The notes beneath the pieces are model-generated. The model did no database searches, was not told the DNA's origin, and saw only the letters and a program-made list of their open reading frames with translations. 64,000 bases of DNA from Microbacterium wangchenii (lineage in GTDB: Bacteria; Actinomycetota; Actinomycetes; Actinomycetales; Microbacteriaceae). The position numbers were made by a program, and so were the translations under genes. Positions 1 through 64,000 of this stretch are shown here, one piece after another (position 1 is the first letter of the stretch; each line of letters starts with the position of its first letter). The stretch is taken from the NCBI RefSeq assembly GCF_004564355.1, contig NZ_CP038266.1, positions 62,001 through 126,000 on the forward strand, written 5' to 3'.

Positions 1-1
1 G

Positions 2-967
2 TACCACCGCACGCTCGACAAGGTCACCGAGCGCTTCCTGGGCAAGCGGCAGATCGGCACGACCGGTCGCGGCATCGGACCGGCGTACGCCGACAAGATC
101 AACCGCGTCGGCATCCGCATCCAGGACCTGTTCGACGAGAACATCCTGCGCCAGAAGGTGGAAGGCGCGCTGGATCAGAAGAACCACCTGCTGGTGAAGG
201 TGTTCAACCGCCGCTCGATCTCGGTGGATGAGATCGTCGACGACCTGCTGTCGTACGCCGAGCGCCTCCGGCCCATGGTGTCGGACACCTCGCTGCTGCT
301 CAACGACGCCCTCGACCGCGGCGACGTCGTGGTGTTCGAGGGCGGCCAGGCCACGATGCTCGACGTCGACCACGGCACCTACCCGTTCGTCACGTCGTCC
401 TCGGCGACGGCCGGCGGCGCGGCCACCGGCGCCGGCGTGGGGCCCAACCGCCTGGATCGGATCGTGGGGATCGTGAAGGCGTACACGACGCGCGTGGGGT
501 CGGGACCGTTCCCCACCGAACTGTTCGACGAGCAGGGGGAGTGGCTGCGCTCGCGCGGCTTCGAGTTCGGCACGACCACCGGACGCCCCCGCCGGGTCGG
601 CTGGTACGACGCTCCCATCACCCGCTACGCCACCCGCATCAACGGCATCACCGACCTCGTGCTCACCAAGCTCGACATCCTCACGGGCCTGGACCGCATC
701 CCCGTGTGCGTGGCCTACGAGATCGACGGCGAACGGTTCGACGAGATGCCGGTGAACCAGACCGACTTCCACCACGCGACGCCCATCTACGAATACTTCC
801 CGGGGTGGAAGGACGACATCTCCGGTGCGCGCACGTTCGACGAGCTTCCGCGGGAAGCGCAGGACTACGTGCTCGCGCTGGAGGCGATGAGCGGCACGCG
901 GATCTCCGTCATCGGGGTCGGCGCCGCGCGCGACGCGGTCATCGTGCGGCACGACCTCGTCGACTGA
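2..967 (+). CDS. purA: Adenylosuccinate synthetase, 3' part (N-terminus outside window)
   Basis: The enzyme condenses IMP and aspartate with GTP to adenylosuccinate, the first step from IMP to AMP in the cytoplasm. The frame is open from base 2 with no start codon, so the gene begins upstream of the window and roughly the first 100 residues are missing. The visible part carries the family motif [11 protein letters not shown] near its beginning, then [21 protein letters not shown] and the GTTTGRPRR segment that binds nucleotide, and ends RHDLVD. The stop TGA shares its last base with the ATG of the next gene (TGATG), so the two are probably translated together. Identification is secure. Confidence 0.97.
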
Positions 968-2151
968 TGCGGTTCTGGGTCGGCGGCTACGGCGAGGACC
1001 ACAACGGCGCGCCCGCCGAGGGCATCGGGATGCTGGTGGCCGGTGAGCCCGACGGCGCCCTGGCCGGCGGGCCGCTCGCCTACACCGGCACCGCCGCGCC
1101 CGCCCCGTCGCCGTCGTGGGTGACGGCGCATCCGACCCTCGACGTCGTCTATGCCGCCCTCGAGGGGGAGGGCGCCGTGCAGGCCTTCCGCCGCGTGTCC
1201 GAAGACCGCCTGGCGCCGATGGGTGCACCCGTTCCCGCGGGAGTGGCGGCCTGCCATGTCGCCGTCGAGCCGAACGGCGCATTCCTCCTGGTCAGCTGCT
1301 GGGGTGATGGCCGCGTCGTGCGGGTGCCGCTGGGCGCCGACGGCGCGCTCGGCGACGCCCGCGTCGCGCCGGCGGCGGCCGACCCGTACGGGTCGGGGTC
1401 GCCGGCAGCGGATGCGGTGGACCCGGGCCTCGCCGCGGCGGCGCGGGCTCTGCGAGCGGCGGCCGGGGCCGAGTACGCCGACCTCGTGCCCGGGTACGGT
1501 TCCGACGCTGACGCCGAGCCGGCGGGGCCGGAACCGGAGCCCGGGGAATCGCCCCGCGTGTCCCGCGCGCACGAGGCGCTGTTCCTCCCCGGCGGCACCG
1601 TCGTCACCACCGACCTCGGCTTCGACCTCGTGCGGGTGTGGCACGCCGCGGGCGCGGGGCTGCGCCGTGGGGAGCAGATCGCTCTGCCCGAAGGCTGCGG
1701 TCCGCGCCACATGGTGTGGCACCCGAGCGGGCACCTGTATGTGCTGACCGAGTACACGCACGAGGTGTTCGTGCTCTCCCCCGACGCGGACGGCGCGTGG
1801 CACGTCCGCGGCGGCGCGCCGGCGGCGGTCGGCGCGCTCGAGGGCGACACGGGAGCCGAGCTCGCGGCATCCCGCGACGGGCAGTTCCTCTACGCCGGCA
1901 TCCGCGGCAGCGACACGCTGGGCGTGCTGCGAGTGCGCGGCGGGGGAGAGGCCGTCGAACCGGTGGCGCTCGTCGAGGCGGGCGTGCGGCGTCCGCGGCA
2001 CCACGTCGTCGTGCGCGACACGCTCCTCGTGGCCGGCCAGGCCTCGGACGAGGTCGTGTCGCTGTCGCTGGATCTGCGCACCGGGATCCCCGGCGGAGTG
2101 CGGTACCGCACTCCTGCTCCCGCGCCGACCTGTCTTCTGCCCACGCGCTGA
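967..2151 (+). CDS. Lactonase-family seven-bladed beta-propeller protein
   Basis: The 394-residue protein resembles the YbhE/Pgl lactonase family (6-phosphogluconolactonase type). Propeller-blade signatures are visible: an N-terminal FWVGGYGEDHNGAPAEGI segment, HPTLDVVYAALEGEGAV, and the typical GPRHMVWHPSGHLYVLTEYTHEV near residue 250. A low-complexity acidic insert rich in Pro, Glu and Ala lies around residues 160-190, just before the ARAHEALFLPGG-like strand. No signal peptide is evident, so it is probably cytoplasmic. The ATG overlaps the purA stop by one base. The family also contains carboxy-muconate cyclising enzymes, so the substrate is not assured; 6-phosphogluconolactone is a reasonable guess. 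Confidence 0.8.
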   Translation: MRFWVGGYGEDHNGAPAEGIGMLVAGEPDGALAGGPLAYTGTAAPAPSPSWVTAHPTLDVVYAALEGEGAVQAFRRVSEDRLAPMGAPVPAGVAACHVAVEPNGAFLLVSCWGDGRVVRVPLGADGALGDARVAPAAADPYGSGSPAADAVDPGLAAAARALRAAAGAEYADLVPGYGSDADAEPAGPEPEPGESPRVSRAHEALFLPGGTVVTTDLGFDLVRVWHAAGAGLRRGEQIALPEGCGPRHMVWHPSGHLYVLTEYTHEVFVLSPDADGAWHVRGGAPAAVGALEGDTGAELAASRDGQFLYAGIRGSDTLGVLRVRGGGEAVEPVALVEAGVRRPRHHVVVRDTLLVAGQASDEVVSLSLDLRTGIPGGVRYRTPAPAPTCLLPTR

Positions 2152-2162
2152 CACAGGGCGCG

Positions 2163-3302
2163 TCAGGTCTTGGCGTCCTGGCGCGGGATGATCACCTGCT
2201 TGACGATGAGCAGGATGGACGCGGTCACCGGGATGGCGACGAGCGCGCCGAGGAGCCCGAGCAGCGTGCCGCCCACGAGCGCTCCGATGACGACGAGGGC
2301 TCCCGGAACCGAGATCGCGCGGTTCATGACGCGTGGCGTCAGGATGTATGCCTCGATCTGCATGTAGATGAGGTAGACGATCGCGAAGACGAGAGCCGCG
2401 ATCGGATTGCTGAACAGCGCAAGAACGGTGCCGATGATCCAGAAGAGCACCGACCCCACGAGCGGGATGAGGGTCAGGCAGAACGCGACGACCGCCATGA
2501 GCGCCGGGAAGGGCAGCCCGAGCAGGAGGTAGAGGAGGAAGGCGAAGACGGAGTTGCACAAGGCGAGGATCACCATTCCCATGAGGTACCCGCCGATGGA
2601 ATCGGTGATCTGCTCGGTCATGTCCGCGACCCGGGTGCGATTGCGGGCGGGCACGAGACGCACGAACGAGGTCTTGATCGCCGGGAGGGAGGCCAGGAAG
2701 TACAGGCTCAGCACCAGGACGATGATCGCGCCGGAGATCGCCGTGGCGATCGACACGCCCACCTGCAGCACGCCCCCGCCGATGGCGGCGATGTTCGCGG
2801 GGTTCGTGGCGAACTTCTCCAGCTCACCGAGCAGATCGTTCACGCTCTCCCCGAACGTGCTCTCCAGCCACGCGTAGAGGTCGCTGTCCGTGAATTCCTT
2901 CACGAGAGCGGGCGCCTGCTTGGCGAACTGCGTGACCTGACGCACGACCGTCGGGATGATCAGAGCCAGCACGCCGACGAGCACGACCGCGAAACCCGCG
3001 AAGACGATGACGATCGACCACGCCCGTGCCAGACCGCGGCGCTCCAAGAAGCGCACCAGCGGATCCAGCCCCAGCGCGGCGAAGAGGGCGAAGACCACGT
3101 AGATCGCCACGGTGGACAGGTGGGAGGCGGCCAGTCCCAGGACCAGCGCCACCAACCCTCCGAGGGTGAGGAAGAAGCCGGCGGAGAACGGGCTGGCAAG
3201 GCTCGCCCACAGGCGGCCGGCATCGGGGCGGGCGGGCGGCGGGCCTGCCGCGGGGGGAAGCTCCGCAGGGGGCGGGGCCGCGGCATCCGTCGCGTCCGTC
3301 AT
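2163..3302 (-). CDS. AI-2E family transporter (YhhT/PerM-like membrane protein)
   Basis: A 379-residue integral membrane protein with about eight hydrophobic segments. It has a Pro/Ala-rich cytoplasmic N-terminus, paired helices at the start, a long soluble stretch (VTQFAKQAPALVKEFTDSDLYAWLE), and the C-terminal helices containing GLPFPALMAVVAFCLTLIPLVGS, typical of the AI-2E/PerM superfamily. Members export small molecules or ions by mechanisms that are only partly known; the AI-2 link is by family name only. It converges with the lactonase gene 11 bases away. The ATG lies 7 bases after TAGAGT on the minus strand, suggesting a leaderless message. Confidence 0.85.
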   Translation of the reverse strand: MTDATDAAAPPPAELPPAAGPPPARPDAGRLWASLASPFSAGFFLTLGGLVALVLGLAASHLSTVAIYVVFALFAALGLDPLVRFLERRGLARAWSIVIVFAGFAVVLVGVLALIIPTVVRQVTQFAKQAPALVKEFTDSDLYAWLESTFGESVNDLLGELEKFATNPANIAAIGGGVLQVGVSIATAISGAIIVLVLSLYFLASLPAIKTSFVRLVPARNRTRVADMTEQITDSIGGYLMGMVILALCNSVFAFLLYLLLGLPFPALMAVVAFCLTLIPLVGSVLFWIIGTVLALFSNPIAALVFAIVYLIYMQIEAYILTPRVMNRAISVPGALVVIGALVGGTLLGLLGALVAIPVTASILLIVKQVIIPRQDAKT

Positions 3303-3390
3303 GGCTCACACTCTAGGCCGCGACCCACCCCGCCCCCAGTGCCGCGGGCCGCGACGCCGGCACCCGGTATCGTCGGAGGCGGAGGACGCC

Positions 3391-3699
3391 ATGACCGATT
3401 CCCCTGTGGCCGCCGTCGATCCGCGCGAGGTGCTCGCCGGGCTGCGGGGCAGCATCGACAACATCGACGCCGCGCTGATCTTCCTGCTCGCGGAGCGCTT
3501 CAAGGCGACCAAGCAGGTCGGGGTGCTCAAGGCGCAGTACGGCATGCCGCCATCGGACCCGGCGCGCGAGGAGCAGCAGATCGCGCGCCTCAAGCGGCTC
3601 GCGGCGGAGGCGGATCTGGATCCCGAGTTCGCCGAGAAGTGGTTCAACTTCGTCGTGGCCGAGGTCATCCGCCACCACACCGCCGCCGCATCCGGCTGA
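3391..3699 (+). CDS. Chorismate mutase (AroQ class, monofunctional)
   Basis: A 102-residue all-helical protein that rearranges chorismate to prephenate for phenylalanine and tyrosine synthesis. It shows the AroQ pattern: an RGSIDNIDAALIFLLAERF helix with the first active-site Arg, the KATKQVGVLKAQYGMPPSDPAREEQQIARLK stretch with Lys and Arg, and a last helix EFAEKWFNFVVAEVIRHH. I chose the ATG at 3391 because GGAGG lies about 7 bases upstream and the family motif begins soon after; upstream in-frame sequence is not protein-like. It is transcribed away from the AI-2E gene. The length fits stand-alone AroQ proteins of actinobacteria. Confidence 0.9.
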   Translation: MTDSPVAAVDPREVLAGLRGSIDNIDAALIFLLAERFKATKQVGVLKAQYGMPPSDPAREEQQIARLKRLAAEADLDPEFAEKWFNFVVAEVIRHHTAAASG

Positions 3700-3717
3700 C
3701 TCCCCACACACGACGAT

Positions 3718-3756
3718 CCGGGTGAGACACGACGCGATGCGTGGTGTCTCACCCGG
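3718..3756. repeat. Hairpin repeat carrying GAGACAC/GTGTCTC arms
   Basis: Two perfect 13-base arms, CCGGGTGAGACAC and its complement, enclose 13 bases that themselves pair as ACGC-GAT-GCGT, so almost the whole element can fold into one long stem. It sits between the convergent chorismate mutase and ABC permease genes and could act as a two-way terminator, although there is no T-run. The arms share the GAGACAC core with the two 71-base elements at 5869 and 7697. Confidence 0.75.
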
Positions 3757-3783
3757 AACGGTCGGTCTCGGGGAGTGGAGGGG

Positions 3784-4482
3784 TCAGGCGACCAGGCGGC
3801 GGAACATCGGGAACGCGCTGACGGCGAGGATGGCGGTCAGAAGCGCCGCCCACAGCGTGAGCCCGAGCGGCCCTGCGCCCACGACCGTCTCCCACACCGC
3901 GACCCACGAGGCGGTGGCCGTGATGAGCCAGATGAGCCCCAGCAGCACGACGGCCACTCCGACCAGAGCGATCGTCAGACCCATCGGCCCGAAGCGCTTG
4001 TAGAGCGTCGCGCCCCAGAATCCGATGACGAAGAAGAGCATCGCGATGACGAAGTAGAACAGGCCGGCCACGACGTCCCCGGCCTCCCACAGCCAGTCCA
4101 GGCGGAAGAAGTATCCCCGCATGCCCCAGCCGCCCGTTACGGTCTCGATCATGCCGCCGATGACGAACACGAGCGCCATGATCAGCGACGTCATCGCGGC
4201 GGTCAGGAGGGTCCCGAGGTAGAACTCCCGGCGTGTCACGCTCATGGCGAGCGAGAACGGGAAGCTCAGGGTGAGCGCGTACACGCCGACGATCATGAAG
4301 TACCACAGCGGTGCCTGCGCGCCGCCGCCGTACATGCCGTCGGTCCCGCCCGTGGCGTTGTGGATGATCGCGTAGATGGCGAGGGTGATGAGGAATGCCG
4401 AGCCGAGGATGATCAGCGGCAGCCACACGAAGGTCTGGCGGTTCACCAGCTGCATGCGGATGACGGGCAGCGTGCGGTTCAT
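3784..4482 (-). CDS. ABC transporter permease (YtrC/D-like), last gene of a GntR-ABC operon
   Basis: A 232-residue membrane protein with about six transmembrane segments, e.g. WLPLIILGSAFLITLAIYAI, WYFMIVGVYALTLSFPF, TSLIMALVFVIGGMI and LTIALVGVAVVLLGLIWLI. It has no recognised enzyme motif. Its start overlaps the stop of the upstream ATPase gene by four bases (ATGA), so it is very likely the membrane partner of that ATPase. The set GntR-ATPase-permease resembles the ytr operon of Firmicutes, whose exporters respond to cell-wall stress. Substrate unknown. Confidence 0.75.
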   Translation of the reverse strand: MNRTLPVIRMQLVNRQTFVWLPLIILGSAFLITLAIYAIIHNATGGTDGMYGGGAQAPLWYFMIVGVYALTLSFPFSLAMSVTRREFYLGTLLTAAMTSLIMALVFVIGGMIETVTGGWGMRGYFFRLDWLWEAGDVVAGLFYFVIAMLFFVIGFWGATLYKRFGPMGLTIALVGVAVVLLGLIWLITATASWVAVWETVVGAGPLGLTLWAALLTAILAVSAFPMFRRLVA

Positions 4483-5396
4483 TTCAGGACTCCTTCCCGG
4501 GTCGTGGATGCTGCCGCATCCGCGCCTGTGTGCTTCTGGGTGATGCGGACGATGAGCTGCTGCAGCGACACCGGCGTGACGTCGAGTCCGGCGGCGGCCA
4601 GCTGCGCGCGGTCCGCGGAGGTGAGCGCGCCGAGCACCGTGACGCTCGCCACGCGGCCCAGGCTTTCGCGGTGCAGCACTTCGCGCCCGGCGACGAAGGC
4701 ATCCACAGCGGCCGCGTCGCCCACGATGTTCGCGGCACGATCGCGCACCGCATCCGTGCTCTCATCCATGACGATGCGTCCGCGGTCGATCACGAGCACC
4801 TTCTCGATGAGGTTGGAGACCTCGTCGATCAGGTGGCTGGAGAGGATCACGGTGCGGGGGTGCTCCGTGTAATCCTCGAGCAGCCGGTCGTAGAAGATCT
4901 GGCGCGCGACGGCGTCCAGGCCCAGGTACGGCTCATCGAAGAACGTCACCTCGGCCCGCGCGGCGAGGCCGATGATGACGCCCACGGCGGAGAGCTGCCC
5001 ACGGGAGAGCTTCTTGATGCGCGTCTTCAGGGGCAGCTGGAAGTCGTCGATGAGACGTTCGGCGAGCTCCTGGTCCCAGTTCGGGAAGAACAGCCGCGCG
5101 ATGCGGAACGCGTGCAGCGGCACCGCGTCGTCGGGGTACTTCTGGCTCTCCCGCACGAAGCACATGCGCGAGAGCACGCGGGCGTTCTCGTAGGGGCTCT
5201 CACCCAGGACCCGCACATCGCCGGAGGTGGCGAAGTTCTGCGCGGTGAGGATGGACATGACGGTGGTCTTGCCCGCGCCGTTGCGCCCGAGCAATCCGTA
5301 GATCTTGTCCTTCTCGATCGAGAAGCTCACGTCGTCGACGGCGAGGGTGTCGCGGTAACGCTTGGTGAGGTTCTTCACCTCGATCACGGCGGTCAT
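4479..5396 (-). CDS. ABC transporter ATP-binding protein (YtrB-like)
   Basis: A 305-residue nucleotide-binding subunit. Walker A is GRNGAGKTT near residue 37, the signature motif is the slightly unusual LSRGQ near residue 134, Walker B is VTFFDEPYLGLD, and the switch His sits in LSSHLIDE. After about residue 215 there is an extra C-terminal domain typical of the CcmA/YtrB group. It overlaps the regulator gene upstream and the permease gene downstream by four bases each, so all three form one transcription unit. The family energises export of unknown compounds, often related to envelope-active antibiotics. Confidence 0.88.
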   Translation of the reverse strand: MTAVIEVKNLTKRYRDTLAVDDVSFSIEKDKIYGLLGRNGAGKTTVMSILTAQNFATSGDVRVLGESPYENARVLSRMCFVRESQKYPDDAVPLHAFRIARLFFPNWDQELAERLIDDFQLPLKTRIKKLSRGQLSAVGVIIGLAARAEVTFFDEPYLGLDAVARQIFYDRLLEDYTEHPRTVILSSHLIDEVSNLIEKVLVIDRGRIVMDESTDAVRDRAANIVGDAAAVDAFVAGREVLHRESLGRVASVTVLGALTSADRAQLAAAGLDVTPVSLQQLIVRITQKHTGADAAASTTREGVLK

Positions 5397-5794
5397 GAGG
5401 CGGTCCTTTCAGTGGTGGTCTCGGTGGTGTCGGTGTCGTGCGCGGCCCGGTCGCGGATGAGCGCGGCGAGGTCTTCGGGGCCGAGCCCGAGCTTGCGGGC
5501 CTCGGCGATCAGCGGATCGACGAAGCGATCCGCGAACGACGTGCGGCGCTCGGTGAGAAGGAGTTCGCGCGCGCCCGGCGCGACGAACATCCCGATGCCG
5601 CGTCGCTTGTAGAGCACGCCCTTGTCGGCGAGCATGTTGACTCCTTTTGCAGCGGTGGCCGGATTGATGCGGTAAAAAGCGGCGAGCTCGTTCGTCGACG
5701 GCGCCTGGGTCTCCTCGAGGAGAGTGCCGTCGATGATCGCGTCCTCGACGTTCTCCGCGATCTGCAGGAAGAGGGCCTTGCCTTCATCGATCAC
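5393..5794 (-). CDS. GntR-family transcriptional regulator, YtrA subfamily
   Basis: A winged-helix regulator: IAENVEDAIIDGTLLEETQAPSTNELAAFYRINPATAAKGVNMLADKGVLYKRRG is the GntR DNA-binding domain, followed by a short helical tail with no large effector domain, as in YtrA. I place the start at the GTG at 5794, giving 133 residues, since GGAGG lies about 6 bases before it and YtrA proteins begin with this IDEGKALFLQI sequence. An ATG 42 bases further upstream (5836) is in frame but would run the gene through a palindromic operator-like site. It heads the operon and probably represses it until an inducer is bound. Confidence 0.85.
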   Translation of the reverse strand: MIDEGKALFLQIAENVEDAIIDGTLLEETQAPSTNELAAFYRINPATAAKGVNMLADKGVLYKRRGIGMFVAPGARELLLTERRTSFADRFVDPLIAEARKLGLGPEDLAALIRDRAAHDTDTTETTTERTAS

Positions 5795-5816
5795 ACGCGC
5801 CTCCTTCTCTGGTTCA

Positions 5817-5861
5817 TTACTTAAGTAACTAACCATGGCGCCTCCCTCTCCCCGTTGTCAA
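5817..5861 (-). promoter_or_regulatory. Candidate promoter and operator of the GntR-ABC operon
   Basis: On the minus strand a TTGACA box (5861-5856) is followed by the perfect 12-base palindrome TTACTTAAGTAA (5828-5817), which lies between it and the preferred GTG start. A convincing -10 box at 17 bases is not seen, so promoter spacing is uncertain. The palindrome is AT-rich within a very GC-rich region and is a good candidate for the regulator's own binding site. Confidence 0.5.
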
Positions 5862-5868
5862 GCCCGCC

Positions 5869-5939
5869 CGCGAAACACGCGAAAACGTCTGAGACACCCG
5901 GCGTCGCTCGGTGTCTCAGCCGGGATGTGGTGTTTCGCG
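5869..5939. repeat. 71-base nested palindromic element, copy 1
   Basis: Outer arms CGCGAAACAC / GTGTTTCGCG bound the element and inner arms CTGAGACACC / GGTGTCTCAG lie at 5889-5898 and 5910-5919. A nearly identical copy, also 71 bases and in the same orientation, is at 7697; I count about seven differences. It lies in the gap between the divergent GntR operon and the membrane-protein gene at 6034. Confidence 0.85.
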
Positions 5940-6033
5940 CGGGAGAGTGCGGGGCGGGGGCGCGGGGCGGCGCGTTTTAGGATGTGGGCAGCAGCCGGCC
6001 GACGGCGGGGGCGGCCGTGAGGGGGAGGATGCG

Positions 6034-6834
6034 ATGGCGCACGCGACGGTGCAGGATCTCGTGGAAGAGCAGGCGGAGTGGGGCGTCGAGGAGTGGTGGC
6101 GGCTCGACCTGCGGCTGTTCGCCGACACACCGCGGGTTCAGCATGCGCTCGTCATGTTCGCGCCTCCGGCACCGCGCCGCCACGAGTACACGCGCTTCGA
6201 GCTTCGCTACGTCGTGCAGTCGATGGCCTACCTGTTCGGCCTCATCGCCCCGCTGATCGGTGCGGCGTTGATGGCGCGATGGGCGTCGACGGGGGCGTGG
6301 GACTCGGGGTTCCCCTTGGCGGCGGCGGGAATCCTGACGGCCGCGTCCCTGGCGGTGACCGCGTACAGCGAGGTGCAGGCACGCCGGTATCCGCGAGCGG
6401 CATCTCAGGCAGCCGTCCGGCAGCTCACGCTCATGCACATCGTTCCCGGCGCCGTCACGGTCATCGTCGCCCTCTGGCTCGGCGGCGGCCTCCTGAGCGA
6501 CGGCGCGTGGATCTGGCTCGCCGTCATCGCGATCGACGTCGCCGTGCATATCGTGCAGCTGGTGCGCGGCCCCGTGCGCCCCGGCGGACCGCAGAATCTC
6601 GTCGACAATGTGCGCGTCAGCGTGGCGGAGCTGTCGGACGATGAGCGAGCACGCCTGCGGATCGAGCGCGGGCGGGCGATCAGCCGCCTGCGTGAGCGGG
6701 GCCTCATCGACGACGCCCTCGCCGCGCGCGCCGATGCCACGGATCTGGGTATGACGGCGCTCACGATCGCGCCGCCGCCTCTCCTCGAGCTCCCGGTGGA
6801 CGGATCGCCGCGGGCCGCGGACGCGCCGCGCTGA
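6034..6834 (+). CDS. Unrecognised four-helix membrane protein (paralogue of next gene)
   Basis: A 266-residue protein of unknown function. After a soluble N-terminus (about 75 residues with EEWWRLDLRLFADTPRV) there are four hydrophobic segments: MAYLFGLIAPLIGAALMA, FPLAAAGILTAASLAVTA, IVPGAVTVIVALWLGGG and WIWLAVIAIDVAVHIVQLV. The cytoplasmic tail ISRLRERGLIDDALAARADATDLG closely matches the tail of the next gene's product, so the two are tandem duplicates. The start at 6034 has GGGGGAGG about 5 bases upstream. The pair is bracketed by the two 71-base palindromes. Confidence 0.7.
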   Translation: MAHATVQDLVEEQAEWGVEEWWRLDLRLFADTPRVQHALVMFAPPAPRRHEYTRFELRYVVQSMAYLFGLIAPLIGAALMARWASTGAWDSGFPLAAAGILTAASLAVTAYSEVQARRYPRAASQAAVRQLTLMHIVPGAVTVIVALWLGGGLLSDGAWIWLAVIAIDVAVHIVQLVRGPVRPGGPQNLVDNVRVSVAELSDDERARLRIERGRAISRLRERGLIDDALAARADATDLGMTALTIAPPPLLELPVDGSPRAADAPR

Positions 6835-6865
6835 CGACGCGACATCGTTTGCTAGCGTGCCAACC

Positions 6866-7663
6866 GTGGACACTCTGGAATCCGCCTCCGCATGGGCGCG
6901 CGAGCACTCGCTCGCCGCCGACCTGCGCCTGGCGCGCGTCGAGATCATCGCCTTCCGGCGGCATCCCGAGATCTACCGCTACTTCGGCCCCGACGGCGCC
7001 CTCACGGCAGCGCGCGCGCTGACCGCGCGGCGCCCCATCGCCGTCCGGGCGGGAAACGGCATCATCGTCCTGCTCGCCGTGGTGGGTGTCATCGCCCCGG
7101 TGGCGGCGGTCTCGGCAATGGGGGGTGACCGCTTCAACTTCTTCCGCATGGATGCGGCGCAGTCGGTGCCGCTGGCCGGCGCGCTGTTCGCCGTCACCGC
7201 GCTGACCCAGCTCGTCATGCTCGTCATGTGGCTGCGCAAGGGTGCGCGGTTCGACGGCTTCACTCTCGGCATCGTGGTGGTGGCCCTCGTCTTCTCGGGC
7301 TTCGGACTCATCGGCATGGTGAACGCCGGCGCCCTCGACGGCTACGACGGGTGGGGCGCGTGGTACCCGGCGGTCATCGCCGCGTTCCTGATCTCGGCCG
7401 GATCCGCGATCGCGATGATCGCACGCCGGCGCCACCGCGCGCCCGAGGCCGTCGCGCAGGCGGCGCAGCCCACCGATGGACCGCAGGCCGTTCAGGCCGC
7501 GCTGCGTGAGCTGGACGACGCGGAGCTGGGCGCCATCCGCGCAGACCGGGATGCGGCGTTGGACGTCCTCGGGGAGCGGGGCATCCTCGACGCGCAGACG
7601 GTCACGCGGGCCCGAGCGGCCGACCTCGGCACGCTGTACCTGCTCGACCCGCCGCTGACCTGA
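6866..7663 (+). CDS. Unrecognised four-helix membrane protein (tandem paralogue)
   Basis: A 265-residue protein with the same plan as its neighbour: soluble N-terminus, four hydrophobic segments (e.g. GIIVLLAVVGVIAPVAAVSA, LTQLVMLVMWL, FTLGIVVVALVFSGFGLIGMV, AVIAAFLISAGSAIAMI) and a C-terminal tail ALDVLGERGILDAQTVTRARAADLG. I chose the GTG at 6866 because a TAGCGT box ends 7 bases before it, the leaderless arrangement seen at many starts here; a GTG nine bases upstream overlaps that box. Function unknown. Sequence divergence from the paralogue is high outside the tail, so the duplication is old. Confidence 0.68.
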   Translation: MDTLESASAWAREHSLAADLRLARVEIIAFRRHPEIYRYFGPDGALTAARALTARRPIAVRAGNGIIVLLAVVGVIAPVAAVSAMGGDRFNFFRMDAAQSVPLAGALFAVTALTQLVMLVMWLRKGARFDGFTLGIVVVALVFSGFGLIGMVNAGALDGYDGWGAWYPAVIAAFLISAGSAIAMIARRRHRAPEAVAQAAQPTDGPQAVQAALRELDDAELGAIRADRDAALDVLGERGILDAQTVTRARAADLGTLYLLDPPLT

Positions 7664-7696
7664 CGTCCGCGCGGCGTGCGCCCGCCGCATCCGCCC

Positions 7697-7767
7697 CGCG
7701 AAACACGCGAAAACGTCTGAGACACCAGGCGTCGCCCGGTGTCTCGGACGGAATGTGGTGTTTCGGG
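7697..7767. repeat. 71-base nested palindromic element, copy 2
   Basis: Same structure as the element at 5869: outer arms CGCGAAACAC / GTGTTTCGGG, inner GAGACACC / GGTGTCTC. It ends exactly at the stop codon of the minus-strand gene that begins at 7768, so it lies between two convergent genes and may serve as a terminator. Confidence 0.85.
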
Positions 7768-8739
7768 CTAGGGGGTGGGCTTGGGGCGGACGATGCGGCC
7801 CGGCGCGGGGGTGACGTCGGACGGCGCCGGCGGCGGGCCGGTCTTCGGCTCGCGCGCGGGCGGGCCCGGAGCCGGCGCGGGAGGGGGCGTCAACCGGGGA
7901 TCTGCACCGGCCGAGGATGCGGCACCCCGGCCGCCCGAGGACCGGGCACCCCGGCCGCCCGAGGCGGCAGCGCCCTGGCCACCCGAGGATGCGGCACCCG
8001 GGCCGGCGGCATCCGGGCGGGGGGAGGATGCGCCGGCGGGCAACTCGAGCGCGACCTTCTGCTCGAGCACGTCGATGGCCTCGTCCGACAGCGACAGGAG
8101 GCCGTCGAGCTCCTCCCGTACGCGCCGGTAGGCGAGCTGACGCTCGGCGGGGGTGGCGGCCTGGTCGACCGCGACCGTGAGCAGCTGCTGAGCGGTGTCG
8201 AGGCGCTTGCGCTCCGCCTCCGTGAAGGAGGAGTCCTTGATGCGCCGCGCGTCGCGTTCGGCCACGTCGAAGGCCACCTCGTAGTCGGTGACGGCGTTAC
8301 GGTATTCGGTCAGCTCCTGGTGCGTCAGCCGGGCCTTGGCCGAGGGCGGGCGCAGGCCGTCGGCGACGCGCTTGGCGCGCAGGTACGCGGCGGTCAGCGG
8401 CTGACGGCCGTCGCTCATCGCGGGGAAGGCGATGAGCTTCGCGACATCCAGCTCGTACTCCAGCCAGCGGGCGGTGACGGTGTCGTGCGCGGCGAACAGA
8501 CGTTCCAGCTGAGCGGCCTGCGACTCCGGGGCCGCGTCGGCGGGGGTGGCGCCGGTGAGGGCCTGCGACCGCAGCCCGGACTGCGCGGCCTTCAGCTCGC
8601 TCTTGGCCTTGAGGATCTCCAGGCGCCGCTTGTGCCGCCGGCGGGCCGCCTTCTCCCACGCGCCGGCGACGCCGCCAGCCGCCCCGAGCAGCGGGAAGGC
8701 GAGCCACCAGTAACCGCCGACGAAGGCCCAGAAGTCCAC
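7768..8739 (-). CDS. Unrecognised membrane-anchored protein with Pro/Gly/Ala-rich tail
   Basis: A 323-residue protein starting with one membrane segment (WWLAFPLLGAAGGVAGA), then a basic stretch (KAARRRHKRRLEILKAKSEL), a helical middle domain and a low-complexity C-terminus with repeated ASSGGRGA units and Pro runs ending IVRPKPTP. The middle contains LERLFAAHDTVTARWLEYELDVAKLIAFPAMSD and PLTAAYLRAKRVADGLRP, which recur in the neighbouring gene's product. The GTG start follows TAGCAT by 6 bases (leaderless pattern). Function unknown; the anchor plus disordered tail suggests a cytoplasmic scaffold or envelope role, which is inference only. Confidence 0.7.
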   Translation of the reverse strand: MDFWAFVGGYWWLAFPLLGAAGGVAGAWEKAARRRHKRRLEILKAKSELKAAQSGLRSQALTGATPADAAPESQAAQLERLFAAHDTVTARWLEYELDVAKLIAFPAMSDGRQPLTAAYLRAKRVADGLRPPSAKARLTHQELTEYRNAVTDYEVAFDVAERDARRIKDSSFTEAERKRLDTAQQLLTVAVDQAATPAERQLAYRRVREELDGLLSLSDEAIDVLEQKVALELPAGASSPRPDAAGPGAASSGGQGAAASGGRGARSSGGRGAASSAGADPRLTPPPAPAPGPPAREPKTGPPPAPSDVTPAPGRIVRPKPTP

Positions 8740-8782
8740 GTCGCCATGCTAGTCGCGGGGTCGGCCGGGCACACCGGCCGGC

Positions 8783-9616
8783 TCATCCCTCCGGCGGGCG
8801 CCGGCGGTTCTTCCAGCCCGCCTCCGCGGCACGTGCGACCGCCTCGGCGGAACGGGCGATCGCGCGGCTGGTGGTGTCCATCACGTCGCGGGCCAGGTCG
8901 CTCCAGTGGTCGCCGGATGCGGGGGCATCGGGCACCTCGCCGCGGCCGCGCTGCGCGGCCCGCTCCGCGACGGCGAACGCGTACTCGGCGCGGTACACCG
9001 CGTCCCGATAGGCGGCGTAGTCGGCCGCCTGCATCTTGACGTCGGGGCCGGAGGGGCGCAGCCACTGCGCGGTGGACTGCGCGCGCAGGAATTCGGCGGT
9101 GAGCGGATCGTGCGGGTCGCTCATCGACGGGTAGTCGATGGCCTTCGCGGCATCCGTCTCGTACGCCAGCCAGCGCGACAGGAGCGCGTCGTGGCGGGCG
9201 ATCAGGCGGCTCAGCGGCAGCGCCTCGATGCCGGCGCGCCGCGGCGGGACGGCGGCCCGCGCGGCACGGACATTCGCGCGTCGCGCACGCAGGTCGGCGC
9301 CGGCGGCGCGCACGTCGCGCTCGGCCTGCTGCAGGGCATGGCGGGCGGCGGCGACATCGGCGGAGGTGGCGCGACGGGCGAGGCGGTCGGCATCCGCGCG
9401 GGCGACGCCCGCTCGCGCGGCGAGCACGGCGGCGCGGGCGCGGGAGAGGTTGCCGGCGGCGACCCGCACGTCGTGCAGGGATGCCTCGACCTCGAGGTGG
9501 CGCGCACGCCCGGAGCCGCGCGCCATGCTCACGGCGCCCCAGCCGACGGCTCCGGCGCCCACCGTCGCGGGCGCGAGCCACCACAGATCGGCGAGCATCG
9601 CCCAGAGCGGATCCAC
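8783..9616 (-). CDS. Unrecognised membrane-anchored coiled-coil protein (paralogue)
   Basis: A 277-residue protein with an N-terminal hydrophobic segment (LADLWWLAPATVGAGAVGWGAVSM), a long Ala/Arg-rich coiled-coil-like region (residues about 45-125), then SRLIARHDALLSRWLAYETDAAKAIDYPSMSDPHDPLTAEFLRAQSTAQWLRP, the block shared with the neighbouring gene's product. It lacks that neighbour's low-complexity tail. Its GTG start also follows TAGCAT by 6 bases, the same promoter arrangement as the paralogue, so the duplication included the control region. Function unknown. Confidence 0.7.
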   Translation of the reverse strand: MDPLWAMLADLWWLAPATVGAGAVGWGAVSMARGSGRARHLEVEASLHDVRVAAGNLSRARAAVLAARAGVARADADRLARRATSADVAAARHALQQAERDVRAAGADLRARRANVRAARAAVPPRRAGIEALPLSRLIARHDALLSRWLAYETDAAKAIDYPSMSDPHDPLTAEFLRAQSTAQWLRPSGPDVKMQAADYAAYRDAVYRAEYAFAVAERAAQRGRGEVPDAPASGDHWSDLARDVMDTTSRAIARSAEAVARAAEAGWKNRRRPPEG

Positions 9617-9690
9617 GCCCTCATGCTAATCGCGCGGCCGCCTGCCGGGCAGCCGGTGTGCGCCGCTTCGACCATGGGAACCGCCAGAAG

Positions 9691-9825
9691 TCAGCCGGGC
9701 AGGAGCGAGATCACGGTCGCGCCGGCGCCCACCATGATGAGCGAGGCGATGACCACCCACGCCACGACGCGGATGCGGCGCTGCCTGGTCTGTCCGAGCG
9801 GGCCGTAGTCCTCCTGGTCGGTCAT
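9691..9825 (-). CDS. Small single-pass membrane protein, 44 residues
   Basis: A short frame encoding a charged N-terminus (MTDQEDYGPLGQTRQRR) followed by one hydrophobic helix (VVAWVVIASLIMVGAGATVISLL) ending in PG. Its ATG lies 6 bases after TAGACT on the minus strand, and that box overlaps the TAG stop of purL. Small proteins of this type accompany purL in related genomes as far as I recall. No function can be assigned. Coding status rests on the clear topology and promoter-like box. Confidence 0.6.
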   Translation of the reverse strand: MTDQEDYGPLGQTRQRRIRVVAWVVIASLIMVGAGATVISLLPG

Positions 9826-9834
9826 GAGGACAGT

Positions 9835-12237
9835 CTAGGCGGCCGGTTCCACGACGGTCGGGCCGAAGGCGGCGGGCAGGGTGCCGCCCGACAGCTCCCG
9901 CAGCTCGGACACGGGGATCGTGAAGACGTCCTGGACCTCCAGAGCCGCGCCGCTGCCGTCGCCGGGGACGTCGGTCACGCCGATGCGCAGCACCGGGTAG
10001 TCCCGGCCCGCGCACAGGCCGCGGAACTTCACGTCCTCCTCGCGCGGCACGCTCACGATCACGCGGCCCGTCGATTCGGAGAACAGCGCGGCCGATGCAT
10101 CCACGCCGTCGCGCTCCATGATCTCCGTGAGCCACACGCGCGCGCCGACGCCGAAGCGCAGCACGCCCTCGGCGAGGGCCTGTCCGAGGCCGCCGGAGGA
10201 GATGTCGTGCGCGCTGGAGATGAGCGACTGGTCGTTCGCGGCACGCAGCAGTTCGGCGAGCCGGCGCTCCTGCGCCAGGTCGACCCGCGGGGGCCGCCCG
10301 CCGAGATGCCCGTGCACCGTGCCGGCCCACTGCGAGCCCGACAGCTCGGTCGAGGTGACGCCGAGGAGGTACAGGTTCTCGCCCGGATCCTGCCACCCGC
10401 TGGGGATGCGGCGGGCCACGTCGTCGATGATGCCGAGAACGCCCACCACCGGCGTGGGGTGGATCGGGGTGTCGCCGGTCTGGTTGTAGAACGAGACGTT
10501 GCCGCCGGTGACGGGGATGCCCAGTTCGAGGCATCCGTCGGCCAGGCCCGCGACGGCCTGCGAGAACTGCCACATGACTTCGGGGTTCTCGGGGCTCCCG
10601 AAGTTGAGGCAGTCGGTCACGGCGGCAGGCGCCGCGCCGGTGACGGCGACGTTGCGGTACGCCTCGGCGAGGGCGAGCTTCGCGCCCTCGTACGGGTCGA
10701 GCTGGCAGTACCGGCCGTTGCTGTCGGTCGCGATCGCGAACCCGAGTCCGGATTCCTCGTCGACGCGGATCATGCCCGCGTCATCGGGGAACGACAGCGC
10801 GGTGTTGCCGAGCACGTAGTAGTCGTACTGGTTGGTGATCCAGGACGTGTCGGCCAGGTTGGGGCTGGTCAGCAGCTGCAGGAACTGGCTGCGGAGGGTC
10901 TCGGGGTCGCTCTCGCGCGGGAGCGCGGCGGCGGAATCCTCGCGGAGCGCGTCGATCCAGGCCGGATAGGCGACCGGACGCTCGTAGACGGGGCCGTCGA
11001 CGGCGACCGTGGACGGGTCGACGTTGACGATCTCGTGCCCGTGCCAGTCGATCACGAGGCGTCCGTCGCCGGTGACCTCACCCAGCACGCTGGTCTCGAC
11101 ATCCCACCTGGCGGTGACGGCGAGGAAGGCGTCGAGCTTGTCGGGCGCGACGATGGCCATCATCCGCTCCTGCGACTCCGACATGAGGATCTCCTCCGGC
11201 GTGAGGGAGGGGTCGCGCAGCAGCACGTGCGACAGTTCGACCTTCATGCCGCTGCCGCCGTTGGCGGCCAGCTCGCTCGTGGCGCACGAGATGCCGGCGG
11301 CGCCGAGGTCCTGGATCGCCTCGACGAGGCCGCCGGAGTACAGCTCGAGGCAGCACTCGATGAGCACCTTCTCGGCGAACGGGTCGCCCACCTGCACGGC
11401 CGGCCGCTTGGTCGGGCCGGTCGAGTCGAACGAGTCGGAGGCGAGGATGGATGCTCCGCCGATGCCGTCTCCGCCGGTGCGGGCGCCGAACAGCACGACC
11501 TTGTTGCCGACCCCCGACGCGTTGGCGAGCTTCAGGTCTTCGTGGCGGAGGACGCCCACCGCGAGGGCGTTGACGAGCGGGTTGCCCTGGTAGACCGAGT
11601 CGAACACGGTCTCGCCGCCGATGTTGGGCAGGCCCAGGCAGTTGCCGTAGAAGGAGATGCCGCTGGTCACCCCGTGCACGACGCGTGCCGTGTCGGGGTG
11701 GTCGATGGCTCCGAAGCGCAGCTGGTCCATGACGGCGACCGGGCGCGCGCCCATCGAGATGATGTCGCGGACGATGCCGCCGACGCCGGTGGCGGCACCC
11801 TGGAAGGGCTCGATGTAGCTGGGGTGGTTGTGCGACTCGACCTTGAAGGTGACGGCCCATCCTTCACCGATGTCGACGACGCCGGCGTTCTGGCCCATGC
11901 CGACCATGAGGCGGGTCTTCATCTCGTCGGAGACCTTGTCTCCGAACTGGCGGAGGTAGATCTTGCTCGACTTGTAGGAGCAGTGCTCGCTCCACATGAC
12001 GGAGTACATCGCCAGTTCCCCGGAGGTGGGGCGGCGCCCGAGGATCTCACGGATCCGCGCGTACTCGTCGGGTTTGAGACCCAGCGCCGCGTACGGCTGC
12101 TCCTTCTCCGGCGTCGCGAGGGCGTGATCGACGGTATCGGCCTGCGCTGCCGCTCTCGCGGCGGCGGTATCAGCCTGAGCTGTCGGGGCGACGGGGGCGG
12201 ATGCCGCGGCCGCGGCGTTGTCAGCGGGGGTGGTCAC
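9835..12237 (-). CDS. purL: Phosphoribosylformylglycinamidine synthase subunit PurL
   Basis: The 800-residue ATP-dependent synthase subunit converts FGAR to FGAM with ammonia delivered by PurQ, in complex with PurS (both encoded at 57.8-58.7 kb). Recognisable blocks are [20 protein letters not shown] near residue 75, [25 protein letters not shown] near 135, and [11 protein letters not shown] near 580. The first 55 residues are an Ala-rich extension with AQADT repeated, not needed in the family. I kept the GTG at 12237, which has GGAG about 8 bases upstream; an initiation site nearer the conserved core cannot be ruled out. The gene stands alone rather than with purSQ. Confidence 0.96.
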
Positions 12238-12327
12238 GCGGCTGTACTCCAGGAATTCGGCCGAACGGGCTTTCGGGGGTGCCGGACCCGCTCAGTCTAG
12301 TTCCGCCGCGGCATCCGATCGTCCCCG

Positions 12328-12732
12328 TCAGAAGAGGATCTGGAAGCCCGTGGGCACTCCGATGGTGAGGCTGACCAGGAGCGACACGATGCCGGCGATG
12401 AATCCCGCCGCGGCGAGCTCTCTCGCCCTGCGCGCGTTGAGGCTGATGAGGCCGCACACGAACGACACCGCAGCCAGGGCCCACACCGCGACCTGGGCGG
12501 CGCTGCTGAACTCGCCGAAGTAGACGCCGCCGAGGATGAGGATGCTGAAGTACCACAGCAGCACCGCGATCGCCGTGAAGATCGCGATCCAGGAGGCGAC
12601 CCGAACGTCGCCCTTGGGTAGTGGCCTGCCCTGCGCGTCCACGGGTGAGGTGGGCGGGTCGGCCAGCGGGTCGGGCAGCCCCTCGTCGGCCACGGGAGCG
12701 CGCGCGTGCGTGGCATCGGGCGGGGGCGTCAT
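12328..12732 (-). CDS. Small hypothetical membrane protein
   Basis: A 134-residue protein with a proline-rich cytoplasmic N-terminus (about 45 residues) followed by two or three hydrophobic segments: VASWIAIFTAIAVLLWYFSILILGGVYFG, VWALAAVSFVCGLISL and a last one with AAGFIAGIVSLLVSLTIG, separated by a basic NARRARELA loop. The layout is reminiscent of DUF4190-type proteins, but I cannot confirm this by eye. It lies between purL and the divergent ArsR gene, transcribed with purL's orientation but ending 90 bases before it, so co-transcription is possible. Confidence 0.65.
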   Translation of the reverse strand: MTPPPDATHARAPVADEGLPDPLADPPTSPVDAQGRPLPKGDVRVASWIAIFTAIAVLLWYFSILILGGVYFGEFSSAAQVAVWALAAVSFVCGLISLNARRARELAAAGFIAGIVSLLVSLTIGVPTGFQILF

Positions 12733-12786
12733 ACCGCGAGGCTACCCGGCGCACGTGACGGATCGCTCTCCGGGGGCGGGAAAGGC

Positions 12787-12832
12787 TTGACGGCAGCCAC
12801 GCCGAGGTCTAACGTACAACCAAATGGTTGTA
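12787..12832 (+). promoter_or_regulatory. Promoter with overlapping ArsR-type operator
   Basis: TTGACG (12787-12792), a 17-base spacer and TAACGT (12810-12815) form a good sigma70-type promoter. The palindrome TACAACCA-AA-TGGTTGTA (12815-12832) covers the predicted transcription start and the ATG of the ArsR gene. This is the classic arrangement for a repressor that shuts off its own operon, and the message would be leaderless. Confidence 0.75.
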
Positions 12833-13168
12833 GACAGTGAACTCGATGACGCGGCGGTGGACCGGATCTTCCGGGCCCTCGCCGACGCCACGCGGCGTGA
12901 CATCCTGCGCCGCACCCTGGTCAGCGAGCAGACGGTGTCGGCGCTCGCCGCCGAGTACGACATGAGCTTCGCCGCCGTGCAGAAGCACGTCGCCGTGCTG
13001 GAAACGGCCCGGCTCGTGATCAAGCGGGCCGAAGGGAGGGAGCGGCTCGTGAGTGCCGACCCGGAGACGATCGCGCGCGCCCGTCAGCTGCTCAGTGCCT
13101 ACGAGTGGCTGTGGCGATCGCGCATCGACCGCCTCGACGACCTGCTGCGGGAAGATCCCGCGTCCTGA
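12824..13168 (+). CDS. ArsR-family winged-helix repressor
   Basis: A 114-residue regulator with the ArsR fold: RIFRALADATRRDILRRTL (first helices), VSALAAEYDMSFAAVQKHVAVLETARLVIKRAEGRERLV (recognition helix and wing), and a C-terminal dimer helix WLWRSRIDRLDDLL. No cysteine metal site is visible, as expected for the subgroup paired with AHSA1/SRPBCC proteins. The ATG lies inside its presumed operator. It is followed after 40 bases by the SRPBCC gene, and both are probably one autoregulated operon. Ligand unknown. Confidence 0.9.
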   Translation: MVVDSELDDAAVDRIFRALADATRRDILRRTLVSEQTVSALAAEYDMSFAAVQKHVAVLETARLVIKRAEGRERLVSADPETIARARQLLSAYEWLWRSRIDRLDDLLREDPAS

Positions 13169-13208
13169 ACCGGATGCTGCGGCATCCACTCGTCCGAAGG
13201 AGACCGCC

Positions 13209-14186
13209 ATGCCCGTCACATCCGTCACCACCGACCCCGAGGCCCTCACGATGACCCTCGTCGCCGACTTCCCGGTCGGCCCCGAGCGTTTGTGGAAGGC
13301 CTTCTCGGATCCCCGCCAGCTCGAGCGCTTCTGGGGGCCTCCTGGATATCCTGCGACCTTCGACGCGTTCGACCTGACTCCGGGCGGTGTCGCCACGTAC
13401 GCGATGATCGGTCCGCGCGGCGACGTCGCGCGCGGGCGATGGGAGTTCCTCTCGATCGATCCCACCGATGGGTTCGAAGTGCTCGACGCCTTCGCCGACG
13501 AATCGGGTGCCCCCTCCGCCGACATGCCCACTTCGCGCATGCGGTTCCAGATCGCACCGACCGACAGCGGGTCACGTCTGACGATCCTGACGCACTTCCC
13601 CTCGTCCGAGGCGCTCGAGCAGCTGGCGGCGATGGGCATGGTCGAGGGTGCGGCCATGGCGATGGGCCAGCTGGACGCCGTGCTGCGCGACCTCGGCGAA
13701 TACGCCGCCGGGCGGGGCACCGAGCTCGAGGTGCTCGACGACACCCACGTCCGCATCACGCGCGTCATCCAAGGGCCGCGCGAGCTCGTGTGGCGCGCGC
13801 ACCACGAACCGGAACTGCTGCGGAAGTGGATGCTCGGACCCGACGGCTGGACGATGCCCGTGGCCGAGGTCGACCCGAGCGTCGGCGGGCACTACCGGTA
13901 CGAGTGGGAGCCCGCACCCGGCCAGCCGGGGGAGCGGTTCGGCTTCGAGGGCGAGACGCTGCTGTCGGATCCGCCCCGGCGCGCCGTCACCACCGAGCGC
14001 ATGATCGGGATGCCCGGCGAGGGCACCGTCAACGACATGACGCTCTACGAAGAGGACGGTGTCACGCTGCTCACGGTGCTCATCGAGTACCCCGACAAGG
14101 AGACGCGCGACATGATCCTGGCCACCGGCATGGTCGACGGCATGGAATCCAGCTACGCCCGGCTGGAGTCGCTCGTCCTGGCCTGA
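13209..14186 (+). CDS. Tandem AHSA1/SRPBCC-domain protein
   Basis: A 325-residue cytoplasmic protein made of two AHSA1-like ligand-binding domains: one at about residues 10-160 (ADFPVGPERLWKAFSDPRQLERFWGP) and one at about 175-325 (RVIQGPRELVWRAHHEPELLRKWMLGPDGW, GGHYRYEW). Single-domain relatives of about 150 residues are common beside ArsR genes, so this is a fusion of two. The domain forms a deep hydrophobic cup; ligands are mostly unknown. Start chosen for GAAGGAG 6-8 bases upstream of the ATG. The preceding ArsR gene likely controls it. Confidence 0.85.
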   Translation: MPVTSVTTDPEALTMTLVADFPVGPERLWKAFSDPRQLERFWGPPGYPATFDAFDLTPGGVATYAMIGPRGDVARGRWEFLSIDPTDGFEVLDAFADESGAPSADMPTSRMRFQIAPTDSGSRLTILTHFPSSEALEQLAAMGMVEGAAMAMGQLDAVLRDLGEYAAGRGTELEVLDDTHVRITRVIQGPRELVWRAHHEPELLRKWMLGPDGWTMPVAEVDPSVGGHYRYEWEPAPGQPGERFGFEGETLLSDPPRRAVTTERMIGMPGEGTVNDMTLYEEDGVTLLTVLIEYPDKETRDMILATGMVDGMESSYARLESLVLA

Positions 14187-14188
14187 TC

Positions 14189-14263
14189 CGCCGGAATTCA
14201 GGAGATCCGGATGCTGCCGCCCCCGCCGGGCCCGCGGCATCCGGTTCTTCCTGAATTCTGCGC
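14189..14263. repeat. About 76-base GAATTCAGGA palindromic element, copy 1
   Basis: GAATTCAGGA at 14194-14203 pairs with TCCTGAATTC at 14249-14258, and the inner CCGGATGC pairs with GCATCCGG. Outer bases continue the pairing weakly, giving about 75 bases in all. It directly follows the stop of the AHSA1 gene and shares its terminal motif with copies at 30498, 30683, 35453 and 52701. Confidence 0.8.
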
Positions 14264-14371
14264 GGGCCCACGGGCGGAGATGGCCGCGCCACCGGGTCCC
14301 CCGCAGGTGTGAGGCGGATCTCCGTCGCGCGCGGGAGGATCCGCTGCACGGTGCTGCGTAGCGTGGGGACC

Positions 14372-14569
14372 ATGAGTGACGAAGAGAAGTCGGAGTCCGA
14401 AGGTTTCGCGAAAGGCACCGGGGTCGGCATCGGCATCGCCCTGGGTATGGCCCTGGGTGCGGCAGTCGGGATCGTGACCGAGAACCTCGCACTGTGGCTC
14501 GGGATCGGCCTGGCCATCGGCATCGGCTGCGGCGCGGCCTACGACGCGCGCGGCCGGGACCGCACGTAG
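14372..14569 (+). CDS. Small glycine-zipper membrane protein
   Basis: A 65-residue protein with an acidic N-terminus (MSDEEKSESEGFAKG), two glycine-rich hydrophobic segments (VGIGIALGMALGAAVGIV and LWLGIGLAIGIGCGAAY) and a basic end (DARGRDRT), forming a helical hairpin of the glycine-zipper kind. I start it at the ATG at 14372, 7 bases after a TAGCGT box, rather than at an upstream ATG whose added residues are basic and not family-like. A strong hairpin terminator follows within 35 bases, supporting a single-gene unit. Function unknown. Confidence 0.7.
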   Translation: MSDEEKSESEGFAKGTGVGIGIALGMALGAAVGIVTENLALWLGIGLAIGIGCGAAYDARGRDRT

Positions 14570-14599
14570 GCGCTGCTCCCGGGCCCTTCCCCGCACGCT

Positions 14600-14635
14600 G
14601 AATCGGCTGCTCCCCGCGCGGGGAGCAGCCGATTC
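14600..14635. terminator. Strong hairpin terminator between convergent genes
   Basis: A perfect 16-base-pair stem, GAATCGGCTGCTCCCC and its complement, closes on the four-base loop GCGC. There is no T-run on either side, usual for this GC content. It separates the small glycine-zipper gene from the convergent ABC-2 permease gene and can serve both. Confidence 0.85.
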
Positions 14636-14646
14636 GCGTTCGCGGC

Positions 14647-15408
14647 TCAGTGGGTCCGGCGGCGGTACAGGCGCATCGCGAGGGCGAAGGCCACGAGGAG
14701 GATGCCGAGGCACCACGCCAGGGCGATCCAGATGTCCGAGCCGACCGGCTGCTGCGTGAACAGGGCGCGCATGGAGTTCACGATCGAGGTGACGGGCTGG
14801 TTGTCCGCGAACCAGCGGACGGGGCCCGGCATCGTGTCGGTCGGCACGAACGCGGAACTGATGAACGGCAGGAAGATCAGCGGGTACGAGAACGCGCTGG
14901 CCCCGTCCACCGTCTTCGCCGACAGCCCCGCGATCACCGCGACCCACGTCAGCGCCAGGGTGAACAGGACGAGCATCCCGGTGACGGCGAGCCACTCCAG
15001 CACGCCGGCGCCGGATCGGAACCCCAGCAGCAGAGCGACGCCCACGACGAGCACGAGCGAGATCGTGTTCGCCACCAGGGAGGTCAGCACGTGCCCCCAC
15101 AGCACGGCCGAGCGTGCGATGGGCATCGACTGGAAGCGCTCGAAGATCCCGCCCTGCATGTCGAGGAACAGCCGGTATGCCGTGTAGGCGATGCCGGATG
15201 CGACGGTGATCAGGAGGATGCCGGGGAGCATGTAGTCGATGTAGGACTGCGAGCCGGAATTGATCGCCCCGCCGAAGACGTAGACGAAGAGCAGCATTAG
15301 CGCGATGGGGGTCACCGCGGTGGTGATGATCGTGTCGGGGCTGCGCAGGATGTGACGCAGTGAACGCCCGGTGAGGACGGCGGTGTCGCCGAAGAAGTGG
15401 GTGGTCAT
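14647..15408 (-). CDS. ABC-2 type permease, DrrB-like
   Basis: A 253-residue inner-membrane permease with six hydrophobic segments and the ABC-2 signature region GGIFERFQSMPIARSAVLWGHVL, as in daunorubicin exporter DrrB. It begins SLRHILRSPDTIITTAVTPIALMLLFVYVFGGAI, very typical of the group. It lies 9 bases after the ATPase gene, with the ribosome site AAGGAA overlapping that gene's TAA stop. Together they form an exporter; the substrate is probably hydrophobic, but unknown. Confidence 0.88.
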   Translation of the reverse strand: MTTHFFGDTAVLTGRSLRHILRSPDTIITTAVTPIALMLLFVYVFGGAINSGSQSYIDYMLPGILLITVASGIAYTAYRLFLDMQGGIFERFQSMPIARSAVLWGHVLTSLVANTISLVLVVGVALLLGFRSGAGVLEWLAVTGMLVLFTLALTWVAVIAGLSAKTVDGASAFSYPLIFLPFISSAFVPTDTMPGPVRWFADNQPVTSIVNSMRALFTQQPVGSDIWIALAWCLGILLVAFALAMRLYRRRTH

Positions 15409-15417
15409 GGCGGTTCC

Positions 15418-16224
15418 TTACTCGTCTGCGGTGGATGCGGCGTCGGCGGCGGATGCGCCGGGGGAGGTGGGGTGGCTCCTGCCGCCGGTGATGGCGAGGA
15501 AGATCTCCTCGAGCGTGGGCTGCTTCTCGACGTACTCGACCGTCGCCGGGGGAAGCAGCGCCTTCAGCTGGGCGAGGGTGCCGTCGGCGATGATGCGGCC
15601 CTCGTGGAGGATCGCGATGCGGTCGGCCAGTTGCTCCGCCTCGTCGAGGTACTGCGTGGTCAGCAGCACGGTCGTGCCGCCGGCGGCGAGCTCGCGCACG
15701 GCGTGCCACACCTCGATGCGGGCCTCCGGATCAAGGCCCGTGGTCGGCTCATCCAGGAAGATGACCGACGGCGCCCCCATGAGACTCATCGCGATGTCGA
15801 GCCGGCGGCGCATGCCGCCGGAGTAGGTCGCCGCCTTCCGTCCGCCCGCCTCGACCAGACGGAAGCGCGCGAGCAGGTCGTCGGCGATGCCGCCGGGATC
15901 CGGCTGGTGGCGCAGCTGCGCCACGAGCACGAGGTTCTCTCGCCCTGTGAGCACCTCGTCGACGGCGGCGAACTGCCCCGTGAGGCTGATCGATTCTCGG
16001 ACGCCGCGGGGATCGGCGAACACGTCGTGCCCGTCGACGACGGCCGATCCGGCGTCGGCGGAGAGCAGCGTGGAGAGGATCTTCACGATGGTGGTCTTAC
16101 CGGCGCCGTTGGAGCCGAGCAGCGCGAAGATGCTGCCCCGGGCGACGTCGAGGTCGACGCCCCGGAGGACGGATACGTCGGCGAAGGTCTTCTCGAGGTC
16201 GCGGACGCGGATGGCGGTGGTCAT
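15418..16224 (-). CDS. ABC exporter ATPase, DrrA-like
   Basis: A 268-residue nucleotide-binding protein. Walker A is GSNGAGKTT, the signature YSGGMRRRLDIA, Walker B VIFLDEPTTGLDPEAR, and the C-terminal VEYVEKQPTLEEIFLAITG segment marks the DrrA group, where the tail controls assembly with DrrB. I chose the ATG at 16224, which has AAAGGAA 7 bases upstream and gives the usual MTTAIRVRDLEK start; the frame stays open 66 bases further upstream without family-like sequence. It follows the PadR-DUF1048 pair, the usual companions of such exporters. Confidence 0.9.
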   Translation of the reverse strand: MTTAIRVRDLEKTFADVSVLRGVDLDVARGSIFALLGSNGAGKTTIVKILSTLLSADAGSAVVDGHDVFADPRGVRESISLTGQFAAVDEVLTGRENLVLVAQLRHQPDPGGIADDLLARFRLVEAGGRKAATYSGGMRRRLDIAMSLMGAPSVIFLDEPTTGLDPEARIEVWHAVRELAAGGTTVLLTTQYLDEAEQLADRIAILHEGRIIADGTLAQLKALLPPATVEYVEKQPTLEEIFLAITGGRSHPTSPGASAADAASTADE

Positions 16225-16360
16225 GGTCGTTCCTTTGCGGGATGAGCGTGTCGGGGTGGGGGTGCGCGGAAAATGGGCGCACGAAGCCATCGCTCCGAGC
16301 CCGCCGAGGCGGGAGGGCGTGGTGAGGGGGCGTGGTGTGGCGGGGCTCAGCCCCGGAGGT

Positions 16361-16723
16361 TCAGGCGGTGTCGTCGTGTTCGGCAGCCTCGATCGCGCGT
16401 TCGAGGCGTGCCCGCTCCTTGCGGATCCAGCTGCCGCCGCCGTAGTTCTCCATGAACGTCTCGGCGAAGGAGACCGGGTCGCTTCCGACGACGTCGCGGA
16501 TCGGCGTTCCGGCCGCCGCGCTCTGCTCGAGCAGGTCGCCGAGATCGTCGAGCATCGCGACGAGGCTCGAACCGCTGTCGCTGGGCCCGAGGTGCAGCAG
16601 GTAGCGCTCGAGCGCGGCGGCGGCCTGCCGGTACGGCTCGGGCAGGCGCTTCACGCGCGCCTTGTACGCCAGGTAGCGCTTCTTCTCGCCGAGATCGCCG
16701 ATGATCTTCTCGTACCAGGCCAT
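16361..16723 (-). CDS. DUF1048-family protein
   Basis: A 120-residue cytoplasmic helical protein with the DUF1048 pattern: YEKIIGDLGEKKRYLAYKARVKRLPEPYRQAAAALERYLL at the start and FAETFMENYGGGSWIRKERARLERAIEAAE near the end. Its ATG comes one base after the PadR stop (TGACATG), so the two are co-translated. DUF1048 proteins regularly sit next to PadR regulators and DrrAB-like exporters and may act as partner or antagonist of the regulator; that role is inference. Confidence 0.85.
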   Translation of the reverse strand: MAWYEKIIGDLGEKKRYLAYKARVKRLPEPYRQAAAALERYLLHLGPSDSGSSLVAMLDDLGDLLEQSAAAGTPIRDVVGSDPVSFAETFMENYGGGSWIRKERARLERAIEAAEHDDTA

Positions 16724-16724
16724 G

Positions 16725-17054
16725 TCACTCTCCTTCCGTGCGGAGCTGCTTCAGCCGTTCGGCGAGGAAGCTCCAGGTGGTCCAGAATTCGGCGAGCTTT
16801 TCCCGCCCTGCGGTGTTCAGCGTGTAGACCTTGCGCGGCGGGCCCTTCTCGGAGGGCACCTTCTCCACGTCGACCAGTCCGCGCTGCTCGATGCGCACGA
16901 GGAGCGCGTAGATCGTGCCCTCGGCGATGTCGGCGAAGCCGCGTTCGCGCAGCCCCGCCGTGATCTCGTACCCGTATGCGGGGCGCCGCGCGAGGACCGC
17001 GAGCACGATCCCCTCCAGGACGCCCTTGAGCATCTCCGTGTCCTGCTTGCCCAT
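16725..17054 (-). CDS. PadR-family transcriptional repressor
   Basis: A 109-residue PadR protein: LKGVLEGIVLAVLARRPAYGYEITAGLRERGFADIAEGTIYALLVRIEQRGLVDVEKVPSEKGPPRKVYTLNTAGREKL contains the winged helix with the family's YGYEI and GTIYALL signatures and a short dimerisation tail. It heads the operon PadR-DUF1048-DrrA-DrrB. The upstream region has nested TACTA/TAGTA and GGTACT/AGTACC inverted repeats, suited to autorepression. The inducer is probably the exporter's substrate. Confidence 0.92.
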   Translation of the reverse strand: MGKQDTEMLKGVLEGIVLAVLARRPAYGYEITAGLRERGFADIAEGTIYALLVRIEQRGLVDVEKVPSEKGPPRKVYTLNTAGREKLAEFWTTWSFLAERLKQLRTEGE

Positions 17055-17084
17055 GAGGTCCGCTCCCGCATATCAGTGTCACTA

Positions 17085-17113
17085 GGTACTACTACATAGT
17101 AAGACCGAGTACC
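17085..17113 (-). promoter_or_regulatory. Candidate PadR operator
   Basis: GGTACT (17085-17090) pairs with AGTACC (17108-17113), and within it TACTA (17087-17091) pairs with TAGTA (17097-17101). The site lies 31-59 bases ahead of the PadR start and is much more AT-rich than its surroundings, as expected of a promoter with an operator. Confidence 0.55.
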
Positions 17114-17298
17114 GGTAGATAGCAACACTGAATACCTGCGATGTCAGGACCGTGTGAGGAACGGCCCCCAGCCCGTATGGATTCCGTGAGGGCGGCCGTC
17201 CGGAGCATCCGCGGGGTGTTGCATCGGATCCCGTGGCCACCGCGCGTGGTCACCCGCGCCACAGCAGTCGCGCGGTCGTACCCGTTCAAGGAGCTCCC

Positions 17299-17439
17299 GT
17301 GCTCGATGTCGTCTATCTCGCAGCAACGCTGGCGCTGTTCGCGCTGGTCGCGCTGGTCGCCCGGGGGGTGGAGCACCTGGGTCCCCGCGCCCGCGGCTCC
17401 GCCCGACGCGAAGCGGTGGGTGGGGAGGAGCGGGGATGA
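17299..17439 (+). CDS. Small membrane peptide preceding kdpF, 46 residues
   Basis: A GTG-started frame with AAGGAG 5 bases upstream encodes one hydrophobic helix (VVYLAATLALFALVALVARGV) followed by a hydrophilic tail rich in Arg and Glu. Its stop overlaps the kdpF start (ATGA), so it is translated as the first member of the kdp operon. Similar short frames precede kdp genes in some actinobacteria to my knowledge; the function is unknown. A second KdpF-like stabilising peptide is a plausible guess. Confidence 0.65.
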   Translation: MLDVVYLAATLALFALVALVARGVEHLGPRARGSARREAVGGEERG

Positions 17440-17525
17440 TCGTCTTCTCGCTGCTGGCCACCGTCCTCGCCGTCGCCGCCGTGGTGTACCTCGTGGTCGC
17501 CCTCGTGCGCCCGGAGAGGTTCTGA
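17436..17525 (+). CDS. kdpF: Potassium-transporting ATPase small subunit KdpF
   Basis: A 29-residue single-helix peptide, [29 protein letters not shown] in two halves (hydrophobic helix, then the RPERF end that is characteristic of KdpF). It stabilises the KdpABC complex in the membrane. The ATG overlaps the preceding stop by four bases, and kdpA starts one base after its own stop. Length and ending match the family well. Confidence 0.88.
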
Positions 17526-17526
17526 C

Positions 17527-19209
17527 ATGGACGCCGGCACAGCCTGGTCGCTCGCCCTCACCTCGGCGACCCTCATCCTCGCCCTCGCACTGGCCTACCG
17601 GCCCGTGGGCGACTACATCGCCTCCATCTACACCGGCAGGAAGGACCTCGCGCTCGAACGGGTGACCTACCGCCTGATCGGCGTCGATCCCGCCGGAGCC
17701 CAGACGTGGCAGGCCTACCTGCGCTCGGTACTGGCGTTCTCCGCCGTGGGCGTGCTGCTGGTGTACGGCCTTCTGCGGCTGCAGCAGTTCCTGCCCTACT
17801 CCCTCGGCATGCCCGCCCCCGGCGAGGCGCTGTCGTTCAACACCGCCGTCTCGTTCGTGACGAACACGAACTGGCAGTCGTATTCCGGCGAGATGACGCT
17901 GGGGTACACCGTCCAGTTCGCTGCGCTCGCCGTGCAGAACTTCGTCTCCGCCGCGGTGGGCATCGCCGTGGCGATCGCCCTCGTGCGCGGGTTCGCCTCG
18001 CGCCGCGGCGGCGTGATCGGCAACTTCTGGGTCGACCTCATCCGCGGCACGTACCGGCTGCTCCTGCCGTTCTCGATCGTCGCGGCGGTCGTGCTGCTGG
18101 CCGGCGGCGTCATCCAGAACGTCAACGGGTTCACCGACGCCGCCACCGTGACCGGCGCGGCGCAATCCATCCCCGGCGGCCCGGTCGCCTCGCAGGAGGC
18201 GATCAAGCTCCTCGGCACCAACGGGGGCGGGTTCTTCAACGTCAACTCCGCCCACCCGTTCGAGAACCCGACGCCGTGGACGAATCTCTTCCAGATCTTC
18301 CTCATGCTCGTCATCCCCTTCGCGATGCCGCGGGCCTTCGGCCGGATCGTCGGCGACAACCGCCAGGGCTACGCGATCCTCGGCGTCATGGCCGGCATCT
18401 TCGTCGCCTCCACCGCGATCCTCACGGCGCTGGAGACGGCGGGAGCGGGTGCCGCGCCGCAGCTGGCCGGCGGATCGATGGAGGGCAAGGAGGTGCGCTT
18501 CGGCATCTTCGGGTCGACGCTGTTCGGCAGCACGAGCACCCTCACCTCCACCGGGGCGGTCAACTCCATGCACGACAGCTACACGGCGCTGGGCGGCATG
18601 ATGCCGATGATCAACATGATGCTGGGGGAGATCGCCCCCGGCGGCGTGGGATCGGGCCTGTACGGGATGCTGGTGCTCGCGGTCATCGCCGTCTTCGTCG
18701 GCGGACTCCTCATCGGCCGCACACCGGAGTACCTCGGCAAGAAGATCGGCCCGCGGGAGATCAAGCTGGCGAGCCTGTACATCCTCGTCACCCCGACGCT
18801 CGTGCTCGCCGGCACGGCGCTGAGCTTCGCGATCCCCGGCGTCCGGGCAGACGTCGAGTCGACGTCGATCTGGAATCCCGGCGTGCACGGGCTGAGCGAA
18901 GTGCTCTACGCGTTCACCTCCGCAGCGAACAACAACGGGTCGGCGTTCGCCGGCCTCACCGCGAACACCCCGTGGCTGAACACCGCCCTGGGCGTGGCGA
19001 TGCTGCTGGGCCGGTTCCTGCCGATCGTGTTCGTCCTCGCGCTGGCCGGCTCTCTCGCGGCGCAGGACAAAGTGCCCTCCACCGCCGGCACCCTCCCCAC
19101 CCACCGCCCGCAGTTCGCGGGCCTCCTGGCCGGTGTCGCCGTCATCGTCACCGCGCTCACCTACTTCCCGGTCCTGACCCTGGGACCCCTCGCCGAAGGA
19201 CTCGCCTGA
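17527..19209 (+). CDS. kdpA: Potassium-transporting ATPase subunit A
   Basis: The 560-residue channel-like subunit binds and moves K+ for the high-affinity Kdp pump. About ten transmembrane helices are seen, with selectivity-filter regions such as [38 protein letters not shown] and [15 protein letters not shown]. Full length for the family. It lies one base behind kdpF and one base before kdpB, so stoichiometric translation is expected. Confidence 0.97.
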
Positions 19210-19210
19210 C

Positions 19211-21403
19211 ATGTCCACCACCTCGCTCACCTCGGATCCCCTGTCCGTCCCGGAGCCCCGACGTCCGTCGCCGCGGCAGAAGACGCCTGCGCCCGAGCGG
19301 CGCGCCTTCAGCGCGGCCCAGGTCGCCGAGGCCCTCCCCGGAGCGCTGCGCAAGCTCAACCCGGCGGCGCAGTGGCGCAACCCGGTCATGTTCCTGGTGT
19401 GGGTCGGCGCGGCCCTCACGACCCTCATCGCGATCGCCGAGCCCTTCCTCGGCGGCCCCGACTCCTCGGGAGGCGCGGAGGTGCCGTGGGGATTCACGTG
19501 GGGCATCGCGGTGTGGCTGTGGCTGACGGTGTTCTTCGCCAACGTCGCCGAGGCCGTCGCCGAAGGACGCGGCAAGGCGCAGGCCGCCACCCTCCGCCAG
19601 ACCCGCACCACCACCACGGCGCACCGCGTCCCCGGATACGACGGGACGACGGATGCGGCGGCCCTCGCCGCCGAGCTCGACGAGGTGCCCTCCGGCGAAC
19701 TCCGCGTGGGCGACGTGGTGGTCGTGACGGCGGGGCAGCTCATCCCTGGCGACGGCGACATCGTCCACGGCATCGCGACAGTCGACGAATCCGCCATCAC
19801 GGGCGAATCGGCGCCGGTGGTGCGCGAGTCCGGCGGTGACCGCAGCGCCGTCACCGGCGGGACGCGCGTCCTGTCGGACCGGATCGTGGTGAGGATCACG
19901 TCCAAGCCCGGGGAGACCTTCGTCGACCGGATGATCGCGCTCGTGGAGGGCGCCTCGCGTCAGCGGACGCCCAACGAGATCGCGCTGAACATCCTGCTGG
20001 CAAGCCTCTCGATCGTCTTCGTGATCGTCGTGTTGGTGATGAACCCGATCGCCTCCTACGCCGCATCCCCCGTGTCGATCCCGGTGCTCGTCGCGCTGCT
20101 GGTGTGCCTGATCCCCACCACGATCGGCGCGCTGCTGTCGGCCATCGGCATCGCCGGCATGGACCGGCTGGTCCAGCGCAATGTCCTGGCGATGTCCGGC
20201 CGCGCCGTCGAAGCCGCCGGCGACGTCACGACGCTGCTCCTGGACAAGACCGGCACCATCACCTACGGCAACCGGCGCGCGAGCGAGTTCGTGCCCATGC
20301 CGGGCGCGGACGCCCGGGCGGTGGCCGAGGCGGCGTCCCTGTCGTCGCTGGCGGATCCCACCCCGGAGGGCACCTCGGTGGTCGAGCTGGCCGCCGCCCA
20401 GGGAGTCGTGGCCGACATGCCGGCGGATGCGATCGCCGTGCCGTTCACGGCGCAGACGCGCATGAGCGGTGTCGACCTGCCCGACGGCACGCAGGTCCGA
20501 AAGGGCGCCGCATCCGCCGTGCTCGCGTGGCTGGAGACGGAGACCTCCGGCGTCGCCGCGCAGGTGCGTGCGCACGTGTCCGGCGAAGCCGACGCGATCG
20601 CGCAGTCGGGCGGAACGCCCCTCGTCGTCGCGGTCCTCCGCCCCACCCCGGAGGGACCGCAGGGCGAGGTGCTGGGGGTCATCCACCTCAAGGACATCGT
20701 CAAGGACGGCCTGCGCGAACGCTTCGCCGAACTGCGGGCGATGGGGATCCGCACCGTCATGATCACCGGCGACAACCCCCTCACCGCCAAGGCCATCGCC
20801 GCCGAGGCGGGGGTGGACGACTACCTCGCCGAGGCCACGCCGGAGGACAAGCTCGCCCTCATCATGCGCGAGCAGGAGGGCGGCAACCTCGTCGCGATGA
20901 CCGGCGACGGCACGAATGACGCTCCCGCGCTGGCCCAGGCCGACGTCGGGGTCGCGATGAACACCGGCACGTCGGCGGCGAAGGAGGCCGGCAACATGGT
21001 CGACCTCGACTCCGACCCGACGAAGCTCATCGACATCGTCCGCATCGGCAAGCAGCTGCTGATCACCCGCGGTGCGCTCACGACGTTCTCGCTCGCCAAC
21101 GACATCGCGAAGTACTTCGCGATCATCCCGGCGATGTTCATGGGCGTCTTCCCGGGCCTGGCGGCGCTGAACATCATGCAGCTGTCCTCGCCGGCGTCTG
21201 CGGTGACCAGCGCCATCATCTTCAACGCGATCGTGATCATCGCCCTGATCCCGCTCGCCCTGCGCGGCGTGGCCTACCGGGCGGCCGGAGCCTCGAGCAT
21301 CCTCAGCCGCAATCTGCTCGTCTACGGGATCGGCGGCGTGCTCGTCCCCTTTCTCGGCATCAAGCTCATCGACCTCGTCGTGAGCCTCATCCCCGGCTTC
21401 TAG
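19211..21403 (+). CDS. kdpB: Potassium-transporting P-type ATPase subunit B
   Basis: The 730-residue catalytic subunit hydrolyses ATP to drive K+ uptake. Diagnostic motifs are [14 protein letters not shown] (actuator domain), [14 protein letters not shown] with the phosphorylated Asp, [10 protein letters not shown] (nucleotide domain) and [25 protein letters not shown]. The N-terminus is about 50 residues longer than in many homologues (Pro/Arg-rich, [20 protein letters not shown]), probably a cytoplasmic tail. All key residues are present. Confidence 0.97.
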
Positions 21404-21412
21404 GAGCAACCC

Positions 21413-22024
21413 ATGACCACCGCACGCACCTCCCTGCGCACCACCGGCGTCGCCGTCCGCGCGATGCTCGTCCTCACCGCCGTCCTCGGCGTCGGCTACG
21501 TGCTCCTCATCACCGCTGTCGGGCAGCTCGCCCTTCCGCATCAGGCCAACGGCTCGCTCGTGCGCGACGGCGACGGCGTCGTGGTCGGATCCGAGCTGAT
21601 CGGGCAGGGGTGGACGGATGCCGAGGGCGCCCCCCTTCCGGAGTACTTCCAGTCCCGCCCCTCCGCCGCCGGGGACGGGTACGACGGCGCTGCCTCGAGC
21701 GGCTCGAACCTCGGTCCCGAGAACGACGACCTCGTCGCCGCGATCGAGGAGCGACGCTCCGCGATCGCGGACGGCGACGGCGTCGCACCGGGAGACATCC
21801 CCGCCGACGCGGTGACGGCGTCGGGGTCGGGCCTGGACCCCGACATCAGCGCCGAGTACGCCGCGCTGCAGGCCGACCGCGTCGCCGCGGCCCGCGGCAT
21901 CCCCACCGGCGAGGTTCAGGAGCTCGTCCGCGCGCACGTGCAGCAGCGCGACCTGGGCTTCCTCGGCGAGGAGCGCGTGAACGTGCTGGAGCTGAACCGG
22001 GCGCTGGACGCGCTGCAGGACTGA
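21413..22024 (+). CDS. kdpC: Potassium-transporting ATPase subunit C
   Basis: A 203-residue protein with one N-terminal membrane helix (AMLVLTAVLGVGYVLLITAVGQLAL) and a large extracytoplasmic domain. KdpC motifs are visible: QGWTDAEGAPLPEYFQSRPS, ASSGSNLGPEND, and GLDPDISAEYAALQADRVAAARG. It acts as the inner structural subunit of KdpABC. GGAGC lies 6 bases before the ATG, and the gene follows kdpB by 9 bases. Complete. Confidence 0.95.
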   Translation: MTTARTSLRTTGVAVRAMLVLTAVLGVGYVLLITAVGQLALPHQANGSLVRDGDGVVVGSELIGQGWTDAEGAPLPEYFQSRPSAAGDGYDGAASSGSNLGPENDDLVAAIEERRSAIADGDGVAPGDIPADAVTASGSGLDPDISAEYAALQADRVAAARGIPTGEVQELVRAHVQQRDLGFLGEERVNVLELNRALDALQD

Positions 22025-22036
22025 GAGAATCCCGCC

Positions 22037-22111
22037 ATGACCTCCCGTGCATCCTCCGCCGGCCGCCCCCCGGATGCGGACCCTCTCGCCGCGGCGGGAG
22101 CGACGGCGTGA
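22037..22111 (+). CDS. Possible 24-residue leader peptide coupled to kdpD
   Basis: Between kdpC and kdpD a short ATG frame encodes a Ser/Ala/Pro-rich peptide (MTSRASSAGRPPDADP...) whose TGA overlaps the kdpD GTG start as GTGA. It has no clear ribosome site and no hydrophobic or known motif. It may only be chance, or may couple kdpD translation to kdpABC. Low confidence. Confidence 0.25.
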   Translation: MTSRASSAGRPPDADPLAAAGATA

Positions 22112-24621
22112 AGCGCGGACGCCTGCGGGTGCTGCTGGGGGCGGCGCCGGGCGTCGGCAAGACGTACGAGATGCTCCAGGAGGGGCGGCGCCTGCGGGAC
22201 GAGGGTCGTGACGTCGTGATCGCGGTCGTCGAGACGCACGGTCGTGCCGCCACGGCCGCGCAGGCGGAGGGGCTCCCCCTCGTGCCGCGCCGCAGCGTCG
22301 AGCACCGCGGCGTGACTCTGGCGGAGATGGACCTGGAGGCGGTGCTGGCGCGACACCCCGACCTCGCGCTGGTGGACGAACTGGCGCACACCAACGCGCC
22401 CGGATCGCGCAACACCCAGCGGTGGGCCGACGTCGAAGAGCTCCTCGCGGCCGGCATCGACGTCATCACCACCGTCAACGTGCAGCACATCGCCTCCCTC
22501 AACGACGTCGTCCAGCGCATCACCGGCGTCGTGCAGCGGGAGACCGTTCCCGACGGCGTGGTGCGCCGCGCGGATCAGATCGAGGTCGTCGACGTCGCCC
22601 CGCAGGCGCTGCGCGACCGCCTGTCGGCCGGCGTCGTGTATCCCGCCGAGCGGATCGACGCGGCGCTGTCGAACTACTTCCGGCTGGGCAACCTCACGGC
22701 TCTGCGCGAACTCGCCCTGCTGTGGCTGGCCGACGAGGTCGACAGCGCCCTGCGCTCCTACCGCGCGGATCACGGCATCGAGGGCTCGTGGCAGGCGCGC
22801 GAACGCGTCGTGGTCGCCCTCACCGGTGGCCGAGAAGGCGAGACCCTCCTGCGCCGGGGCGCGCGGATCGCGGCCCGGTCGGCCGGCGGCGAGCTGCTGG
22901 CGGTGCACGTATCCAGTCAGGACGGGCTCGCAGGCGCCGCCCCCGGCGACCTGGCCGCCCAGCGCGCCCTCGTGGAATCGCTCGGCGGCACCTACCACCA
23001 GGTGGTCGGCGACGACGTCGCGCGAACCCTCGTGGACTTCGCACGCTCGGTCAACGCGTCGCAGCTGGTGATCGGCGTGAGCCGTCGCGGTCGCCTGGCC
23101 GCAGCCCTCACCGGCCCCGGGATCGGCGCGACCGTCATCCGCGAATCCGGCGACATCGACGTGCACATCGTCACGCACGCCGCCGCGGGCGGGCACCTGA
23201 CCCTGCCGCGCCTGCGCGGCGGGGCGCTCAGCGTGAAGCGCCGCATCCTCGGATTCCTCCTCGCGCTGGCCGGCGGACCGCTCCTGTCGTGGTTGCTGTA
23301 CGTCACCGACGGACCCGACTCCCTCACCTCCGACGTGCTCGCCTACCAGCTGCTCGTCGTGATCGTCGCGCTCGTGGGCGGCATCTGGCCCGCCGTCTTC
23401 GCGGCGCTGCTGTCGGGTCTCACCCTGGATTTCCTCTTCATCGACCCGCTGTTCACGGTCGAGATCTCCGACCCCGCGCACGCGCTGTCGATCGTGCTGT
23501 ACATCGTGATCGCGATCCTCGTGAGCCTGGTCGTCGACCAGGCGGCCCGGCGTGCCCGCTCGGCGCGGCGGGCGCTGGCCGAATCCGAGCTGCTGGCGAC
23601 GGTGGCCGGAAGCGTCCTGCGCGGCGAGAGCGCGGTCCCGGCGATGGTCACGCGGGTGCGGGAGGCCTTCGGGTTCGCGGGCGTGCGTCTCCTCGCCGCC
23701 GACGGAACGGTGCTCGCGACCGACGGCGAACCAGTGCGCGATGACCGTGCCGTCCGCCTGCCCGTGGGACCCGACGGCGAGGCGCGTGCGACGCTGGAGC
23801 TGCACGGCGCAGAGCTCGACGCATCCGGCCGCCGGCTGCTGGATGTCATCGTCGCGCAGCTGGGCGCGGCGCTGGAGCGCACCGACCTCGCCGAGACCGC
23901 GCGGGAAGTGGGTGTCCTGGCCGCGACGGATCAGGTGCGCAGCGCGCTGCTGTCCGCCGTCAGCCATGACCTCCGCCGGCCCCTCGCGGCCGCCGTCGCG
24001 GCCGTGGGCGGACTGCGCGCGGCCGGCGGGCGGCTCACCGGCGATGACCGGGACGAGCTGCTCGCCACCGCGGACGAGAGCCTGGCCACCCTGTCGGGGC
24101 TGGTCACCGATCTGCTGGACGTCAGCCGCGTGCAGGCCGGCGTGCTGGCCGTGTCGCTCGCGCCGGTGGATGCCGCCGATGTCATCCTCGCCGCCGTAGA
24201 GGAGCTGCACCTCGGTCCCGACCAGGTCGACCTCGCGCTGGACCCCGAGCTTCCCGCCGTCACCGCCGACCCCGTCCTGCTGCAACGTGTGCTCGTGAAC
24301 CTCCTCGCCAACGCGCACCGGCACGCTCCGGAGGGCGCCCGCGCGCGCGTGGCCACGAGCCGGCTGGGCGGAACGGTCGAGATCCGCGTGGTCGACACCG
24401 GAGCCGGCGTCCCGACCGAACGTCAGGGCGACATCTTCGCCCCGTTCCAGCGGCTCGGCGACACCGACAACACCGCGGGACTGGGTCTCGGGCTCGCACT
24501 TTCGCGCGGATTCACCGAGGGCATGGGCGGCACGCTCACCCCCGAGCACACACCGGGCGGGGGGCTCACGATGGTCGTGGCGCTGCCGGCGGCGGGCGCG
24601 GGGGAGGATGGGCCTCGATGA
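22108..24621 (+). CDS. kdpD: Turgor/K+ sensor histidine kinase KdpD
   Basis: An 837-residue sensor kinase. Order: KdpD domain (GAAPGVGKTYEML Walker-type loop near residue 12, DELAHTNAPGSRN), a universal-stress-like domain (about 230-360), four transmembrane helices (about 375-490), a GAF-like linker, then the kinase core with AVSHDLRRPLAAA (phosphorylated His near residue 620), NLLANAHRHAPEG, DTGAGVP and GLGLGLALSRGF. I start it at the GTG at 22108, preceded by GGGAG; upstream in-frame sequence is not KdpD-like. Its ATGA overlap with kdpE gives paired synthesis. Confidence 0.95.
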   Translation: MKRGRLRVLLGAAPGVGKTYEMLQEGRRLRDEGRDVVIAVVETHGRAATAAQAEGLPLVPRRSVEHRGVTLAEMDLEAVLARHPDLALVDELAHTNAPGSRNTQRWADVEELLAAGIDVITTVNVQHIASLNDVVQRITGVVQRETVPDGVVRRADQIEVVDVAPQALRDRLSAGVVYPAERIDAALSNYFRLGNLTALRELALLWLADEVDSALRSYRADHGIEGSWQARERVVVALTGGREGETLLRRGARIAARSAGGELLAVHVSSQDGLAGAAPGDLAAQRALVESLGGTYHQVVGDDVARTLVDFARSVNASQLVIGVSRRGRLAAALTGPGIGATVIRESGDIDVHIVTHAAAGGHLTLPRLRGGALSVKRRILGFLLALAGGPLLSWLLYVTDGPDSLTSDVLAYQLLVVIVALVGGIWPAVFAALLSGLTLDFLFIDPLFTVEISDPAHALSIVLYIVIAILVSLVVDQAARRARSARRALAESELLATVAGSVLRGESAVPAMVTRVREAFGFAGVRLLAADGTVLATDGEPVRDDRAVRLPVGPDGEARATLELHGAELDASGRRLLDVIVAQLGAALERTDLAETAREVGVLAATDQVRSALLSAVSHDLRRPLAAAVAAVGGLRAAGGRLTGDDRDELLATADESLATLSGLVTDLLDVSRVQAGVLAVSLAPVDAADVILAAVEELHLGPDQVDLALDPELPAVTADPVLLQRVLVNLLANAHRHAPEGARARVATSRLGGTVEIRVVDTGAGVPTERQGDIFAPFQRLGDTDNTAGLGLGLALSRGFTEGMGGTLTPEHTPGGGLTMVVALPAAGAGEDGPR

Positions 24622-25292
24622 AGATCCTCCTCGCCGACGACGATCCGCAGCTGGTGCGGGCGCTGCGGATCACGCTCGCCGCGCACGGGTACGACGTCGT
24701 CACCGCCCCCGACGGCGCCGCCGCCGTCACGCTGGCCGCCCAGGAGCACCCCGACATCGTGGTGCTGGACCTCGGGATGCCGCGGCTGGACGGCGTGCGC
24801 GTCATCCAGGCCCTGCGCGGGTGGAGCGAGGCGCCCATCCTCGTCGTGTCGGGCCGCACCGGCTCGGCCGACAAGGTGGAGGCCCTCGACGCGGGCGCCG
24901 ACGACTACGTCACCAAGCCGTTCCAGATCGATGAGCTGCTCGCGCGACTGCGCGCGCTCTCGCGGCGGACGGCCGCCGCATCCGCCGAACCCATCGTGCG
25001 GTTCGGCGACGTCGTCGTCGACCTCGCCGCCCGCGCCGTCACGCGAGCAGGTTCCCCCGTGCACTTGACCCCGACCGAGTGGCGGATGCTGGAGTTCCTC
25101 GCCCGCCACCCCGGCACGCTCGTGACGCGCCAGACGCTGCTGAAGGAACTGTGGGGCAGTGAGCAGGTGTCCGACTCCGGCTACCTGCGGCTGTACGTGT
25201 CGCAGCTGCGGAAGAAGCTGGAAGCCGATCCGGCCCAGCCGCAGCATCTCCTCACCGAACAGGGGATGGGCTACCGGCTCGTCGCGGACTGA
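24618..25292 (+). CDS. kdpE: Response regulator KdpE
   Basis: A 224-residue OmpR-type regulator activated by KdpD. The receiver domain has DD near residue 8, the phosphorylated Asp in VVLDLGMPRLDG near residue 51, and the Lys in DDYVTKPFQ near 100. The C-terminal winged helix is complete (HLTPTEWRMLEFLARHPGTLVTRQTLLKELWG ... LRLYVSQLRKKLE). It overlaps kdpD by four bases and ends the operon. It presumably acts at the region upstream of 17299, where I could not identify a clear KdpE box. Confidence 0.95.
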   Translation: MKILLADDDPQLVRALRITLAAHGYDVVTAPDGAAAVTLAAQEHPDIVVLDLGMPRLDGVRVIQALRGWSEAPILVVSGRTGSADKVEALDAGADDYVTKPFQIDELLARLRALSRRTAAASAEPIVRFGDVVVDLAARAVTRAGSPVHLTPTEWRMLEFLARHPGTLVTRQTLLKELWGSEQVSDSGYLRLYVSQLRKKLEADPAQPQHLLTEQGMGYRLVAD

Positions 25293-25372
25293 TCCGGGAG
25301 TGCCGAGCCGATCGGCCGCCGGCGGGCGTCAGGGCGATGCACCGAATCCCTGATTCCGTCTAGATTCGATCG

Positions 25373-25849
25373 ATGATCCTCCGCCGTCCAGCGCCGCCTC
25401 GCCTCGCGCCCGGGCTCCGATCGCGGTGGTCCGTCGCCGCGTACGGCGCCGTCCCGTTCGCCGTCGCCCTTCTCGCGGTCTGGTGGGGCATCCGTGCCCT
25501 CCCGTCCGGATCGGTCGACCTCGTCCTCCCCGGTCGCCCCGCGCGCGCGGTGGATCTGGGGCCCGTGCCGGCGGAGGCCTATGTCGCCACAGCGGCCCTC
25601 CTGGCCTTCGCGGCGGTCGTGTGGGTGGTCGGGGCCGTCGCGTGGGACGCGGTGCCGGCGTGGTGGGTCGCCGGGATCCCGATCGTGCTCACCTTCGCGT
25701 GGACGGCGACGCTGCTGGGATGGATCATCGCGCAGGGCACGGACGACGGCGGTCGCGTCGTCCTCGCCCTCGTGGTCACGGCGATGTTCACGCTCTTGGC
25801 CGCGGTGGTGGGCACGCTCTCGTGGCGAACGATCCAGGGACGCGTCTGA
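25373..25849 (+). CDS. Unrecognised four-helix membrane protein
   Basis: A 158-residue protein with four hydrophobic segments: AAYGAVPFAVALLAVWWGI, AYVATAALLAFAAVVWVVGAVAW, WWVAGIPIVLTFAWTATLLGWII and VVLALVVTAMFTLLAAVVGTL. A basic N-terminus (RRPAPPRLAPGLRSR) suggests N-in topology. The ATG comes 6 bases after TAGATT, the leaderless pattern. It stands alone between kdpE and the convergent M20 gene. No family recognised. Confidence 0.65.
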   Translation: MILRRPAPPRLAPGLRSRWSVAAYGAVPFAVALLAVWWGIRALPSGSVDLVLPGRPARAVDLGPVPAEAYVATAALLAFAAVVWVVGAVAWDAVPAWWVAGIPIVLTFAWTATLLGWIIAQGTDDGGRVVLALVVTAMFTLLAAVVGTLSWRTIQGRV

Positions 25850-25885
25850 CCCCGACGGCGTCAGGGCCCGGCGGGGTGCCGGCTC

Positions 25886-27109
25886 TCAGGCCAGGAACTC
25901 CCGCGCGGCCACGACGAGGTTCTCCACGCCGCGGCTCAGGGTGGGCTGGAGCACCGGCGCGTAGAACGGCGAGTGGTTCGTCGGGATGTCGCGCTCGAGG
26001 GTCCCGGCGGCGGCGGCCTCGGCGTACGCCAGCGGGTCGACCCCGCCCCAGAACCAGAACACCAGGGGCGCGCCGGCGTCCCGCGCGAACCACGAGACGT
26101 CCTCGCTGCCGGTGAACATGCCCGGATCCACGACGCTGCCCTCGCCGAAATGGCGCTCGAAGGCGGACGTGACGCGCGCCGTGGCCTCGTCGTCGTTGAT
26201 CGTGGGCGGCAGCGTGTGGTCGGTCGAGATGGTGGGGGTCTGCTCCGCCCCGGATGCCATCGCCTCGGCCCGCACGATCCGCTCCACCTTCTCCAGCACG
26301 CGGTCGCGGGCGTCGTCGTCGGGGTAGCGCAGGCTCAGCTCGAGCTTCGCCTCCGCCGGGATGATGTTGTTCTTCAGCCCGGCGTGGATGGAGCCGACGG
26401 TCACGACCGCGACGTCGCGCGGGTCGGTCTCGCGGGAGACGATCGTCTGCAGCCGCATGACGGTGGCCGCCGCCATCACGACGGGGTCGATCGTGGACTG
26501 CGGGCGCGACCCGTGTCCGCCGCGGCCGTGCAGGACGACGCTCAGACCGTCCGACGCCGCCATCTGCGTGCCGGGGCGCACGCCGACCACGCCGGCCGGC
26601 AGCGGGGTGACGTGCTGGCCGAGCACGATGTCGGGTCTCGGATACCGCTCGAGCACGCCGTCGGTGATCATGGCGCGCGACCCGGCGCCGTACTCCTCGG
26701 CGGGCTGGAAGACGGCCACGACCGTGCCCGACCACTCCTCGCGGGTCGCGACGAGGCGCTCCACGGCCCCGAGCAGCGCCGCCACGTGCATGTCGTGACC
26801 GCACGCGTGCATCACCGGGACCTCCGCGCCGGAGGGATCCACGCCGCGGGCGGTGCTGGCGTAATCGAGCCCCGTGTGCTCCTCGACGGGGAGGGCGTCC
26901 ATGTCGGCCCGCAGCCACACGACCGGGCCATCGCCGGGCGCAGCGCCGTGCACCACGGTCACGACACCCGTGCGGCCGACGCCTTCCTCCACCTCGAGGC
27001 CGAGCTCGGTGAGATGCCGCACGATGACCCCCGCCGTCCGCGTCTCCTGGAACGACAGCTCGGGATGGCGGTGCAGGTCGCGGTACAGGCTCTCCAGATC
27101 GATGCTCAT
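25886..27109 (-). CDS. M20-family amidohydrolase / peptidase
   Basis: A 407-residue zinc-dependent hydrolase of the M20D type, like IAA-amino-acid or N-acyl-amino-acid hydrolases. Metal and catalytic motifs: LRADMDALPVEE, HACGHDMHVAALLG, FQPAEEYGAGSRAM, QHV and a dimerisation domain at about 185-300 (LHGRGGHGSRP). The exact acyl or peptidyl substrate cannot be read from sequence. The ATG follows TAGGCT by 6 bases on the minus strand. It is not part of the purine cluster's allantoate amidohydrolase group, though both are M20 relatives. Confidence 0.88.
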   Translation of the reverse strand: MSIDLESLYRDLHRHPELSFQETRTAGVIVRHLTELGLEVEEGVGRTGVVTVVHGAAPGDGPVVWLRADMDALPVEEHTGLDYASTARGVDPSGAEVPVMHACGHDMHVAALLGAVERLVATREEWSGTVVAVFQPAEEYGAGSRAMITDGVLERYPRPDIVLGQHVTPLPAGVVGVRPGTQMAASDGLSVVLHGRGGHGSRPQSTIDPVVMAAATVMRLQTIVSRETDPRDVAVVTVGSIHAGLKNNIIPAEAKLELSLRYPDDDARDRVLEKVERIVRAEAMASGAEQTPTISTDHTLPPTINDDEATARVTSAFERHFGEGSVVDPGMFTGSEDVSWFARDAGAPLVFWFWGGVDPLAYAEAAAAGTLERDIPTNHSPFYAPVLQPTLSRGVENLVVAAREFLA

Positions 27110-27158
27110 GCGTCGAGCCTAGACGCGGGCCCTCCGGCGGCGCGGACGACGGTCCGGC

Positions 27159-28169
27159 TCAGCGCAGCCGCGCCGTGGTGCCGCGGACGACGAGCTCGAA
27201 GGGCAGCCGCGCCGTCGGCTGCGGGGCCGACGCCGGCCCCTCCAGTTCGGCGAGGATCGCGTCGGCGGCCTGCTCACCCTGGGCGGTGGGGAACTGGTCG
27301 ATCGTGGTGAGACGGAAGAACCCGCCCAGCTCGTGCCCGTCGATGCCGATCACCGACAGATCCTCGGGCACGCGATAGCCGAGCTCGCGCGCGGCCAGGA
27401 CGGCGCCGATGGCCATCTCGTCGGAGGCCGCGAAGATCGCGGTGGGTCGTTCGCCGGGGCGCCCCAGCAGCTGCTTGGCGGCGCGGAACCCGCCCTCGAT
27501 CGTGAAGTCGGCCGGCTCGTACAGCGCCGGCAGAGCCGGGATCCCCGCATCCGCCAGCGCCTGCTCGAACCCCTGCCGGCGCTGGGTGGGGATGTGGAAG
27601 TCGATGTCGAACTCGGGGGTCGCGCCGATGTGGGCGATGCGGGTGTGCCCGAGGGAGAGCAGGTGCTGGGTCGCCAGGCGCGCCACGGCGACGTCGTCGA
27701 CGGTCAGCGTCGTCAGCTGCGGGTTGGGCCCGCCGATCGCGATCACGGGAATGCCGAGGTCGTGCAGGCGCTGGGACTCCTCCCCGCCGAGGGCGATGGA
27801 GATCGCGATGACGCCGTCGATCCGCCGGCGGCGCAGGAACGTCTCGAACACCGTGCGGCGCTCGCCCGGGTCGTCGGTGACGCTGTAGAGGGTGATGTCG
27901 TACCCGCGCCGCATGAGCGCGGCGGAGATGCCGGCGAGCACCGTGCTGAAGAACCAGCGGTCCAGGAACGGCACCAGCACGCCGATGTTGCGCGTGCGGC
28001 CCGACGCGAGGCTCGATGCCGAGGCGGACACGACGTACCCGAGGCGGTCGGCGGCGTCGAGCACGCGCGTGCGCGTCGCGTCGGACACGTGGCCGCGGCC
28101 GCTGAGGGCACGCGAGACCGTCGCCGTGGACACGCCGGCCACGCGCGCGACCTCGTCGATGCTCACCAT
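27159..28169 (-). CDS. LacI-family transcriptional regulator
   Basis: A 336-residue regulator. The N-terminal headpiece SIDEVARVAGVSTATVSRALSGRGHVSDATRTRVLDAADRLGYV binds DNA, and the rest is a periplasmic-binding-like sugar domain (NIGVLVPFLDRWFFSTVLAGI ... AIFAASDEMAIGAVLAARELG). Start at the ATG at 28169, with GGAGG about 8 bases upstream. It follows the alpha-glucosidase gene by 29 bases, so the two form one operon. It probably represses it through the TGCAAACGCTTACA site ahead of that gene; a maltodextrin or related glucoside is the likely inducer. Confidence 0.9.
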   Translation of the reverse strand: MVSIDEVARVAGVSTATVSRALSGRGHVSDATRTRVLDAADRLGYVVSASASSLASGRTRNIGVLVPFLDRWFFSTVLAGISAALMRRGYDITLYSVTDDPGERRTVFETFLRRRRIDGVIAISIALGGEESQRLHDLGIPVIAIGGPNPQLTTLTVDDVAVARLATQHLLSLGHTRIAHIGATPEFDIDFHIPTQRRQGFEQALADAGIPALPALYEPADFTIEGGFRAAKQLLGRPGERPTAIFAASDEMAIGAVLAARELGYRVPEDLSVIGIDGHELGGFFRLTTIDQFPTAQGEQAADAILAELEGPASAPQPTARLPFELVVRGTTARLR

Positions 28170-28198
28170 GTCGACCGCCTCCGCGGCGCTCCCGCGGA

Positions 28199-29878
<1,680 letters not shown>

Positions 29879-29892
29879 GGCGTCCAGGGTAG

Positions 29893-29906
29893 TGCAAACG
29901 CTTACA
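29893..29906 (-). promoter_or_regulatory. LacI-type operator ahead of the alpha-glucosidase gene
   Basis: TGCAAACGCTTACA has the central CG and the TGNAANCG half-sites of LacI/GalR operators (5 of 7 positions symmetric). It lies 15-28 bases upstream of the glucosidase ATG and within the 71-base gap to the divergent apt gene, so it could influence both. Confidence 0.65.
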
Positions 29907-29949
29907 TCAGTGGTGGGAACGCTCAGGATCCGGCCGGTAGGGTGGCCTG

Positions 29950-30468
29950 GTGTCCGACCTCGCGCGTGCCGAAAGCCTGATCGGCAGCATCCCCGACTAT
30001 CCCGAACCGGGCGTGATCTTCCGCGACATCACGCCGCTGCTGGCCGACGCCGCCGCGCTGCACACGAGCATCGACGCCCTCATCGCCCCCTTCGCCGACG
30101 AATTCGACGTGGTCGCCGGAATCGAGGCGCGCGGGTTCCTCCTCGCCGGCGCCGCAGCGATCGCCGCGGGCGCGGGGCTGGTGCCGATCCGCAAGGCCGG
30201 GAAGCTGCCCCGGCCCGCCGCATCCGTCTCCTACGCACTGGAGTACGGCACCGCCGAGATCGAGATGCACGACGACATCGCCCCCGGCACGCGCGTGCTG
30301 CTGATGGATGACGTGCTCGCCACCGGCGGCACCATCGCCGCCGCGCGCGAGCTCGTCACCGGCCTCGGCGGCACCGTCGTGGGCACCGCGGTGCTGCTGG
30401 AGATCGACGCCCTCCGAGGGCGCGACGCACTGGGCGACGCTCCGCTGCACGCCCTCTTCCACATCTGA
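29950..30468 (+). CDS. apt: Adenine phosphoribosyltransferase
   Basis: The 172-residue salvage enzyme makes AMP from adenine and PRPP. Typical APRT features: IPDYPEPGVIFRDITPLLAD near the start, VVAGIEARGFLLAGAAA, LVPIRKAGKLP, and the PRPP loop RVLLMDDVLATGGT near residue 115. The GTG start follows TAGGGT by 6 bases (leaderless). It sits 330 bases from the purine catabolism cluster but is a salvage enzyme, competing with the adenine deaminase encoded at 45738 for adenine. Confidence 0.95.
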   Translation: MSDLARAESLIGSIPDYPEPGVIFRDITPLLADAAALHTSIDALIAPFADEFDVVAGIEARGFLLAGAAAIAAGAGLVPIRKAGKLPRPAASVSYALEYGTAEIEMHDDIAPGTRVLLMDDVLATGGTIAAARELVTGLGGTVVGTAVLLEIDALRGRDALGDAPLHALFHI

Positions 30469-30497
30469 CCCGCCGCTCCCGGCCGCCGCTCCCGGCC

Positions 30498-30573
30498 GCG
30501 CAAAACTCAGGAGATCCGGCCTTTCTCGGCCGCTGTCACCGGTGTCGGAGTCGGTATCCCCTGAGATCTGCGC
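30498..30573. repeat. 76-base GAACTCAGGAGAT palindromic element, copy 2
   Basis: Ends GCGCAAAACTCAGGAGAT and ATCCCCTGAGATCTGCGC pair imperfectly over 18 bases. The interior matches the neighbouring copy at 30683 over the segment CTGTCACCGGTGTCGGAGTC, so the two arose by duplication. Same length (76) as that copy and as the one at 52701. Confidence 0.88.
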
Positions 30574-30682
30574 GCTCCGCTGCGCGCCGGGTGCGCCCGG
30601 CCAGGGCACGACCCGAGGTGCGGCGCCCGGTCCGTGCGCCGGGTGCTCCGCCGGGTCGGCGACCGGGCGGCGGCATCCAGTC

Positions 30683-30758
30683 GCGCAGAACTCAGGAGAT
30701 CCGGCCGTTCCGGGCTGCTGTCACCGGTGTCGGAGTCGGTATCTCCTGAGTTCTGCGC
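30683..30758. repeat. 76-base GAACTCAGGAGAT palindromic element, copy 3
   Basis: Perfect 18-base terminal inverted repeats: GCGCAGAACTCAGGAGAT (30683-30700) and its complement (30741-30758). The centre holds CACCGGTG. It lies 38 bases before the stop of hpxO, in a convergent gap, so it may also end transcription. Confidence 0.92.
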
Positions 30759-30796
30759 GCGGCCCCCGCCGCACCGCGCCGGGAAGAAGGTCGTCG

Positions 30797-31993
30797 TTAG
30801 GCCAGGATGCCGCCGCCGAGGTTCACCGGACTGCCCTCGATGTTGCCCACGATGCCCCGGATCACCCCCGTGCCGTCCTCGCGTCGCAGGCCGTCGTACC
30901 AGGCCTGGGTCGCGGCGGGATCGAACGCGTGCGTCTCGTGCGCGCGCTTGCGGGCCCGCAGGACGAGGTCGCCGGCCCGCGTCGAGCGGATGTCCTGGTA
31001 CCGGCGCAGCGAATCCTCGATGCCGAGGGTGTTGGTGGCGAAGACGATGCCGAGCGCGAAGCTGTCCTCCAGCGCCGAGCACGCACCCTGGCCGATGTCG
31101 GGCGTGGTGTTGTGGGCCGCGTCCCCGAGGATCGCCACCCGCCCCCGCACCCACGTGTGGAACGGGTCGATGTCCCAGATCTCGACGCGATTGAGGGATG
31201 CGGCGGGGTCGATGGCGTCCAGGAGCGCCCGCACACCGGGTGCCCCCCATCCGCCGAACGCGGCCTCCAGCGGGGCTTTGCCGTCGGCGGCGCGGTCGTA
31301 GGGGAGCCCGGCGGGCTGCGGCACGTCGACGAAGAAGTAGAACCGGTCGCCGGCGACGGGCATCACCGCGCAGCGCTTGCCCTCGGCGACGTACGTCGTC
31401 CACTGGTCGGCGGGGCCGATGCGCTCGTCGATGGGGACGAGGCCGTTGAAGTTCGTGTACCCCGAGTAGGTGCGCTCGGGGCGGGTGGCGGCATCCGCCG
31501 TGACGTAGTCGCGCGTGAAGGAGCGCGCCCCGTCGGCGCCGATGAGGAGGTCGGCGGTGTCGGTCGAGCCGTCGGCGAAGGTCGCCGTGACGGTGGTGCC
31601 GTCATCGTCGATGCCCGTCAGCCGCATGCCCAGGCGGATGCGGTCGAGCCCGACCGCATCCATCAGCAGCGCCTGCAGGTCGGCGCGCGCGACGGGGTAG
31701 GGGCGCTGACCGGTCTGGGTCGTGACGGGGTCGAGGCTGAAGCGGCACATCTGCTCGCCGGTGTGCCCGTCGTAGTACGCCATCAGGTCCATGCGGCCAC
31801 CGAGGGCGGCGACCGCGTCGCCGAGGCCCAGCCAGTTGAGCACCTTGACGCCGTTGGACCACAGCGACAGCGCCGCACCGACCGGCTTGTTCTCGCGCAT
31901 CTGGTCGTAGACGACGACGTCGTGACCGAGGCGCTGGAGGGCGAGCGCGGCGCTCGTGCCGCCGACGCCGGCGCCGATGACGAGAACCTTCAT
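30797..31993 (-). CDS. hpxO: FAD-dependent urate hydroxylase (HpxO type)
   Basis: A 398-residue class A flavoprotein monooxygenase predicted to hydroxylate urate to 5-hydroxyisourate using NADH and O2. Motifs: VLVIGAGVGGTSAALALQRLG (FAD GxGxxG) at the start, DLLIGADGARS near residue 150 and VAILGDAAHNTTPDIGQGACSALEDSFALG near 290. Assignment to HpxO rather than another hydroxylase rests on both the sequence style and the context: its start overlaps the stop of uraH by four bases, and uraD precedes. No uricase gene is in the window, so this would be the urate-oxidising step. Confidence 0.87.
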   Translation of the reverse strand: MKVLVIGAGVGGTSAALALQRLGHDVVVYDQMRENKPVGAALSLWSNGVKVLNWLGLGDAVAALGGRMDLMAYYDGHTGEQMCRFSLDPVTTQTGQRPYPVARADLQALLMDAVGLDRIRLGMRLTGIDDDGTTVTATFADGSTDTADLLIGADGARSFTRDYVTADAATRPERTYSGYTNFNGLVPIDERIGPADQWTTYVAEGKRCAVMPVAGDRFYFFVDVPQPAGLPYDRAADGKAPLEAAFGGWGAPGVRALLDAIDPAASLNRVEIWDIDPFHTWVRGRVAILGDAAHNTTPDIGQGACSALEDSFALGIVFATNTLGIEDSLRRYQDIRSTRAGDLVLRARKRAHETHAFDPAATQAWYDGLRREDGTGVIRGIVGNIEGSPVNLGGGILA

Positions 31994-32310
31994 GATCCGC
32001 GGTAGGTGGAGTAGGCGAACGGGCTCAGCAGCAGCGGCACGTGCAGGTGCCGCCCACTGTCGTCGACGGTGAAGGTCACCGTGACGGAGGGATGGAAGCT
32101 CGCCGTCCCCCGCGCGGCGAAGTAGTCGCCCGTGCGGAACGTGAGGCTGTACTCGCCGGGTTCCAGCCGGTCGGGGCCGAGGGCGAGGCGTCCGTCGGAG
32201 TCGGTCGCGCCGTGGGCCAGCGGCGTCCAGGCGGCGGCGAGGGTGACGGCGATCCCGGCGGCGGGCTCACCGCACACGGAGTCCAGGACGTGCGTGGTGA
32301 GGTGGGTCAC
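31990..32310 (-). CDS. uraH: 5-hydroxyisourate hydrolase (transthyretin-like)
   Basis: A 106-residue transthyretin-related protein that opens 5-hydroxyisourate to OHCU. The family's start LTTHVLDSVCGEPAAGI and the C-terminal YRGS tetrapeptide are both present, as is the HLHVPLLLSPFAYSTYRGS strand. It overlaps uraD and hpxO by four bases on either side, so the three consecutive steps of urate breakdown are produced together. Confidence 0.95.
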   Translation of the reverse strand: MTHLTTHVLDSVCGEPAAGIAVTLAAAWTPLAHGATDSDGRLALGPDRLEPGEYSLTFRTGDYFAARGTASFHPSVTVTFTVDDSGRHLHVPLLLSPFAYSTYRGS

Positions 32311-32828
32311 TCGGCCTCCTCGGGCGCGCTGTCGGTGGCGAGGGCCGTCCGCAGGCGAAGCAGTGCGATCTCGGCCAGCTGCGCGGTGGCCTCGGCGGCT
32401 TCGACGTCGGCCGGGTTGCCCAGGCGCCGCTGCAGTTCGGACAGCATCTCCGACGGTGTCCGCCCGGCGGCGCGGATGAGGAAGACCCGGCCGAACCGCT
32501 CCTCATAGGCCGCATTCCCCGCGGCCAGGGCGGCGGCGACCTCGTCGGGCGCGGCGGCCATGGACGCCTGCTCCCGCCGGGATGCCGCGGCCTCCGCGCC
32601 CGTGCCGGTCACGCGTGCGCCGATCCGCGGGTGGTGCGCGAGCGCGGCCTCCAGGTCGGCGGGCGCCCACGTGGAGGCGAGCGCACCGGCGTAGGCGGCG
32701 AGGGCGTCGACGGAGGCGTACGGGCGGCCCGCGACCACGGCATCCACCCATCCCGGCACGTCGGCCCACACCCGCACGACGCTCGCGGCCTCATCCGGAT
32801 CGGCGGCGTTGAACTCTTCCAGCTCCAT
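32307..32828 (-). CDS. uraD: OHCU decarboxylase
   Basis: A 173-residue helical enzyme that decarboxylates 2-oxo-4-hydroxy-4-carboxy-5-ureidoimidazoline to (S)-allantoin. Diagnostic residues are HHPRIGARV near residue 60 with the catalytic His, ASMAAAPDEVAAALAAGNAAYEERFGRVFLIRAAGRTPSEML, and RLGNPADVEAAEA. The ATG at 32828 lies 7 bases after TACCGT on the minus strand. It is the first gene of uraD-uraH-hpxO and is divergent from allantoinase, sharing a 129-base control region. Confidence 0.94.
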   Translation of the reverse strand: MELEEFNAADPDEAASVVRVWADVPGWVDAVVAGRPYASVDALAAYAGALASTWAPADLEAALAHHPRIGARVTGTGAEAAASRREQASMAAAPDEVAAALAAGNAAYEERFGRVFLIRAAGRTPSEMLSELQRRLGNPADVEAAEATAQLAEIALLRLRTALATDSAPEEAE

Positions 32829-32906
32829 GCCGGTCACGGTAGCGCGGCCGCGTTTCCGGCTCGTGACGCGACGCGGGGGAGAGGAAACCACGGAACACGC
32901 GCACGA

Positions 32907-32927
32907 GATGTTGCCCTGGGTAACATC
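32907..32927. promoter_or_regulatory. Candidate purine-catabolism operator GATGTT-N9-AACATC
   Basis: GATGTTGCC and GGTAACATC form a palindrome with 8 of 9 paired positions around CTG. It lies between the divergent uraD and allantoinase promoters, about 20 bases upstream of the TACGGT box of allantoinase. The same GATGTT-N9-AACAT geometry, and a following CCGGG-AAT-CGG string in one orientation, recurs at 52636 in front of the xdh operon. Confidence 0.7.
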
Positions 32928-32957
32928 CGGGAAATGCGGAAACCGTACGGTGGCGCC

Positions 32958-34313
32958 ATGACCACCCCCTCCGCGGTCTCGGCCGCCCGCGTGTACCTCG
33001 ACGGCGCGTTCGTGCCGGCGACCGTCCGCATCGCCGGGGGCGTGATCGCGGCGGTGGATGCGTTCGACGCGGGTGCCGACATCGTGCTCCCCGATACGCA
33101 CCTTCTCCTTCCCGGCCTCGTCGACTCGCACGTGCACCTCAACGAGCCCGGTCGCACCGAATGGGAGGGGTTCGCGACCGGCACCGCGGCCGCGGCCGCC
33201 GCCGGCGTCACGACGATCCTCGACATGCCGCTCAACAGCATCCCGGTCACCACGACCCCCGGCGCCCTCGCCGCCAAGCGGGCCGCGACGGCCGGTCAGC
33301 TCGCCGTCGACGTCGGGTTCTGGGGCGGCGCCGTGCCCGAGAACCTCGGGACGCTCGCGGCACTGGATGCGGCGGGCGTGGTCGGCTTCAAGTGCTTCCT
33401 GTCGCCGTCGGGCATCGACGAGTTCGGTCATCTCGACGCCGACCAGCTGGAGGCCGCCCTCACCGAGATCGCCGAGCTCGGCAGCATCCTCATCGTGCAC
33501 GCGGAACACCCCGCGCACCTGAGCGCCGACGGTCCGCTCGGCACCGACTACACCGCGTTCGAGGCGTCGCGCCCGGCCGCCGGCGAACGTGCGGCCATCC
33601 GCACCGTCATCGACGCGTCGCGGCGCACGCGCGGGCGCGCCCACATCGTGCACGTGTCGGACGGGGGAGCGCTCGCCGACGTGCGCGCCGCCAAGGCCGA
33701 GGGCGTGCCGCTGACGGTCGAGACGTGCCCCCACTACCTGACGCTGACGGCGGATGAGGTGCCCGACGGCGCCGCGGAGTTCAAGTGCTGCCCGCCGATC
33801 CGCGACGCCGCGAACCGCGACCTGCTGTGGGAGGGGGTGCTGGACGGCACGGTCGACGCGATCGTGAGCGACCACTCGCCCGCCACCCCGGCGCTGAAGG
33901 CCTCGCCCGACTTCGGACTCGCGTGGGGCGGAATCTCGGGCCTGCAGACCGGCTTCTCCGCCGTGTGGACCGAGGCCCGCCGCCGCGGCATCCCGCTCGA
34001 GCGCATCCTCCCGCTGTTCACGACCGGCCCGGCCCGCATCGGCGGGCTGGGCGGGGCGGGGCGGATCCAGGCCGGCGAGTCCGCGCATCTGGTCGCGTTC
34101 GATCCGGACGCGGCGCACACGGTGCGCGCGGGGGAGCTGGAGTACCGCAACAAGATGTCGCCGTGGGACGGGCGCAGCCTGCACGGGGTCGTGGCCGAAA
34201 CGTGGGTGCACGGGATCCCGGCCTACCGCCGGGGTGAGGGTGTCGTCGCCCGCGCCGGCCGGGAGATCCTGGCTGAGCCGGCCGCGCTGGCCGGATGGGG
34301 GAGTGACCGATGA
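32958..34313 (+). CDS. allB: Allantoinase
   Basis: A 451-residue dihydroorotase-like zinc enzyme that opens allantoin to allantoate. Metal-site motifs: GLVDSHVHLNEPGRTEWEGF near residue 55, VGFKCFLSPSG with the carbamylated Lys, HAEHPAH, ETCPHYLTL, and SDHSPATP. I chose the ATG at 32958, 6 bases behind TACGGT; longer in-frame reading upstream would run through the control region. It heads the plus-strand operon, overlapping the next gene by four bases. Confidence 0.95.
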   Translation: MTTPSAVSAARVYLDGAFVPATVRIAGGVIAAVDAFDAGADIVLPDTHLLLPGLVDSHVHLNEPGRTEWEGFATGTAAAAAAGVTTILDMPLNSIPVTTTPGALAAKRAATAGQLAVDVGFWGGAVPENLGTLAALDAAGVVGFKCFLSPSGIDEFGHLDADQLEAALTEIAELGSILIVHAEHPAHLSADGPLGTDYTAFEASRPAAGERAAIRTVIDASRRTRGRAHIVHVSDGGALADVRAAKAEGVPLTVETCPHYLTLTADEVPDGAAEFKCCPPIRDAANRDLLWEGVLDGTVDAIVSDHSPATPALKASPDFGLAWGGISGLQTGFSAVWTEARRRGIPLERILPLFTTGPARIGGLGGAGRIQAGESAHLVAFDPDAAHTVRAGELEYRNKMSPWDGRSLHGVVAETWVHGIPAYRRGEGVVARAGREILAEPAALAGWGSDR

Positions 34314-35554
34314 CGGCGCCCGATCTCGCCGCGCCGGGTACCGCCGCCACCCCCGCCGTCCCGATCCTGCAGCGGGGCATCGGCATCGAGCCGGGAGCGC
34401 GCTACCTGCCGTCCACGCCGGAGACGGTCCTGTGGGGCAGGCTGCCGTGCGCGACCGATGCCGCCGTCCTCACCATCGCGACGGGTGAGACCGTGACGAT
34501 CGACACCGTGAGCCACGAGGGCATCCTCGATGACCAGGGCAAGGACCCGGTGGCGTTCTTCGCGCGGCACGGGATCGCCGCATCCGACGTCCTCGACGAT
34601 GCCGTGGCGATCGCTGCGGCCGTGCCGAGGGATGCGGCGGCCGACGGCCCGCACGTGGTGACCGGGCCGATCCGCATCGACGGCGCGCGCCCGGGCGACC
34701 TGCTGAAGATCACCGTCGAGCAGCTGGTGCCCCGCGTGCCGTACGGCGTCATCTCCAACCGGCACGGCAAGGGCGCGCTCGTGGGGGAGCTGCCGCGCAC
34801 GCCCGGCACCGTCAGCGTCTTCGCCGCCGTCGAGGAGCGCGACGGGCGGCTGTTCGGCACGCTCCCGGTCACCGACGGCGGCGAGCGGATCGTCGCCTTC
34901 CCGCTCGCGCCGTTCCTCGGCACGATGGGCGTCGCCGTGGCCGGCGGCGAACGGCCGCACTCCGTGCCGCCGGGCGAGCACGGCGGCAACATCGACATCA
35001 ACCTGCTCGTGGAAGGCGCCGTGCTGTACCTGCCGGTCCAGGTCGAGGGCGCCCTCGCGTACGTGGGCGATCCGCACTTCGCGCAGGGCGACGGCGAGGT
35101 CGCGCTCACGGCGCTGGAGGCGTCGCTGCGCGCGACGCTGCGCTTCGACGTCGTGCCGCGCCCGGAGGCGCTCGCCGAGTTCGGCGAGATCACCGGACCC
35201 CTCATCCGCACCGACGCGTATCTCGTGCCGACGGGGATGGACATCGACCTCGACGAGGCCATGCGCCGCTGCGTCCGCGCGGCCCTGTCGCTTCTCCAGG
35301 CCCGATGGGGGCTGGACGAGCACCTCGCCTACGCCTACCTGAGCGCCGCCACCGACTTCGACATCTCGCAGGTCGTCGACATCATCAGCGGCGTGCACGC
35401 CCGCATCCGCGTCGCCGACTTCGCCGCTGTCGCGCGTCCGGCCGCTCTCCCCGAATCAGGAGAATCGCCCGGATCAGGAGCATCCGGCCGAAATCGGCCT
35501 GATCTCGGCAGATCTCCTGAATCCAGCGGCGCGACCGGGACGGAGACGCGATGA
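34310..35554 (+). CDS. Acetamidase/formamidase-family protein in the ureide operon
   Basis: A 414-residue FmdA/AmdA-type amide hydrolase that probably releases ammonia from a small amide. Blocks typical of the family are TIDTVSHEGILDDQGKDPVAFF, VTGPIRIDGARPGDLLKITVEQL, GVISNRHGKGAL, PLAPFLGTMGVA, PPGEHGGNIDINLLVEGAVLYLPVQVEGAL and GDPHFAQGDGEVALTALE. It lies, by four-base overlaps, between allantoinase and the oxalurate-type amidase. The substrate is inferred from context: oxamate or a similar C2 amide. The last 35 or so residues (SGESPGSGASGRNRPD...) are encoded by an inserted palindromic element and are not part of the family core. Confidence 0.85.
   Translation: MTAPDLAAPGTAATPAVPILQRGIGIEPGARYLPSTPETVLWGRLPCATDAAVLTIATGETVTIDTVSHEGILDDQGKDPVAFFARHGIAASDVLDDAVAIAAAVPRDAAADGPHVVTGPIRIDGARPGDLLKITVEQLVPRVPYGVISNRHGKGALVGELPRTPGTVSVFAAVEERDGRLFGTLPVTDGGERIVAFPLAPFLGTMGVAVAGGERPHSVPPGEHGGNIDINLLVEGAVLYLPVQVEGALAYVGDPHFAQGDGEVALTALEASLRATLRFDVVPRPEALAEFGEITGPLIRTDAYLVPTGMDIDLDEAMRRCVRAALSLLQARWGLDEHLAYAYLSAATDFDISQVVDIISGVHARIRVADFAAVARPAALPESGESPGSGASGRNRPDLGRSPESSGATGTETR
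35453..35524. repeat. GAATCAGGAGA palindromic element inside a coding region, copy 4
   Basis: GAATCAGGAGA at the left end pairs with TCTCCTGAATC at the right with one mismatch; inside are GATCAGG/CCTGATC arms and the palindrome GGCCGAAATCGGCC. It lies wholly in the last codons of the acetamidase-like gene and adds a Ser/Gly/Pro-rich tail without a stop, ending just before the start of the next gene. Confidence 0.8.
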
Positions 35555-37203
35555 CAGGTGCGGAGATGACGGATGCGGCGGGGAACGGTGCGGCGATGAC
35601 GGATGCGGCAGAGCCGGGGAGCGGGGCGGATGCGGCCATTCCCGACGACCTGCGGGCCGCCTTCGAGGCGTACGAGCGTGCGGTGGTCGAGAACGACCTT
35701 GACGTGCTCGACGCGTCCTTCGCGCCCGGCCCCGACGTGCTGCGCGGTGACGGGGCGGGTCTGCTCGTCGGGCACGACGCCATCCGCGCGTTCCGGTCGC
35801 GGCGCGGGGGCGTCGCGCGGCGCACGATCGACAGCATCCAGTACCGGCCCCTGGGCGAGGACACCGCGCTGCTGGTGTCGGTCTCGCGGTACGCCGGCGG
35901 CGGGAGCGGCCTGCAGACTCAGGTGTGGCAGCGCATCGACGGGCGGTGGCTCATCACCGCCGCCCACGTGACCCCGCGCGCGCAGGCGTTCGACCGATCG
36001 GTGTGGCGGAGCGTGGGCGACCCGTTCTTCCAAGGCGCGTGGGAGGGGCCGCTGGCCGGCCTCACGGTGGCCGTGAAAGACCTGTTCGCCGTCAAGGGAT
36101 TCCGCATCGGCGCGGGCAATCCGACCTACCTGGAAGAGGCACGGCCGGAGACCACGACGGCGCCGGCCGTATCCGACCTGCTGCGCGGCGGAGCATCCCT
36201 GCGCGGCATCGCGCGCACCGACGAGTTCGCGTACTCGATCGCCGGCGATAATCCGCACTACGGCACTCCGCCCAACGGGGCCGTCCCCGGTGCGCTGCCG
36301 GGCGGGTCCTCGAACGGCCCCGCCTCGGCGGTGGCCACCGGGCAGTCCGAGATCGGGCTGGCCACCGACACGGCCGGATCGATCCGGGTGCCGGCGTCGT
36401 ACCAGGGCCTGTGGGGCCTGCGCACGACGCACGGACTCGTCCCGCGTCAGGGCCTCCTGCCCCTCGCGCAGACCTTCGACACCGTCGGCTGGCTCACGCG
36501 CGACGGTGAGACGCTGCAGCGCGTCGTGGACTGGTGCCTGAGCTACGACGGCTCGGAGTCGACCGAGAGCGTCTTCGGCGCCCCGGGTGACGATCTGCCA
36601 TGGCGCTTCGTCGTGCCCGCCGACCTGCGCGCGCAGGCGGAACCCGCCACGCGCAGCGCGTTCGACGCCCTCGTCGCGGCGCTGGGGGAGACGGCGGATG
36701 CGCCGGAGGTGACGCCCGCGGACGCCGGCGACCTCGGCGCCATCCTCGACGCCTTCCGCACCGTGCAGGGCGCGGAGGCATGGCGCAACCACGGCGAGTG
36801 GCTCCGCGCGCACCCGGGTGCCCTCGGCCCCGCGGTGGCCGAACGCTTCCGCGTCGCCGCCGCCGTCGACCCCGCGGCCGAAGCCGCGGCGCGCGAGGCC
36901 GTCACCGCCCTGCGCGGGCGGCTGACCGATCTCGTCCGCGGCGCCGTGCTGCTGTTCCCTACCGCCCCCGGACCCGCCCCGCTGCGCACAGCGGATGCGG
37001 CGGCCGTCGACGCGGCCCGTGCGGCGACCCTGCGGATGACGGCACCCGCCGCCGTCGCGGGCCTGCCGGCGATCTCCGTGCCGCTGCTGACGGTGCCCTC
37101 CCCGGTCGGTGAGGCGCCCGTCGGGGTCTCGCTCGTGTCGGCGCCGGGCACCGACATCGCGCTCGTGCGCCTGGCCCGCCGCCTCGCCCGAGCCCTCTCC
37201 TGA
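35551..37203 (+). CDS. AtzH/HpxZ-like domain fused to an amidase (HpxY-like), predicted oxalurate amidase
   Basis: A 550-residue fusion. Residues about 29-145 match the AtzH/HpxZ fold (FEAYERAVVENDLDVLDASF, GLLVGHDAIRAFRSRRG, QTQVWQRIDGRWLITAAHVT). The rest is an amidase-signature enzyme with Lys176 in VAVKDLF, the Ser pair at 253-254 in GGSSNG and Ser277 in DTAGSIR as the Ser-cisSer-Lys triad. In Klebsiella the separate proteins HpxZ and HpxY serve oxalurate breakdown (oxalurate to oxamate, CO2 and NH3), so the same role is inferred. No AtzG/HpxX-like small partner is seen. The N-terminal 28 residues are a low-complexity Ala/Gly stretch with several in-frame ATGs, so the exact start is uncertain. 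Confidence 0.83.
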   Translation: MTGAEMTDAAGNGAAMTDAAEPGSGADAAIPDDLRAAFEAYERAVVENDLDVLDASFAPGPDVLRGDGAGLLVGHDAIRAFRSRRGGVARRTIDSIQYRPLGEDTALLVSVSRYAGGGSGLQTQVWQRIDGRWLITAAHVTPRAQAFDRSVWRSVGDPFFQGAWEGPLAGLTVAVKDLFAVKGFRIGAGNPTYLEEARPETTTAPAVSDLLRGGASLRGIARTDEFAYSIAGDNPHYGTPPNGAVPGALPGGSSNGPASAVATGQSEIGLATDTAGSIRVPASYQGLWGLRTTHGLVPRQGLLPLAQTFDTVGWLTRDGETLQRVVDWCLSYDGSESTESVFGAPGDDLPWRFVVPADLRAQAEPATRSAFDALVAALGETADAPEVTPADAGDLGAILDAFRTVQGAEAWRNHGEWLRAHPGALGPAVAERFRVAAAVDPAAEAAAREAVTALRGRLTDLVRGAVLLFPTAPGPAPLRTADAAAVDAARAATLRMTAPAAVAGLPAISVPLLTVPSPVGEAPVGVSLVSAPGTDIALVRLARRLARALS

Positions 37204-37301
37204 CCCCGCCGCCCGCCCCGACCGGCCGACATCACTCCCGCCTCCCCGCCACCTCCCGACCCCCCATATCCCCCCCGAAACCCGACCATGACGGAGAACC
37301 T

Positions 37302-38552
37302 GTGACCGCCCCATCCGTGCCCGGCCCCATCGACCCTCCTGCACGCCTGCTCATGGGCCCCGGGCCCATCTCGGCCTACCCGAGCGTGCTGCGGGCGATG
37401 TCGGCGCCGCTCGTGGGGCAGTACGACCCGTTCATGACGGCGACGATGGCCGAGACGCAGGACCTGTACCGCCGCGTGTGGGCCACCGAGAACGACGCGA
37501 CCCTCCTCATCGACGGCACCTCCCGGGCCGGGATCGAGGCGGCGCTGGTCTCCCTCATCCGCCCCGGCGACCGCGTGCTCGTGCCCATCTTCGGGAGGTT
37601 CGGCCACCTGCTCGCCGAGATCGCCGAACGCGCGCTCGCCGAGGTGCACACCATCGAGGTGCCGTGGGGCCGGGTGTTCCCGGTGTCGGCGATCCGCGAG
37701 GCCGTCGCGCGCGTGCGTCCGCACGTGCTCGCCCTCGTGCAGGGTGACACGTCCACGACGATGAACCAACCCCTGGAGGAGATCGGCGAGATCTGCCGTG
37801 CGCACGGCGTGCTGTTCTACACCGATGCCACCGCATCCCTCGGCGGCAACGAGTTCGAGGCCGACGCGTGGGGCGTGGATGCCGCCACCGCCGGTCTGCA
37901 GAAATGCCTGGGCGGTCCGTCCGGCTCCGCACCGATCACCCTGTCGGAGCGGGCGGTGGAGGTGATCCGGTCGCGGGCACGCGTGGAGGCCGGCATCCGG
38001 GAGGAGGGCGACCCCGACGCGGGGGACTTCGTCCGCTCGAACTACTTCGACCTCGGGATGATCCTGGACTACTGGGGTCCGCGCCGGCTGAACCACCACA
38101 CCGAAGCGACGTCGATGCTCTACGCCGCCCGCGAGTGCGCGCGCGTGCTGCTGACCGAAGGGCGCGCCGCCGTCATCGCGCGGCACCGGCTGCACGGCGA
38201 GGCGATGCTCGCGGGCGTTCGCGGACTCGGCCTCGGGGTCTTCGGCGACCTCGCGCACAAGATGCACAACGTCGTGGCCGTGGAGATTCCCGAGGGCGTG
38301 CCGGGTGAGGCGGTGCGCTCGGCGCTGCTGGCGGAGTTCGGCATCGAGATCGGCACGTCCTTCGGCCCGCTGCACGGGCGGGTGTGGCGCATCGGGACGA
38401 TGGGCTACAACGCCCGCACGGATGCGGTGCTCCAGACCCTCGCCGCGCTGGAATCCGTGCTGCGACGGTTCGGCGCATCCGTCCCCGCCGGCGGCGGCGT
38501 GGAGGCGGCCGAAGGCGTGTACGCCTCGACCGACGCGCCGGGCGGGGACTGA
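37302..38552 (+). CDS. pucG: (S)-ureidoglycine-glyoxylate aminotransferase (class V)
   Basis: A 416-residue PLP enzyme of the alanine-glyoxylate aminotransferase group. It begins LLMGPGPISAYPSVLRAMSAPLVGQYDP, has LFYTDATASLGGNEFEADAWGVDAATAGLQKCLGGPSGSAP with the PLP-binding Lys, and the RLNHHTEATSMLYAARE segment typical of the group. By context it transfers the amino group of ureidoglycine to glyoxylate, giving oxalurate and glycine, which links allantoate amidohydrolase to the amidase. The GTG start has GGAG about 6 bases upstream. Serine- or alanine-glyoxylate activity is the alternative. Confidence 0.88.
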   Translation: MTAPSVPGPIDPPARLLMGPGPISAYPSVLRAMSAPLVGQYDPFMTATMAETQDLYRRVWATENDATLLIDGTSRAGIEAALVSLIRPGDRVLVPIFGRFGHLLAEIAERALAEVHTIEVPWGRVFPVSAIREAVARVRPHVLALVQGDTSTTMNQPLEEIGEICRAHGVLFYTDATASLGGNEFEADAWGVDAATAGLQKCLGGPSGSAPITLSERAVEVIRSRARVEAGIREEGDPDAGDFVRSNYFDLGMILDYWGPRRLNHHTEATSMLYAARECARVLLTEGRAAVIARHRLHGEAMLAGVRGLGLGVFGDLAHKMHNVVAVEIPEGVPGEAVRSALLAEFGIEIGTSFGPLHGRVWRIGTMGYNARTDAVLQTLAALESVLRRFGASVPAGGGVEAAEGVYASTDAPGGD

Positions 38553-38555
38553 GCC

Positions 38556-39935
38556 GTGCGGACGCGCCTGGAGACCTCGCCCGACCGCATCGCGGCGGCG
38601 GCCCGCCGGGTCATGGCGCGGTGCGACGAGCTCGCCCGTGTGACGGCCACCCCTGGGCGCATCGAGCGGGTGTACCTCTCGCCCGAGCACGCGCGGGTCA
38701 ACCGGCTGGTCGCCGAGTGGATGCGGGAGATCGGGATGACCTCGTGGCAGGACGCCGCGGGCAACCAGGTCGGGCGCCTGGATCCCGATGCCGCCGGATC
38801 GCTCAGTGGCCTGGCCTCCAGCCGGTCGCGCAGCCTGCCCCAGCGGCCGGGACCCGCGGCGGACGCCGGCCCGCGCGACGCGCCGGCCCTCCTCCTCGCC
38901 TCGCACCTGGACACCGTGCCCGACGCCGGGCGGTTCGACGGCATCGTGGGCGTGCTGATGGCCCTCGAGGTCGCCCGCCTGCTGCGCAGCATCCGCGATG
39001 ACGGCACCGTCTACGCGTCCTTCCCGTTCGCCCTGGAGGTGATCGCGTTCTCCGACGAGGAGGGCACGCGATTCGGCAAGGCGCTGCTGGGCTCCTCGGC
39101 CGTCGCGGGCGCGTGGGATGACTCGTGGTGGGAGCTGACCGACGGCGACGGCGTGAGCCTCCGCCACGCGTTCCGGGAGTTCGGGCTCGACCCCGGGCGC
39201 ATCGGGGAGGCCGCCCGGCGACCCGACGAGCTCGTCGGCTACCTCGAGGCGCACATCGAGCAGGGTCCGGAGCTCGACCGTCGCGGCGAGGCGCTCGCCG
39301 TGGTGTCGTCGATCGCGAGCGCCCGGAGGTTCCAGCTCGTGGTGGAGGGCGAGGCCCGTCACGCCGGCGGCACCCCCTACGACATGCGGCGGGATGCGCT
39401 CCTGGGTGCGAGCGAGGCGGCGCTCGCCGTCGAGCGGATCTGCCGCGGCGAGCACCACATCATCGGCACGGTCGGGCAGCTCGAGGCCTTCCCCGGCGCC
39501 GTCAACATCGTTCCCGGCGAGGCGCACTTCTCCCTGGACCTGCGGGGGGAGTTCGACGACACGCGTGACCGCGTGTGGCACGGGATCGCGCGAGAGCTCG
39601 ACGTCATCATGGGCCGCCGCGGCCTGCGCTGGCATGCGCGCGAGGTGCACTCGGCGCCGGCGGTGTTCTGCGCGCCGCTGCTGCAGGACGTCGTCCGCGC
39701 CGGCATCGGCGCCACCCTCGCGCCCGGCGCCGACGGCCCCGCGCAGATCTTCAGCCGTGCCGGCCACGACGCGATGGCCATCGGCGGCATCACCGACGTC
39801 GGGATGCTGTTCCTGCGCAACCCCGACGGAATCAGCCACCACCCGGACGAGGCGGTGTCGGCGGCCGACGTGGGTGCCGGCATCCGCGCCCTGGCCGAAT
39901 CGGTGCTGCACCTGGCCGCCGAGCCCCTCGCCTGA
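38556..39935 (+). CDS. allC: Allantoate amidohydrolase (M20 family)
   Basis: A 459-residue dimetal hydrolase that converts allantoate to ureidoglycine, CO2 and ammonia. Visible motifs: ASHLDTVPDAGRFDGIVGVLMALEV, SDEEGTRFGKALLGSSAVAG, AHIEQGPELD, the dimerisation-domain GEARHAGGTPYDMRRDAL, and the C-terminal AGHDAMAIGGITDVGMLFLRNPDGISHHPDE that is specific to this group. A short insert of about 30 residues (SRSRSLPQRPGPAADAGPRDA) precedes the first metal motif. It lies three bases after pucG. Confidence 0.93.
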   Translation: MRTRLETSPDRIAAAARRVMARCDELARVTATPGRIERVYLSPEHARVNRLVAEWMREIGMTSWQDAAGNQVGRLDPDAAGSLSGLASSRSRSLPQRPGPAADAGPRDAPALLLASHLDTVPDAGRFDGIVGVLMALEVARLLRSIRDDGTVYASFPFALEVIAFSDEEGTRFGKALLGSSAVAGAWDDSWWELTDGDGVSLRHAFREFGLDPGRIGEAARRPDELVGYLEAHIEQGPELDRRGEALAVVSSIASARRFQLVVEGEARHAGGTPYDMRRDALLGASEAALAVERICRGEHHIIGTVGQLEAFPGAVNIVPGEAHFSLDLRGEFDDTRDRVWHGIARELDVIMGRRGLRWHAREVHSAPAVFCAPLLQDVVRAGIGATLAPGADGPAQIFSRAGHDAMAIGGITDVGMLFLRNPDGISHHPDEAVSAADVGAGIRALAESVLHLAAEPLA

Positions 39936-39968
39936 CCAGGCCTCCCACCGGCGTCGGCCGGGCGCCTT

Positions 39969-40022
39969 CGTAACCACGGCGAAACACACCGCCGTGTCCG
40001 CGTAACCCCCGTCTCGTAGCGT
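39969..40022 (+). promoter_or_regulatory. Promoter region with inverted repeat before the deaminase gene
   Basis: CACGGCG (39975-39981) and CGCCGTG (39990-39996) form an inverted repeat flanked by CGTAACC on both sides as a direct repeat. A TAGCGT box follows at 40017-40022, about 50 bases before the ATG, leaving a short leader with the ribosome site AAGGA. This indicates that the deaminase gene has its own promoter apart from the ureide operon. Confidence 0.5.
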
Positions 40023-40072
40023 GCCGGGAGTCGCGGTCGCCCGGCCGCGCTGCTCCCACCCGAAGGATCCGC

Positions 40073-41440
40073 ATGTCTCTCCTGGTCACCGGTGCCCGCC
40101 TGATCACCGTTCCCGCCGGCACCGACGACCCCGGATACCTCGACCGCGGCTGGATGCTCATCGAAGACGGCCGCATCGCCGCCCTCGGTGGGGGTGGACC
40201 CACCGTCACCGCCGACGAGGTGCTCGACGTCGGCGGGGCCTTCGTCGCCCCCGGATTCGTGTCGAGCCACTCGCACCTGTTCACCAGCGGCCTGCGGGGC
40301 CTGGGGGTCAGCGAGACGCTGTACGGCTGGTGCGACTCGATGCTCGGCATGACGGCGGGATTCGCTCCGGAGGATGCGTACTGGTCGACGCTGCACGGGG
40401 CGCTGGACTTCCTCTCGAACGGCGTGACCACCGCGTACAACTTCACCGACCCGCTGCAGGCGTGGGAGCCCATGATCGACGGGCGCCGCACCGGCACGGC
40501 GGAGCTGCGCCCGCTGGAGTACCACACGCGTCAGGCCGACGGCTGCCGCGACGCCGGCATCCGCTTCGTCGACGCGATCGGGATGGACGCCACCGCCGGG
40601 TCGGATGAAGAGATCTTCGACCGCTTCGCCGCATCCGTCGCCCACACCCGCGCGATGGACCCCGCCCTCGCCCTGGGCGCTTCGATCATGGGCCAGGTGC
40701 AGTGGTCGCCGCGGGTGGATGCGGCCGAGGTCGAGGTGGAGGCGATGCGGCGGTTCGGCGTCACGAACCAGGCGCATTTCCTCGAGTCGCCGGAGGCCGT
40801 GCCGCTGCAGCAGTCGAAGTTCGCGATGTACCGCGACGCGGGCGCCCTCGGCCCGGCGATGATGTTCGGGCACTTCATCCAGACCACGCCCGAGATCATC
40901 GCCGAGGCCGCCGCCGCCGGCTCGTCGATGTCGTGGCAGCCCGCCTCCAACGGGCGCCTGGCCTCGGGGGTCGCACTCGTGCCGGAGATGATCTCGGCCG
41001 GCATGAACGTCGGCATGGGACTGGACGATCAGGCCTGCACCGACGTGTCGGACCCGTGGCAGAACATGCGCATGGGCATCGCGATGCAGCGTGCCCGCAC
41101 GAAGGATCCGCGCGCGATGATGCCCGAGCGGGTGCTCCGACTGCACACCCTGGGCTCGGCGGAGATCCTCGGCGTCGCCGACCGCGTCGGCAGCCTCGAG
41201 GTCGGCAAGTACGCCGACTTCGTCGTCGTCGACCCTCGCCGGCCCGACGTGGGTCCGCTGTGGCACCCCGTCCGCAATTACGTGCTGTCGATGACGCCCC
41301 GCAACCTCCGGCACGTGTACGTCGGGGGCGTGCTCGTGGATGACGGCGGCGTCTCGACGAACCCGCTCGCACCCGAAGCATCCGCCCGTCTGCACGCCGA
41401 CCTGCCCGCCCTCGCCGCCCGCACCTCCCACCCCCGCTGA
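40073..41440 (+). CDS. Amidohydrolase-superfamily deaminase (AtzB/SsnA/8-oxoguanine deaminase-like)
   Basis: A 455-residue metal-dependent hydrolase. The metal-site motifs are FVSSHSHLFTSGLRGLG near residue 62, NQAHFLESPEAV, MMFGHFIQTTPEII and GMGLDDQACTDVSDPWQNM with the catalytic Asp; the end LEVGKYADFVVVD is typical of the superfamily. Cytosine, guanine, 8-oxoguanine and hydroxyatrazine deaminases share this arrangement. Position between the ureide operon and the base importer points to a purine-base deaminase, most simply guanine to xanthine, but the substrate is not proven by sequence. Confidence 0.75.
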   Translation: MSLLVTGARLITVPAGTDDPGYLDRGWMLIEDGRIAALGGGGPTVTADEVLDVGGAFVAPGFVSSHSHLFTSGLRGLGVSETLYGWCDSMLGMTAGFAPEDAYWSTLHGALDFLSNGVTTAYNFTDPLQAWEPMIDGRRTGTAELRPLEYHTRQADGCRDAGIRFVDAIGMDATAGSDEEIFDRFAASVAHTRAMDPALALGASIMGQVQWSPRVDAAEVEVEAMRRFGVTNQAHFLESPEAVPLQQSKFAMYRDAGALGPAMMFGHFIQTTPEIIAEAAAAGSSMSWQPASNGRLASGVALVPEMISAGMNVGMGLDDQACTDVSDPWQNMRMGIAMQRARTKDPRAMMPERVLRLHTLGSAEILGVADRVGSLEVGKYADFVVVDPRRPDVGPLWHPVRNYVLSMTPRNLRHVYVGGVLVDDGGVSTNPLAPEASARLHADLPALAARTSHPR

Positions 41441-41472
41441 GCCGGGCGGGCCGCCCTTGCCGACCCTCCCGC

Positions 41473-41558
41473 CGCCCGAACTCCTCAAGTGCGCGCCGCA
41501 AAGGCCCGTATCCGGCCGATCCGCGCCGTATCGGGGCCGGTCTTGAGGAGTTCGGGCG
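41473..41558. repeat. 86-base CGCCCGAACTCCTCAAG palindromic element, copy A
   Basis: Perfect 17-base terminal inverted repeats CGCCCGAACTCCTCAAG and CTTGAGGAGTTCGGGCG enclose a 52-base interior that is nearly the same in copy B (41689). Located 32 bases after the deaminase gene. Confidence 0.92.
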
Positions 41559-41688
41559 GGTGACGGGTCGGTGACGCGCGGGCCGGCGGGTGCGTGCGCG
41601 CGCATCGGCGGCAACGCGGCTGCTCCGGCGTGGGTGTCCGCGGCGGCGGGCGGGCCAGTCTCCCCGGGCCTCTACCGGCGTCTCCCGC

Positions 41689-41774
41689 CGCCCGAACTCC
41701 TCAAGTTCGCGCCGCAAAGGCCCGCATGCGGCCGATCCGCGCCCTTTCCGGGCCGGTCTTGAGGAGTTCGGGCA
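41689..41774. repeat. 86-base CGCCCGAACTCCTCAAG palindromic element, copy B
   Basis: Same length and ends as copy A except the last base, with a few interior changes (CCGCATGCGGCC against CCGTATCCGGCC). It runs directly into the 34-base tandem repeats that start at 41773. Confidence 0.92.
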
Positions 41775-41865
41775 GGCGGCGGCCGGGCCGAACGGCGCAC
41801 CACGGGCAGGCGGCGGCCGGGCCGAACGGCGCACCACGGGCAGGCGGCGGCCGGGCCGAACGGCG
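41773..41865. repeat. 34-base tandem repeat, about 2.7 copies
   Basis: Units start at 41773, 41807 and 41841; the first two are identical and the third agrees for 25 bases. Each unit begins CAGGCGGCGGCCGGGCC. Such exact tandem copies are likely to vary in number between strains. Confidence 0.9.
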
Positions 41866-41915
41866 TGGACCGGGATGCGGCGGCGGCACGTGTAACGGCG
41901 CCGAAACACCGGGCC

Positions 41916-41936
41916 AGTGTTGGTGAAATCTACATC
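41916..41936. promoter_or_regulatory. Weak third match to the purine operator
   Basis: AGTGTT-N9-TACATC keeps the spacing and the TGTT/ACATC core of the GATGTT-N9-AACATC palindrome seen at 32907 and 52636, with three mismatches. It lies 122 bases ahead of the base-transporter operon. Reported as a possibility only. Confidence 0.3.
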
Positions 41937-42057
41937 CCATACCGTGGCGAATGCCGAGGCCGGCTTCCGCCGAATGACGCACCGCGCACCGTCGAGTCCC
42001 GAGGGCGGCACCGCGACACCTACCCGAATGCACCACTGGCATCTGGAGACACAGCAC

Positions 42058-43137
42058 ATGACGTTCTTCTCTTCCCGGCGCGCACCGCGCACCACCGCGG
42101 CCCTCGCCGGAGTCGCCCTGTCCGCCCTCGCCCTGACCGCGTGCGCCGGAGGCTCCGGCTCCGGCTCGGCCTCGGCGCCCTCGGATGACGGCGACGAGAG
42201 CTTCGGCGAGATCACCCTGCAGCTCAGCTGGATCCTCAACGAGGAGTTCGCCGGGGAGTACTTCGCCGACAGCAACGGGTACTTCGAGGAGGCCGGCTTC
42301 GACGCGGTGAACCTCGTGCCCGGCCCGTCCACGGGGGTCGCCGAGCTGGTCAGCGGCTCCGCCGACATCGCCCTGAGCGACTCGGTGGCCATCGGCACCG
42401 CGATCGCGAACGAGGGCGCACCGCTGAAGATCATCGGCGCGACCTTCCAGGCCAACCCGTTCACGGTCCTCTCGCTCGCCGAGGGCGGCGACATCGCCAC
42501 GCCCGAGGACCTCAAGGGCAAGAAGATCGGCGTCCAGGACTCCAACCGCTCACTGTTCAGCGCGCTGCTGGCCGCGAACGACATCGACCCCAGCGAGCTG
42601 ACCATCGTCCCCGTGCAGTACGACCCCGCGCCCCTGGTCAACGGCGAGGTCGACGGCTTCATGTCCTACATCACCAACGAGGCCATCTCGGTGGAGATGG
42701 CCGGCCTGGCGACCACGAACCTGCAGCTCGCCGACAACGGCCTCCCCTTCGTGGCCGAGACCGTCACCGTCACGCAGGAGACGCTGGAGAGCAAGCGCGA
42801 GATGCTGAAGGCCTTCCTCGTCGCCGAGATCCGCGGCTGGACCGACGCCGTCAACGACGCCCAGGGCGGCGCCGACCTCGCCCTCGAGGTGTACGGCAAG
42901 GATCTCGACCTCGACCCGGCCAAGACCCTGGCCGGATCCGAGGCGCAGAACCTCCTCGTCGTCTCCGCCGAGACGGAGGAGAACGGCCTGTTCACCATCT
43001 CCGAGCAGCTGCAGGAGATGACCGTCAAGAGCCTCGCCGGCGCCGGCATCGAGGTCGCCGCCGAGGACCTGTTCGACCTCAGCCTGCTGGCCGAGGTCTA
43101 CGAAGAGAACCCCGACCTCATCGCCTACCAGCGCTGA
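42058..43137 (+). CDS. ABC importer substrate-binding lipoprotein (NMT1/THI5-SsuA type)
   Basis: A 359-residue secreted lipoprotein: signal peptide [23 protein letters not shown] with the lipobox LTAC, then a Gly/Ser linker and the NMT1-like binding fold ([58 protein letters not shown]). Family members bind pyrimidines, riboflavin, taurine or other small ligands. Located between a deaminase and adenine deaminase, it most likely binds a purine base, allantoin or a related ureide. The ATG at 42058 was chosen because it opens a proper signal peptide; TGGAG lies about 10 bases upstream. Confidence 0.88.
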
Positions 43138-43160
43138 GATCCCGTTCAACGGAGCATCAC

Positions 43161-43985
43161 GTGACCGACACGGCCACCCTCGCCGGTGCCCAGGGGACCA
43201 CCCTGGGCACCGGCCTCCAGATCACCGGCCTCAACAAGGTCTTCAGCGTCGGACGCAAGAGCGTCGTCGCCCTGCAGAACGCCGATCTCCACACCGAGCA
43301 GGGCACGTTCCTGTCGCTGCTGGGACCGTCGGGATGCGGCAAGTCGACGATCCTCCGCATCCTCGCGGGTCTGGAAGACCCGACCAGCGGGACGACGCGC
43401 GTCGACGGCAAGAGCCCCAAGCAGCTGCGCAAGGCGAACGAGCTCGGCATCGCGTTCCAGGATTCCGCGCTGCTGCCCTGGCGCAGCGTGCAGTCCAACA
43501 TCCAGCTCCCCTTCGAAGTGGCCGGCAAACCCGTCGACAAGGCGTACGTGAGTGAGATGATCCAGCTCGTCGGTCTGAAGGGCTTCGAGAAGGCCAAGCC
43601 GGCGCAGCTGTCCGGCGGGATGCGGCAGCGCGTGTCCATCGCGCGCTCGCTCATCATGAAGCCGTCGGTGCTGCTGTTCGATGAGCCGTTCGGCGCGCTC
43701 GACGACATGACGCGGCAGAAGTTGAACCTGGAGCTGCTGCGGATCTGGACGGAGAAGCCGGCGACGACGCTGCTGGTGACGCACGGCATCTCGGAGGCGA
43801 TCTTCCTCTCCGACCAAGTCGCGGTGATGAGCGCGCGTCCCGGTCGAATCAAAGAGGTCATGACGATCGACCTGCCCCGCCCCCGCACTCCGGAGATGAT
43901 GCGCACGCCCGAGTTCCACGAGTACGTCGACCATGCCTCCGAGCTGCTCTTCGGCGCGGGAGGCGCCGCCGCCGATGACCACTGA
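43161..43985 (+). CDS. ABC importer ATP-binding protein (SsuB/ThiZ-like)
   Basis: A 274-residue ATPase with Walker [11 protein letters not shown]-loop [12 protein letters not shown], signature [14 protein letters not shown], Walker [18 protein letters not shown] and His in [16 protein letters not shown]. The LPWRSVQSN stretch is typical of the nitrate/taurine/thiamine-precursor group. GGAG lies 8 bases before the GTG. It overlaps the first permease gene by 11 bases. Confidence 0.94.
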
Positions 43986-44811
43986 CGCGGCGAAGGCCCG
44001 CGCCATCCAGTGGGAGGACATCCACCTTCCGGCGTGGCTCACGGGCCTCATCGGCGGCGTCGGCGTCGTCGCGCTGTGGTGGATCCTCGCCGCCACGGTG
44101 TTCTCCAACGTCGGCCCCGGCGGGGCGCAGGCGATCCCCACGCCACCCCAAGTCGTGGTGGAGTTCTTCGCCACCGGCTGGGAGTTCTACGCGCGCAACT
44201 TCGCCGTCACCCTCACCGAGGCCGGTATCGGCTACGCGTGGGGCAACGGGCTGGCCCTTCTACTGGCCGCGCTCGTGCTGATCGTGCCGCGCCTGGAGGG
44301 CGTCGTCATGCAGGTCGCGATCCTCACCTACTGCGTGCCGATCGTGGCGATCGGCCTGCTCATCGTGGTGATCGTGCCCGTCCCCGCGGCCGGCGACCCC
44401 TCTCCCACCGCTGTCATCCTCGCCGCGCTCAGCTGCTTCTTCACGACCGTCGTCGGAGCGCTCCTGGGTCTGAAGGCCGCCGACAGGGCGAGCCTGGACG
44501 TCATCACCGTCTACGGCGGATCGCGTCTCACACAGCTGCGGAAGGTGCGGCTCATCGCCTCGCTCCCCAGCATCCTCAACGCCCTCCAGATCGCCGTGCC
44601 GGCCGCCTTCCTCGGCGCCGTCCTGGGGGAGTTCTTCGGCAAGATCACGGTGGGCGTGGGCCCGGCGATGATCTCCGCCCAGCAGGCGCTCAACGCCGCC
44701 CGCGTGTGGGATGTGGCGCTCGTGTCCGGGGCGGTCGCGCTCGCCGGATACGCGCTGCTCGGTCTCGTGGCGCGCGCCGTCGCGCCCTGGTCGAAGGGAT
44801 CCGCACGATGA
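43975..44811 (+). CDS. ABC importer permease, first of two
   Basis: A 278-residue membrane subunit of the BinPDT type with about six helices (e.g. [57 protein letters not shown]). The coupling EAA-like loop [46 protein letters not shown] is present. The chosen ATG lies inside the last codons of the ATPase gene. NMT1-type importers usually have one permease forming a homodimer; here a second, different gene follows. Confidence 0.9.
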
Positions 44812-45692
44812 CCGACGTCCTCGCCCCGCCCACACCGGTGGTCCCCGCTGCTGCCGAGCAGGTCACGCGCCTGGATGCGGACATCCGCCGTGAATCCCGC
44901 AGGGCGACGATGCGCGCCCTGGGTCGCAGCATCCTCACCTTCGTCCTCACCCTCGTCGCCGTGACGGTCATCTGGGTCGGGGCGCTGTGGGTGTTCCAGA
45001 TCTCGCCGTACGTCGGCAAGGGGCCGCTGGAGGTGTGGAACTTCCTCGTCACCATGCCCAACGCCGCGGCCAACCGCGCCCAGTTGTTCGGTCAGCTGGG
45101 GGAGACGCTCGGCCACGCCGCCGTCGGCTTCGGTGCGGGTCTCGCCGTCGCGCTCATCGTCGCGATCGTGTTCCAGCTCAGCAAGGGCATCGAGCACGCG
45201 CTCATGCCCCTCGCAATGCTGCTGCGCTCGGTTCCGCTGGTGGCGATGGCCCCCGTGATCATCCTCATCTTCGGCCGCGACTTCGCCTCGGTGGCCGTGA
45301 TCGGCGGCATCGTCGTGCTCTTCCCCGCCCTGGTCACGATCGCGTTCGGGCTGAAGTCGGCCTCGCCGCAGATGAACGACCTCATCTCGGTGTACGGCGG
45401 CAGCTCGTGGACGCGCCTGCGGAAGGTCGCGCTGCCCAGCTCCCTGCCGGAGTTCTTCGCCGCCGTGCGCATCTCCGTCCCCGGCGCGCTCACCGGTGCG
45501 CTGCTGGCCGAGTGGCTGGCCGTGGGCGGCGGCATCGGCGGTGCGGTGGGCGGCTACATCGCCGCCGCGCAGTTCTCCGCCATGTGGACGGCCGTCGTGC
45601 TCGTGACCGGCACCGCGCTCGTGCTGTACAACCTGGTGCAGATCGTAGAGTCGGTCGTGCTGGCCCGCATGGGGATGGCCGACCGTTCCTGA
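44808..45692 (+). CDS. ABC importer permease, second of two
   Basis: A 294-residue membrane subunit with a longer cytoplasmic N-terminus, about six helices and the same coupling loop (ISVYGGSSWTRLRKVALPSSLPEFFAAVRISVPGALTGALLAEWLAVGGGIGG). It starts in the stop codon of the first permease (ATGA). The two permeases are clearly related but only moderately similar, so they probably form a heterodimer. The adenine deaminase gene follows after 45 bases, suggesting the same operon. Confidence 0.9.
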   Translation: MTDVLAPPTPVVPAAAEQVTRLDADIRRESRRATMRALGRSILTFVLTLVAVTVIWVGALWVFQISPYVGKGPLEVWNFLVTMPNAAANRAQLFGQLGETLGHAAVGFGAGLAVALIVAIVFQLSKGIEHALMPLAMLLRSVPLVAMAPVIILIFGRDFASVAVIGGIVVLFPALVTIAFGLKSASPQMNDLISVYGGSSWTRLRKVALPSSLPEFFAAVRISVPGALTGALLAEWLAVGGGIGGAVGGYIAAAQFSAMWTAVVLVTGTALVLYNLVQIVESVVLARMGMADRS

Positions 45693-45737
45693 GCACCGTA
45701 TGACCCCTCACCACCCGTTCGACCCGAAGGAACCTGA

Positions 45738-46805
45738 ATGACCACCCCCGTCGATTTCGACCTCACCGCGTTCGCCCACGGCCTGCCCAAGGCCGAGCTC
45801 CACCTGCACCTGGAGGGGACGCTGGAGCCCGAGCTGAAGTTCGCCCTCGCTGCCCGCAACGGCATCGAGCTGCCGGAGAAGACCGTGGCGGAGGTGCGCG
45901 CGACCTACGACTTCACCGACCTCACGAGCTTCCTCGCGGTGTACTACCCGGCGATGCGGGTGCTGCAGACGGCCGAGGACTTCCACGACCTGGCCTGGGC
46001 GTACCTGCTGAAGGCGAAGGAGCAGGGGGTCGTGCACGCGGAGATGTTCTTCGATCCGCAGGCGCACACCAGCCGCGGCGTGCCGTTCGAGAACGTCATC
46101 ACCGGCTACCGTCGTGCCGCCGTCCGCGCGCAGGACGAACTCGGCATCAGCGCCGAGCTCATCCTGTGCTTCCTGCGCGACTTCTCCGCCGAGTACGCCA
46201 TGGCGACCCTCATGGAGGCGCTGCCGTACAAGGCGTGGATCCTCGGGGTCGGTCTGGATTCGGATGAGCGCGACAATCCGCCGGCGAAGTTCGCCGCCGT
46301 CTTCGCCCGTGCCAAGGCGGAGGGGTTCTTCCTGACGATGCACTGCGACATCGACCAGGTCGGCTCCATCGAGAACATCCGCGCCGTGCTGGAGGAGATC
46401 GGCGTCGACCGGATCGACCACGGCACCAACATCGTGGAGGACCCGGCGCTGGTCGCCCTCGCGAAGGAACGCGGACTCGGCTTCACGACCTGCCCCGTGT
46501 CGAACTCGTTCGTGACCGAGCAGATGAAGGCGGACGAGATCGTCGGCCTCCTGCGCGAGGGCGTGCGGGTCATGGTCAACTCCGACGACCCGGCCTACTT
46601 CGGTGCGTACGTGGGCGACAACTACGTCGCGCTCGCCCAGCAGGCGGGCCTGACCCCGACCGAGCTGGTCCAGCTCGCGGTCAACTCCTTCGAGGCGGCG
46701 TGGCTGACCCCGGCCCGCCGCGCGGCGTACGTCGCGGCCATCGAGGAGTACGCGACGGCTCAGGGTGTACCGCTCCCGGCGCAGGGAGTGCCGCTCCCGG
46801 CGTAG
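45738..46805 (+). CDS. Adenine deaminase (adenosine-deaminase superfamily)
   Basis: A 355-residue zinc hydrolase. Key residues: PKAELHLHLEGTLEPEL (metal), FFDPQAHTSRGVPFENVI, MHCDIDQVGS, DRIDHGTNIVEDP, CPVSNSFVT and VNSDDPAYFG. The FFDPQAHTSRG block and CPVSN are characteristic of the adenine deaminase branch rather than adenosine deaminase, so the likely reaction is adenine to hypoxanthine, feeding the molybdenum hydroxylase downstream. The last residues AQGVPLP occur twice in tandem, a small duplication in the DNA. GAAGGAA lies about 6 bases before the ATG. Confidence 0.88.
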   Translation: MTTPVDFDLTAFAHGLPKAELHLHLEGTLEPELKFALAARNGIELPEKTVAEVRATYDFTDLTSFLAVYYPAMRVLQTAEDFHDLAWAYLLKAKEQGVVHAEMFFDPQAHTSRGVPFENVITGYRRAAVRAQDELGISAELILCFLRDFSAEYAMATLMEALPYKAWILGVGLDSDERDNPPAKFAAVFARAKAEGFFLTMHCDIDQVGSIENIRAVLEEIGVDRIDHGTNIVEDPALVALAKERGLGFTTCPVSNSFVTEQMKADEIVGLLREGVRVMVNSDDPAYFGAYVGDNYVALAQQAGLTPTELVQLAVNSFEAAWLTPARRAAYVAAIEEYATAQGVPLPAQGVPLPA

Positions 46806-46818
46806 GAGCGCACCGACC

Positions 46819-47427
46819 GTGACGCCGCCGCCCGCCGACGACTCCGCGGGGGACGCCGAGGCCACCGCGCGCCTGGGCGCCTCGATCCGCCGCCTGCGGC
46901 ACGCGCGCGCCAAGACGCTCGTGCAGCTGGCCGAGGCGACGGGTCTGTCGCACCCGTTCCTCAGCCAGCTCGAGCGCGGGCTGGCGCAGCCGAGCCTGTC
47001 GTCGCTGCGGAGGATCGCCGTGGCGCTGCAGACCAGTCCGATCGAGCTCATCGCCGCCGCCGATGCCCCCGGGCCGACCTCCGGCCGGATCGAGGTGCAC
47101 CGGCGCGGCGAGGGGCGCGTGGACGAGAGCTTCGGGCCGGGCGACGCGCGCATGCTCGCGCACGGCTCCCGGCCGCTGCATCCGCTCGAACTGGAGGGAT
47201 CGAACGCCGCTCCGGGGGAGGTGTTCACCCACCGGGAGGACGAGTTCCTCTACGTCGCCGAAGGGGACGTGCGGGTCGACCTCGGCGACCGGGAGGTGCG
47301 GCTCGCCGTCGGAGACTCGGTCTATTACGTCGGCGGTGTGCCGCACCGCTGGTGGTCGGCGACCGGGCGCCCGTACCGGCTGGTCGTGGTCAAGCAGGGA
47401 ACCAGCGTCCCCGGCGAAGACGGCTGA
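46819..47427 (+). CDS. XRE-family regulator with C-terminal cupin domain
   Basis: A 202-residue regulator. The N-terminal helix-turn-helix (IRRLRHARAKTLVQLAEATGLSHPFLSQLERGLAQPSLSSLRRIAVALQ) is followed by a cupin barrel with GEVFTHREDEFLYVAEGDVRVDLGDREVRLAVGDSVYYVGGVPHRWW. Cupin-type XRE proteins often govern amine or nitrogen catabolic genes and sense a small ligand. It follows the adenine deaminase by 13 bases, so it is the best local candidate for the regulator of the purine operons. Confidence 0.88.
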   Translation: MTPPPADDSAGDAEATARLGASIRRLRHARAKTLVQLAEATGLSHPFLSQLERGLAQPSLSSLRRIAVALQTSPIELIAAADAPGPTSGRIEVHRRGEGRVDESFGPGDARMLAHGSRPLHPLELEGSNAAPGEVFTHREDEFLYVAEGDVRVDLGDREVRLAVGDSVYYVGGVPHRWWSATGRPYRLVVVKQGTSVPGEDG

Positions 47428-47462
47428 CGCCGACGCGCTCGCGTGAGCCGGACGGGAGGAAG

Positions 47463-47499
47463 GCGGATCCGGAGTCACCGAGGCGACCTCCGGACCCGC
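47463..47499. terminator. Hairpin between the regulator and flotillin genes
   Basis: GCGGATCCGGAG (47463-47474) pairs with CTCCGGACCCGC (47488-47499) with one mismatch, loop of 13 bases. It lies between two convergent genes and has no T-run. Confidence 0.65.
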
Positions 47500-47505
47500 C
47501 CGTAC

Positions 47506-48942
47506 TCATTCGGTGACCGGGACGGTGGCCGGGACGGCGGATGCTGCCGCAGCGGCCGGTGCTGCCGCGTGCGCGGAGGGCGCCTCGGGTGAGGTCGCCG
47601 CCGCCGTGCCGGCGGCGATCCCCTCACCCAGGGCACGGCCCTGGATGATCGCGGTCAGGTCGATGCCGGTGGCCGCGCGAACCGCCTCGAACGACGCGCG
47701 CAGGCCGGTGGCCGACTCCGTCGCCAGGTGCGAGCTGGCGCCGTCGCCGCCGAGGACCGTGATCGAGCCGACCTTGTCGTAGCCCTTGGCGAACTCGGCC
47801 ATGAGCGGCACGAGCGCCTCGAGCGCGCGCTGGGCCAGGAGCGCCTCCTGGTTCTTCGCGAGGGCCTCGGCCTCCGCGCTGATCGCGGCGGCCCGGGCTT
47901 CGCCGCGCAGGCGCTCGGCGTGGGCATCGGCCTCGGCGCGCAGCCGGACGGCGGTGGCGTCCTGCTCGGCGATCTCGGCCTGGGCCTCGGCCGCCTTGAC
48001 GTGCGCGTAGGCGTCGGCGTCGGCGCGCCGCTGGCGCTGGTACAGGTCGGCGTCGGCGACGCGGCTGACCTCGGATTCGAGGCGCGCCTGGGTGTTCTCC
48101 GCCTCCTGCACGAGGACCGCCTGCTGACGCTCGGCGCGGGCGAGGGCCTCGGCCTGTTCGGCCTCGGCGTTGGCGCGGCCGACCTCGGCCTTGGCCGCGG
48201 CGGTGTTCTTGTCCAGCGCGGTCTGCTCGATGAGGTTGGCCTCGTCCGTGGCGATCTGCCGGCGGCGGATCTCACGGTCGGCGTTGATCTTCGCGACCTC
48301 GGCGTCGCGCTTGACGCGCTCGACCTCGGTGGCGCCGAGAGCGCCGATGTAGCCGTTGGAGTCGGTGATGCCCTGGATCTGGAACGAGTCCAGGATGAGC
48401 CCCTGGCTGGACAGGTCGTGCTTGATGCCGTCGGCGATCTGGTCCGACAGGCGCTGGCGGTCGCGCATGAGCTCTTCGACGGTCAGCGTGGCCACGACGC
48501 CGCGGAGGGCGCCTTCCAGCTGCTCGGTCGTGAACTGCTCGATGGCCGCATCCTGCGACGCGAAGCGCTCCGCGGCGCGACGCACGGAATCGGGATCGGA
48601 GCCGATCTTCACCAGCGCGACACCGCTGACGTTGACGGTGACGCCGTTGGAGGACTGCGCCACCGGCTCCATCTTGATCTGCCGTGCGCGGAGGGAGATC
48701 ATCTCCGCCCGCTGGGTGAGCGGGTTCACGATCGCCCCGCCGCCGGTGATCACGGTGATGCGCGAGGAGTCTCCGTCGGGAGTGATCCGCTGCTTCTTAC
48801 CGACGATGACGAGCGCCTCGTCGGCGCGGGCGACGCGGTACCACGCGCGGATCAAGATGAGGATGATGATGAGCGCGACGACGGCGACGCCCACCCCGAT
48901 CAGAACGAGGAGACCGACCCCTCCGAGAGCGACGAGATCCAT
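47506..48942 (-). CDS. Flotillin-family (SPFH) membrane scaffold protein
   Basis: A 478-residue protein with an N-terminal membrane anchor (VALGGVGLLVLIGVGVAVVALIIILILI), an SPFH domain (residues about 50-220, e.g. GGGAIVNPLTQRAEMISLRARQIKMEPV and TVNVSGVALVKIG), a long Ala/Glu/Arg coiled coil (230-400) and an Ala/Pro-rich tail. Flotillins organise membrane microdomains and assist assembly of membrane complexes. Nothing in the sequence ties it to purine use, yet it is placed inside the cluster between the regulator and the molybdenum hydroxylase. AAGGGG precedes the ATG. Confidence 0.93.
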   Translation of the reverse strand: MDLVALGGVGLLVLIGVGVAVVALIIILILIRAWYRVARADEALVIVGKKQRITPDGDSSRITVITGGGAIVNPLTQRAEMISLRARQIKMEPVAQSSNGVTVNVSGVALVKIGSDPDSVRRAAERFASQDAAIEQFTTEQLEGALRGVVATLTVEELMRDRQRLSDQIADGIKHDLSSQGLILDSFQIQGITDSNGYIGALGATEVERVKRDAEVAKINADREIRRRQIATDEANLIEQTALDKNTAAAKAEVGRANAEAEQAEALARAERQQAVLVQEAENTQARLESEVSRVADADLYQRQRRADADAYAHVKAAEAQAEIAEQDATAVRLRAEADAHAERLRGEARAAAISAEAEALAKNQEALLAQRALEALVPLMAEFAKGYDKVGSITVLGGDGASSHLATESATGLRASFEAVRAATGIDLTAIIQGRALGEGIAAGTAAATSPEAPSAHAAAPAAAAASAVPATVPVTE

Positions 48943-48968
48943 GGATGCCCCTTCATTCGAGTTTGCTC

Positions 48969-51767
48969 TCAACCTATCGGGCCGTCGGCAGCCGTCATGG
49001 CCACGATGGCGTCGGCGCGTTCTCGCAGCGGCGCCGCCAGGCGCCACACGCGGTCGCGGGAGAAGGGCTGGTGATGACCGCGGATGCCGAGAGCCCGGGC
49101 AATCGCGTTGCCGATCGCGGGCGCCACCGGGTTGTAGGGGGACTCGCTCATCGACTTCGCGCCGAACGGGCCGACCGTGTCGGAGGTCTCGGCGAAGTAG
49201 ACCTCGGTGTCGGGGATGTCGGCGAACTGCGGCACGCGGTACTGCCGGAAGACCGGATTGAGCACGCGTCCGTCCTCGAGGTGGACCTCTTCGTACAGCG
49301 CGCTGCCCAGGCCCTGCGCGACCCCGCCCTCGACCTGCCCGCGCACCTGCGCGGGGTTCATGAGGAAGCCCGCGTCGGCGGAGTGGACGGACTGGAGCAC
49401 CCGGACCGTCCCGGTGTCCACGTCGACCGCGACGCGTGCGGCGTGCACGTTGAACGCCAGCGAGCGCACGTTCCCGAACTCCGCCCCCGTCGAGATGAGC
49501 CCCTCGGCAGTGCGCTCCTCGGATGCTGCGGCTCCGACGACGTCGGCGAACCCGATGAGGCGTTCCCCGACCCGCACCCCCTCCGCGGTCAGCTCCGCGG
49601 GCGTATGCGCGGGGGCGCCGGCGAGTGACGCGGCGATCCGCTGCATCCGCTCCCGCAGCGCGAGACACGCCGCGTGCAGCGCCTTACCGGCGACCGTGAT
49701 CCCCGCCGACCCGAACGCGCCGGTGTCGTGGCGCACCGCGTCGGTGTCGGCGGTGCGCAGCTCGATACGGTCGAAGCCGGCGGACAGGTCGGATGCGGCG
49801 ATCTGACGCAGCACGGTGGTGGTGCCGTTGCCGAACTCGGCCGTCCCGGCGCGCAGCAGGAAGGTGCCGTCGGGGCGGAGGGTCGCGGAGGTGTGGGCGA
49901 TGTGGCCGCGCGGGGCCATGGTGGCGATCATCCCGAGCGCCATACCCTCCCCGACCCGCCAATTCGGCCCCGTCGGGGCCTCGACGCCGTTGCCCCGGGC
50001 CAGCGCCGCCTGGGCGAGGTCGAGGCACTGGTCCAGCCCGTAGCTGCCCCACACGAGGTCCTCCTCGAACGCGTCGTCGTCGGGATGCAGCGGATCCCCG
50101 GCGCGCACGACGTTGCGCCGGCGCAGCTCGAACGGGTCGATCCCGAGCTCTTGGGCCAGGAGGTCCATCGCCGACTCGACACCGAGCATGACCTGCCCGA
50201 GGCCGTAGCCGCGGAAGGCGCCGGAGGGCGGGTTGTTCGTGTAGACGGCTTCGGCGTCGATGCGGCGCACCGGCACCCGGTACACCGTCGTGGACTCCGC
50301 GACGCCGTGGAACAGAACCCCGATGGCGTGGTTGCCGTAGGCGCCGGTGTCGCTGAGCACCTCCACCCGCATCGCGGTCAGGCGTCCGTCCTGCGTCGCC
50401 CCGAGTGACACCGAGACGCGCATCGGATGCCGGAAGGAGGTGCGCTGGAACTCCTCGGTCCGGGAGAGCTCGTACGCGACCGGACGGCCGGTGCGCAGCA
50501 CCGCGAGGGCGACGAGATCTTCGGCGAAGATCTCCTGCTTGCCGCCGAATCCGCCTCCCACGCGCGCGGTGTGCACACGGACGCGGTCGGGGTCGAGGTC
50601 GAGCAGGCGCGCGAGCTCGTCGCGCGTGAGGAACGGAACCTGCGTGCTGGCGCGGATCACGAGCCGTCCGTCGTCGTCGAGCCAGCCGACCGCGCCATGC
50701 GTCTCCAGCTGCGCATGCGACACGCGGCTCGTCTGCCACGTGCCGCTGACCGTCACGGCGCTTGCCGCGAGAGCGACCGTAGCATCCCCGCCGTGCTCCT
50801 CGTGCATCGAGGCGACGACGTTGCGGGTTGCCTCGTGCACGCGATCGTCGGGGGTGCGGTCGGGGTGCAGCAGCGGTGCGCCCGGCCGGCGCGCCTCCTC
50901 GGGGTCGAAGACGGCGGGAAGAAGCTCGTACTCGACGCGGATCGCGCGGCACGCGGCTTCGGAGGCCGCCGCCGTCTCTGCCACCACGGCAGCGACCCGC
51001 TGCCCGCGGAAGCGGACGACGTCGTCGAGCACGCGGGTGTCGTCGGGATCGTCGGTGCGGTGCTGGTGACGACCGGTCGAGAAGCGCGTCGCCGGAGCAT
51101 CCTCGTGCGTGAAGATCGCGACCACGCCGGGGATGCGCGCGGCTGCCGTGGTGTCGATCGACACGATCCGCGCGTGGGCGTGCGGCGATCCGAGCACGCG
51201 GAGGGTGAGCGCGCCGGCGACCGGCTCGTCGAAGGTGAACGGCTCGAGACCCTGCACGATCCGGGCCGCCGCCGGGGGCGCGACGGAGGCTCCAACCCCC
51301 TCTCCGGCGGCCGCGCCGGAGGTCTCGCGCACGGGGCCGAGGACGGATGCGGTGATCGCCTCGCGGATCGGCCGGTACCCGGTGCAGCGGCACAGGTTCC
51401 CCCGCATCGTCCGGTCGAGCTCGGGCAGGTCGTCGGCGCACAGCGTCGAGGCGGTCACCGACATCCCGGGCGTGCAGAAGCCGCACTGGAATCCGAACCC
51501 GCTCGCGAGGGCCTCCTGCACCGGATGCAGCGCATCGCCGGGCGCGAGGCCCGCCGCCGTCGTCACGGCCTGTCCCGCCACGCGCTGGGCGGGCACGATG
51601 CACGAGTGCACCGGGGCGCCGTCCAGCAGCACCGAACAGGCGCCGCAGTCTCCGGCGTCGCATCCCTTCTTCACCTCCGTGTGCCCGCTCTCGCGAAGGA
51701 GGGTGCGCAGGCACTGCCCTGCGGCGGGATCCGCCTCGACGGGCTCCCCGTTGACCTCGAACCTCAC
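48969..51767 (-). CDS. Molybdenum hydroxylase: 2Fe-2S domain fused to Moco domain (XdhD-like xanthine/hypoxanthine dehydrogenase)
   Basis: A 932-residue fusion. Residues 1-75 form a plant-type 2Fe-2S domain (Cys36, 41, 44, 56) and 76-150 the second cluster domain (Cys95, 98, 126, 128). From about 175 on there is the molybdopterin domain: RVGGGFGGKQE, PPSGAFRGYGLGQVM, FGSAGITVAGKAL, and GAKSMSES, the usual region of the active-site Glu. There is no FAD domain; this is supplied by the upstream gene. The arrangement equals E. coli YgfM-XdhD. Purine hydroxylation to urate fits the cluster. The GTG overlaps the FAD-subunit stop (GTGA). Confidence 0.9.
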   Translation of the reverse strand: MRFEVNGEPVEADPAAGQCLRTLLRESGHTEVKKGCDAGDCGACSVLLDGAPVHSCIVPAQRVAGQAVTTAAGLAPGDALHPVQEALASGFGFQCGFCTPGMSVTASTLCADDLPELDRTMRGNLCRCTGYRPIREAITASVLGPVRETSGAAAGEGVGASVAPPAAARIVQGLEPFTFDEPVAGALTLRVLGSPHAHARIVSIDTTAAARIPGVVAIFTHEDAPATRFSTGRHQHRTDDPDDTRVLDDVVRFRGQRVAAVVAETAAASEAACRAIRVEYELLPAVFDPEEARRPGAPLLHPDRTPDDRVHEATRNVVASMHEEHGGDATVALAASAVTVSGTWQTSRVSHAQLETHGAVGWLDDDGRLVIRASTQVPFLTRDELARLLDLDPDRVRVHTARVGGGFGGKQEIFAEDLVALAVLRTGRPVAYELSRTEEFQRTSFRHPMRVSVSLGATQDGRLTAMRVEVLSDTGAYGNHAIGVLFHGVAESTTVYRVPVRRIDAEAVYTNNPPSGAFRGYGLGQVMLGVESAMDLLAQELGIDPFELRRRNVVRAGDPLHPDDDAFEEDLVWGSYGLDQCLDLAQAALARGNGVEAPTGPNWRVGEGMALGMIATMAPRGHIAHTSATLRPDGTFLLRAGTAEFGNGTTTVLRQIAASDLSAGFDRIELRTADTDAVRHDTGAFGSAGITVAGKALHAACLALRERMQRIAASLAGAPAHTPAELTAEGVRVGERLIGFADVVGAAASEERTAEGLISTGAEFGNVRSLAFNVHAARVAVDVDTGTVRVLQSVHSADAGFLMNPAQVRGQVEGGVAQGLGSALYEEVHLEDGRVLNPVFRQYRVPQFADIPDTEVYFAETSDTVGPFGAKSMSESPYNPVAPAIGNAIARALGIRGHHQPFSRDRVWRLAAPLRERADAIVAMTAADGPIG

Positions 51768-52582
51768 GCCGCCTCCGCCAGTTCGCCGCGGATCCGCTCC
51801 GCCAGGGTCGTGCTCACTCCGCGCCGCCAGTCGGCCGACCCGAGCGGATCGCTGTAGTAGCCGGATGCCGCTGCGACCGCGGCGCGCAGGTGCACGGCAT
51901 CCGGGAGTCCCGGGAAGCGCAGCACCGTGGGCCGCTCGGTCGCGGCGGTGATGCCGAAGACCGTCGCGCCGCTGGGGTCCAGCCGGCCGGTGACGACCGC
52001 GCCGGAGCGGCCGAACTCGGCGAGGGCGATCTTCCGCAGGACGAAGCGCGATGCCAGCGCGGCCGCGGGCAGCTCGATCGCGCGGATAACCTCCCCGGGG
52101 CCGAGGCTGTTCGTGCCGTTGCCGGTGACGAGGTCGGCGACGGGCGTGCGGCGCTCGCCGCCGTCGGGAGTCCAGATCTCGGCGACGCCGTCCAGCCCGG
52201 CGGCGAGGGCGACCATCCCCGCGGCCGCGAAGGAGCGCGCGACGTTCCCGCCGATCGTCGCGGTGTTCCAGATCTTGAAGCTCGCCAGAAGTGCGTTCGC
52301 CGCATCCGGGATCGTGGCGGCGGCCGGCCAGTCCTCGGGTGCTGCGGTGCGCGCCCAGGCCACCAGGCGCGCGATCGTGCACGTGGCGGCGATGCGGAGC
52401 CCGGTGGCGGAGATCTCGAGGTCGGGCCAGCCGAGGGTCGTGAGGTCGACGAAGCCGGTGACATCGGGCTGCGGTTCGCTCAGAAGCCACGTGCCGCCGG
52501 CGAGGAAGACCTCGCCCGCACCCAGGTCGAGGTCGGCGCGCGAGCCGGCGCGGCGGAAGCTCGTGACGGTGTGGATGTCCAC
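51764..52582 (-). CDS. FAD-binding subunit of the molybdenum hydroxylase (YgfM-like)
   Basis: A 272-residue FAD protein of the CoxM/XdhB class. The FAD-loop motifs LAGGTWLL near residue 30 and ASFKIWNTATIGGNVARSFAAAGMVALAAGLD near 100 are evident, followed by the C-terminal CODH-type domain. I prefer the GTG at 52582 (GGAGGAAGCC just upstream) to an ATG 39 bases before, which lacks a ribosome site. It passes electrons from the iron-sulphur/molybdenum partner to NAD+ or another acceptor. First gene of its operon. Confidence 0.88.
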   Translation of the reverse strand: MDIHTVTSFRRAGSRADLDLGAGEVFLAGGTWLLSEPQPDVTGFVDLTTLGWPDLEISATGLRIAATCTIARLVAWARTAAPEDWPAAATIPDAANALLASFKIWNTATIGGNVARSFAAAGMVALAAGLDGVAEIWTPDGGERRTPVADLVTGNGTNSLGPGEVIRAIELPAAALASRFVLRKIALAEFGRSGAVVTGRLDPSGATVFGITAATERPTVLRFPGLPDAVHLRAAVAAASGYYSDPLGSADWRRGVSTTLAERIRGELAEAA

Positions 52583-52635
52583 GGCTTCCTCCGCTCGGTC
52601 GGGCTGCGAGCAGTCAAACACCGCCGGATTACCCG

Positions 52636-52656
52636 GATGTTTCCGTCATCAACATT
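52636..52656. promoter_or_regulatory. Candidate purine-catabolism operator ahead of the xdh operon
   Basis: GATGTT-TCCGTCATC-AACATT matches the GATGTT-N9-AACATC palindrome at 32907 in both half-sites and in spacing. On the minus strand it reads into AACATCCGGGTAATCCGG, which agrees in 16 of 18 bases with the sequence next to the first site. It lies 54-74 bases upstream of the FAD-subunit start. Confidence 0.68.
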
Positions 52657-52700
52657 CCGCGTGACACGCGGCCGAGTCCGGGTCGGCGAGGGGCCGAGTG

Positions 52701-52776
52701 GTTCGGAATTCAGGAGACACGCCGCGCGGCCGCCCGCCGGGGCCGGTGCGCGCCCCAGATCTCCTGAATTCTGAAC
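52701..52776. repeat. 76-base GAATTCAGGAGA palindromic element, copy 5
   Basis: GTTCGGAATTCAGGAGA at the left pairs with TCTCCTGAATTCTGAAC at the right in 16 of 17 positions. The interior is GC-rich and unlike that of the other copies, but the total length is again 76. It lies upstream of the xdh operon and downstream of the convergent-facing ArsR gene end. Confidence 0.9.
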
Positions 52777-52815
52777 ACTCCCGGACGCCGGTGGATGCGG
52801 CGGACCGGGCCGCGG

Positions 52816-53130
52816 TCAGAGCGATTCGGCGATGTCGCGGATGGCGGTGAGGCGCTTCTCCCAGGCCGCGCCGATCTCGTCGAGCCGGCGGGCGGTCGCG
52901 CTGAGCTGCGCCCCCAGCACCCGGAAGCGCACTTCCCGGCCGGCCCGCATGGGCTCGACGAGCCCGGCCGTCTCCAGGATCGCGAGATGCTTGGCGATCG
53001 CCTGCCGGCTCACCGGCAGGCGATGGGCGAGCGCCGATGCCGAGGCGTCGCCCTCCCCGAGTGCGGCGAGGATGCTCCAGCGCGTGTCGTCGCCCAGCGC
53101 GGCGAAGACGGGAACCAGCGTCGCGCTCAC
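52816..53130 (-). CDS. ArsR-family regulator, last gene of its operon
   Basis: A 104-residue winged-helix repressor: VFAALGDDTRWSILAALGEGDASASALAHRLPVSRQAIAKHLAILETAGLVEPMRAGREVRFRV, with a C-terminal dimerisation helix. No metal-binding cysteines. Its GTG overlaps the stop of the SRPBCC gene (GTGA). Usually the regulator comes first in ArsR-SRPBCC pairs; here it comes last, after an MFS transporter and the SRPBCC gene. It probably binds the palindrome at 54821. Confidence 0.9.
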   Translation of the reverse strand: MSATLVPVFAALGDDTRWSILAALGEGDASASALAHRLPVSRQAIAKHLAILETAGLVEPMRAGREVRFRVLGAQLSATARRLDEIGAAWEKRLTAIRDIAESL

Positions 53131-53594
53131 TGTCCGCCTCCGAGGAGGGCGACGAGCGTGTCGAGTTCGATGGTCCAGCCCTCCCGGTGCGCCCGGAGAT
53201 TGGTGAGTGGGTCGGAGGTCGCGGCGAACCCGGTCTCCACCACGGTCAGCTCGGTGCCGCCGTCCACGGCCGCCAGCGTGAAGGTGAACTCGGTCGCCCG
53301 CGCGTCGTCGTAGTGGGCGGGCAACGCCGCGAGTGTGTCGTCGTTGTTCCACCGGTAGGTCACCGAACGCGGGGCGTCGGCGGCGATCCGCCGGAGGGGA
53401 ACCGCGCCGCGGCTGGGGAATACGATCGCGCCGGAGCCGGCATCGTCGAGGGTGGTGCGGGCGAACCACCGGGAGATGTGCTCCGGCTCGGTCACGGCCT
53501 GCCACACCTTCTCGACGGGCGCGGCGATGCGGATGCTGCGCCGTACCGTCAGCGTCGACTCGTCCAGGGTGGCGGCGGGGTTGTCGAGGGTCAT
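53127..53594 (-). CDS. SRPBCC/AHSA1-domain protein
   Basis: A 155-residue single-domain ligand-binding protein: VRRSIRIAAPVEKVWQAVTEPEHISRWFARTTLDD, followed by strands and the long C-terminal helix LTNLRAHREGWTIELDTLVALL. It overlaps the MFS gene upstream and the ArsR gene downstream by four bases. Ligand unknown; such proteins are regular partners of ArsR regulators. Confidence 0.88.
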   Translation of the reverse strand: MTLDNPAATLDESTLTVRRSIRIAAPVEKVWQAVTEPEHISRWFARTTLDDAGSGAIVFPSRGAVPLRRIAADAPRSVTYRWNNDDTLAALPAHYDDARATEFTFTLAAVDGGTELTVVETGFAATSDPLTNLRAHREGWTIELDTLVALLGGGQ

Positions 53595-54802
53595 GCGGGG
53601 TCCTTCCGGGAATGGGCGAGGGAGGCGGGCAGCGTGGTGGTCTCCGTGGGCGGCCGGAGGGGGGAGGTCACCAGGGCCGCGACGATGGCGAGCACGGCGA
53701 CGACGGCGCCGGTAGCGGATGCGGCGGTCAGCCCCACGGTATCGACCCCGGCACCTCCGAGAAGCGACCCCGCCGCGATGCCGACATTGACCGCCGACGA
53801 CGGCAGGGACGCCGCCAGCGGAGCGCCCGGGCCGGCGAGCTCAGCGACGCGATGCTGCATCGACGGGGCCATGCCCATGCCGAACACCCCGATGCCGGCC
53901 ACGGCGAGCCCGGCGAGGAGCGCGCTGTCGCTGCCCAGCCACAGGAGGGCGAGGGATGCGGCGACTCCGATGCTTCCGATCACGAGCGTGCGCGCGGCTC
54001 CGGCGTCGGCGAAGCGCCCGCCCGCGGCCGAGCCGAGCGTCGTCGTGACGCCGTAGAGCATCAGGTACACGCCGACGGCGGGCGCGGCGACGCCGGTGAC
54101 GTCCAGAAGAAGCGGCACGAGGTAGGTGAGGGCGGATTGGATCGCCGTGAACACCAGCGCGCAGACGGCGAGGAGGGCGAGCACGCGTGGAGCCAGGGCG
54201 GCGCGGGCCAGGCCGCCCATCCGAGTCTCGGACCGTGCGGGCACGGAGGGCAGCACGCGCCATCCCACCGTCAGCACGACGATCGCCACCGCCGTGACGA
54301 CAGCGAACGACACACGCCAGCCCATCGCCTGCCCGAGCAGCGTGCCCAGCGGCAGCCCGAGGGCGCTGGCACTGGCGAATCCGGAGATCACGGTGGCCAT
54401 GGCCCGGCCCGCGCGCGCGGGTGGGACGACGCTGGTGGCTGTCGTGATCGCTGCCGCGATGAAGAGTCCCTGCGCCGCTCCGCCCACACCGCGCAGCGCC
54501 AGGAAGAGGTCGTACGCCGGGAGGAGGACAGGCACGAGCGTCACCGCGACGAAGACCGCACCGGCGCCGAGCAGAACGCGTCGCCGGTCCCATCGCGCTG
54601 TCAGCGCGGTGAGGATCGGACCGCCGAGCGCGAGCCCGAGCGCGTTGGCGGTGACGAGAGCCCCGGCCGCGGCGATGGAGACCCCCAAGTCGGCGACCAG
54701 CAGGTCGAGCATGCCGACGACGAGCATCTCGGCGCTTCCCATCGTGAACGCGCCGGCGAAGAGCACCGCCAGCACGATCTTCGTGCGCGTGATCCGAAGC
54801 AT
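53591..54802 (-). CDS. MFS transporter (AraJ/drug-efflux type)
   Basis: A 403-residue major facilitator with twelve predicted helices. The first half has VGMLDLLVADLGVSIAAAGALVTANALGLALGGPILTALTARWDRRRVLLG, the loop motif DRRRVLLG between helices 2 and 3, and PPARAGRAMATVISGFASASALGLPLGTLLGQAMGWR, typical of the AraJ/YdhP subgroup that exports sugars or drugs. It is the first gene of the MFS-SRPBCC-ArsR operon. Substrate unknown; the ArsR ligand is probably related. Confidence 0.88.
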   Translation of the reverse strand: MLRITRTKIVLAVLFAGAFTMGSAEMLVVGMLDLLVADLGVSIAAAGALVTANALGLALGGPILTALTARWDRRRVLLGAGAVFVAVTLVPVLLPAYDLFLALRGVGGAAQGLFIAAAITTATSVVPPARAGRAMATVISGFASASALGLPLGTLLGQAMGWRVSFAVVTAVAIVVLTVGWRVLPSVPARSETRMGGLARAALAPRVLALLAVCALVFTAIQSALTYLVPLLLDVTGVAAPAVGVYLMLYGVTTTLGSAAGGRFADAGAARTLVIGSIGVAASLALLWLGSDSALLAGLAVAGIGVFGMGMAPSMQHRVAELAGPGAPLAASLPSSAVNVGIAAGSLLGGAGVDTVGLTAASATGAVVAVLAIVAALVTSPLRPPTETTTLPASLAHSRKDPA

Positions 54803-54820
54803 CCCAGGTTCCCTTCGCTA

Positions 54821-54842
54821 TCTGCAACTAGATAATTGCAGA
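54821..54842 (-). promoter_or_regulatory. Operator-like palindrome ahead of the MFS-SRPBCC-ArsR operon
   Basis: TCTGCAACTA-GA-TAATTGCAGA has 9 of 10 paired positions and lies 19-40 bases upstream of the MFS ATG. It is strongly AT-rich for this genome. The layout resembles the operator of the other ArsR operon at 12815, although the bases differ. Confidence 0.65.
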
Positions 54843-54904
54843 GGAAGGAAGGTGGTGCAACCAGCAGGTTGCGGTCGGATACGAAACAGACGGTGTGACG
54901 ATCC

Positions 54905-54920
54905 CGGGCGTCTTCGCCCG
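54905..54920. terminator. Hairpin after xdhC
   Basis: CGGGCG and CGCCCG pair around the loop TCTT, 11 bases beyond the xdhC stop on the minus strand. A short but stable stem; it would separate xdhC from the MFS operon. Confidence 0.5.
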
Positions 54921-54930
54921 ACCGGCGGGG

Positions 54931-55974
54931 TTACGCGGGCTGCGGCGCGGCGGCGACCGTGCACGAGGCCGCCGAGCGGTGCAGGGGTCCGGTGAGCTCT
55001 CGCAGCGGGAGGCCGGTGCCGCCGTGCCGCGCGGCGGTGATCTCGGCGAGGATCGAGATCGCGGTGCCGGCCGGGGAGGGGGCGCCGAGGTCCAGGCCGA
55101 GCGGAGCGTGGATGCGGGCGATCTCCGCCGCGTCCACTCCCGCCTCCGCGAGCAGCCGTGCGCGGTGGGCGACGGTTCCGCGGGCGCCCATCGCGCCGAC
55201 GAACCCGGCGCCGAGCTCCAGTGCGGCCGCGAGCGTCGGCACATCGACGCGCTCGTCGTGGCTCAGGACGCACACGGCTGCGCGCGCGGGGTCGGGCCCC
55301 ACGAGGTCGTCCAGGTGCTCGGCGGGCGTGCCCACGACGAGACGCTCCGCGGTCGGGAACCGCTCGGCCGTGACGAGCCGCTCCCACACGTCGCACACGG
55401 TGACGGCGAAGCCGGCCGCGGAGGCCACGCGGCACAGGGCGATCGCGTGTTCCCCGGCGCCCGCGATCACCAGGCGTCGCCGGGGGTCGCGCTGCACCAC
55501 GAAGACGTCGGCGCCGTCATATGCCGATTCGAGAATGCGGGTCTCGGCAGGCAGCCCGTCGCCGGGGATCAGACGGCCCGCGGCCACCCCTGACACGACG
55601 ATGCCCACGCGGGCCGAGCGATCGACGGGAACCTCGAGCGCCGCCCGTGCCACCGCATCCGCGGGGTCGACGCGGTGGATGACGACGTCGACGCTCCCCC
55701 CGCACGCCAGGCCCGCGGCATGGGCCGCCTCGTCACTGAAGCCGAGGGAGGCCACCATGCCGTGACCGGTCGCGAGCACCTGCGTGGCGAGCAGCACGGC
55801 GTCGCCTTCGACGCATCCGCCGGAGATGGATCCGATGACCGAACCGTCGCGGTGCACGGCCATCGCCGCGCCCGGCCCGCGCGGTGCGCTGCGCGCCGCG
55901 CGGATCACGGTGACGACCGCCACCGGCTCCCCGGCGTGAAGCACCGGCAGCAGGGAGTCGGCGAGTTCGAGCAT
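54931..55974 (-). CDS. xdhC: XdhC/CoxF-family molybdenum hydroxylase maturation factor
   Basis: A 347-residue cytoplasmic protein that inserts or sulfurates the molybdenum cofactor of xanthine dehydrogenases. The N-terminal XdhC domain has VIRAARSAPRGPGAAMAVHRDGSVIGSISGGCVEGD and the C-terminal Rossmann domain starts RRLVIAGAGEHAIALCRVASAAGFAVTVCD; FVGAMGARGTVAHRARLL near the end is typical. The ATG follows TACCGT by 6 bases. It is divergent from mocA, with a 67-base gap, and is cut off from the xdh structural genes by the MFS operon. Confidence 0.92.
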   Translation of the reverse strand: MLELADSLLPVLHAGEPVAVVTVIRAARSAPRGPGAAMAVHRDGSVIGSISGGCVEGDAVLLATQVLATGHGMVASLGFSDEAAHAAGLACGGSVDVVIHRVDPADAVARAALEVPVDRSARVGIVVSGVAAGRLIPGDGLPAETRILESAYDGADVFVVQRDPRRRLVIAGAGEHAIALCRVASAAGFAVTVCDVWERLVTAERFPTAERLVVGTPAEHLDDLVGPDPARAAVCVLSHDERVDVPTLAAALELGAGFVGAMGARGTVAHRARLLAEAGVDAAEIARIHAPLGLDLGAPSPAGTAISILAEITAARHGGTGLPLRELTGPLHRSAASCTVAAAPQPA

Positions 55975-56041
55975 GGCCACACGGTAGACCGGTGATGTTT
56001 CGCGGACGCTACGGGGCCGGGTCGGTCGATACGCTGTCGCG

Positions 56042-56617
56042 ATGGCCGCTCCCGCCCTGCCCCGCGTCACCGGCGTCGTGCTGGCCGCGGGGGCGGGTCG
56101 CCGCTTCGGAGGCCCCAAGGCGCTGGCGTCGGGCGCGGACGGAAGCCCGTGGGTGCAGCGGGCGGTGGAGGCTCTGCAGGGCGGCGGATGCGACGACGTC
56201 ATCGTCGTCCTCGGCGCCGGGGCCGAGGCGGCCGCGCTCCTGGTGCCGCCGCCGGCACGCGTCGTCGTGGCAACGGACTGGGAGGCGGGCCTGTCCCGCT
56301 CGGTGGTTGCGGGGCTGGATGCGGCGGTCGGCGCGGATGCCGTCATCCTGACGCCCGTGGACACCCCGGGGCTTCCCGCCGCGGCGGTCACCCGCATCCG
56401 CGCTGCCGGCGGGGACGATCCGCGGGTCGCGCTCGTGCGGGCGACGTACGGCGGAAAGCCGGGGCATCCGGTGCTCGTGGGCTCGGCCCACTGGGCGGAG
56501 CTGCGAGCATGGCTGTCGGGCGATGCGGGCGCCGGGGCGTTCCTCACCCGCGCCGGCGCGACGGCGGTCGAGTGCGGCGACCTGTGGGACGGCGCGGATC
56601 ACGACCGGCGACCGTGA
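56042..56617 (+). CDS. mocA: Molybdenum cofactor nucleotidyltransferase (MocA/YgfJ-like)
   Basis: A 191-residue MobA-like transferase that adds CMP (or GMP) to molybdopterin. Motifs: TGVVLAAGAGRRFGGPKAL at the start (nucleotide loop), VATDWEAGLSRSVVAGLDAA, ILTPVDTPGLPAAAV with the metal Asp, and YGGKPGHPVLVG. Xanthine-dehydrogenase-class enzymes in bacteria use the cytosine form, so CTP is likely. The ATG follows TACGCT by 6 bases. It presumably serves the hydroxylase encoded at 48969-52582. Confidence 0.88.
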   Translation: MAAPALPRVTGVVLAAGAGRRFGGPKALASGADGSPWVQRAVEALQGGGCDDVIVVLGAGAEAAALLVPPPARVVVATDWEAGLSRSVVAGLDAAVGADAVILTPVDTPGLPAAAVTRIRAAGGDDPRVALVRATYGGKPGHPVLVGSAHWAELRAWLSGDAGAGAFLTRAGATAVECGDLWDGADHDRRP

Positions 56618-56704
56618 CGCGGACGTCACGCCGCGTGCCGGGCGTCGCGCGAGGCGCCACGCCGGGCGAGGCAGCCGCGCCGGCCAGCGCCCGACGGCAG
56701 CGGA

Positions 56705-57625
56705 TCAGCCGCCGAGCACGACGTTCAGCGGCGGCTCACCGGCGTGCAGCCGCTCGATCTGGGTCTTCACGAGGCGTGCGATCCGCGGCCGCATGGCGGT
56801 GGTCGCGCCGCCCACGTGCGGCGCGATGAGCACGCCCGGCAGCCCCCACAGGGGGTGCCCCTCGGGCAGCGGCTCGGGGTCGGTGACGTCCAGCGCCGCG
56901 CGGATCCGCCCACGACGCACGTGGTCGACGAGGGCGTCGGTGTCGATGAGCGGTCCTCGCCCGACGTTGACGACCAGCGAGCCGTCGGGCAGCGCCGACA
57001 GCGCGGCGTCGTCGATCAGGTGCGTCGTGGACTCTCCGCCGGGAAGAGAGGCGATGAGCACCTCGGTGTCGGCGAGGACCTCGGCGAGGTCGTCGATCGC
57101 GGCGACCTCGATGCCGTCCTCTGTGCGGGCTCGGCTGGCGACGGCGCGCAGCTGGACTTCGAATCCGGCCAGGCGCGCGGCGATCGCCTTGCCCACGCCG
57201 CCGTAGCCGAGGAGGGTCACGCGGCGGTCGGCGAGGCTCTCGGCGAAGCCCTGCGACCACTTCCCGGCATCCTGCGCGCGCACGAAACCGGGGATGCCGC
57301 GCTGGACCGCAAGGGTCAGCGCCACGGCGAGTTCGGCCGTGGAGGTCTCATGCACGGACGACGCATTCGCGAAGGCCTGCCCCTCCGGCAGCACGGCGTC
57401 GACCCCGTCATAGCCGATCGACTGGCTCTGGATGAGTCCCACCTCGATGCCGCTGAGGTTCTTCAGCACCGTCGCGAGGCCCATGTACGGCGGCACGACC
57501 ATGTCGAACCGATCCCGCGGCGCGGGGGAGTCGAGATCCCACACGACCACATCGACCCCGTCGGGCAGCGGCTGGATGTCGGCGGCGAGCTGTTCGGTGG
57601 GTACGGAGACGACGACGCTGGTCAC
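56705..57625 (-). CDS. D-isomer-specific 2-hydroxyacid dehydrogenase
   Basis: A 306-residue NAD(P)-dependent oxidoreductase. The nucleotide fold has VTLLGYGGVGKAIAARLAGF near residue 140, then LIASLPGGESTTHLIDDAALSALPDGSLVVNVGRGPLIDTDALVDHVRRG, and the catalytic His in IAPHVGGATTAM. I start it at the GTG at 57625, 6 bases behind TACGGT; the frame stays open further upstream but runs through a palindromic element and is not family-like. Glyoxylate/hydroxypyruvate reductase activity is possible, which would suit glyoxylate made in purine breakdown, but this is speculative. Confidence 0.87.
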   Translation of the reverse strand: MTSVVVSVPTEQLAADIQPLPDGVDVVVWDLDSPAPRDRFDMVVPPYMGLATVLKNLSGIEVGLIQSQSIGYDGVDAVLPEGQAFANASSVHETSTAELAVALTLAVQRGIPGFVRAQDAGKWSQGFAESLADRRVTLLGYGGVGKAIAARLAGFEVQLRAVASRARTEDGIEVAAIDDLAEVLADTEVLIASLPGGESTTHLIDDAALSALPDGSLVVNVGRGPLIDTDALVDHVRRGRIRAALDVTDPEPLPEGHPLWGLPGVLIAPHVGGATTAMRPRIARLVKTQIERLHAGEPPLNVVLGG

Positions 57626-57657
57626 CCTCCCACCGTAGTGGCGACCCACACGCGCCG

Positions 57658-57728
57658 GCGAAAGTGCATCGACTCGGAGAGAGTGCACCGAATCCGGTGC
57701 GGATTCGCCGAGGTGATGCACTCTCGCG
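57658..57728. repeat. About 70-base nested palindrome with AGTGCA cores
   Basis: GCGAAAGTGCATC at the left pairs with GATGCACTCTCGC at the right with one mismatch; the centre forms CGAATCC-GGTGC-GGATTCG. It lies between the starts and ends of the dehydrogenase and purQ genes. Plan and length match the 71-base elements at 5869 and 7697, with a different core word. Confidence 0.75.
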
Positions 57729-57790
57729 AACGGCGGGCTCGGTAGCGGCGCCGCGGCCTCAGTAGCGGCGCCGGGCGCGGATGCGGCGGC

Positions 57791-58494
<704 letters not shown>

Positions 58495-58498
<4 letters not shown>

Positions 58499-58743
58499 GG
58501 GACCACCTCGATGCCGACGACGTCCTCGATGACGGCGTTGGAGAGCACCTCGTCGGCGATCCGGCGGGCGGTGGCGAGCACGTCGTCGTCCACCTCGCCC
58601 TCGACCGTGAGTTCGAAGCGCTTGCCGATGCGCACATCGGAGAAGTTCTCGACGCCCATGCGGCTGAGTGCTCCCGACACCGCCTTGCCCTGGGGATCCA
58701 GCAGCTCGGCCTTGGGCATGACGTCGACGACGATGGTGGGCAT
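58495..58743 (-). CDS. purS: Phosphoribosylformylglycinamidine synthase subunit PurS
   Basis: An 82-residue bridging subunit of the PurLQS complex. It shows the usual [41 protein letters not shown] pattern and ends [15 protein letters not shown]. First gene of purSQ. GGAGC lies about 5 bases before the ATG on the minus strand. Confidence 0.95.
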
Positions 58744-58842
58744 TCGAGCTCCAGGAATCGCGGGAAAGCAGGCGCTCCCATCCTATGGGCCCGCCCGCCG
58801 GGAGGCGTCGTTCCGGCCTCACCGCACGGCTCCGACGCGCCA

Positions 58843-58912
58843 TGGGAGCGCTCCCTTGACTTCGTGGGAGCGATCCCATACGCTGACCGTCAATCCGGTG
58901 AGAGCGCTCCCA
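58843..58912 (+). promoter_or_regulatory. Sigma70-like promoter with three LacI-type operators
   Basis: TTGACT (58856-58861), a 17-base spacer and TACGCT (58879-58884) form the promoter of the beta-glucoside operon. Operators with consensus TGGGAGCGCTCCCA lie at 58843-58856 (ahead of -35), 58865-58878 (inside the spacer) and 58899-58912 (after the transcription start). The LacI gene starting at 63844 is the likely binding protein. Confidence 0.85.
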
Positions 58913-58952
58913 CGCTGAAGCCGTCCGAACACCACCCACAAAGGAGTGACCT

Positions 58953-60257
58953 GTGTCATCACGCGTCCTGCGACGCTCCGCCCTCGTGGCAGCCGTCGCA
59001 TCCACCACAGCTCTCGTGCTCGCCGGCTGCGCCGGCGGGGGCGCCGCAGAGGGCGACTCCGACGGCGACATCACGCTGTCGATCACGACCTTCGGCACCT
59101 TCGGCTACGACGACCTCTACGCGGAGTACGAAGAGCTGAACCCGAACATCACCATTGAGGCGACCAACATCGACACGGGCGGTAACGCCCGCACGGATGC
59201 GTTCACCAAGCTCGCCGCCGGCTCGGGCCTGTCCGACATCGTCGCTATCGAAGAGGGCTGGCTCGGGGCGATCATGGAGGTCTCCGACAACTTCGTCGAC
59301 CTGCGCGATCACGGCATCGAGGATCGCAAGTCCGACTGGGTGGAGTGGAAGTACGACCAGGCCACCGACCCCGAGGGTCGTGTCATCGGCTACGGCACCG
59401 ACATCGGCCCGGTCGGCCTGTGCTACAACGGCCCGGCATTCGCCGCCGCGGGCCTGCCCACCGACCGTGCCGAGGTCGCGACCCTCCTCGAGGGTGACTG
59501 GCAGAACTACTTCGACGTGGGCCGCCAGTACAAGGAGACCACCGGCAAGGCCTGGTACGACCACTCCGGGTTCGTCTGGAACTCGATGGTCAACCAGCTG
59601 CCCGAGGGCTACTACACCGCCGACGGCGAGCTGAACGTCGAAGGCAACACCGAGTTGCAGGACCGGTTCGAGCTGCTCGGCGCGGCCGCTGAAGACGGCC
59701 TGTCGGCTGCGCAGGCGGCGTGGGACTGGAACGGCGGCAAGTCGTTCGTCGACGGCACCTTCGCGACGTTCGTCTGCCCCGGTTGGATGCTCGGCGTCCT
59801 GCAGGGCAACGCCGAGGCCGGCGGCGGCGACGCCACCACCGGTTGGGACTTCGCCGACGTCTTCCCCGGCGGCCCGGTCAACTGGGGTGGCGCCTTCCTC
59901 TCCGTGACCGAGACCTCCGAGCACAAAGAAGAGGCCGCGAAGCTGGCCGACTGGCTGACCCAGCCCGAGCAGCAGGTGAAGCAGTCCGCCGCAGCGGGCA
60001 ACTTCCCCAGCACGATCGAGGCGCAGGAGGCGCTCGCCGCCGAGGCCACGCCCCACGAGTTCTTCAACGACGCTCCGACCGGTGCCATCCTCGCCGAGCG
60101 CGCCCAGGGCGTGATCGCGCAGTTCAAGGGACCGCAGGACTCCGTCATCCAGGAGAACGTGTTCGGCCCGCCGCTGTCGGCACTGGACCGCGGCGAGACC
60201 GACACCGACGGTGCCTGGCAGCAGTCGCTCGACCTGCTGAACGACCTGGTCGACTAG
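58953..60257 (+). CDS. Sugar ABC transporter substrate-binding lipoprotein
   Basis: A 434-residue family 1 extracellular binding protein. Signal peptide [20 protein letters not shown] with lipobox LAGC, followed by a mature protein with [26 protein letters not shown] and [27 protein letters not shown]. The GTG has AAAGGAG about 6 bases upstream. It brings beta-glucosides, judged by the GH1 gene in the same operon; cellobiose or similar oligosaccharides are likely ligands. The upstream operators imply induction by the sugar. Confidence 0.93.
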
Positions 60258-60269
60258 CGATCGGCTGAC

Positions 60270-60308
60270 GCATGCGGGGTCTCCGGACTCGTCCGGGACC
60301 CCGCATGC
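60270..60308 (+). terminator. Hairpin between binding-protein and permease genes
   Basis: GCATGCGGGGTC pairs with GACCCCGCATGC, extended inward by CCGGA/TCCGG with one bulge, loop CTCG. It lies 13 bases after the binding-protein stop and probably lets part of the transcripts end or stabilises their 3' ends, so that more binding protein than permease is made. Confidence 0.8.
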
Positions 60309-60330
60309 GCCTTCCTCGAGAGGACTCGAC

Positions 60331-61371
60331 ATGACTGCCACCGCGATCCGCCCCGACACCGTCGCCGCCGACGCCCCGCCTCCCGCTCCCCGCCGTTCGC
60401 GCTTGCGTCAGCGGATGTCCAAGGCCGACCAGAAGGCCTCGCCCTACCTGTACATCGCGCCCTTCTTCCTGCTCTTCGGGCTCGTCGGGCTGTTCCCCCT
60501 GATCTACACCCTCAACGTCTCGCTGTTCGAATGGGACCTGCTCAAGGGCCAGGGGGAGTTCGTCGGATTCGGCAACTTCGTCGAGATCCTCGGCGACCGG
60601 ATGTTCTGGAACTCCATCTTCAACACCCTGAGCATCTTCCTGCTCTCGGCGATCCCCCAGCTCGCCGTCGCACTGGTGGTGGCCTACCTCCTCGACCGTG
60701 GTCTGCGGGCGCCCACCTTCTGGCGCATGAGCGTCCTGCTGCCCTTCGTCGTCACCCCCGTGGCGACCGCGCTGATCTTCTCGAGCATCTTCAACGAGGC
60801 CGACGGCCTCGCCAACAACCTGCTCAACCTGATCGGCATCGCCGACCAGCAGTGGAAGCACGACACGTTCCTGAGCCACCTCGCGATCGCGATCATGGTC
60901 AACTTCCGCTGGACCGGCTACAACGCCCTCATCCTGCTCGCGGCGATGCAGGCGGTCCCGCGCGACCTGTACGAGTCGGCCGCGATCGACGGCGCGGGGG
61001 CGGTGCGCCGGTTCTTCTCGATCACGATCCCGACGATCCGTCCGACGCTCATCTTCGTCGTCATCACCGCGACGATCGGCGGGCTGCAGATCTTCGCCGA
61101 GCCGCGCCTGTTCGATGTCTCCACCGCGGGCGGCATCGGCGGAAGCGACCGGCAGTTCCAGACCACCGTGCTCTTCCTGTGGGAGCTGGCGTTCTTCCGC
61201 CGCAACCTGGGCGAGGCGTCGGCGGTCGCCTGGCTGCTGTTCCTGCTGATCGTCGGCATCGGCATCATCAACTTCCTGATCGCCCGCCGCATCGCCACCG
61301 GCGAGGGCAGGCCGACGCGTCGGGCGCGCAGGGCTGCGCGCCGCGGCGCACAGAACGGAGCGGACGCATGA
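60331..61371 (+). CDS. Sugar ABC transporter permease, first (MalF/UgpA-like)
   Basis: A 346-residue permease with a cytoplasmic N-terminus and six helices (SPYLYIAPFFLLFGLVGLFPLIYTLNVSLFEWD ... WLLFLLIVGIGIINFLIARRI). The EAA loop is YESAAIDGAGAVRRFFSITIPTIRPTLIFVV. Preceded by GAGAGGA. It overlaps the second permease gene by four bases, and the two form the membrane pore. The ATPase is not in the operon; such importers commonly share an MsiK-like ATPase encoded elsewhere. Confidence 0.93.
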   Translation: MTATAIRPDTVAADAPPPAPRRSRLRQRMSKADQKASPYLYIAPFFLLFGLVGLFPLIYTLNVSLFEWDLLKGQGEFVGFGNFVEILGDRMFWNSIFNTLSIFLLSAIPQLAVALVVAYLLDRGLRAPTFWRMSVLLPFVVTPVATALIFSSIFNEADGLANNLLNLIGIADQQWKHDTFLSHLAIAIMVNFRWTGYNALILLAAMQAVPRDLYESAAIDGAGAVRRFFSITIPTIRPTLIFVVITATIGGLQIFAEPRLFDVSTAGGIGGSDRQFQTTVLFLWELAFFRRNLGEASAVAWLLFLLIVGIGIINFLIARRIATGEGRPTRRARRAARRGAQNGADA

Positions 61372-62303
61372 GCATCACGATCCCCGAGCCCCTTCCCCCG
61401 GTGCAGGTGGATGCGGTCGAGCCCGACCGCCCGCGCAGCCCGCGACGCGCCGGCGGCCGCAAGCCGCGCGAGGCGGGTCCCGCCGGCATCGGCAGCCGCC
61501 CCGGCTTCCTCACCTACGGCCTGCTGGCGGCGTTCATCATCGGCAGCGCCTACCCGCTGTGGTGGTCGTTCGTCGTCGGGTCGGGGACCAACGCCACGCG
61601 CGGCGAGACGCTGCCTCTCATCCCCGGCGGCAACTTCCTCGCCAACGCGGCGCGCGTGTTCGACGCGATCCCCTTCTGGCTCGCGCTGGGCAACTCGGTG
61701 CTCGTGTCGGCGATCATCACCCTGTCGGTCGTGACGTTCTCCACGATCGCCGGATACGCCTTCGCCAAGCTCCGCTTCCGCGGCCGCGACGGCCTCCTGG
61801 TCTTCGTCATCGCCACCATGGCGATCCCCACGCAGCTGGGCATCATCCCGCTGTTCATGGTCATGCGCGAACTCGGCTGGACCGGGACCATCGGCGCGGT
61901 CATCGTGCCGACGCTCGTGACGGCGTTCGGGGTGTTCTTCATGCGCCAGTACCTCGTCGACGTCATCCCGGACGAGCTCATCGAGGCTGCCCGCATGGAC
62001 GGGGCCAACCAGTTCCGCACGTTCCTGACGGTGGGTCTGCCCGCGGCCCGCCCGGCGATGGCGATCCTCGGGCTGTTCACCTTCATGACGGCGTGGACCG
62101 ACTACCTGTGGCCGCTGATCGTGCTCAGCCCGTCCAACCCGACGCTGCAGACGGCGCTGAGCCAGCTGCAGTCCGGCTTCTACATCGACTACTCGATCGT
62201 CCTCACCGGCGCGGTCCTGGCGACGATCCCCCTTCTGGTGCTGTTCATCATCGCGGGCAAGCAGCTGATCAGCGGGATCATGGCCGGGGCCGTGAAGGGC
62301 TGA
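61368..62303 (+). CDS. Sugar ABC transporter permease, second (MalG/UgpE-like)
   Basis: A 311-residue permease with an Arg/Pro-rich cytoplasmic N-terminus of about 45 residues, six helices and the EAA loop LIEAARMDGANQFRTFLTVGLPAARPAMAILGLFTF. Ends GKQLISGIMAGAVKG, very typical of the MalG group. It starts within the stop codon of the first permease and is followed closely by the glucosidase gene. Confidence 0.94.
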   Translation: MSITIPEPLPPVQVDAVEPDRPRSPRRAGGRKPREAGPAGIGSRPGFLTYGLLAAFIIGSAYPLWWSFVVGSGTNATRGETLPLIPGGNFLANAARVFDAIPFWLALGNSVLVSAIITLSVVTFSTIAGYAFAKLRFRGRDGLLVFVIATMAIPTQLGIIPLFMVMRELGWTGTIGAVIVPTLVTAFGVFFMRQYLVDVIPDELIEAARMDGANQFRTFLTVGLPAARPAMAILGLFTFMTAWTDYLWPLIVLSPSNPTLQTALSQLQSGFYIDYSIVLTGAVLATIPLLVLFIIAGKQLISGIMAGAVKG

Positions 62304-62339
62304 GGCGTGACCGACATCCGACGAGAGGATCCCCCTTCC

Positions 62340-63818
62340 ATGACCACCACCGCCCTTTCGGCGCGCCCCGGACTGCGCGAGTTCCCGCCGAGCTTCCGGT
62401 TCGGCGCCGCGACGGCCGCCTTCCAGATCGAGGGCGCCGCGTTCGAGGACGGCCGGCGTGCGAGCATCTGGGACGCGTTCTGCCGCGTGCCGGGTGCCGT
62501 GCTGCGCGGTGACAACGGCGATGTCGCGTGCGACCACTACCACCGGTACCCGCAGGACGTCGCGCTCATGAAGGAGCTCGGCCTGCAGACCTACCGCTTC
62601 TCCACGTCGTGGTCGCGCGTGCGCCCCGACGGCGGTCCGCTGAACCAGGCGGGTCTGGACTTCTACCGCCGGCTCGTCGACGAACTGCTGGGTGCCGGCA
62701 TCCGCCCGTGGCTGACGCTGTATCACTGGGACCTGCCGCAGGCGCTCGAGGAGCGCGGCGGATGGACCGTGCGCGAGACCAGCGAGCGCTTCGCCGAGTA
62801 CGCCCTCGACATGCACGACGCGCTCGGCGACCGCGTGCAGGACTGGGCGACCCTCAACGAGCCGTGGTGCTCGTCGTTCCTCAGCTACACCGCCGGTGCG
62901 CACGCACCCGGCCACTACTCGGCGGCCGAGGGGATGCTGTCGGCCCACCACCTGCTGCTGGGTCACGGCACCGCGATCCGCGAGCTGCGCGCGCGCGACG
63001 CGTCCCTCAACCTCGGCGTCACGCTCAACCTCACCGTCGCCGATCCGGTGGATGCCACGGATCCGGCCGACGTCGATGCCGCCCGTCGCATCGACGGGCA
63101 GTTCAACCGCTGGTTCCTCGACCCGGTGTTCCGCGGCAGGTATCCCGGCGACATCCTCGACGACTTCCGTCGCGTGGACCCCGAGGCCGTGGCGGTCCTG
63201 GAAGCCGCCGTGCACCCGGGCGACCTGGAGACGATCGCCGCTCCGCTGGACACCTTGGGCGTCAACTACTACCACGGCGATTTCGTCGCGGGTCGCCCGC
63301 CGGCGGATGCCCCCGGCGGCGGCGACGCGCCGACGTCGCGCCGCACGCAGTCGCCGTTCCCGGCGTCGGAGAACATCTTCTGGCACGATCGCGGGCTGCC
63401 CCGCACGTCGATGAACTGGGAGGTGCAGCCGGAGGGTCTGACCCGCCTGCTCCGCCGCGTCCACGAGGAGTACACCGCCGAGCGCGGCGTGGCCCTCGTC
63501 GTGACCGAGAACGGCGCGGCGTACGAGGACGAGCCGGTCGTCGTGGACGGCCGCGTGGAGGTGGACGACGCCGAACGCACCGAGTTCGTCGAGCTGCACC
63601 TCGGGGCGATCCTCGACGCGATCGACCAGGGTGTGGATGTCCGAGGCTTCTTCTACTGGTCGCTGCTGGACAACTTCGAATGGGCGTGGGGTTACGACAA
63701 GAGGTTCGGCATCGTGCGTGTGGATTACGAGACCCAGGAGCGGTCGATCAAGCGCTCCGGGCTTCGATACAGTCGCATCATCGCCGACCGCGCGCTGGAC
63801 GATCCCGCCCACGCGTAG
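62340..63818 (+). CDS. GH1 beta-glucosidase
   Basis: A 492-residue cytoplasmic glycosidase of family 1. FRFGAATAAFQIEGAAFEDGRRASIWDAF opens the barrel, DWATLNEPWC holds the acid/base Glu (near residue 180) and LVVTENGAAYEDE the nucleophile Glu (near 395); YDKRFGIVRVDYETQERSIKRS is the common end. I prefer the ATG at 62340, preceded by AGAGGA, to a GTG 33 bases earlier without a ribosome site. It would split imported beta-glucosides to glucose. Confidence 0.94.
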   Translation: MTTTALSARPGLREFPPSFRFGAATAAFQIEGAAFEDGRRASIWDAFCRVPGAVLRGDNGDVACDHYHRYPQDVALMKELGLQTYRFSTSWSRVRPDGGPLNQAGLDFYRRLVDELLGAGIRPWLTLYHWDLPQALEERGGWTVRETSERFAEYALDMHDALGDRVQDWATLNEPWCSSFLSYTAGAHAPGHYSAAEGMLSAHHLLLGHGTAIRELRARDASLNLGVTLNLTVADPVDATDPADVDAARRIDGQFNRWFLDPVFRGRYPGDILDDFRRVDPEAVAVLEAAVHPGDLETIAAPLDTLGVNYYHGDFVAGRPPADAPGGGDAPTSRRTQSPFPASENIFWHDRGLPRTSMNWEVQPEGLTRLLRRVHEEYTAERGVALVVTENGAAYEDEPVVVDGRVEVDDAERTEFVELHLGAILDAIDQGVDVRGFFYWSLLDNFEWAWGYDKRFGIVRVDYETQERSIKRSGLRYSRIIADRALDDPAHA

Positions 63819-63843
63819 CGTCCCGCTCGGCGAGGAGGGGCCG

Positions 63844-64000
63844 ATGAGCTTCATGACGCGGGAAGCCGTCACGATCGAAGAGGTCGCGGCGCGCGCAGGC
63901 GTGTCGCGTTCGACGGTGTCGCGCGTGGTCAACGGATCGACGGCCGTCTCACCGACGGCGCTGGATGCGGTGCGCCGCGCGATCGCCGACCTCAACTACG
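63844..64000 (+). CDS. LacI-family regulator, 5' part (runs out of window)
   Basis: Only the first 52 residues are present: TIEEVAARAGVSRSTVSRVVNGSTAVSPTALDAVRRAIADLNY is a complete LacI headpiece with the hinge beginning. GAGGAGGGG lies 3-8 bases before the ATG. As the last gene of the glucoside operon, it is the natural candidate to bind the TGGGAGCGCTCCCA sites. Open to the window end, so partial by position, not by mutation. Confidence 0.93.
   Translation, partial: MSFMTREAVTIEEVAARAGVSRSTVSRVVNGSTAVSPTALDAVRRAIADLNY

Follow-up and report, generated by a model that had tools for sequence, protein, structure and literature searches.

Around two promoters of purine-degradation genes in Microbacterium wangchenii the same palindrome, GATGTT-N9-AACATY, recurs, raising the question of whether the genes form one regulon and which protein reads the sequence. 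The window, by which we mean the whole stretch of 64,000 nucleotides that was analysed, had received an initial annotation that placed exact half-sites with a 9-base spacer between uraD and allB (32907) and upstream of the xdh operon (52636), and took them as marks of a purine-catabolism regulon. Both sites were found at these coordinates. They give three strand-matches at two places, and a scan of the whole 3.83-Mb genome revealed the exact motif at these two places only. Two other places in the genome carry it with one mismatch (L003 and L004), and no purine gene adjoined them among the open reading frames inspected.

Operator 1 (GATGTT-N9-AACATC, exact, 32907..32927, + strand) lies in the divergent promoter of uraD and allB. 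On its left are uraD, uraH and hpxO, leading from urate to allantoin (30797..32828, - strand), and on its right allB, a formamidase-like gene, an amidase, a class V aminotransferase and allantoate amidohydrolase (32958..39935, + strand); both are predicted regulated operons. An amidohydrolase resembling guanine/8-oxoguanine deaminases follows (40073..41440, + strand), with all NCBIfam scores below the cut-off. The weaker operator 2, AGTGTTGGTGAAATCTACATC (41916..41936, + strand), precedes a further predicted regulated operon, which encodes an NMT1-type ABC importer together with adenosine deaminase (41917..46805, + strand). Because the GTG at 41917 falls inside operator 2, translation of the binding protein probably begins further downstream. 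The last gene of this operon (46819..47427, + strand) encodes an XRE-cupin protein with HTH_3 (PF01381, residues 23-77), HTH_31 (PF13560, residues 18-76) and Cupin_2 (PF07883, residues 132-191) domains, all over the cut-off. Operator 3 (AATGTT-N9-AACATC when read toward xdhB, exact, 52636..52656, - strand) is located upstream of the xanthine dehydrogenase operon (48969..52582, - strand). This operon consists of xdhB, the FAD subunit (51764-52582, GTG at 52582; Pfam PF00941), and a gene ending at 48969 that was mapped in relatives and that we take, from its translation, to be xdhA.

Could the repeats be due to chance, or to drift in a shared promoter? With three mismatches allowed, the window holds 21 matches against 15.7 expected, which is not above chance, and such loose matches were rejected as evidence. 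Against this, the exact palindrome never appeared in 100 dinucleotide shuffles of the window (mean 0.00, maximum 0), and among 149 genomes of the genus 34 contain it, while the reversed control gave 0 matches. Scanning 25 whole genomes that encode the regulator gave 54 sites of the refined motif RATGTW-N9-WACATY, of which 51 stand at uraD, allB, xdh or hpxO (part mapped directly, the rest assigned by position and identical site sequence), so unrelated promoters do not carry the motif as often. In three genomes hpxO is found elsewhere in the genome, and there it has kept a site with no mismatch. Taken with the conservation described below, we regard chance as a negligible prospect, and the regulon reading of the annotation holds, with a motif concentrated at purine genes and kept at orthologous sites. 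A loose match such as 41916 requires other support, and conservation in relatives supplies it, as does a matrix built outside the genus; the site is real. The GATGTT half-site that had been listed between xdhC and mocA is indeed present (55994-55999), but as an operator it was rejected, being a single arm that is absent from the 14 best matrix scores of the window.

Relatives with the regulator nearly always have the site, and relatives lacking it nearly always lack the site. The palindrome (at most 2 mismatches) was detected at allB in 31/31 genus loci with a close XRE-cupin relative and in 1/30 without; the single exception, G132, comes from a genome that is 72% complete. These 61 loci were drawn from 86 matches, the 25 left out being 49-56% identical and none from a regulator-bearing genome, and the regulator was scored as present above a cut of 160 bits that was set post hoc (the next best genome reached 140.8 bits). 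At G016 a contig end truncates the locus, yet its site was still detected. Several regulator-negative genomes have what looks like coding sequence just before allB, which makes a missing operator there weak evidence. At xdh, the site (at most 2 mismatches) was present in 27 of 30 regulator-positive loci, being absent in G047, G105 and G139, and in 0/20 regulator-negative loci (allowing up to 1 mismatch anywhere in the upstream stretch and up to 2 within 200 bases). The xdhB sample comprised 50 of 56 matches, with G055, G064, G089 and G115 outside the scan; the site of G123, whose locus is incomplete in this tabulation, was read from a separate scan, and G043 and G103 showed no xdh site at 1 mismatch in the scanned loci. 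All 11 motif-bearing clusters covering the importer region have the importer site (among them G132, which is without the importer gene itself), compared to 0/3 regulator-less clusters. Two genomes of another genus (G282 and G220) carry the palindrome at uraD/allB, importer and xdh, with 1 mismatch each. The searches covered 149 genomes of the genus and 299 of the family, each drawn from a larger group. In many genera of the family the palindrome also marks an apparently uncharacterised cluster of cytosine-deaminase-like/8-oxoguanine-deaminase-like type.

The same co-occurrence would be seen if a different regulator, encoded elsewhere and co-inherited, bound the palindrome and the XRE-cupin gene merely shared its distribution. 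Regulator presence switches only four times on the allB tree (each row ending at its first stop beyond residue 300, with earlier stops marked X), so the co-occurrence rests on 4 independent changes, and the regulator survey was limited to the cluster. Out of 200 pairings, 158 had the motif tracking the regulator in 4/4 pairs and the other 42 in 3/4, and no pair went in the opposite direction; the sign test was not significant (p = 0.125-0.25), the changes being too few. Nor does the recognition helix discriminate. It reads SHSF in four distant XRE-cupin paralogues (40-44% identical) that are without the palindrome, and equally in L252, L254 and L261, which bear it; a proline-to-serine change as the reason why some XRE-cupins lack the palindrome was consequently dropped. 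The regulator tree, which came from a short search (duplicate row L190_G136 left out), leaves many forks unresolved and has long branches, and no gain or loss was claimed from it.

Evidence from other genera makes a co-inherited second regulator very unlikely. In 29 loci from the 44 family genomes with a match (G000 excluded), the palindrome lies upstream of the XRE-cupin relative's own gene in 23 at 1 mismatch or fewer and in 3 more at 2, and in the remaining 3 an importer operon that contains the XRE-cupin gene carries it in its promoter with 1 mismatch; the neighbouring genes are partly different, and the four paralogues just mentioned lack the palindrome. The window repeats this arrangement: 41916 is at the promoter of an operon whose last gene is the regulator. 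A matrix from the 23 out-of-genus sites, whose consensus AATGTTGATGACATCAACATT is itself palindromic, ranked 52636 first in the window (23.0) and 41916 second (19.9), and the best score on 60 Markov windows was 14.45. Operator 1 came only fourth with 7.2, a score near the random-best mean (5.96) and exceeded by a match in coding sequence at 59151. Co-occurrence, the relocated hpxO, the relatives' own promoters and the matrix ranks together indicate that the protein of 46819-47427 is the probable regulator acting through the palindrome. The annotation had named it as the nearest candidate, a suggestion that the promoters of its relatives strongly support.

The position of the sites bears on the sign of the regulation. 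The right end of operator 1 is 18 nt before a putative allB -10 (TACGGT, 32946..32951, + strand), which in turn is 6 nt before the ATG, suggesting a leaderless-type promoter. This spacing is rigid: in 30 of the 31 allB loci of XRE-cupin genomes a TAnnnT follows the palindrome after an identical 18 nt, with a start-like codon 6-7 nt further on, and the relocated hpxO has the same 18-nt gap to its -10-like box. Operator 2 ends 3 nt before a putative -10 (TACCGT, 41940-41945), a gap shared by 11/11 clusters. Judged by these predicted -10 positions, the palindrome lies within the core promoter. Counted from the inferred -10, its centre is near -41 at allB and at the relocated hpxO, which is a class II position, and the XRE-cupin protein might accordingly bind there as an activator. 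At the importer, however, the palindrome occupies roughly -36 to -16, a region from which activators seldom act, and we consider activation unlikely. The XRE-cupin proteins of Pseudomonas aeruginosa with determined regulons (PsdR, PauR, ErfA and others) are repressors whose palindromic sites lie in core promoters and adjoin their own genes, and no two of the three consensus sequences determined for them are alike (PMC7901475). The window system resembles them in its HTH and Cupin_2 domains, its predicted palindromic operator, its sites in core promoters and at the regulator's own operon, and its small metabolic regulon; it differs in phylum, in its concern with purine degradation, and in about four promoters that also have GlnR-type boxes. 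The XRE-cupin protein is thus most likely a repressor.

Two 18-base strings beside the exact palindromes had also been reported to agree in 16 bases. They do so when each is read toward its gene, but they do not belong to the palindrome, and a palindrome extension was rejected: the string reads as a separate element, a GlnR-type box GTnAC-n6-GAAAY that overlaps the right arm and occurs also at glnA and amtB. The GlnR box of actinomycetes is gTnAc-n6-GaAAc (PMC10704036). At allB the box GTAAC-ATCCGG-GAAAT (32920..32935, + strand) overlaps operator 1, an overlap seen in 30/31 genomes, and in 30/31 allB promoters the GAAAY follows the palindrome by 3 nt and precedes the -10-like box by 10 nt. The uraD box GTCAC-GAGCCG-GAAAC (32852..32867, - strand) is 10 nt before a putative -10 TACCGT (32836-32841), and the second half of the box at the relocated hpxO reads GTGAC. 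The importer box GTAACGGCGCCGAAAC (41892..41907, + strand) lies upstream of operator 2 at a distance of 32 nt from the -10, which is also the arrangement at glnA; it was matched in 9/11 clusters, where this distance is 32-33 nt. Another box, GTAACCACGGCGAAAC (39970..39985, + strand), precedes the guanine-deaminase-like gene and is 31 nt before TAGCGT by hand count. An element in reversed order, GAAAC-ATCCGG-GTAAT (52628..52643, - strand), was read from the sequence where it overlaps operator 3; it is weaker than the allB box, since the order differs and the pattern scan missed it.

Palindrome and flank might then be a single nitrogen-control site bound by GlnR, with the XRE-cupin protein a bystander. 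The overlap at allB would fit, and the genome has 16 box matches against 1 for the reversed control, including glnA and amtB (named by NCBIfam) and some within coding sequence, such as L224. A GlnR orthologue is also present: the L263 protein matched structures 8hih, 8hig, 4o1i and 4o1h (E down to 6.7e-76), of which 4o1h is labelled 'Transcription regulator GlnR' and the others carry general labels. However, box and palindrome separate. By a relaxed pattern, G[TA]NA[CT]-N6-G[AT]AA[CT], the box was found upstream of allB in 31/31 XRE-positive and 13/30 XRE-negative genomes (reversed control 0/61); twelve of the 29 regulator-negative loci without palindrome keep it, the thirteenth box being that of G132, which has the palindrome. 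The importer box is 8-9 nt upstream of the palindrome, not inside it. By eye, the inspected flanks of XRE-cupin genes in other genera showed no box overlapping the palindrome, and the flanks of the glnA and amtB boxes no left arm. A site for GlnR and nothing else is therefore highly improbable, whereas GlnR control of these promoters, alongside the XRE-cupin protein, is predicted from box and orthologue. As in the actinomycete GlnR regulon, the genome combines the box consensus, a GlnR orthologue and boxes at glnA and amtB (PMC10704036); unlike there, the GlnR-type box precedes the -10-like box by 10 nt instead of 31-33 nt at allB, uraD and the relocated hpxO, and it shares part of its sequence with a second operator at allB and hpxO. 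The words 'allantoin' and 'uric' are absent from the main text of that review.

We hypothesize, with good confidence, that RATGTT-N9-AACATY is the operator through which the XRE-cupin protein of 46819-47427 represses operons of purine salvage and degradation. A dimer would bind the palindrome and repress uraD-uraH-hpxO, the allB operon, the importer-add-XRE operon and xdh, either by masking the -35 region, as at allB and the relocated hpxO, or by filling the space before the -10, as at the importer. Repression would be released by a purine or breakdown product bound in the cupin domain. The regulator would control its own synthesis too, as its gene is the last of the importer operon. With GlnR-type boxes overlapping or adjoining the palindromes, nitrogen starvation (through GlnR) and purine presence (through the XRE-cupin protein) may be read at the same promoters. 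More tentatively, and at somewhat less than even chances, allB and the relocated hpxO may have a conserved composite operator. There the palindrome's right arm shares bases with the first half of the GlnR box at fixed spacing, and the two proteins would probably exclude each other, so that purine degradation would require both the presence of purine and a shortage of nitrogen.

Other regulators of these pathways are known. PucR and HucR are purine/allantoin-type regulators that, like AllR, control urate or allantoin degradation genes. The operator of AllR, of the IclR family, is given as KTTGGAAWAWTWTTCCAAC in PMC8222616, and by eye it has no resemblance to the window palindrome, as half-sites and spacing differ. 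A literature search that included Microbacterium and actinobacterial purine degradation, with subscription journals mostly outside its coverage, found no published XRE-cupin regulator of purine catabolism.

For one genus of high-GC actinobacteria these predictions name the regulator of purine degradation, its operator and its regulon, with sites exact enough for gel shift. Where the palindrome overlaps a likely GlnR site, as at one promoter of the window, the same piece of DNA could respond to purine supply as well as to nitrogen hunger, and the integration of purine and nitrogen signals at the level of the promoter becomes directly testable.

The palindrome GATGTT-N9-AACATY, which the initial annotation took to mark a purine-catabolism regulon, was present in exact form at both places claimed for it. 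Operator 1 (32907-32927, GATGTTGCCCTGGGTAACATC) lies in the divergent promoter between uraD (minus strand, start 32828) and allB (plus strand, start 32958), and operator 3 (52636-52656) lies 53 bases upstream of the xdhB start codon. Chance was weighed as an explanation: 100 shuffles of the window yielded no exact match, and no third exact copy was found in the whole 3.83-Mb genome (72% GC, apparently that of an actinobacterium of the genus Microbacterium). Matches with three mismatches occurred in the window at chance level, and the weaker match at 41916 before the importer operon (operator 2) was therefore judged by conservation.

The genes of the cluster belong to purine breakdown. They encode HpxO, UraH, UraD, allantoinase, a formamidase-like protein, an amidase, a class V aminotransferase, an allantoate amidohydrolase-like protein, a guanine/8-oxoguanine-deaminase-like amidohydrolase, an NMT1-type importer, the xanthine dehydrogenase FAD subunit, and adenosine deaminase. 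From their translations we take two further genes to be xdhA and xdhC, and the gene at 47506-48963, between the regulator and xdhA, presumably encodes a flotillin-like membrane protein. The amidase (35551-37203) carries an N-terminal AtzH/HpxZ-like domain in a single protein and adjoins the formamidase-like gene, as if oxalurate or formyl-urea type intermediates were the substrates. The longest open reading frame of the importer binding protein begins at GTG 41917, within operator 2 (41916-41936), so an automatic start call there would probably be wrong.

Within the genus the exact motif was found in 34 of 149 genomes and its reversed control in none of the 149. The orthologous site near allB has the form RATGTW-N9-WACATY. 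For 61 of 86 allB matches we compared this site with the presence of a close relative (at least 160 bits) of P0002, the XRE-cupin protein encoded at 46819-47427 on the plus strand. Allowing two mismatches, the site was present at all 31 regulator-positive loci vs. 1 of 30 others, the exception being G132, a genome that is 72% complete. With at most one mismatch, 29 loci had the site and 2 lacked it where the regulator was present; the numbers were 1 and 29 where it was absent. At xdh the site (up to two mismatches) occurred at 27 of 30 regulator-positive loci, with G047, G105, and G139 lacking it, vs. 0 of 20 regulator-negative loci; in the G058 clade it lies approximately 690 bases upstream of xdhB and not directly before it. 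Conservation bore out the proposed weaker match before the importer: each of the 11 motif-bearing clusters covering this stretch has it, and none of three regulator-less clusters does.

A regulator that we did not see was weighed as an alternative to P0002 as the reader of these sites. One of the weightiest points against our own reading is that the co-occurrence comes down to four independent switches in regulator presence on the allB tree. Independent pairs on this tree agreed with the motif 4/4 in 158 of 200 pairings and 3/4 in the other 42, never in the opposite direction, and 4/4 in all 200 without G132; four pairs fall short of significance (p = 0.125 at best). Another is that coding sequence seems to precede allB in some regulator-less genomes. 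Some genomes (L194:2047-2589, L197:16799-17353, and L201:1883-2458) encode another XRE-type protein with 28-34% identity to P0002, placed in the uraD-allB interval or upstream of allB, which possibly acts as an additional regulator of this pathway.

Whole-genome searches for RATGTW-N9-WACATY covered 48 genomes, 25 of them with the regulator. These 25 held 54 sites, 48 at uraD, allB, or xdh, three at hpxO, and three strays, as assigned by gene maps for part of them and by position and identical site sequence for the rest. The motif is thus not equally common elsewhere, with 51 of 54 sites at uraD, allB, xdh, or hpxO. Two of the 25 (G109 and G139) had no mismatch-free site, and the only one in G047 was a stray. 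The hpxO sites, in G035, G136, and G054, are relocated elsewhere in the genome; the G136 protein was confirmed as HpxO by an NCBIfam model, and the other two are closely similar to it over the residues compared. Leaving out G132, the 22 regulator-negative genomes held five sites, and three of these (G138, G043, and G103) precede an XRE-cupin gene. The reversed control matched at one place across all 48 (G085). The predicted operator thus follows the purine pathway, including the relocated hpxO.

P0002 combines HTH_3/HTH_31 and Cupin_2 domains, and its gene is the last of the importer operon. Upstream of 29 relatives from other genera of the family (50-64% identical) we surveyed the genes' own promoters. 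In 23 of the 29, with at most one mismatch to RATGTT-N9-AACATY, and in three more, with two mismatches, a palindrome resembling AATGTTGAT-N3-ATCAACATT precedes the matched portion of the gene by 144-263 bases. In the last three (G220, G282, and G340) the gene ends an importer operon like P0002, and the palindrome stands at the operon promoter with one mismatch. G282 and G220, of another genus, also carry it between uraD and allB and at xdh, with one mismatch each. These findings strongly support the earlier nomination of the XRE-cupin protein as candidate regulator. A matrix built solely from the 23 sites upstream of relatives gave the two top scores of the window to 52636 (23.0) and 41916 (19.9), whereas 60 random windows scored 14.45 at most. 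Operator 1 came only fourth (7.2), below a coding match at 59151 (9.8), and is therefore the one furthest from the outside consensus, the differences lying in its central nine bases; this is another of the main points against our reading.

Four distant XRE-cupin paralogues (L160, L161, L163, and L164; 40-44% identical) had no upstream palindrome; it was strong in L156, L157, and L158 and weak in L162 and L159. The latter (G105:C79:191395-191943) is a second P0002-like protein in G105, its palindrome one mismatch from RATGTW-N9-WACATY. The recognition helix reads SHSF in those four vs. SHPF in P0002, and this residue was ruled out as an explanation of the difference because three bearers (L252, L254, and L261) read SHSF too. 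In many genera of the family (L237-L262, e.g. L253:10-3516; domains checked for L253) a related XRE-cupin gene, with a Fer2/NAD-binding oxidoreductase gene behind it, is flanked by genes for a cytosine-deaminase-like and an 8-oxoguanine-deaminase-like amidohydrolase, and the palindrome occupies the divergent promoter. This is perhaps an uncharacterised N-heterocycle degradation cluster.

The string reported to be shared beside the two palindromes is real, but it is a separate GlnR-type element and not an extension of the palindrome. With its preceding GT, AACATCCGGGAAATGCGG contains GTAAC-n6-GAAAT; the GlnR box of actinomycetes is gTnAc-n6-GaAAc (PMC10704036). The genome encodes a GlnR orthologue (L263), and GTNAC-n6-GAAAY had 16 genome matches vs. 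1 for the reversed control, some of the 16 being coding sequence and others lying upstream of glnA, amtB, uraD, allB, the deaminase-like gene, and the importer. One box (GTTACTTCCAAGAAAC; L223, G000:C1:391379-391394) directly precedes a lipoprotein-like gene, which from its start we take to be perhaps the solute-binding protein of a nitrogen-regulated importer. GlnR alone was weighed as an explanation here. A relaxed box pattern occurred upstream of allB at 31 of 31 loci with the regulator and 13 of 30 without (G132 among the 13; reversed control 0 of 61). Among the 29 regulator-negative loci that lack the palindrome, 12 retain a box, so the two elements are separate in evolution. The xdh element of the window has its two halves in the opposite order (GAAAC-n6-GTAAT), which makes the GlnR assignment weaker there, and the conserved GTWAC...GAAAY near -35 may in part reflect the promoter itself and not a GlnR site.

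In 30 of 31 genomes TAnnnT follows the allB palindrome after 18 nt and GAAAY after 10 nt, and a start-like codon comes 6-7 nt later; the 18-nt gap recurs at all three relocated hpxO genes. With TAnnnT as the putative -10, this puts the palindrome at about -51 to -31 and the box at -38 to -23, a partial overlap. The importer palindrome occupies about -36 to -16, its end 3 nt short of the putative -10 in all 11 clusters. In the nine with a pattern match, 32-33 nt separate the box from this -10, a spacing shared with glnA (32) and the deaminase-like gene (31). Activation by the XRE-cupin protein was weighed against repression. The simplest reading of this geometry is that the protein would repress by promoter occlusion, with release by a purine-derived ligand; GlnR would activate the importer from its upstream position, and at allB the XRE-cupin protein would compete with GlnR.

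XRE-cupin proteins of P. aeruginosa are local repressors at palindromic sites in core promoters, with sites also adjoining their own genes (PMC7901475); the palindromes here likewise lie at predicted promoters, including that of the regulator's operon. In PMC12565409, a survey of XRE palindromes, neither ATGTT nor AACAT occurs as a string in the main text, and purine is not mentioned there. Our literature search for an XRE-cupin regulator of purine catabolism found none, or nothing on point. On sequence grounds the system is filed as a predicted XRE-cupin repressor that has an operator and a regulon of its own; its most unusual feature is the composite overlap of the palindrome with a GlnR box.
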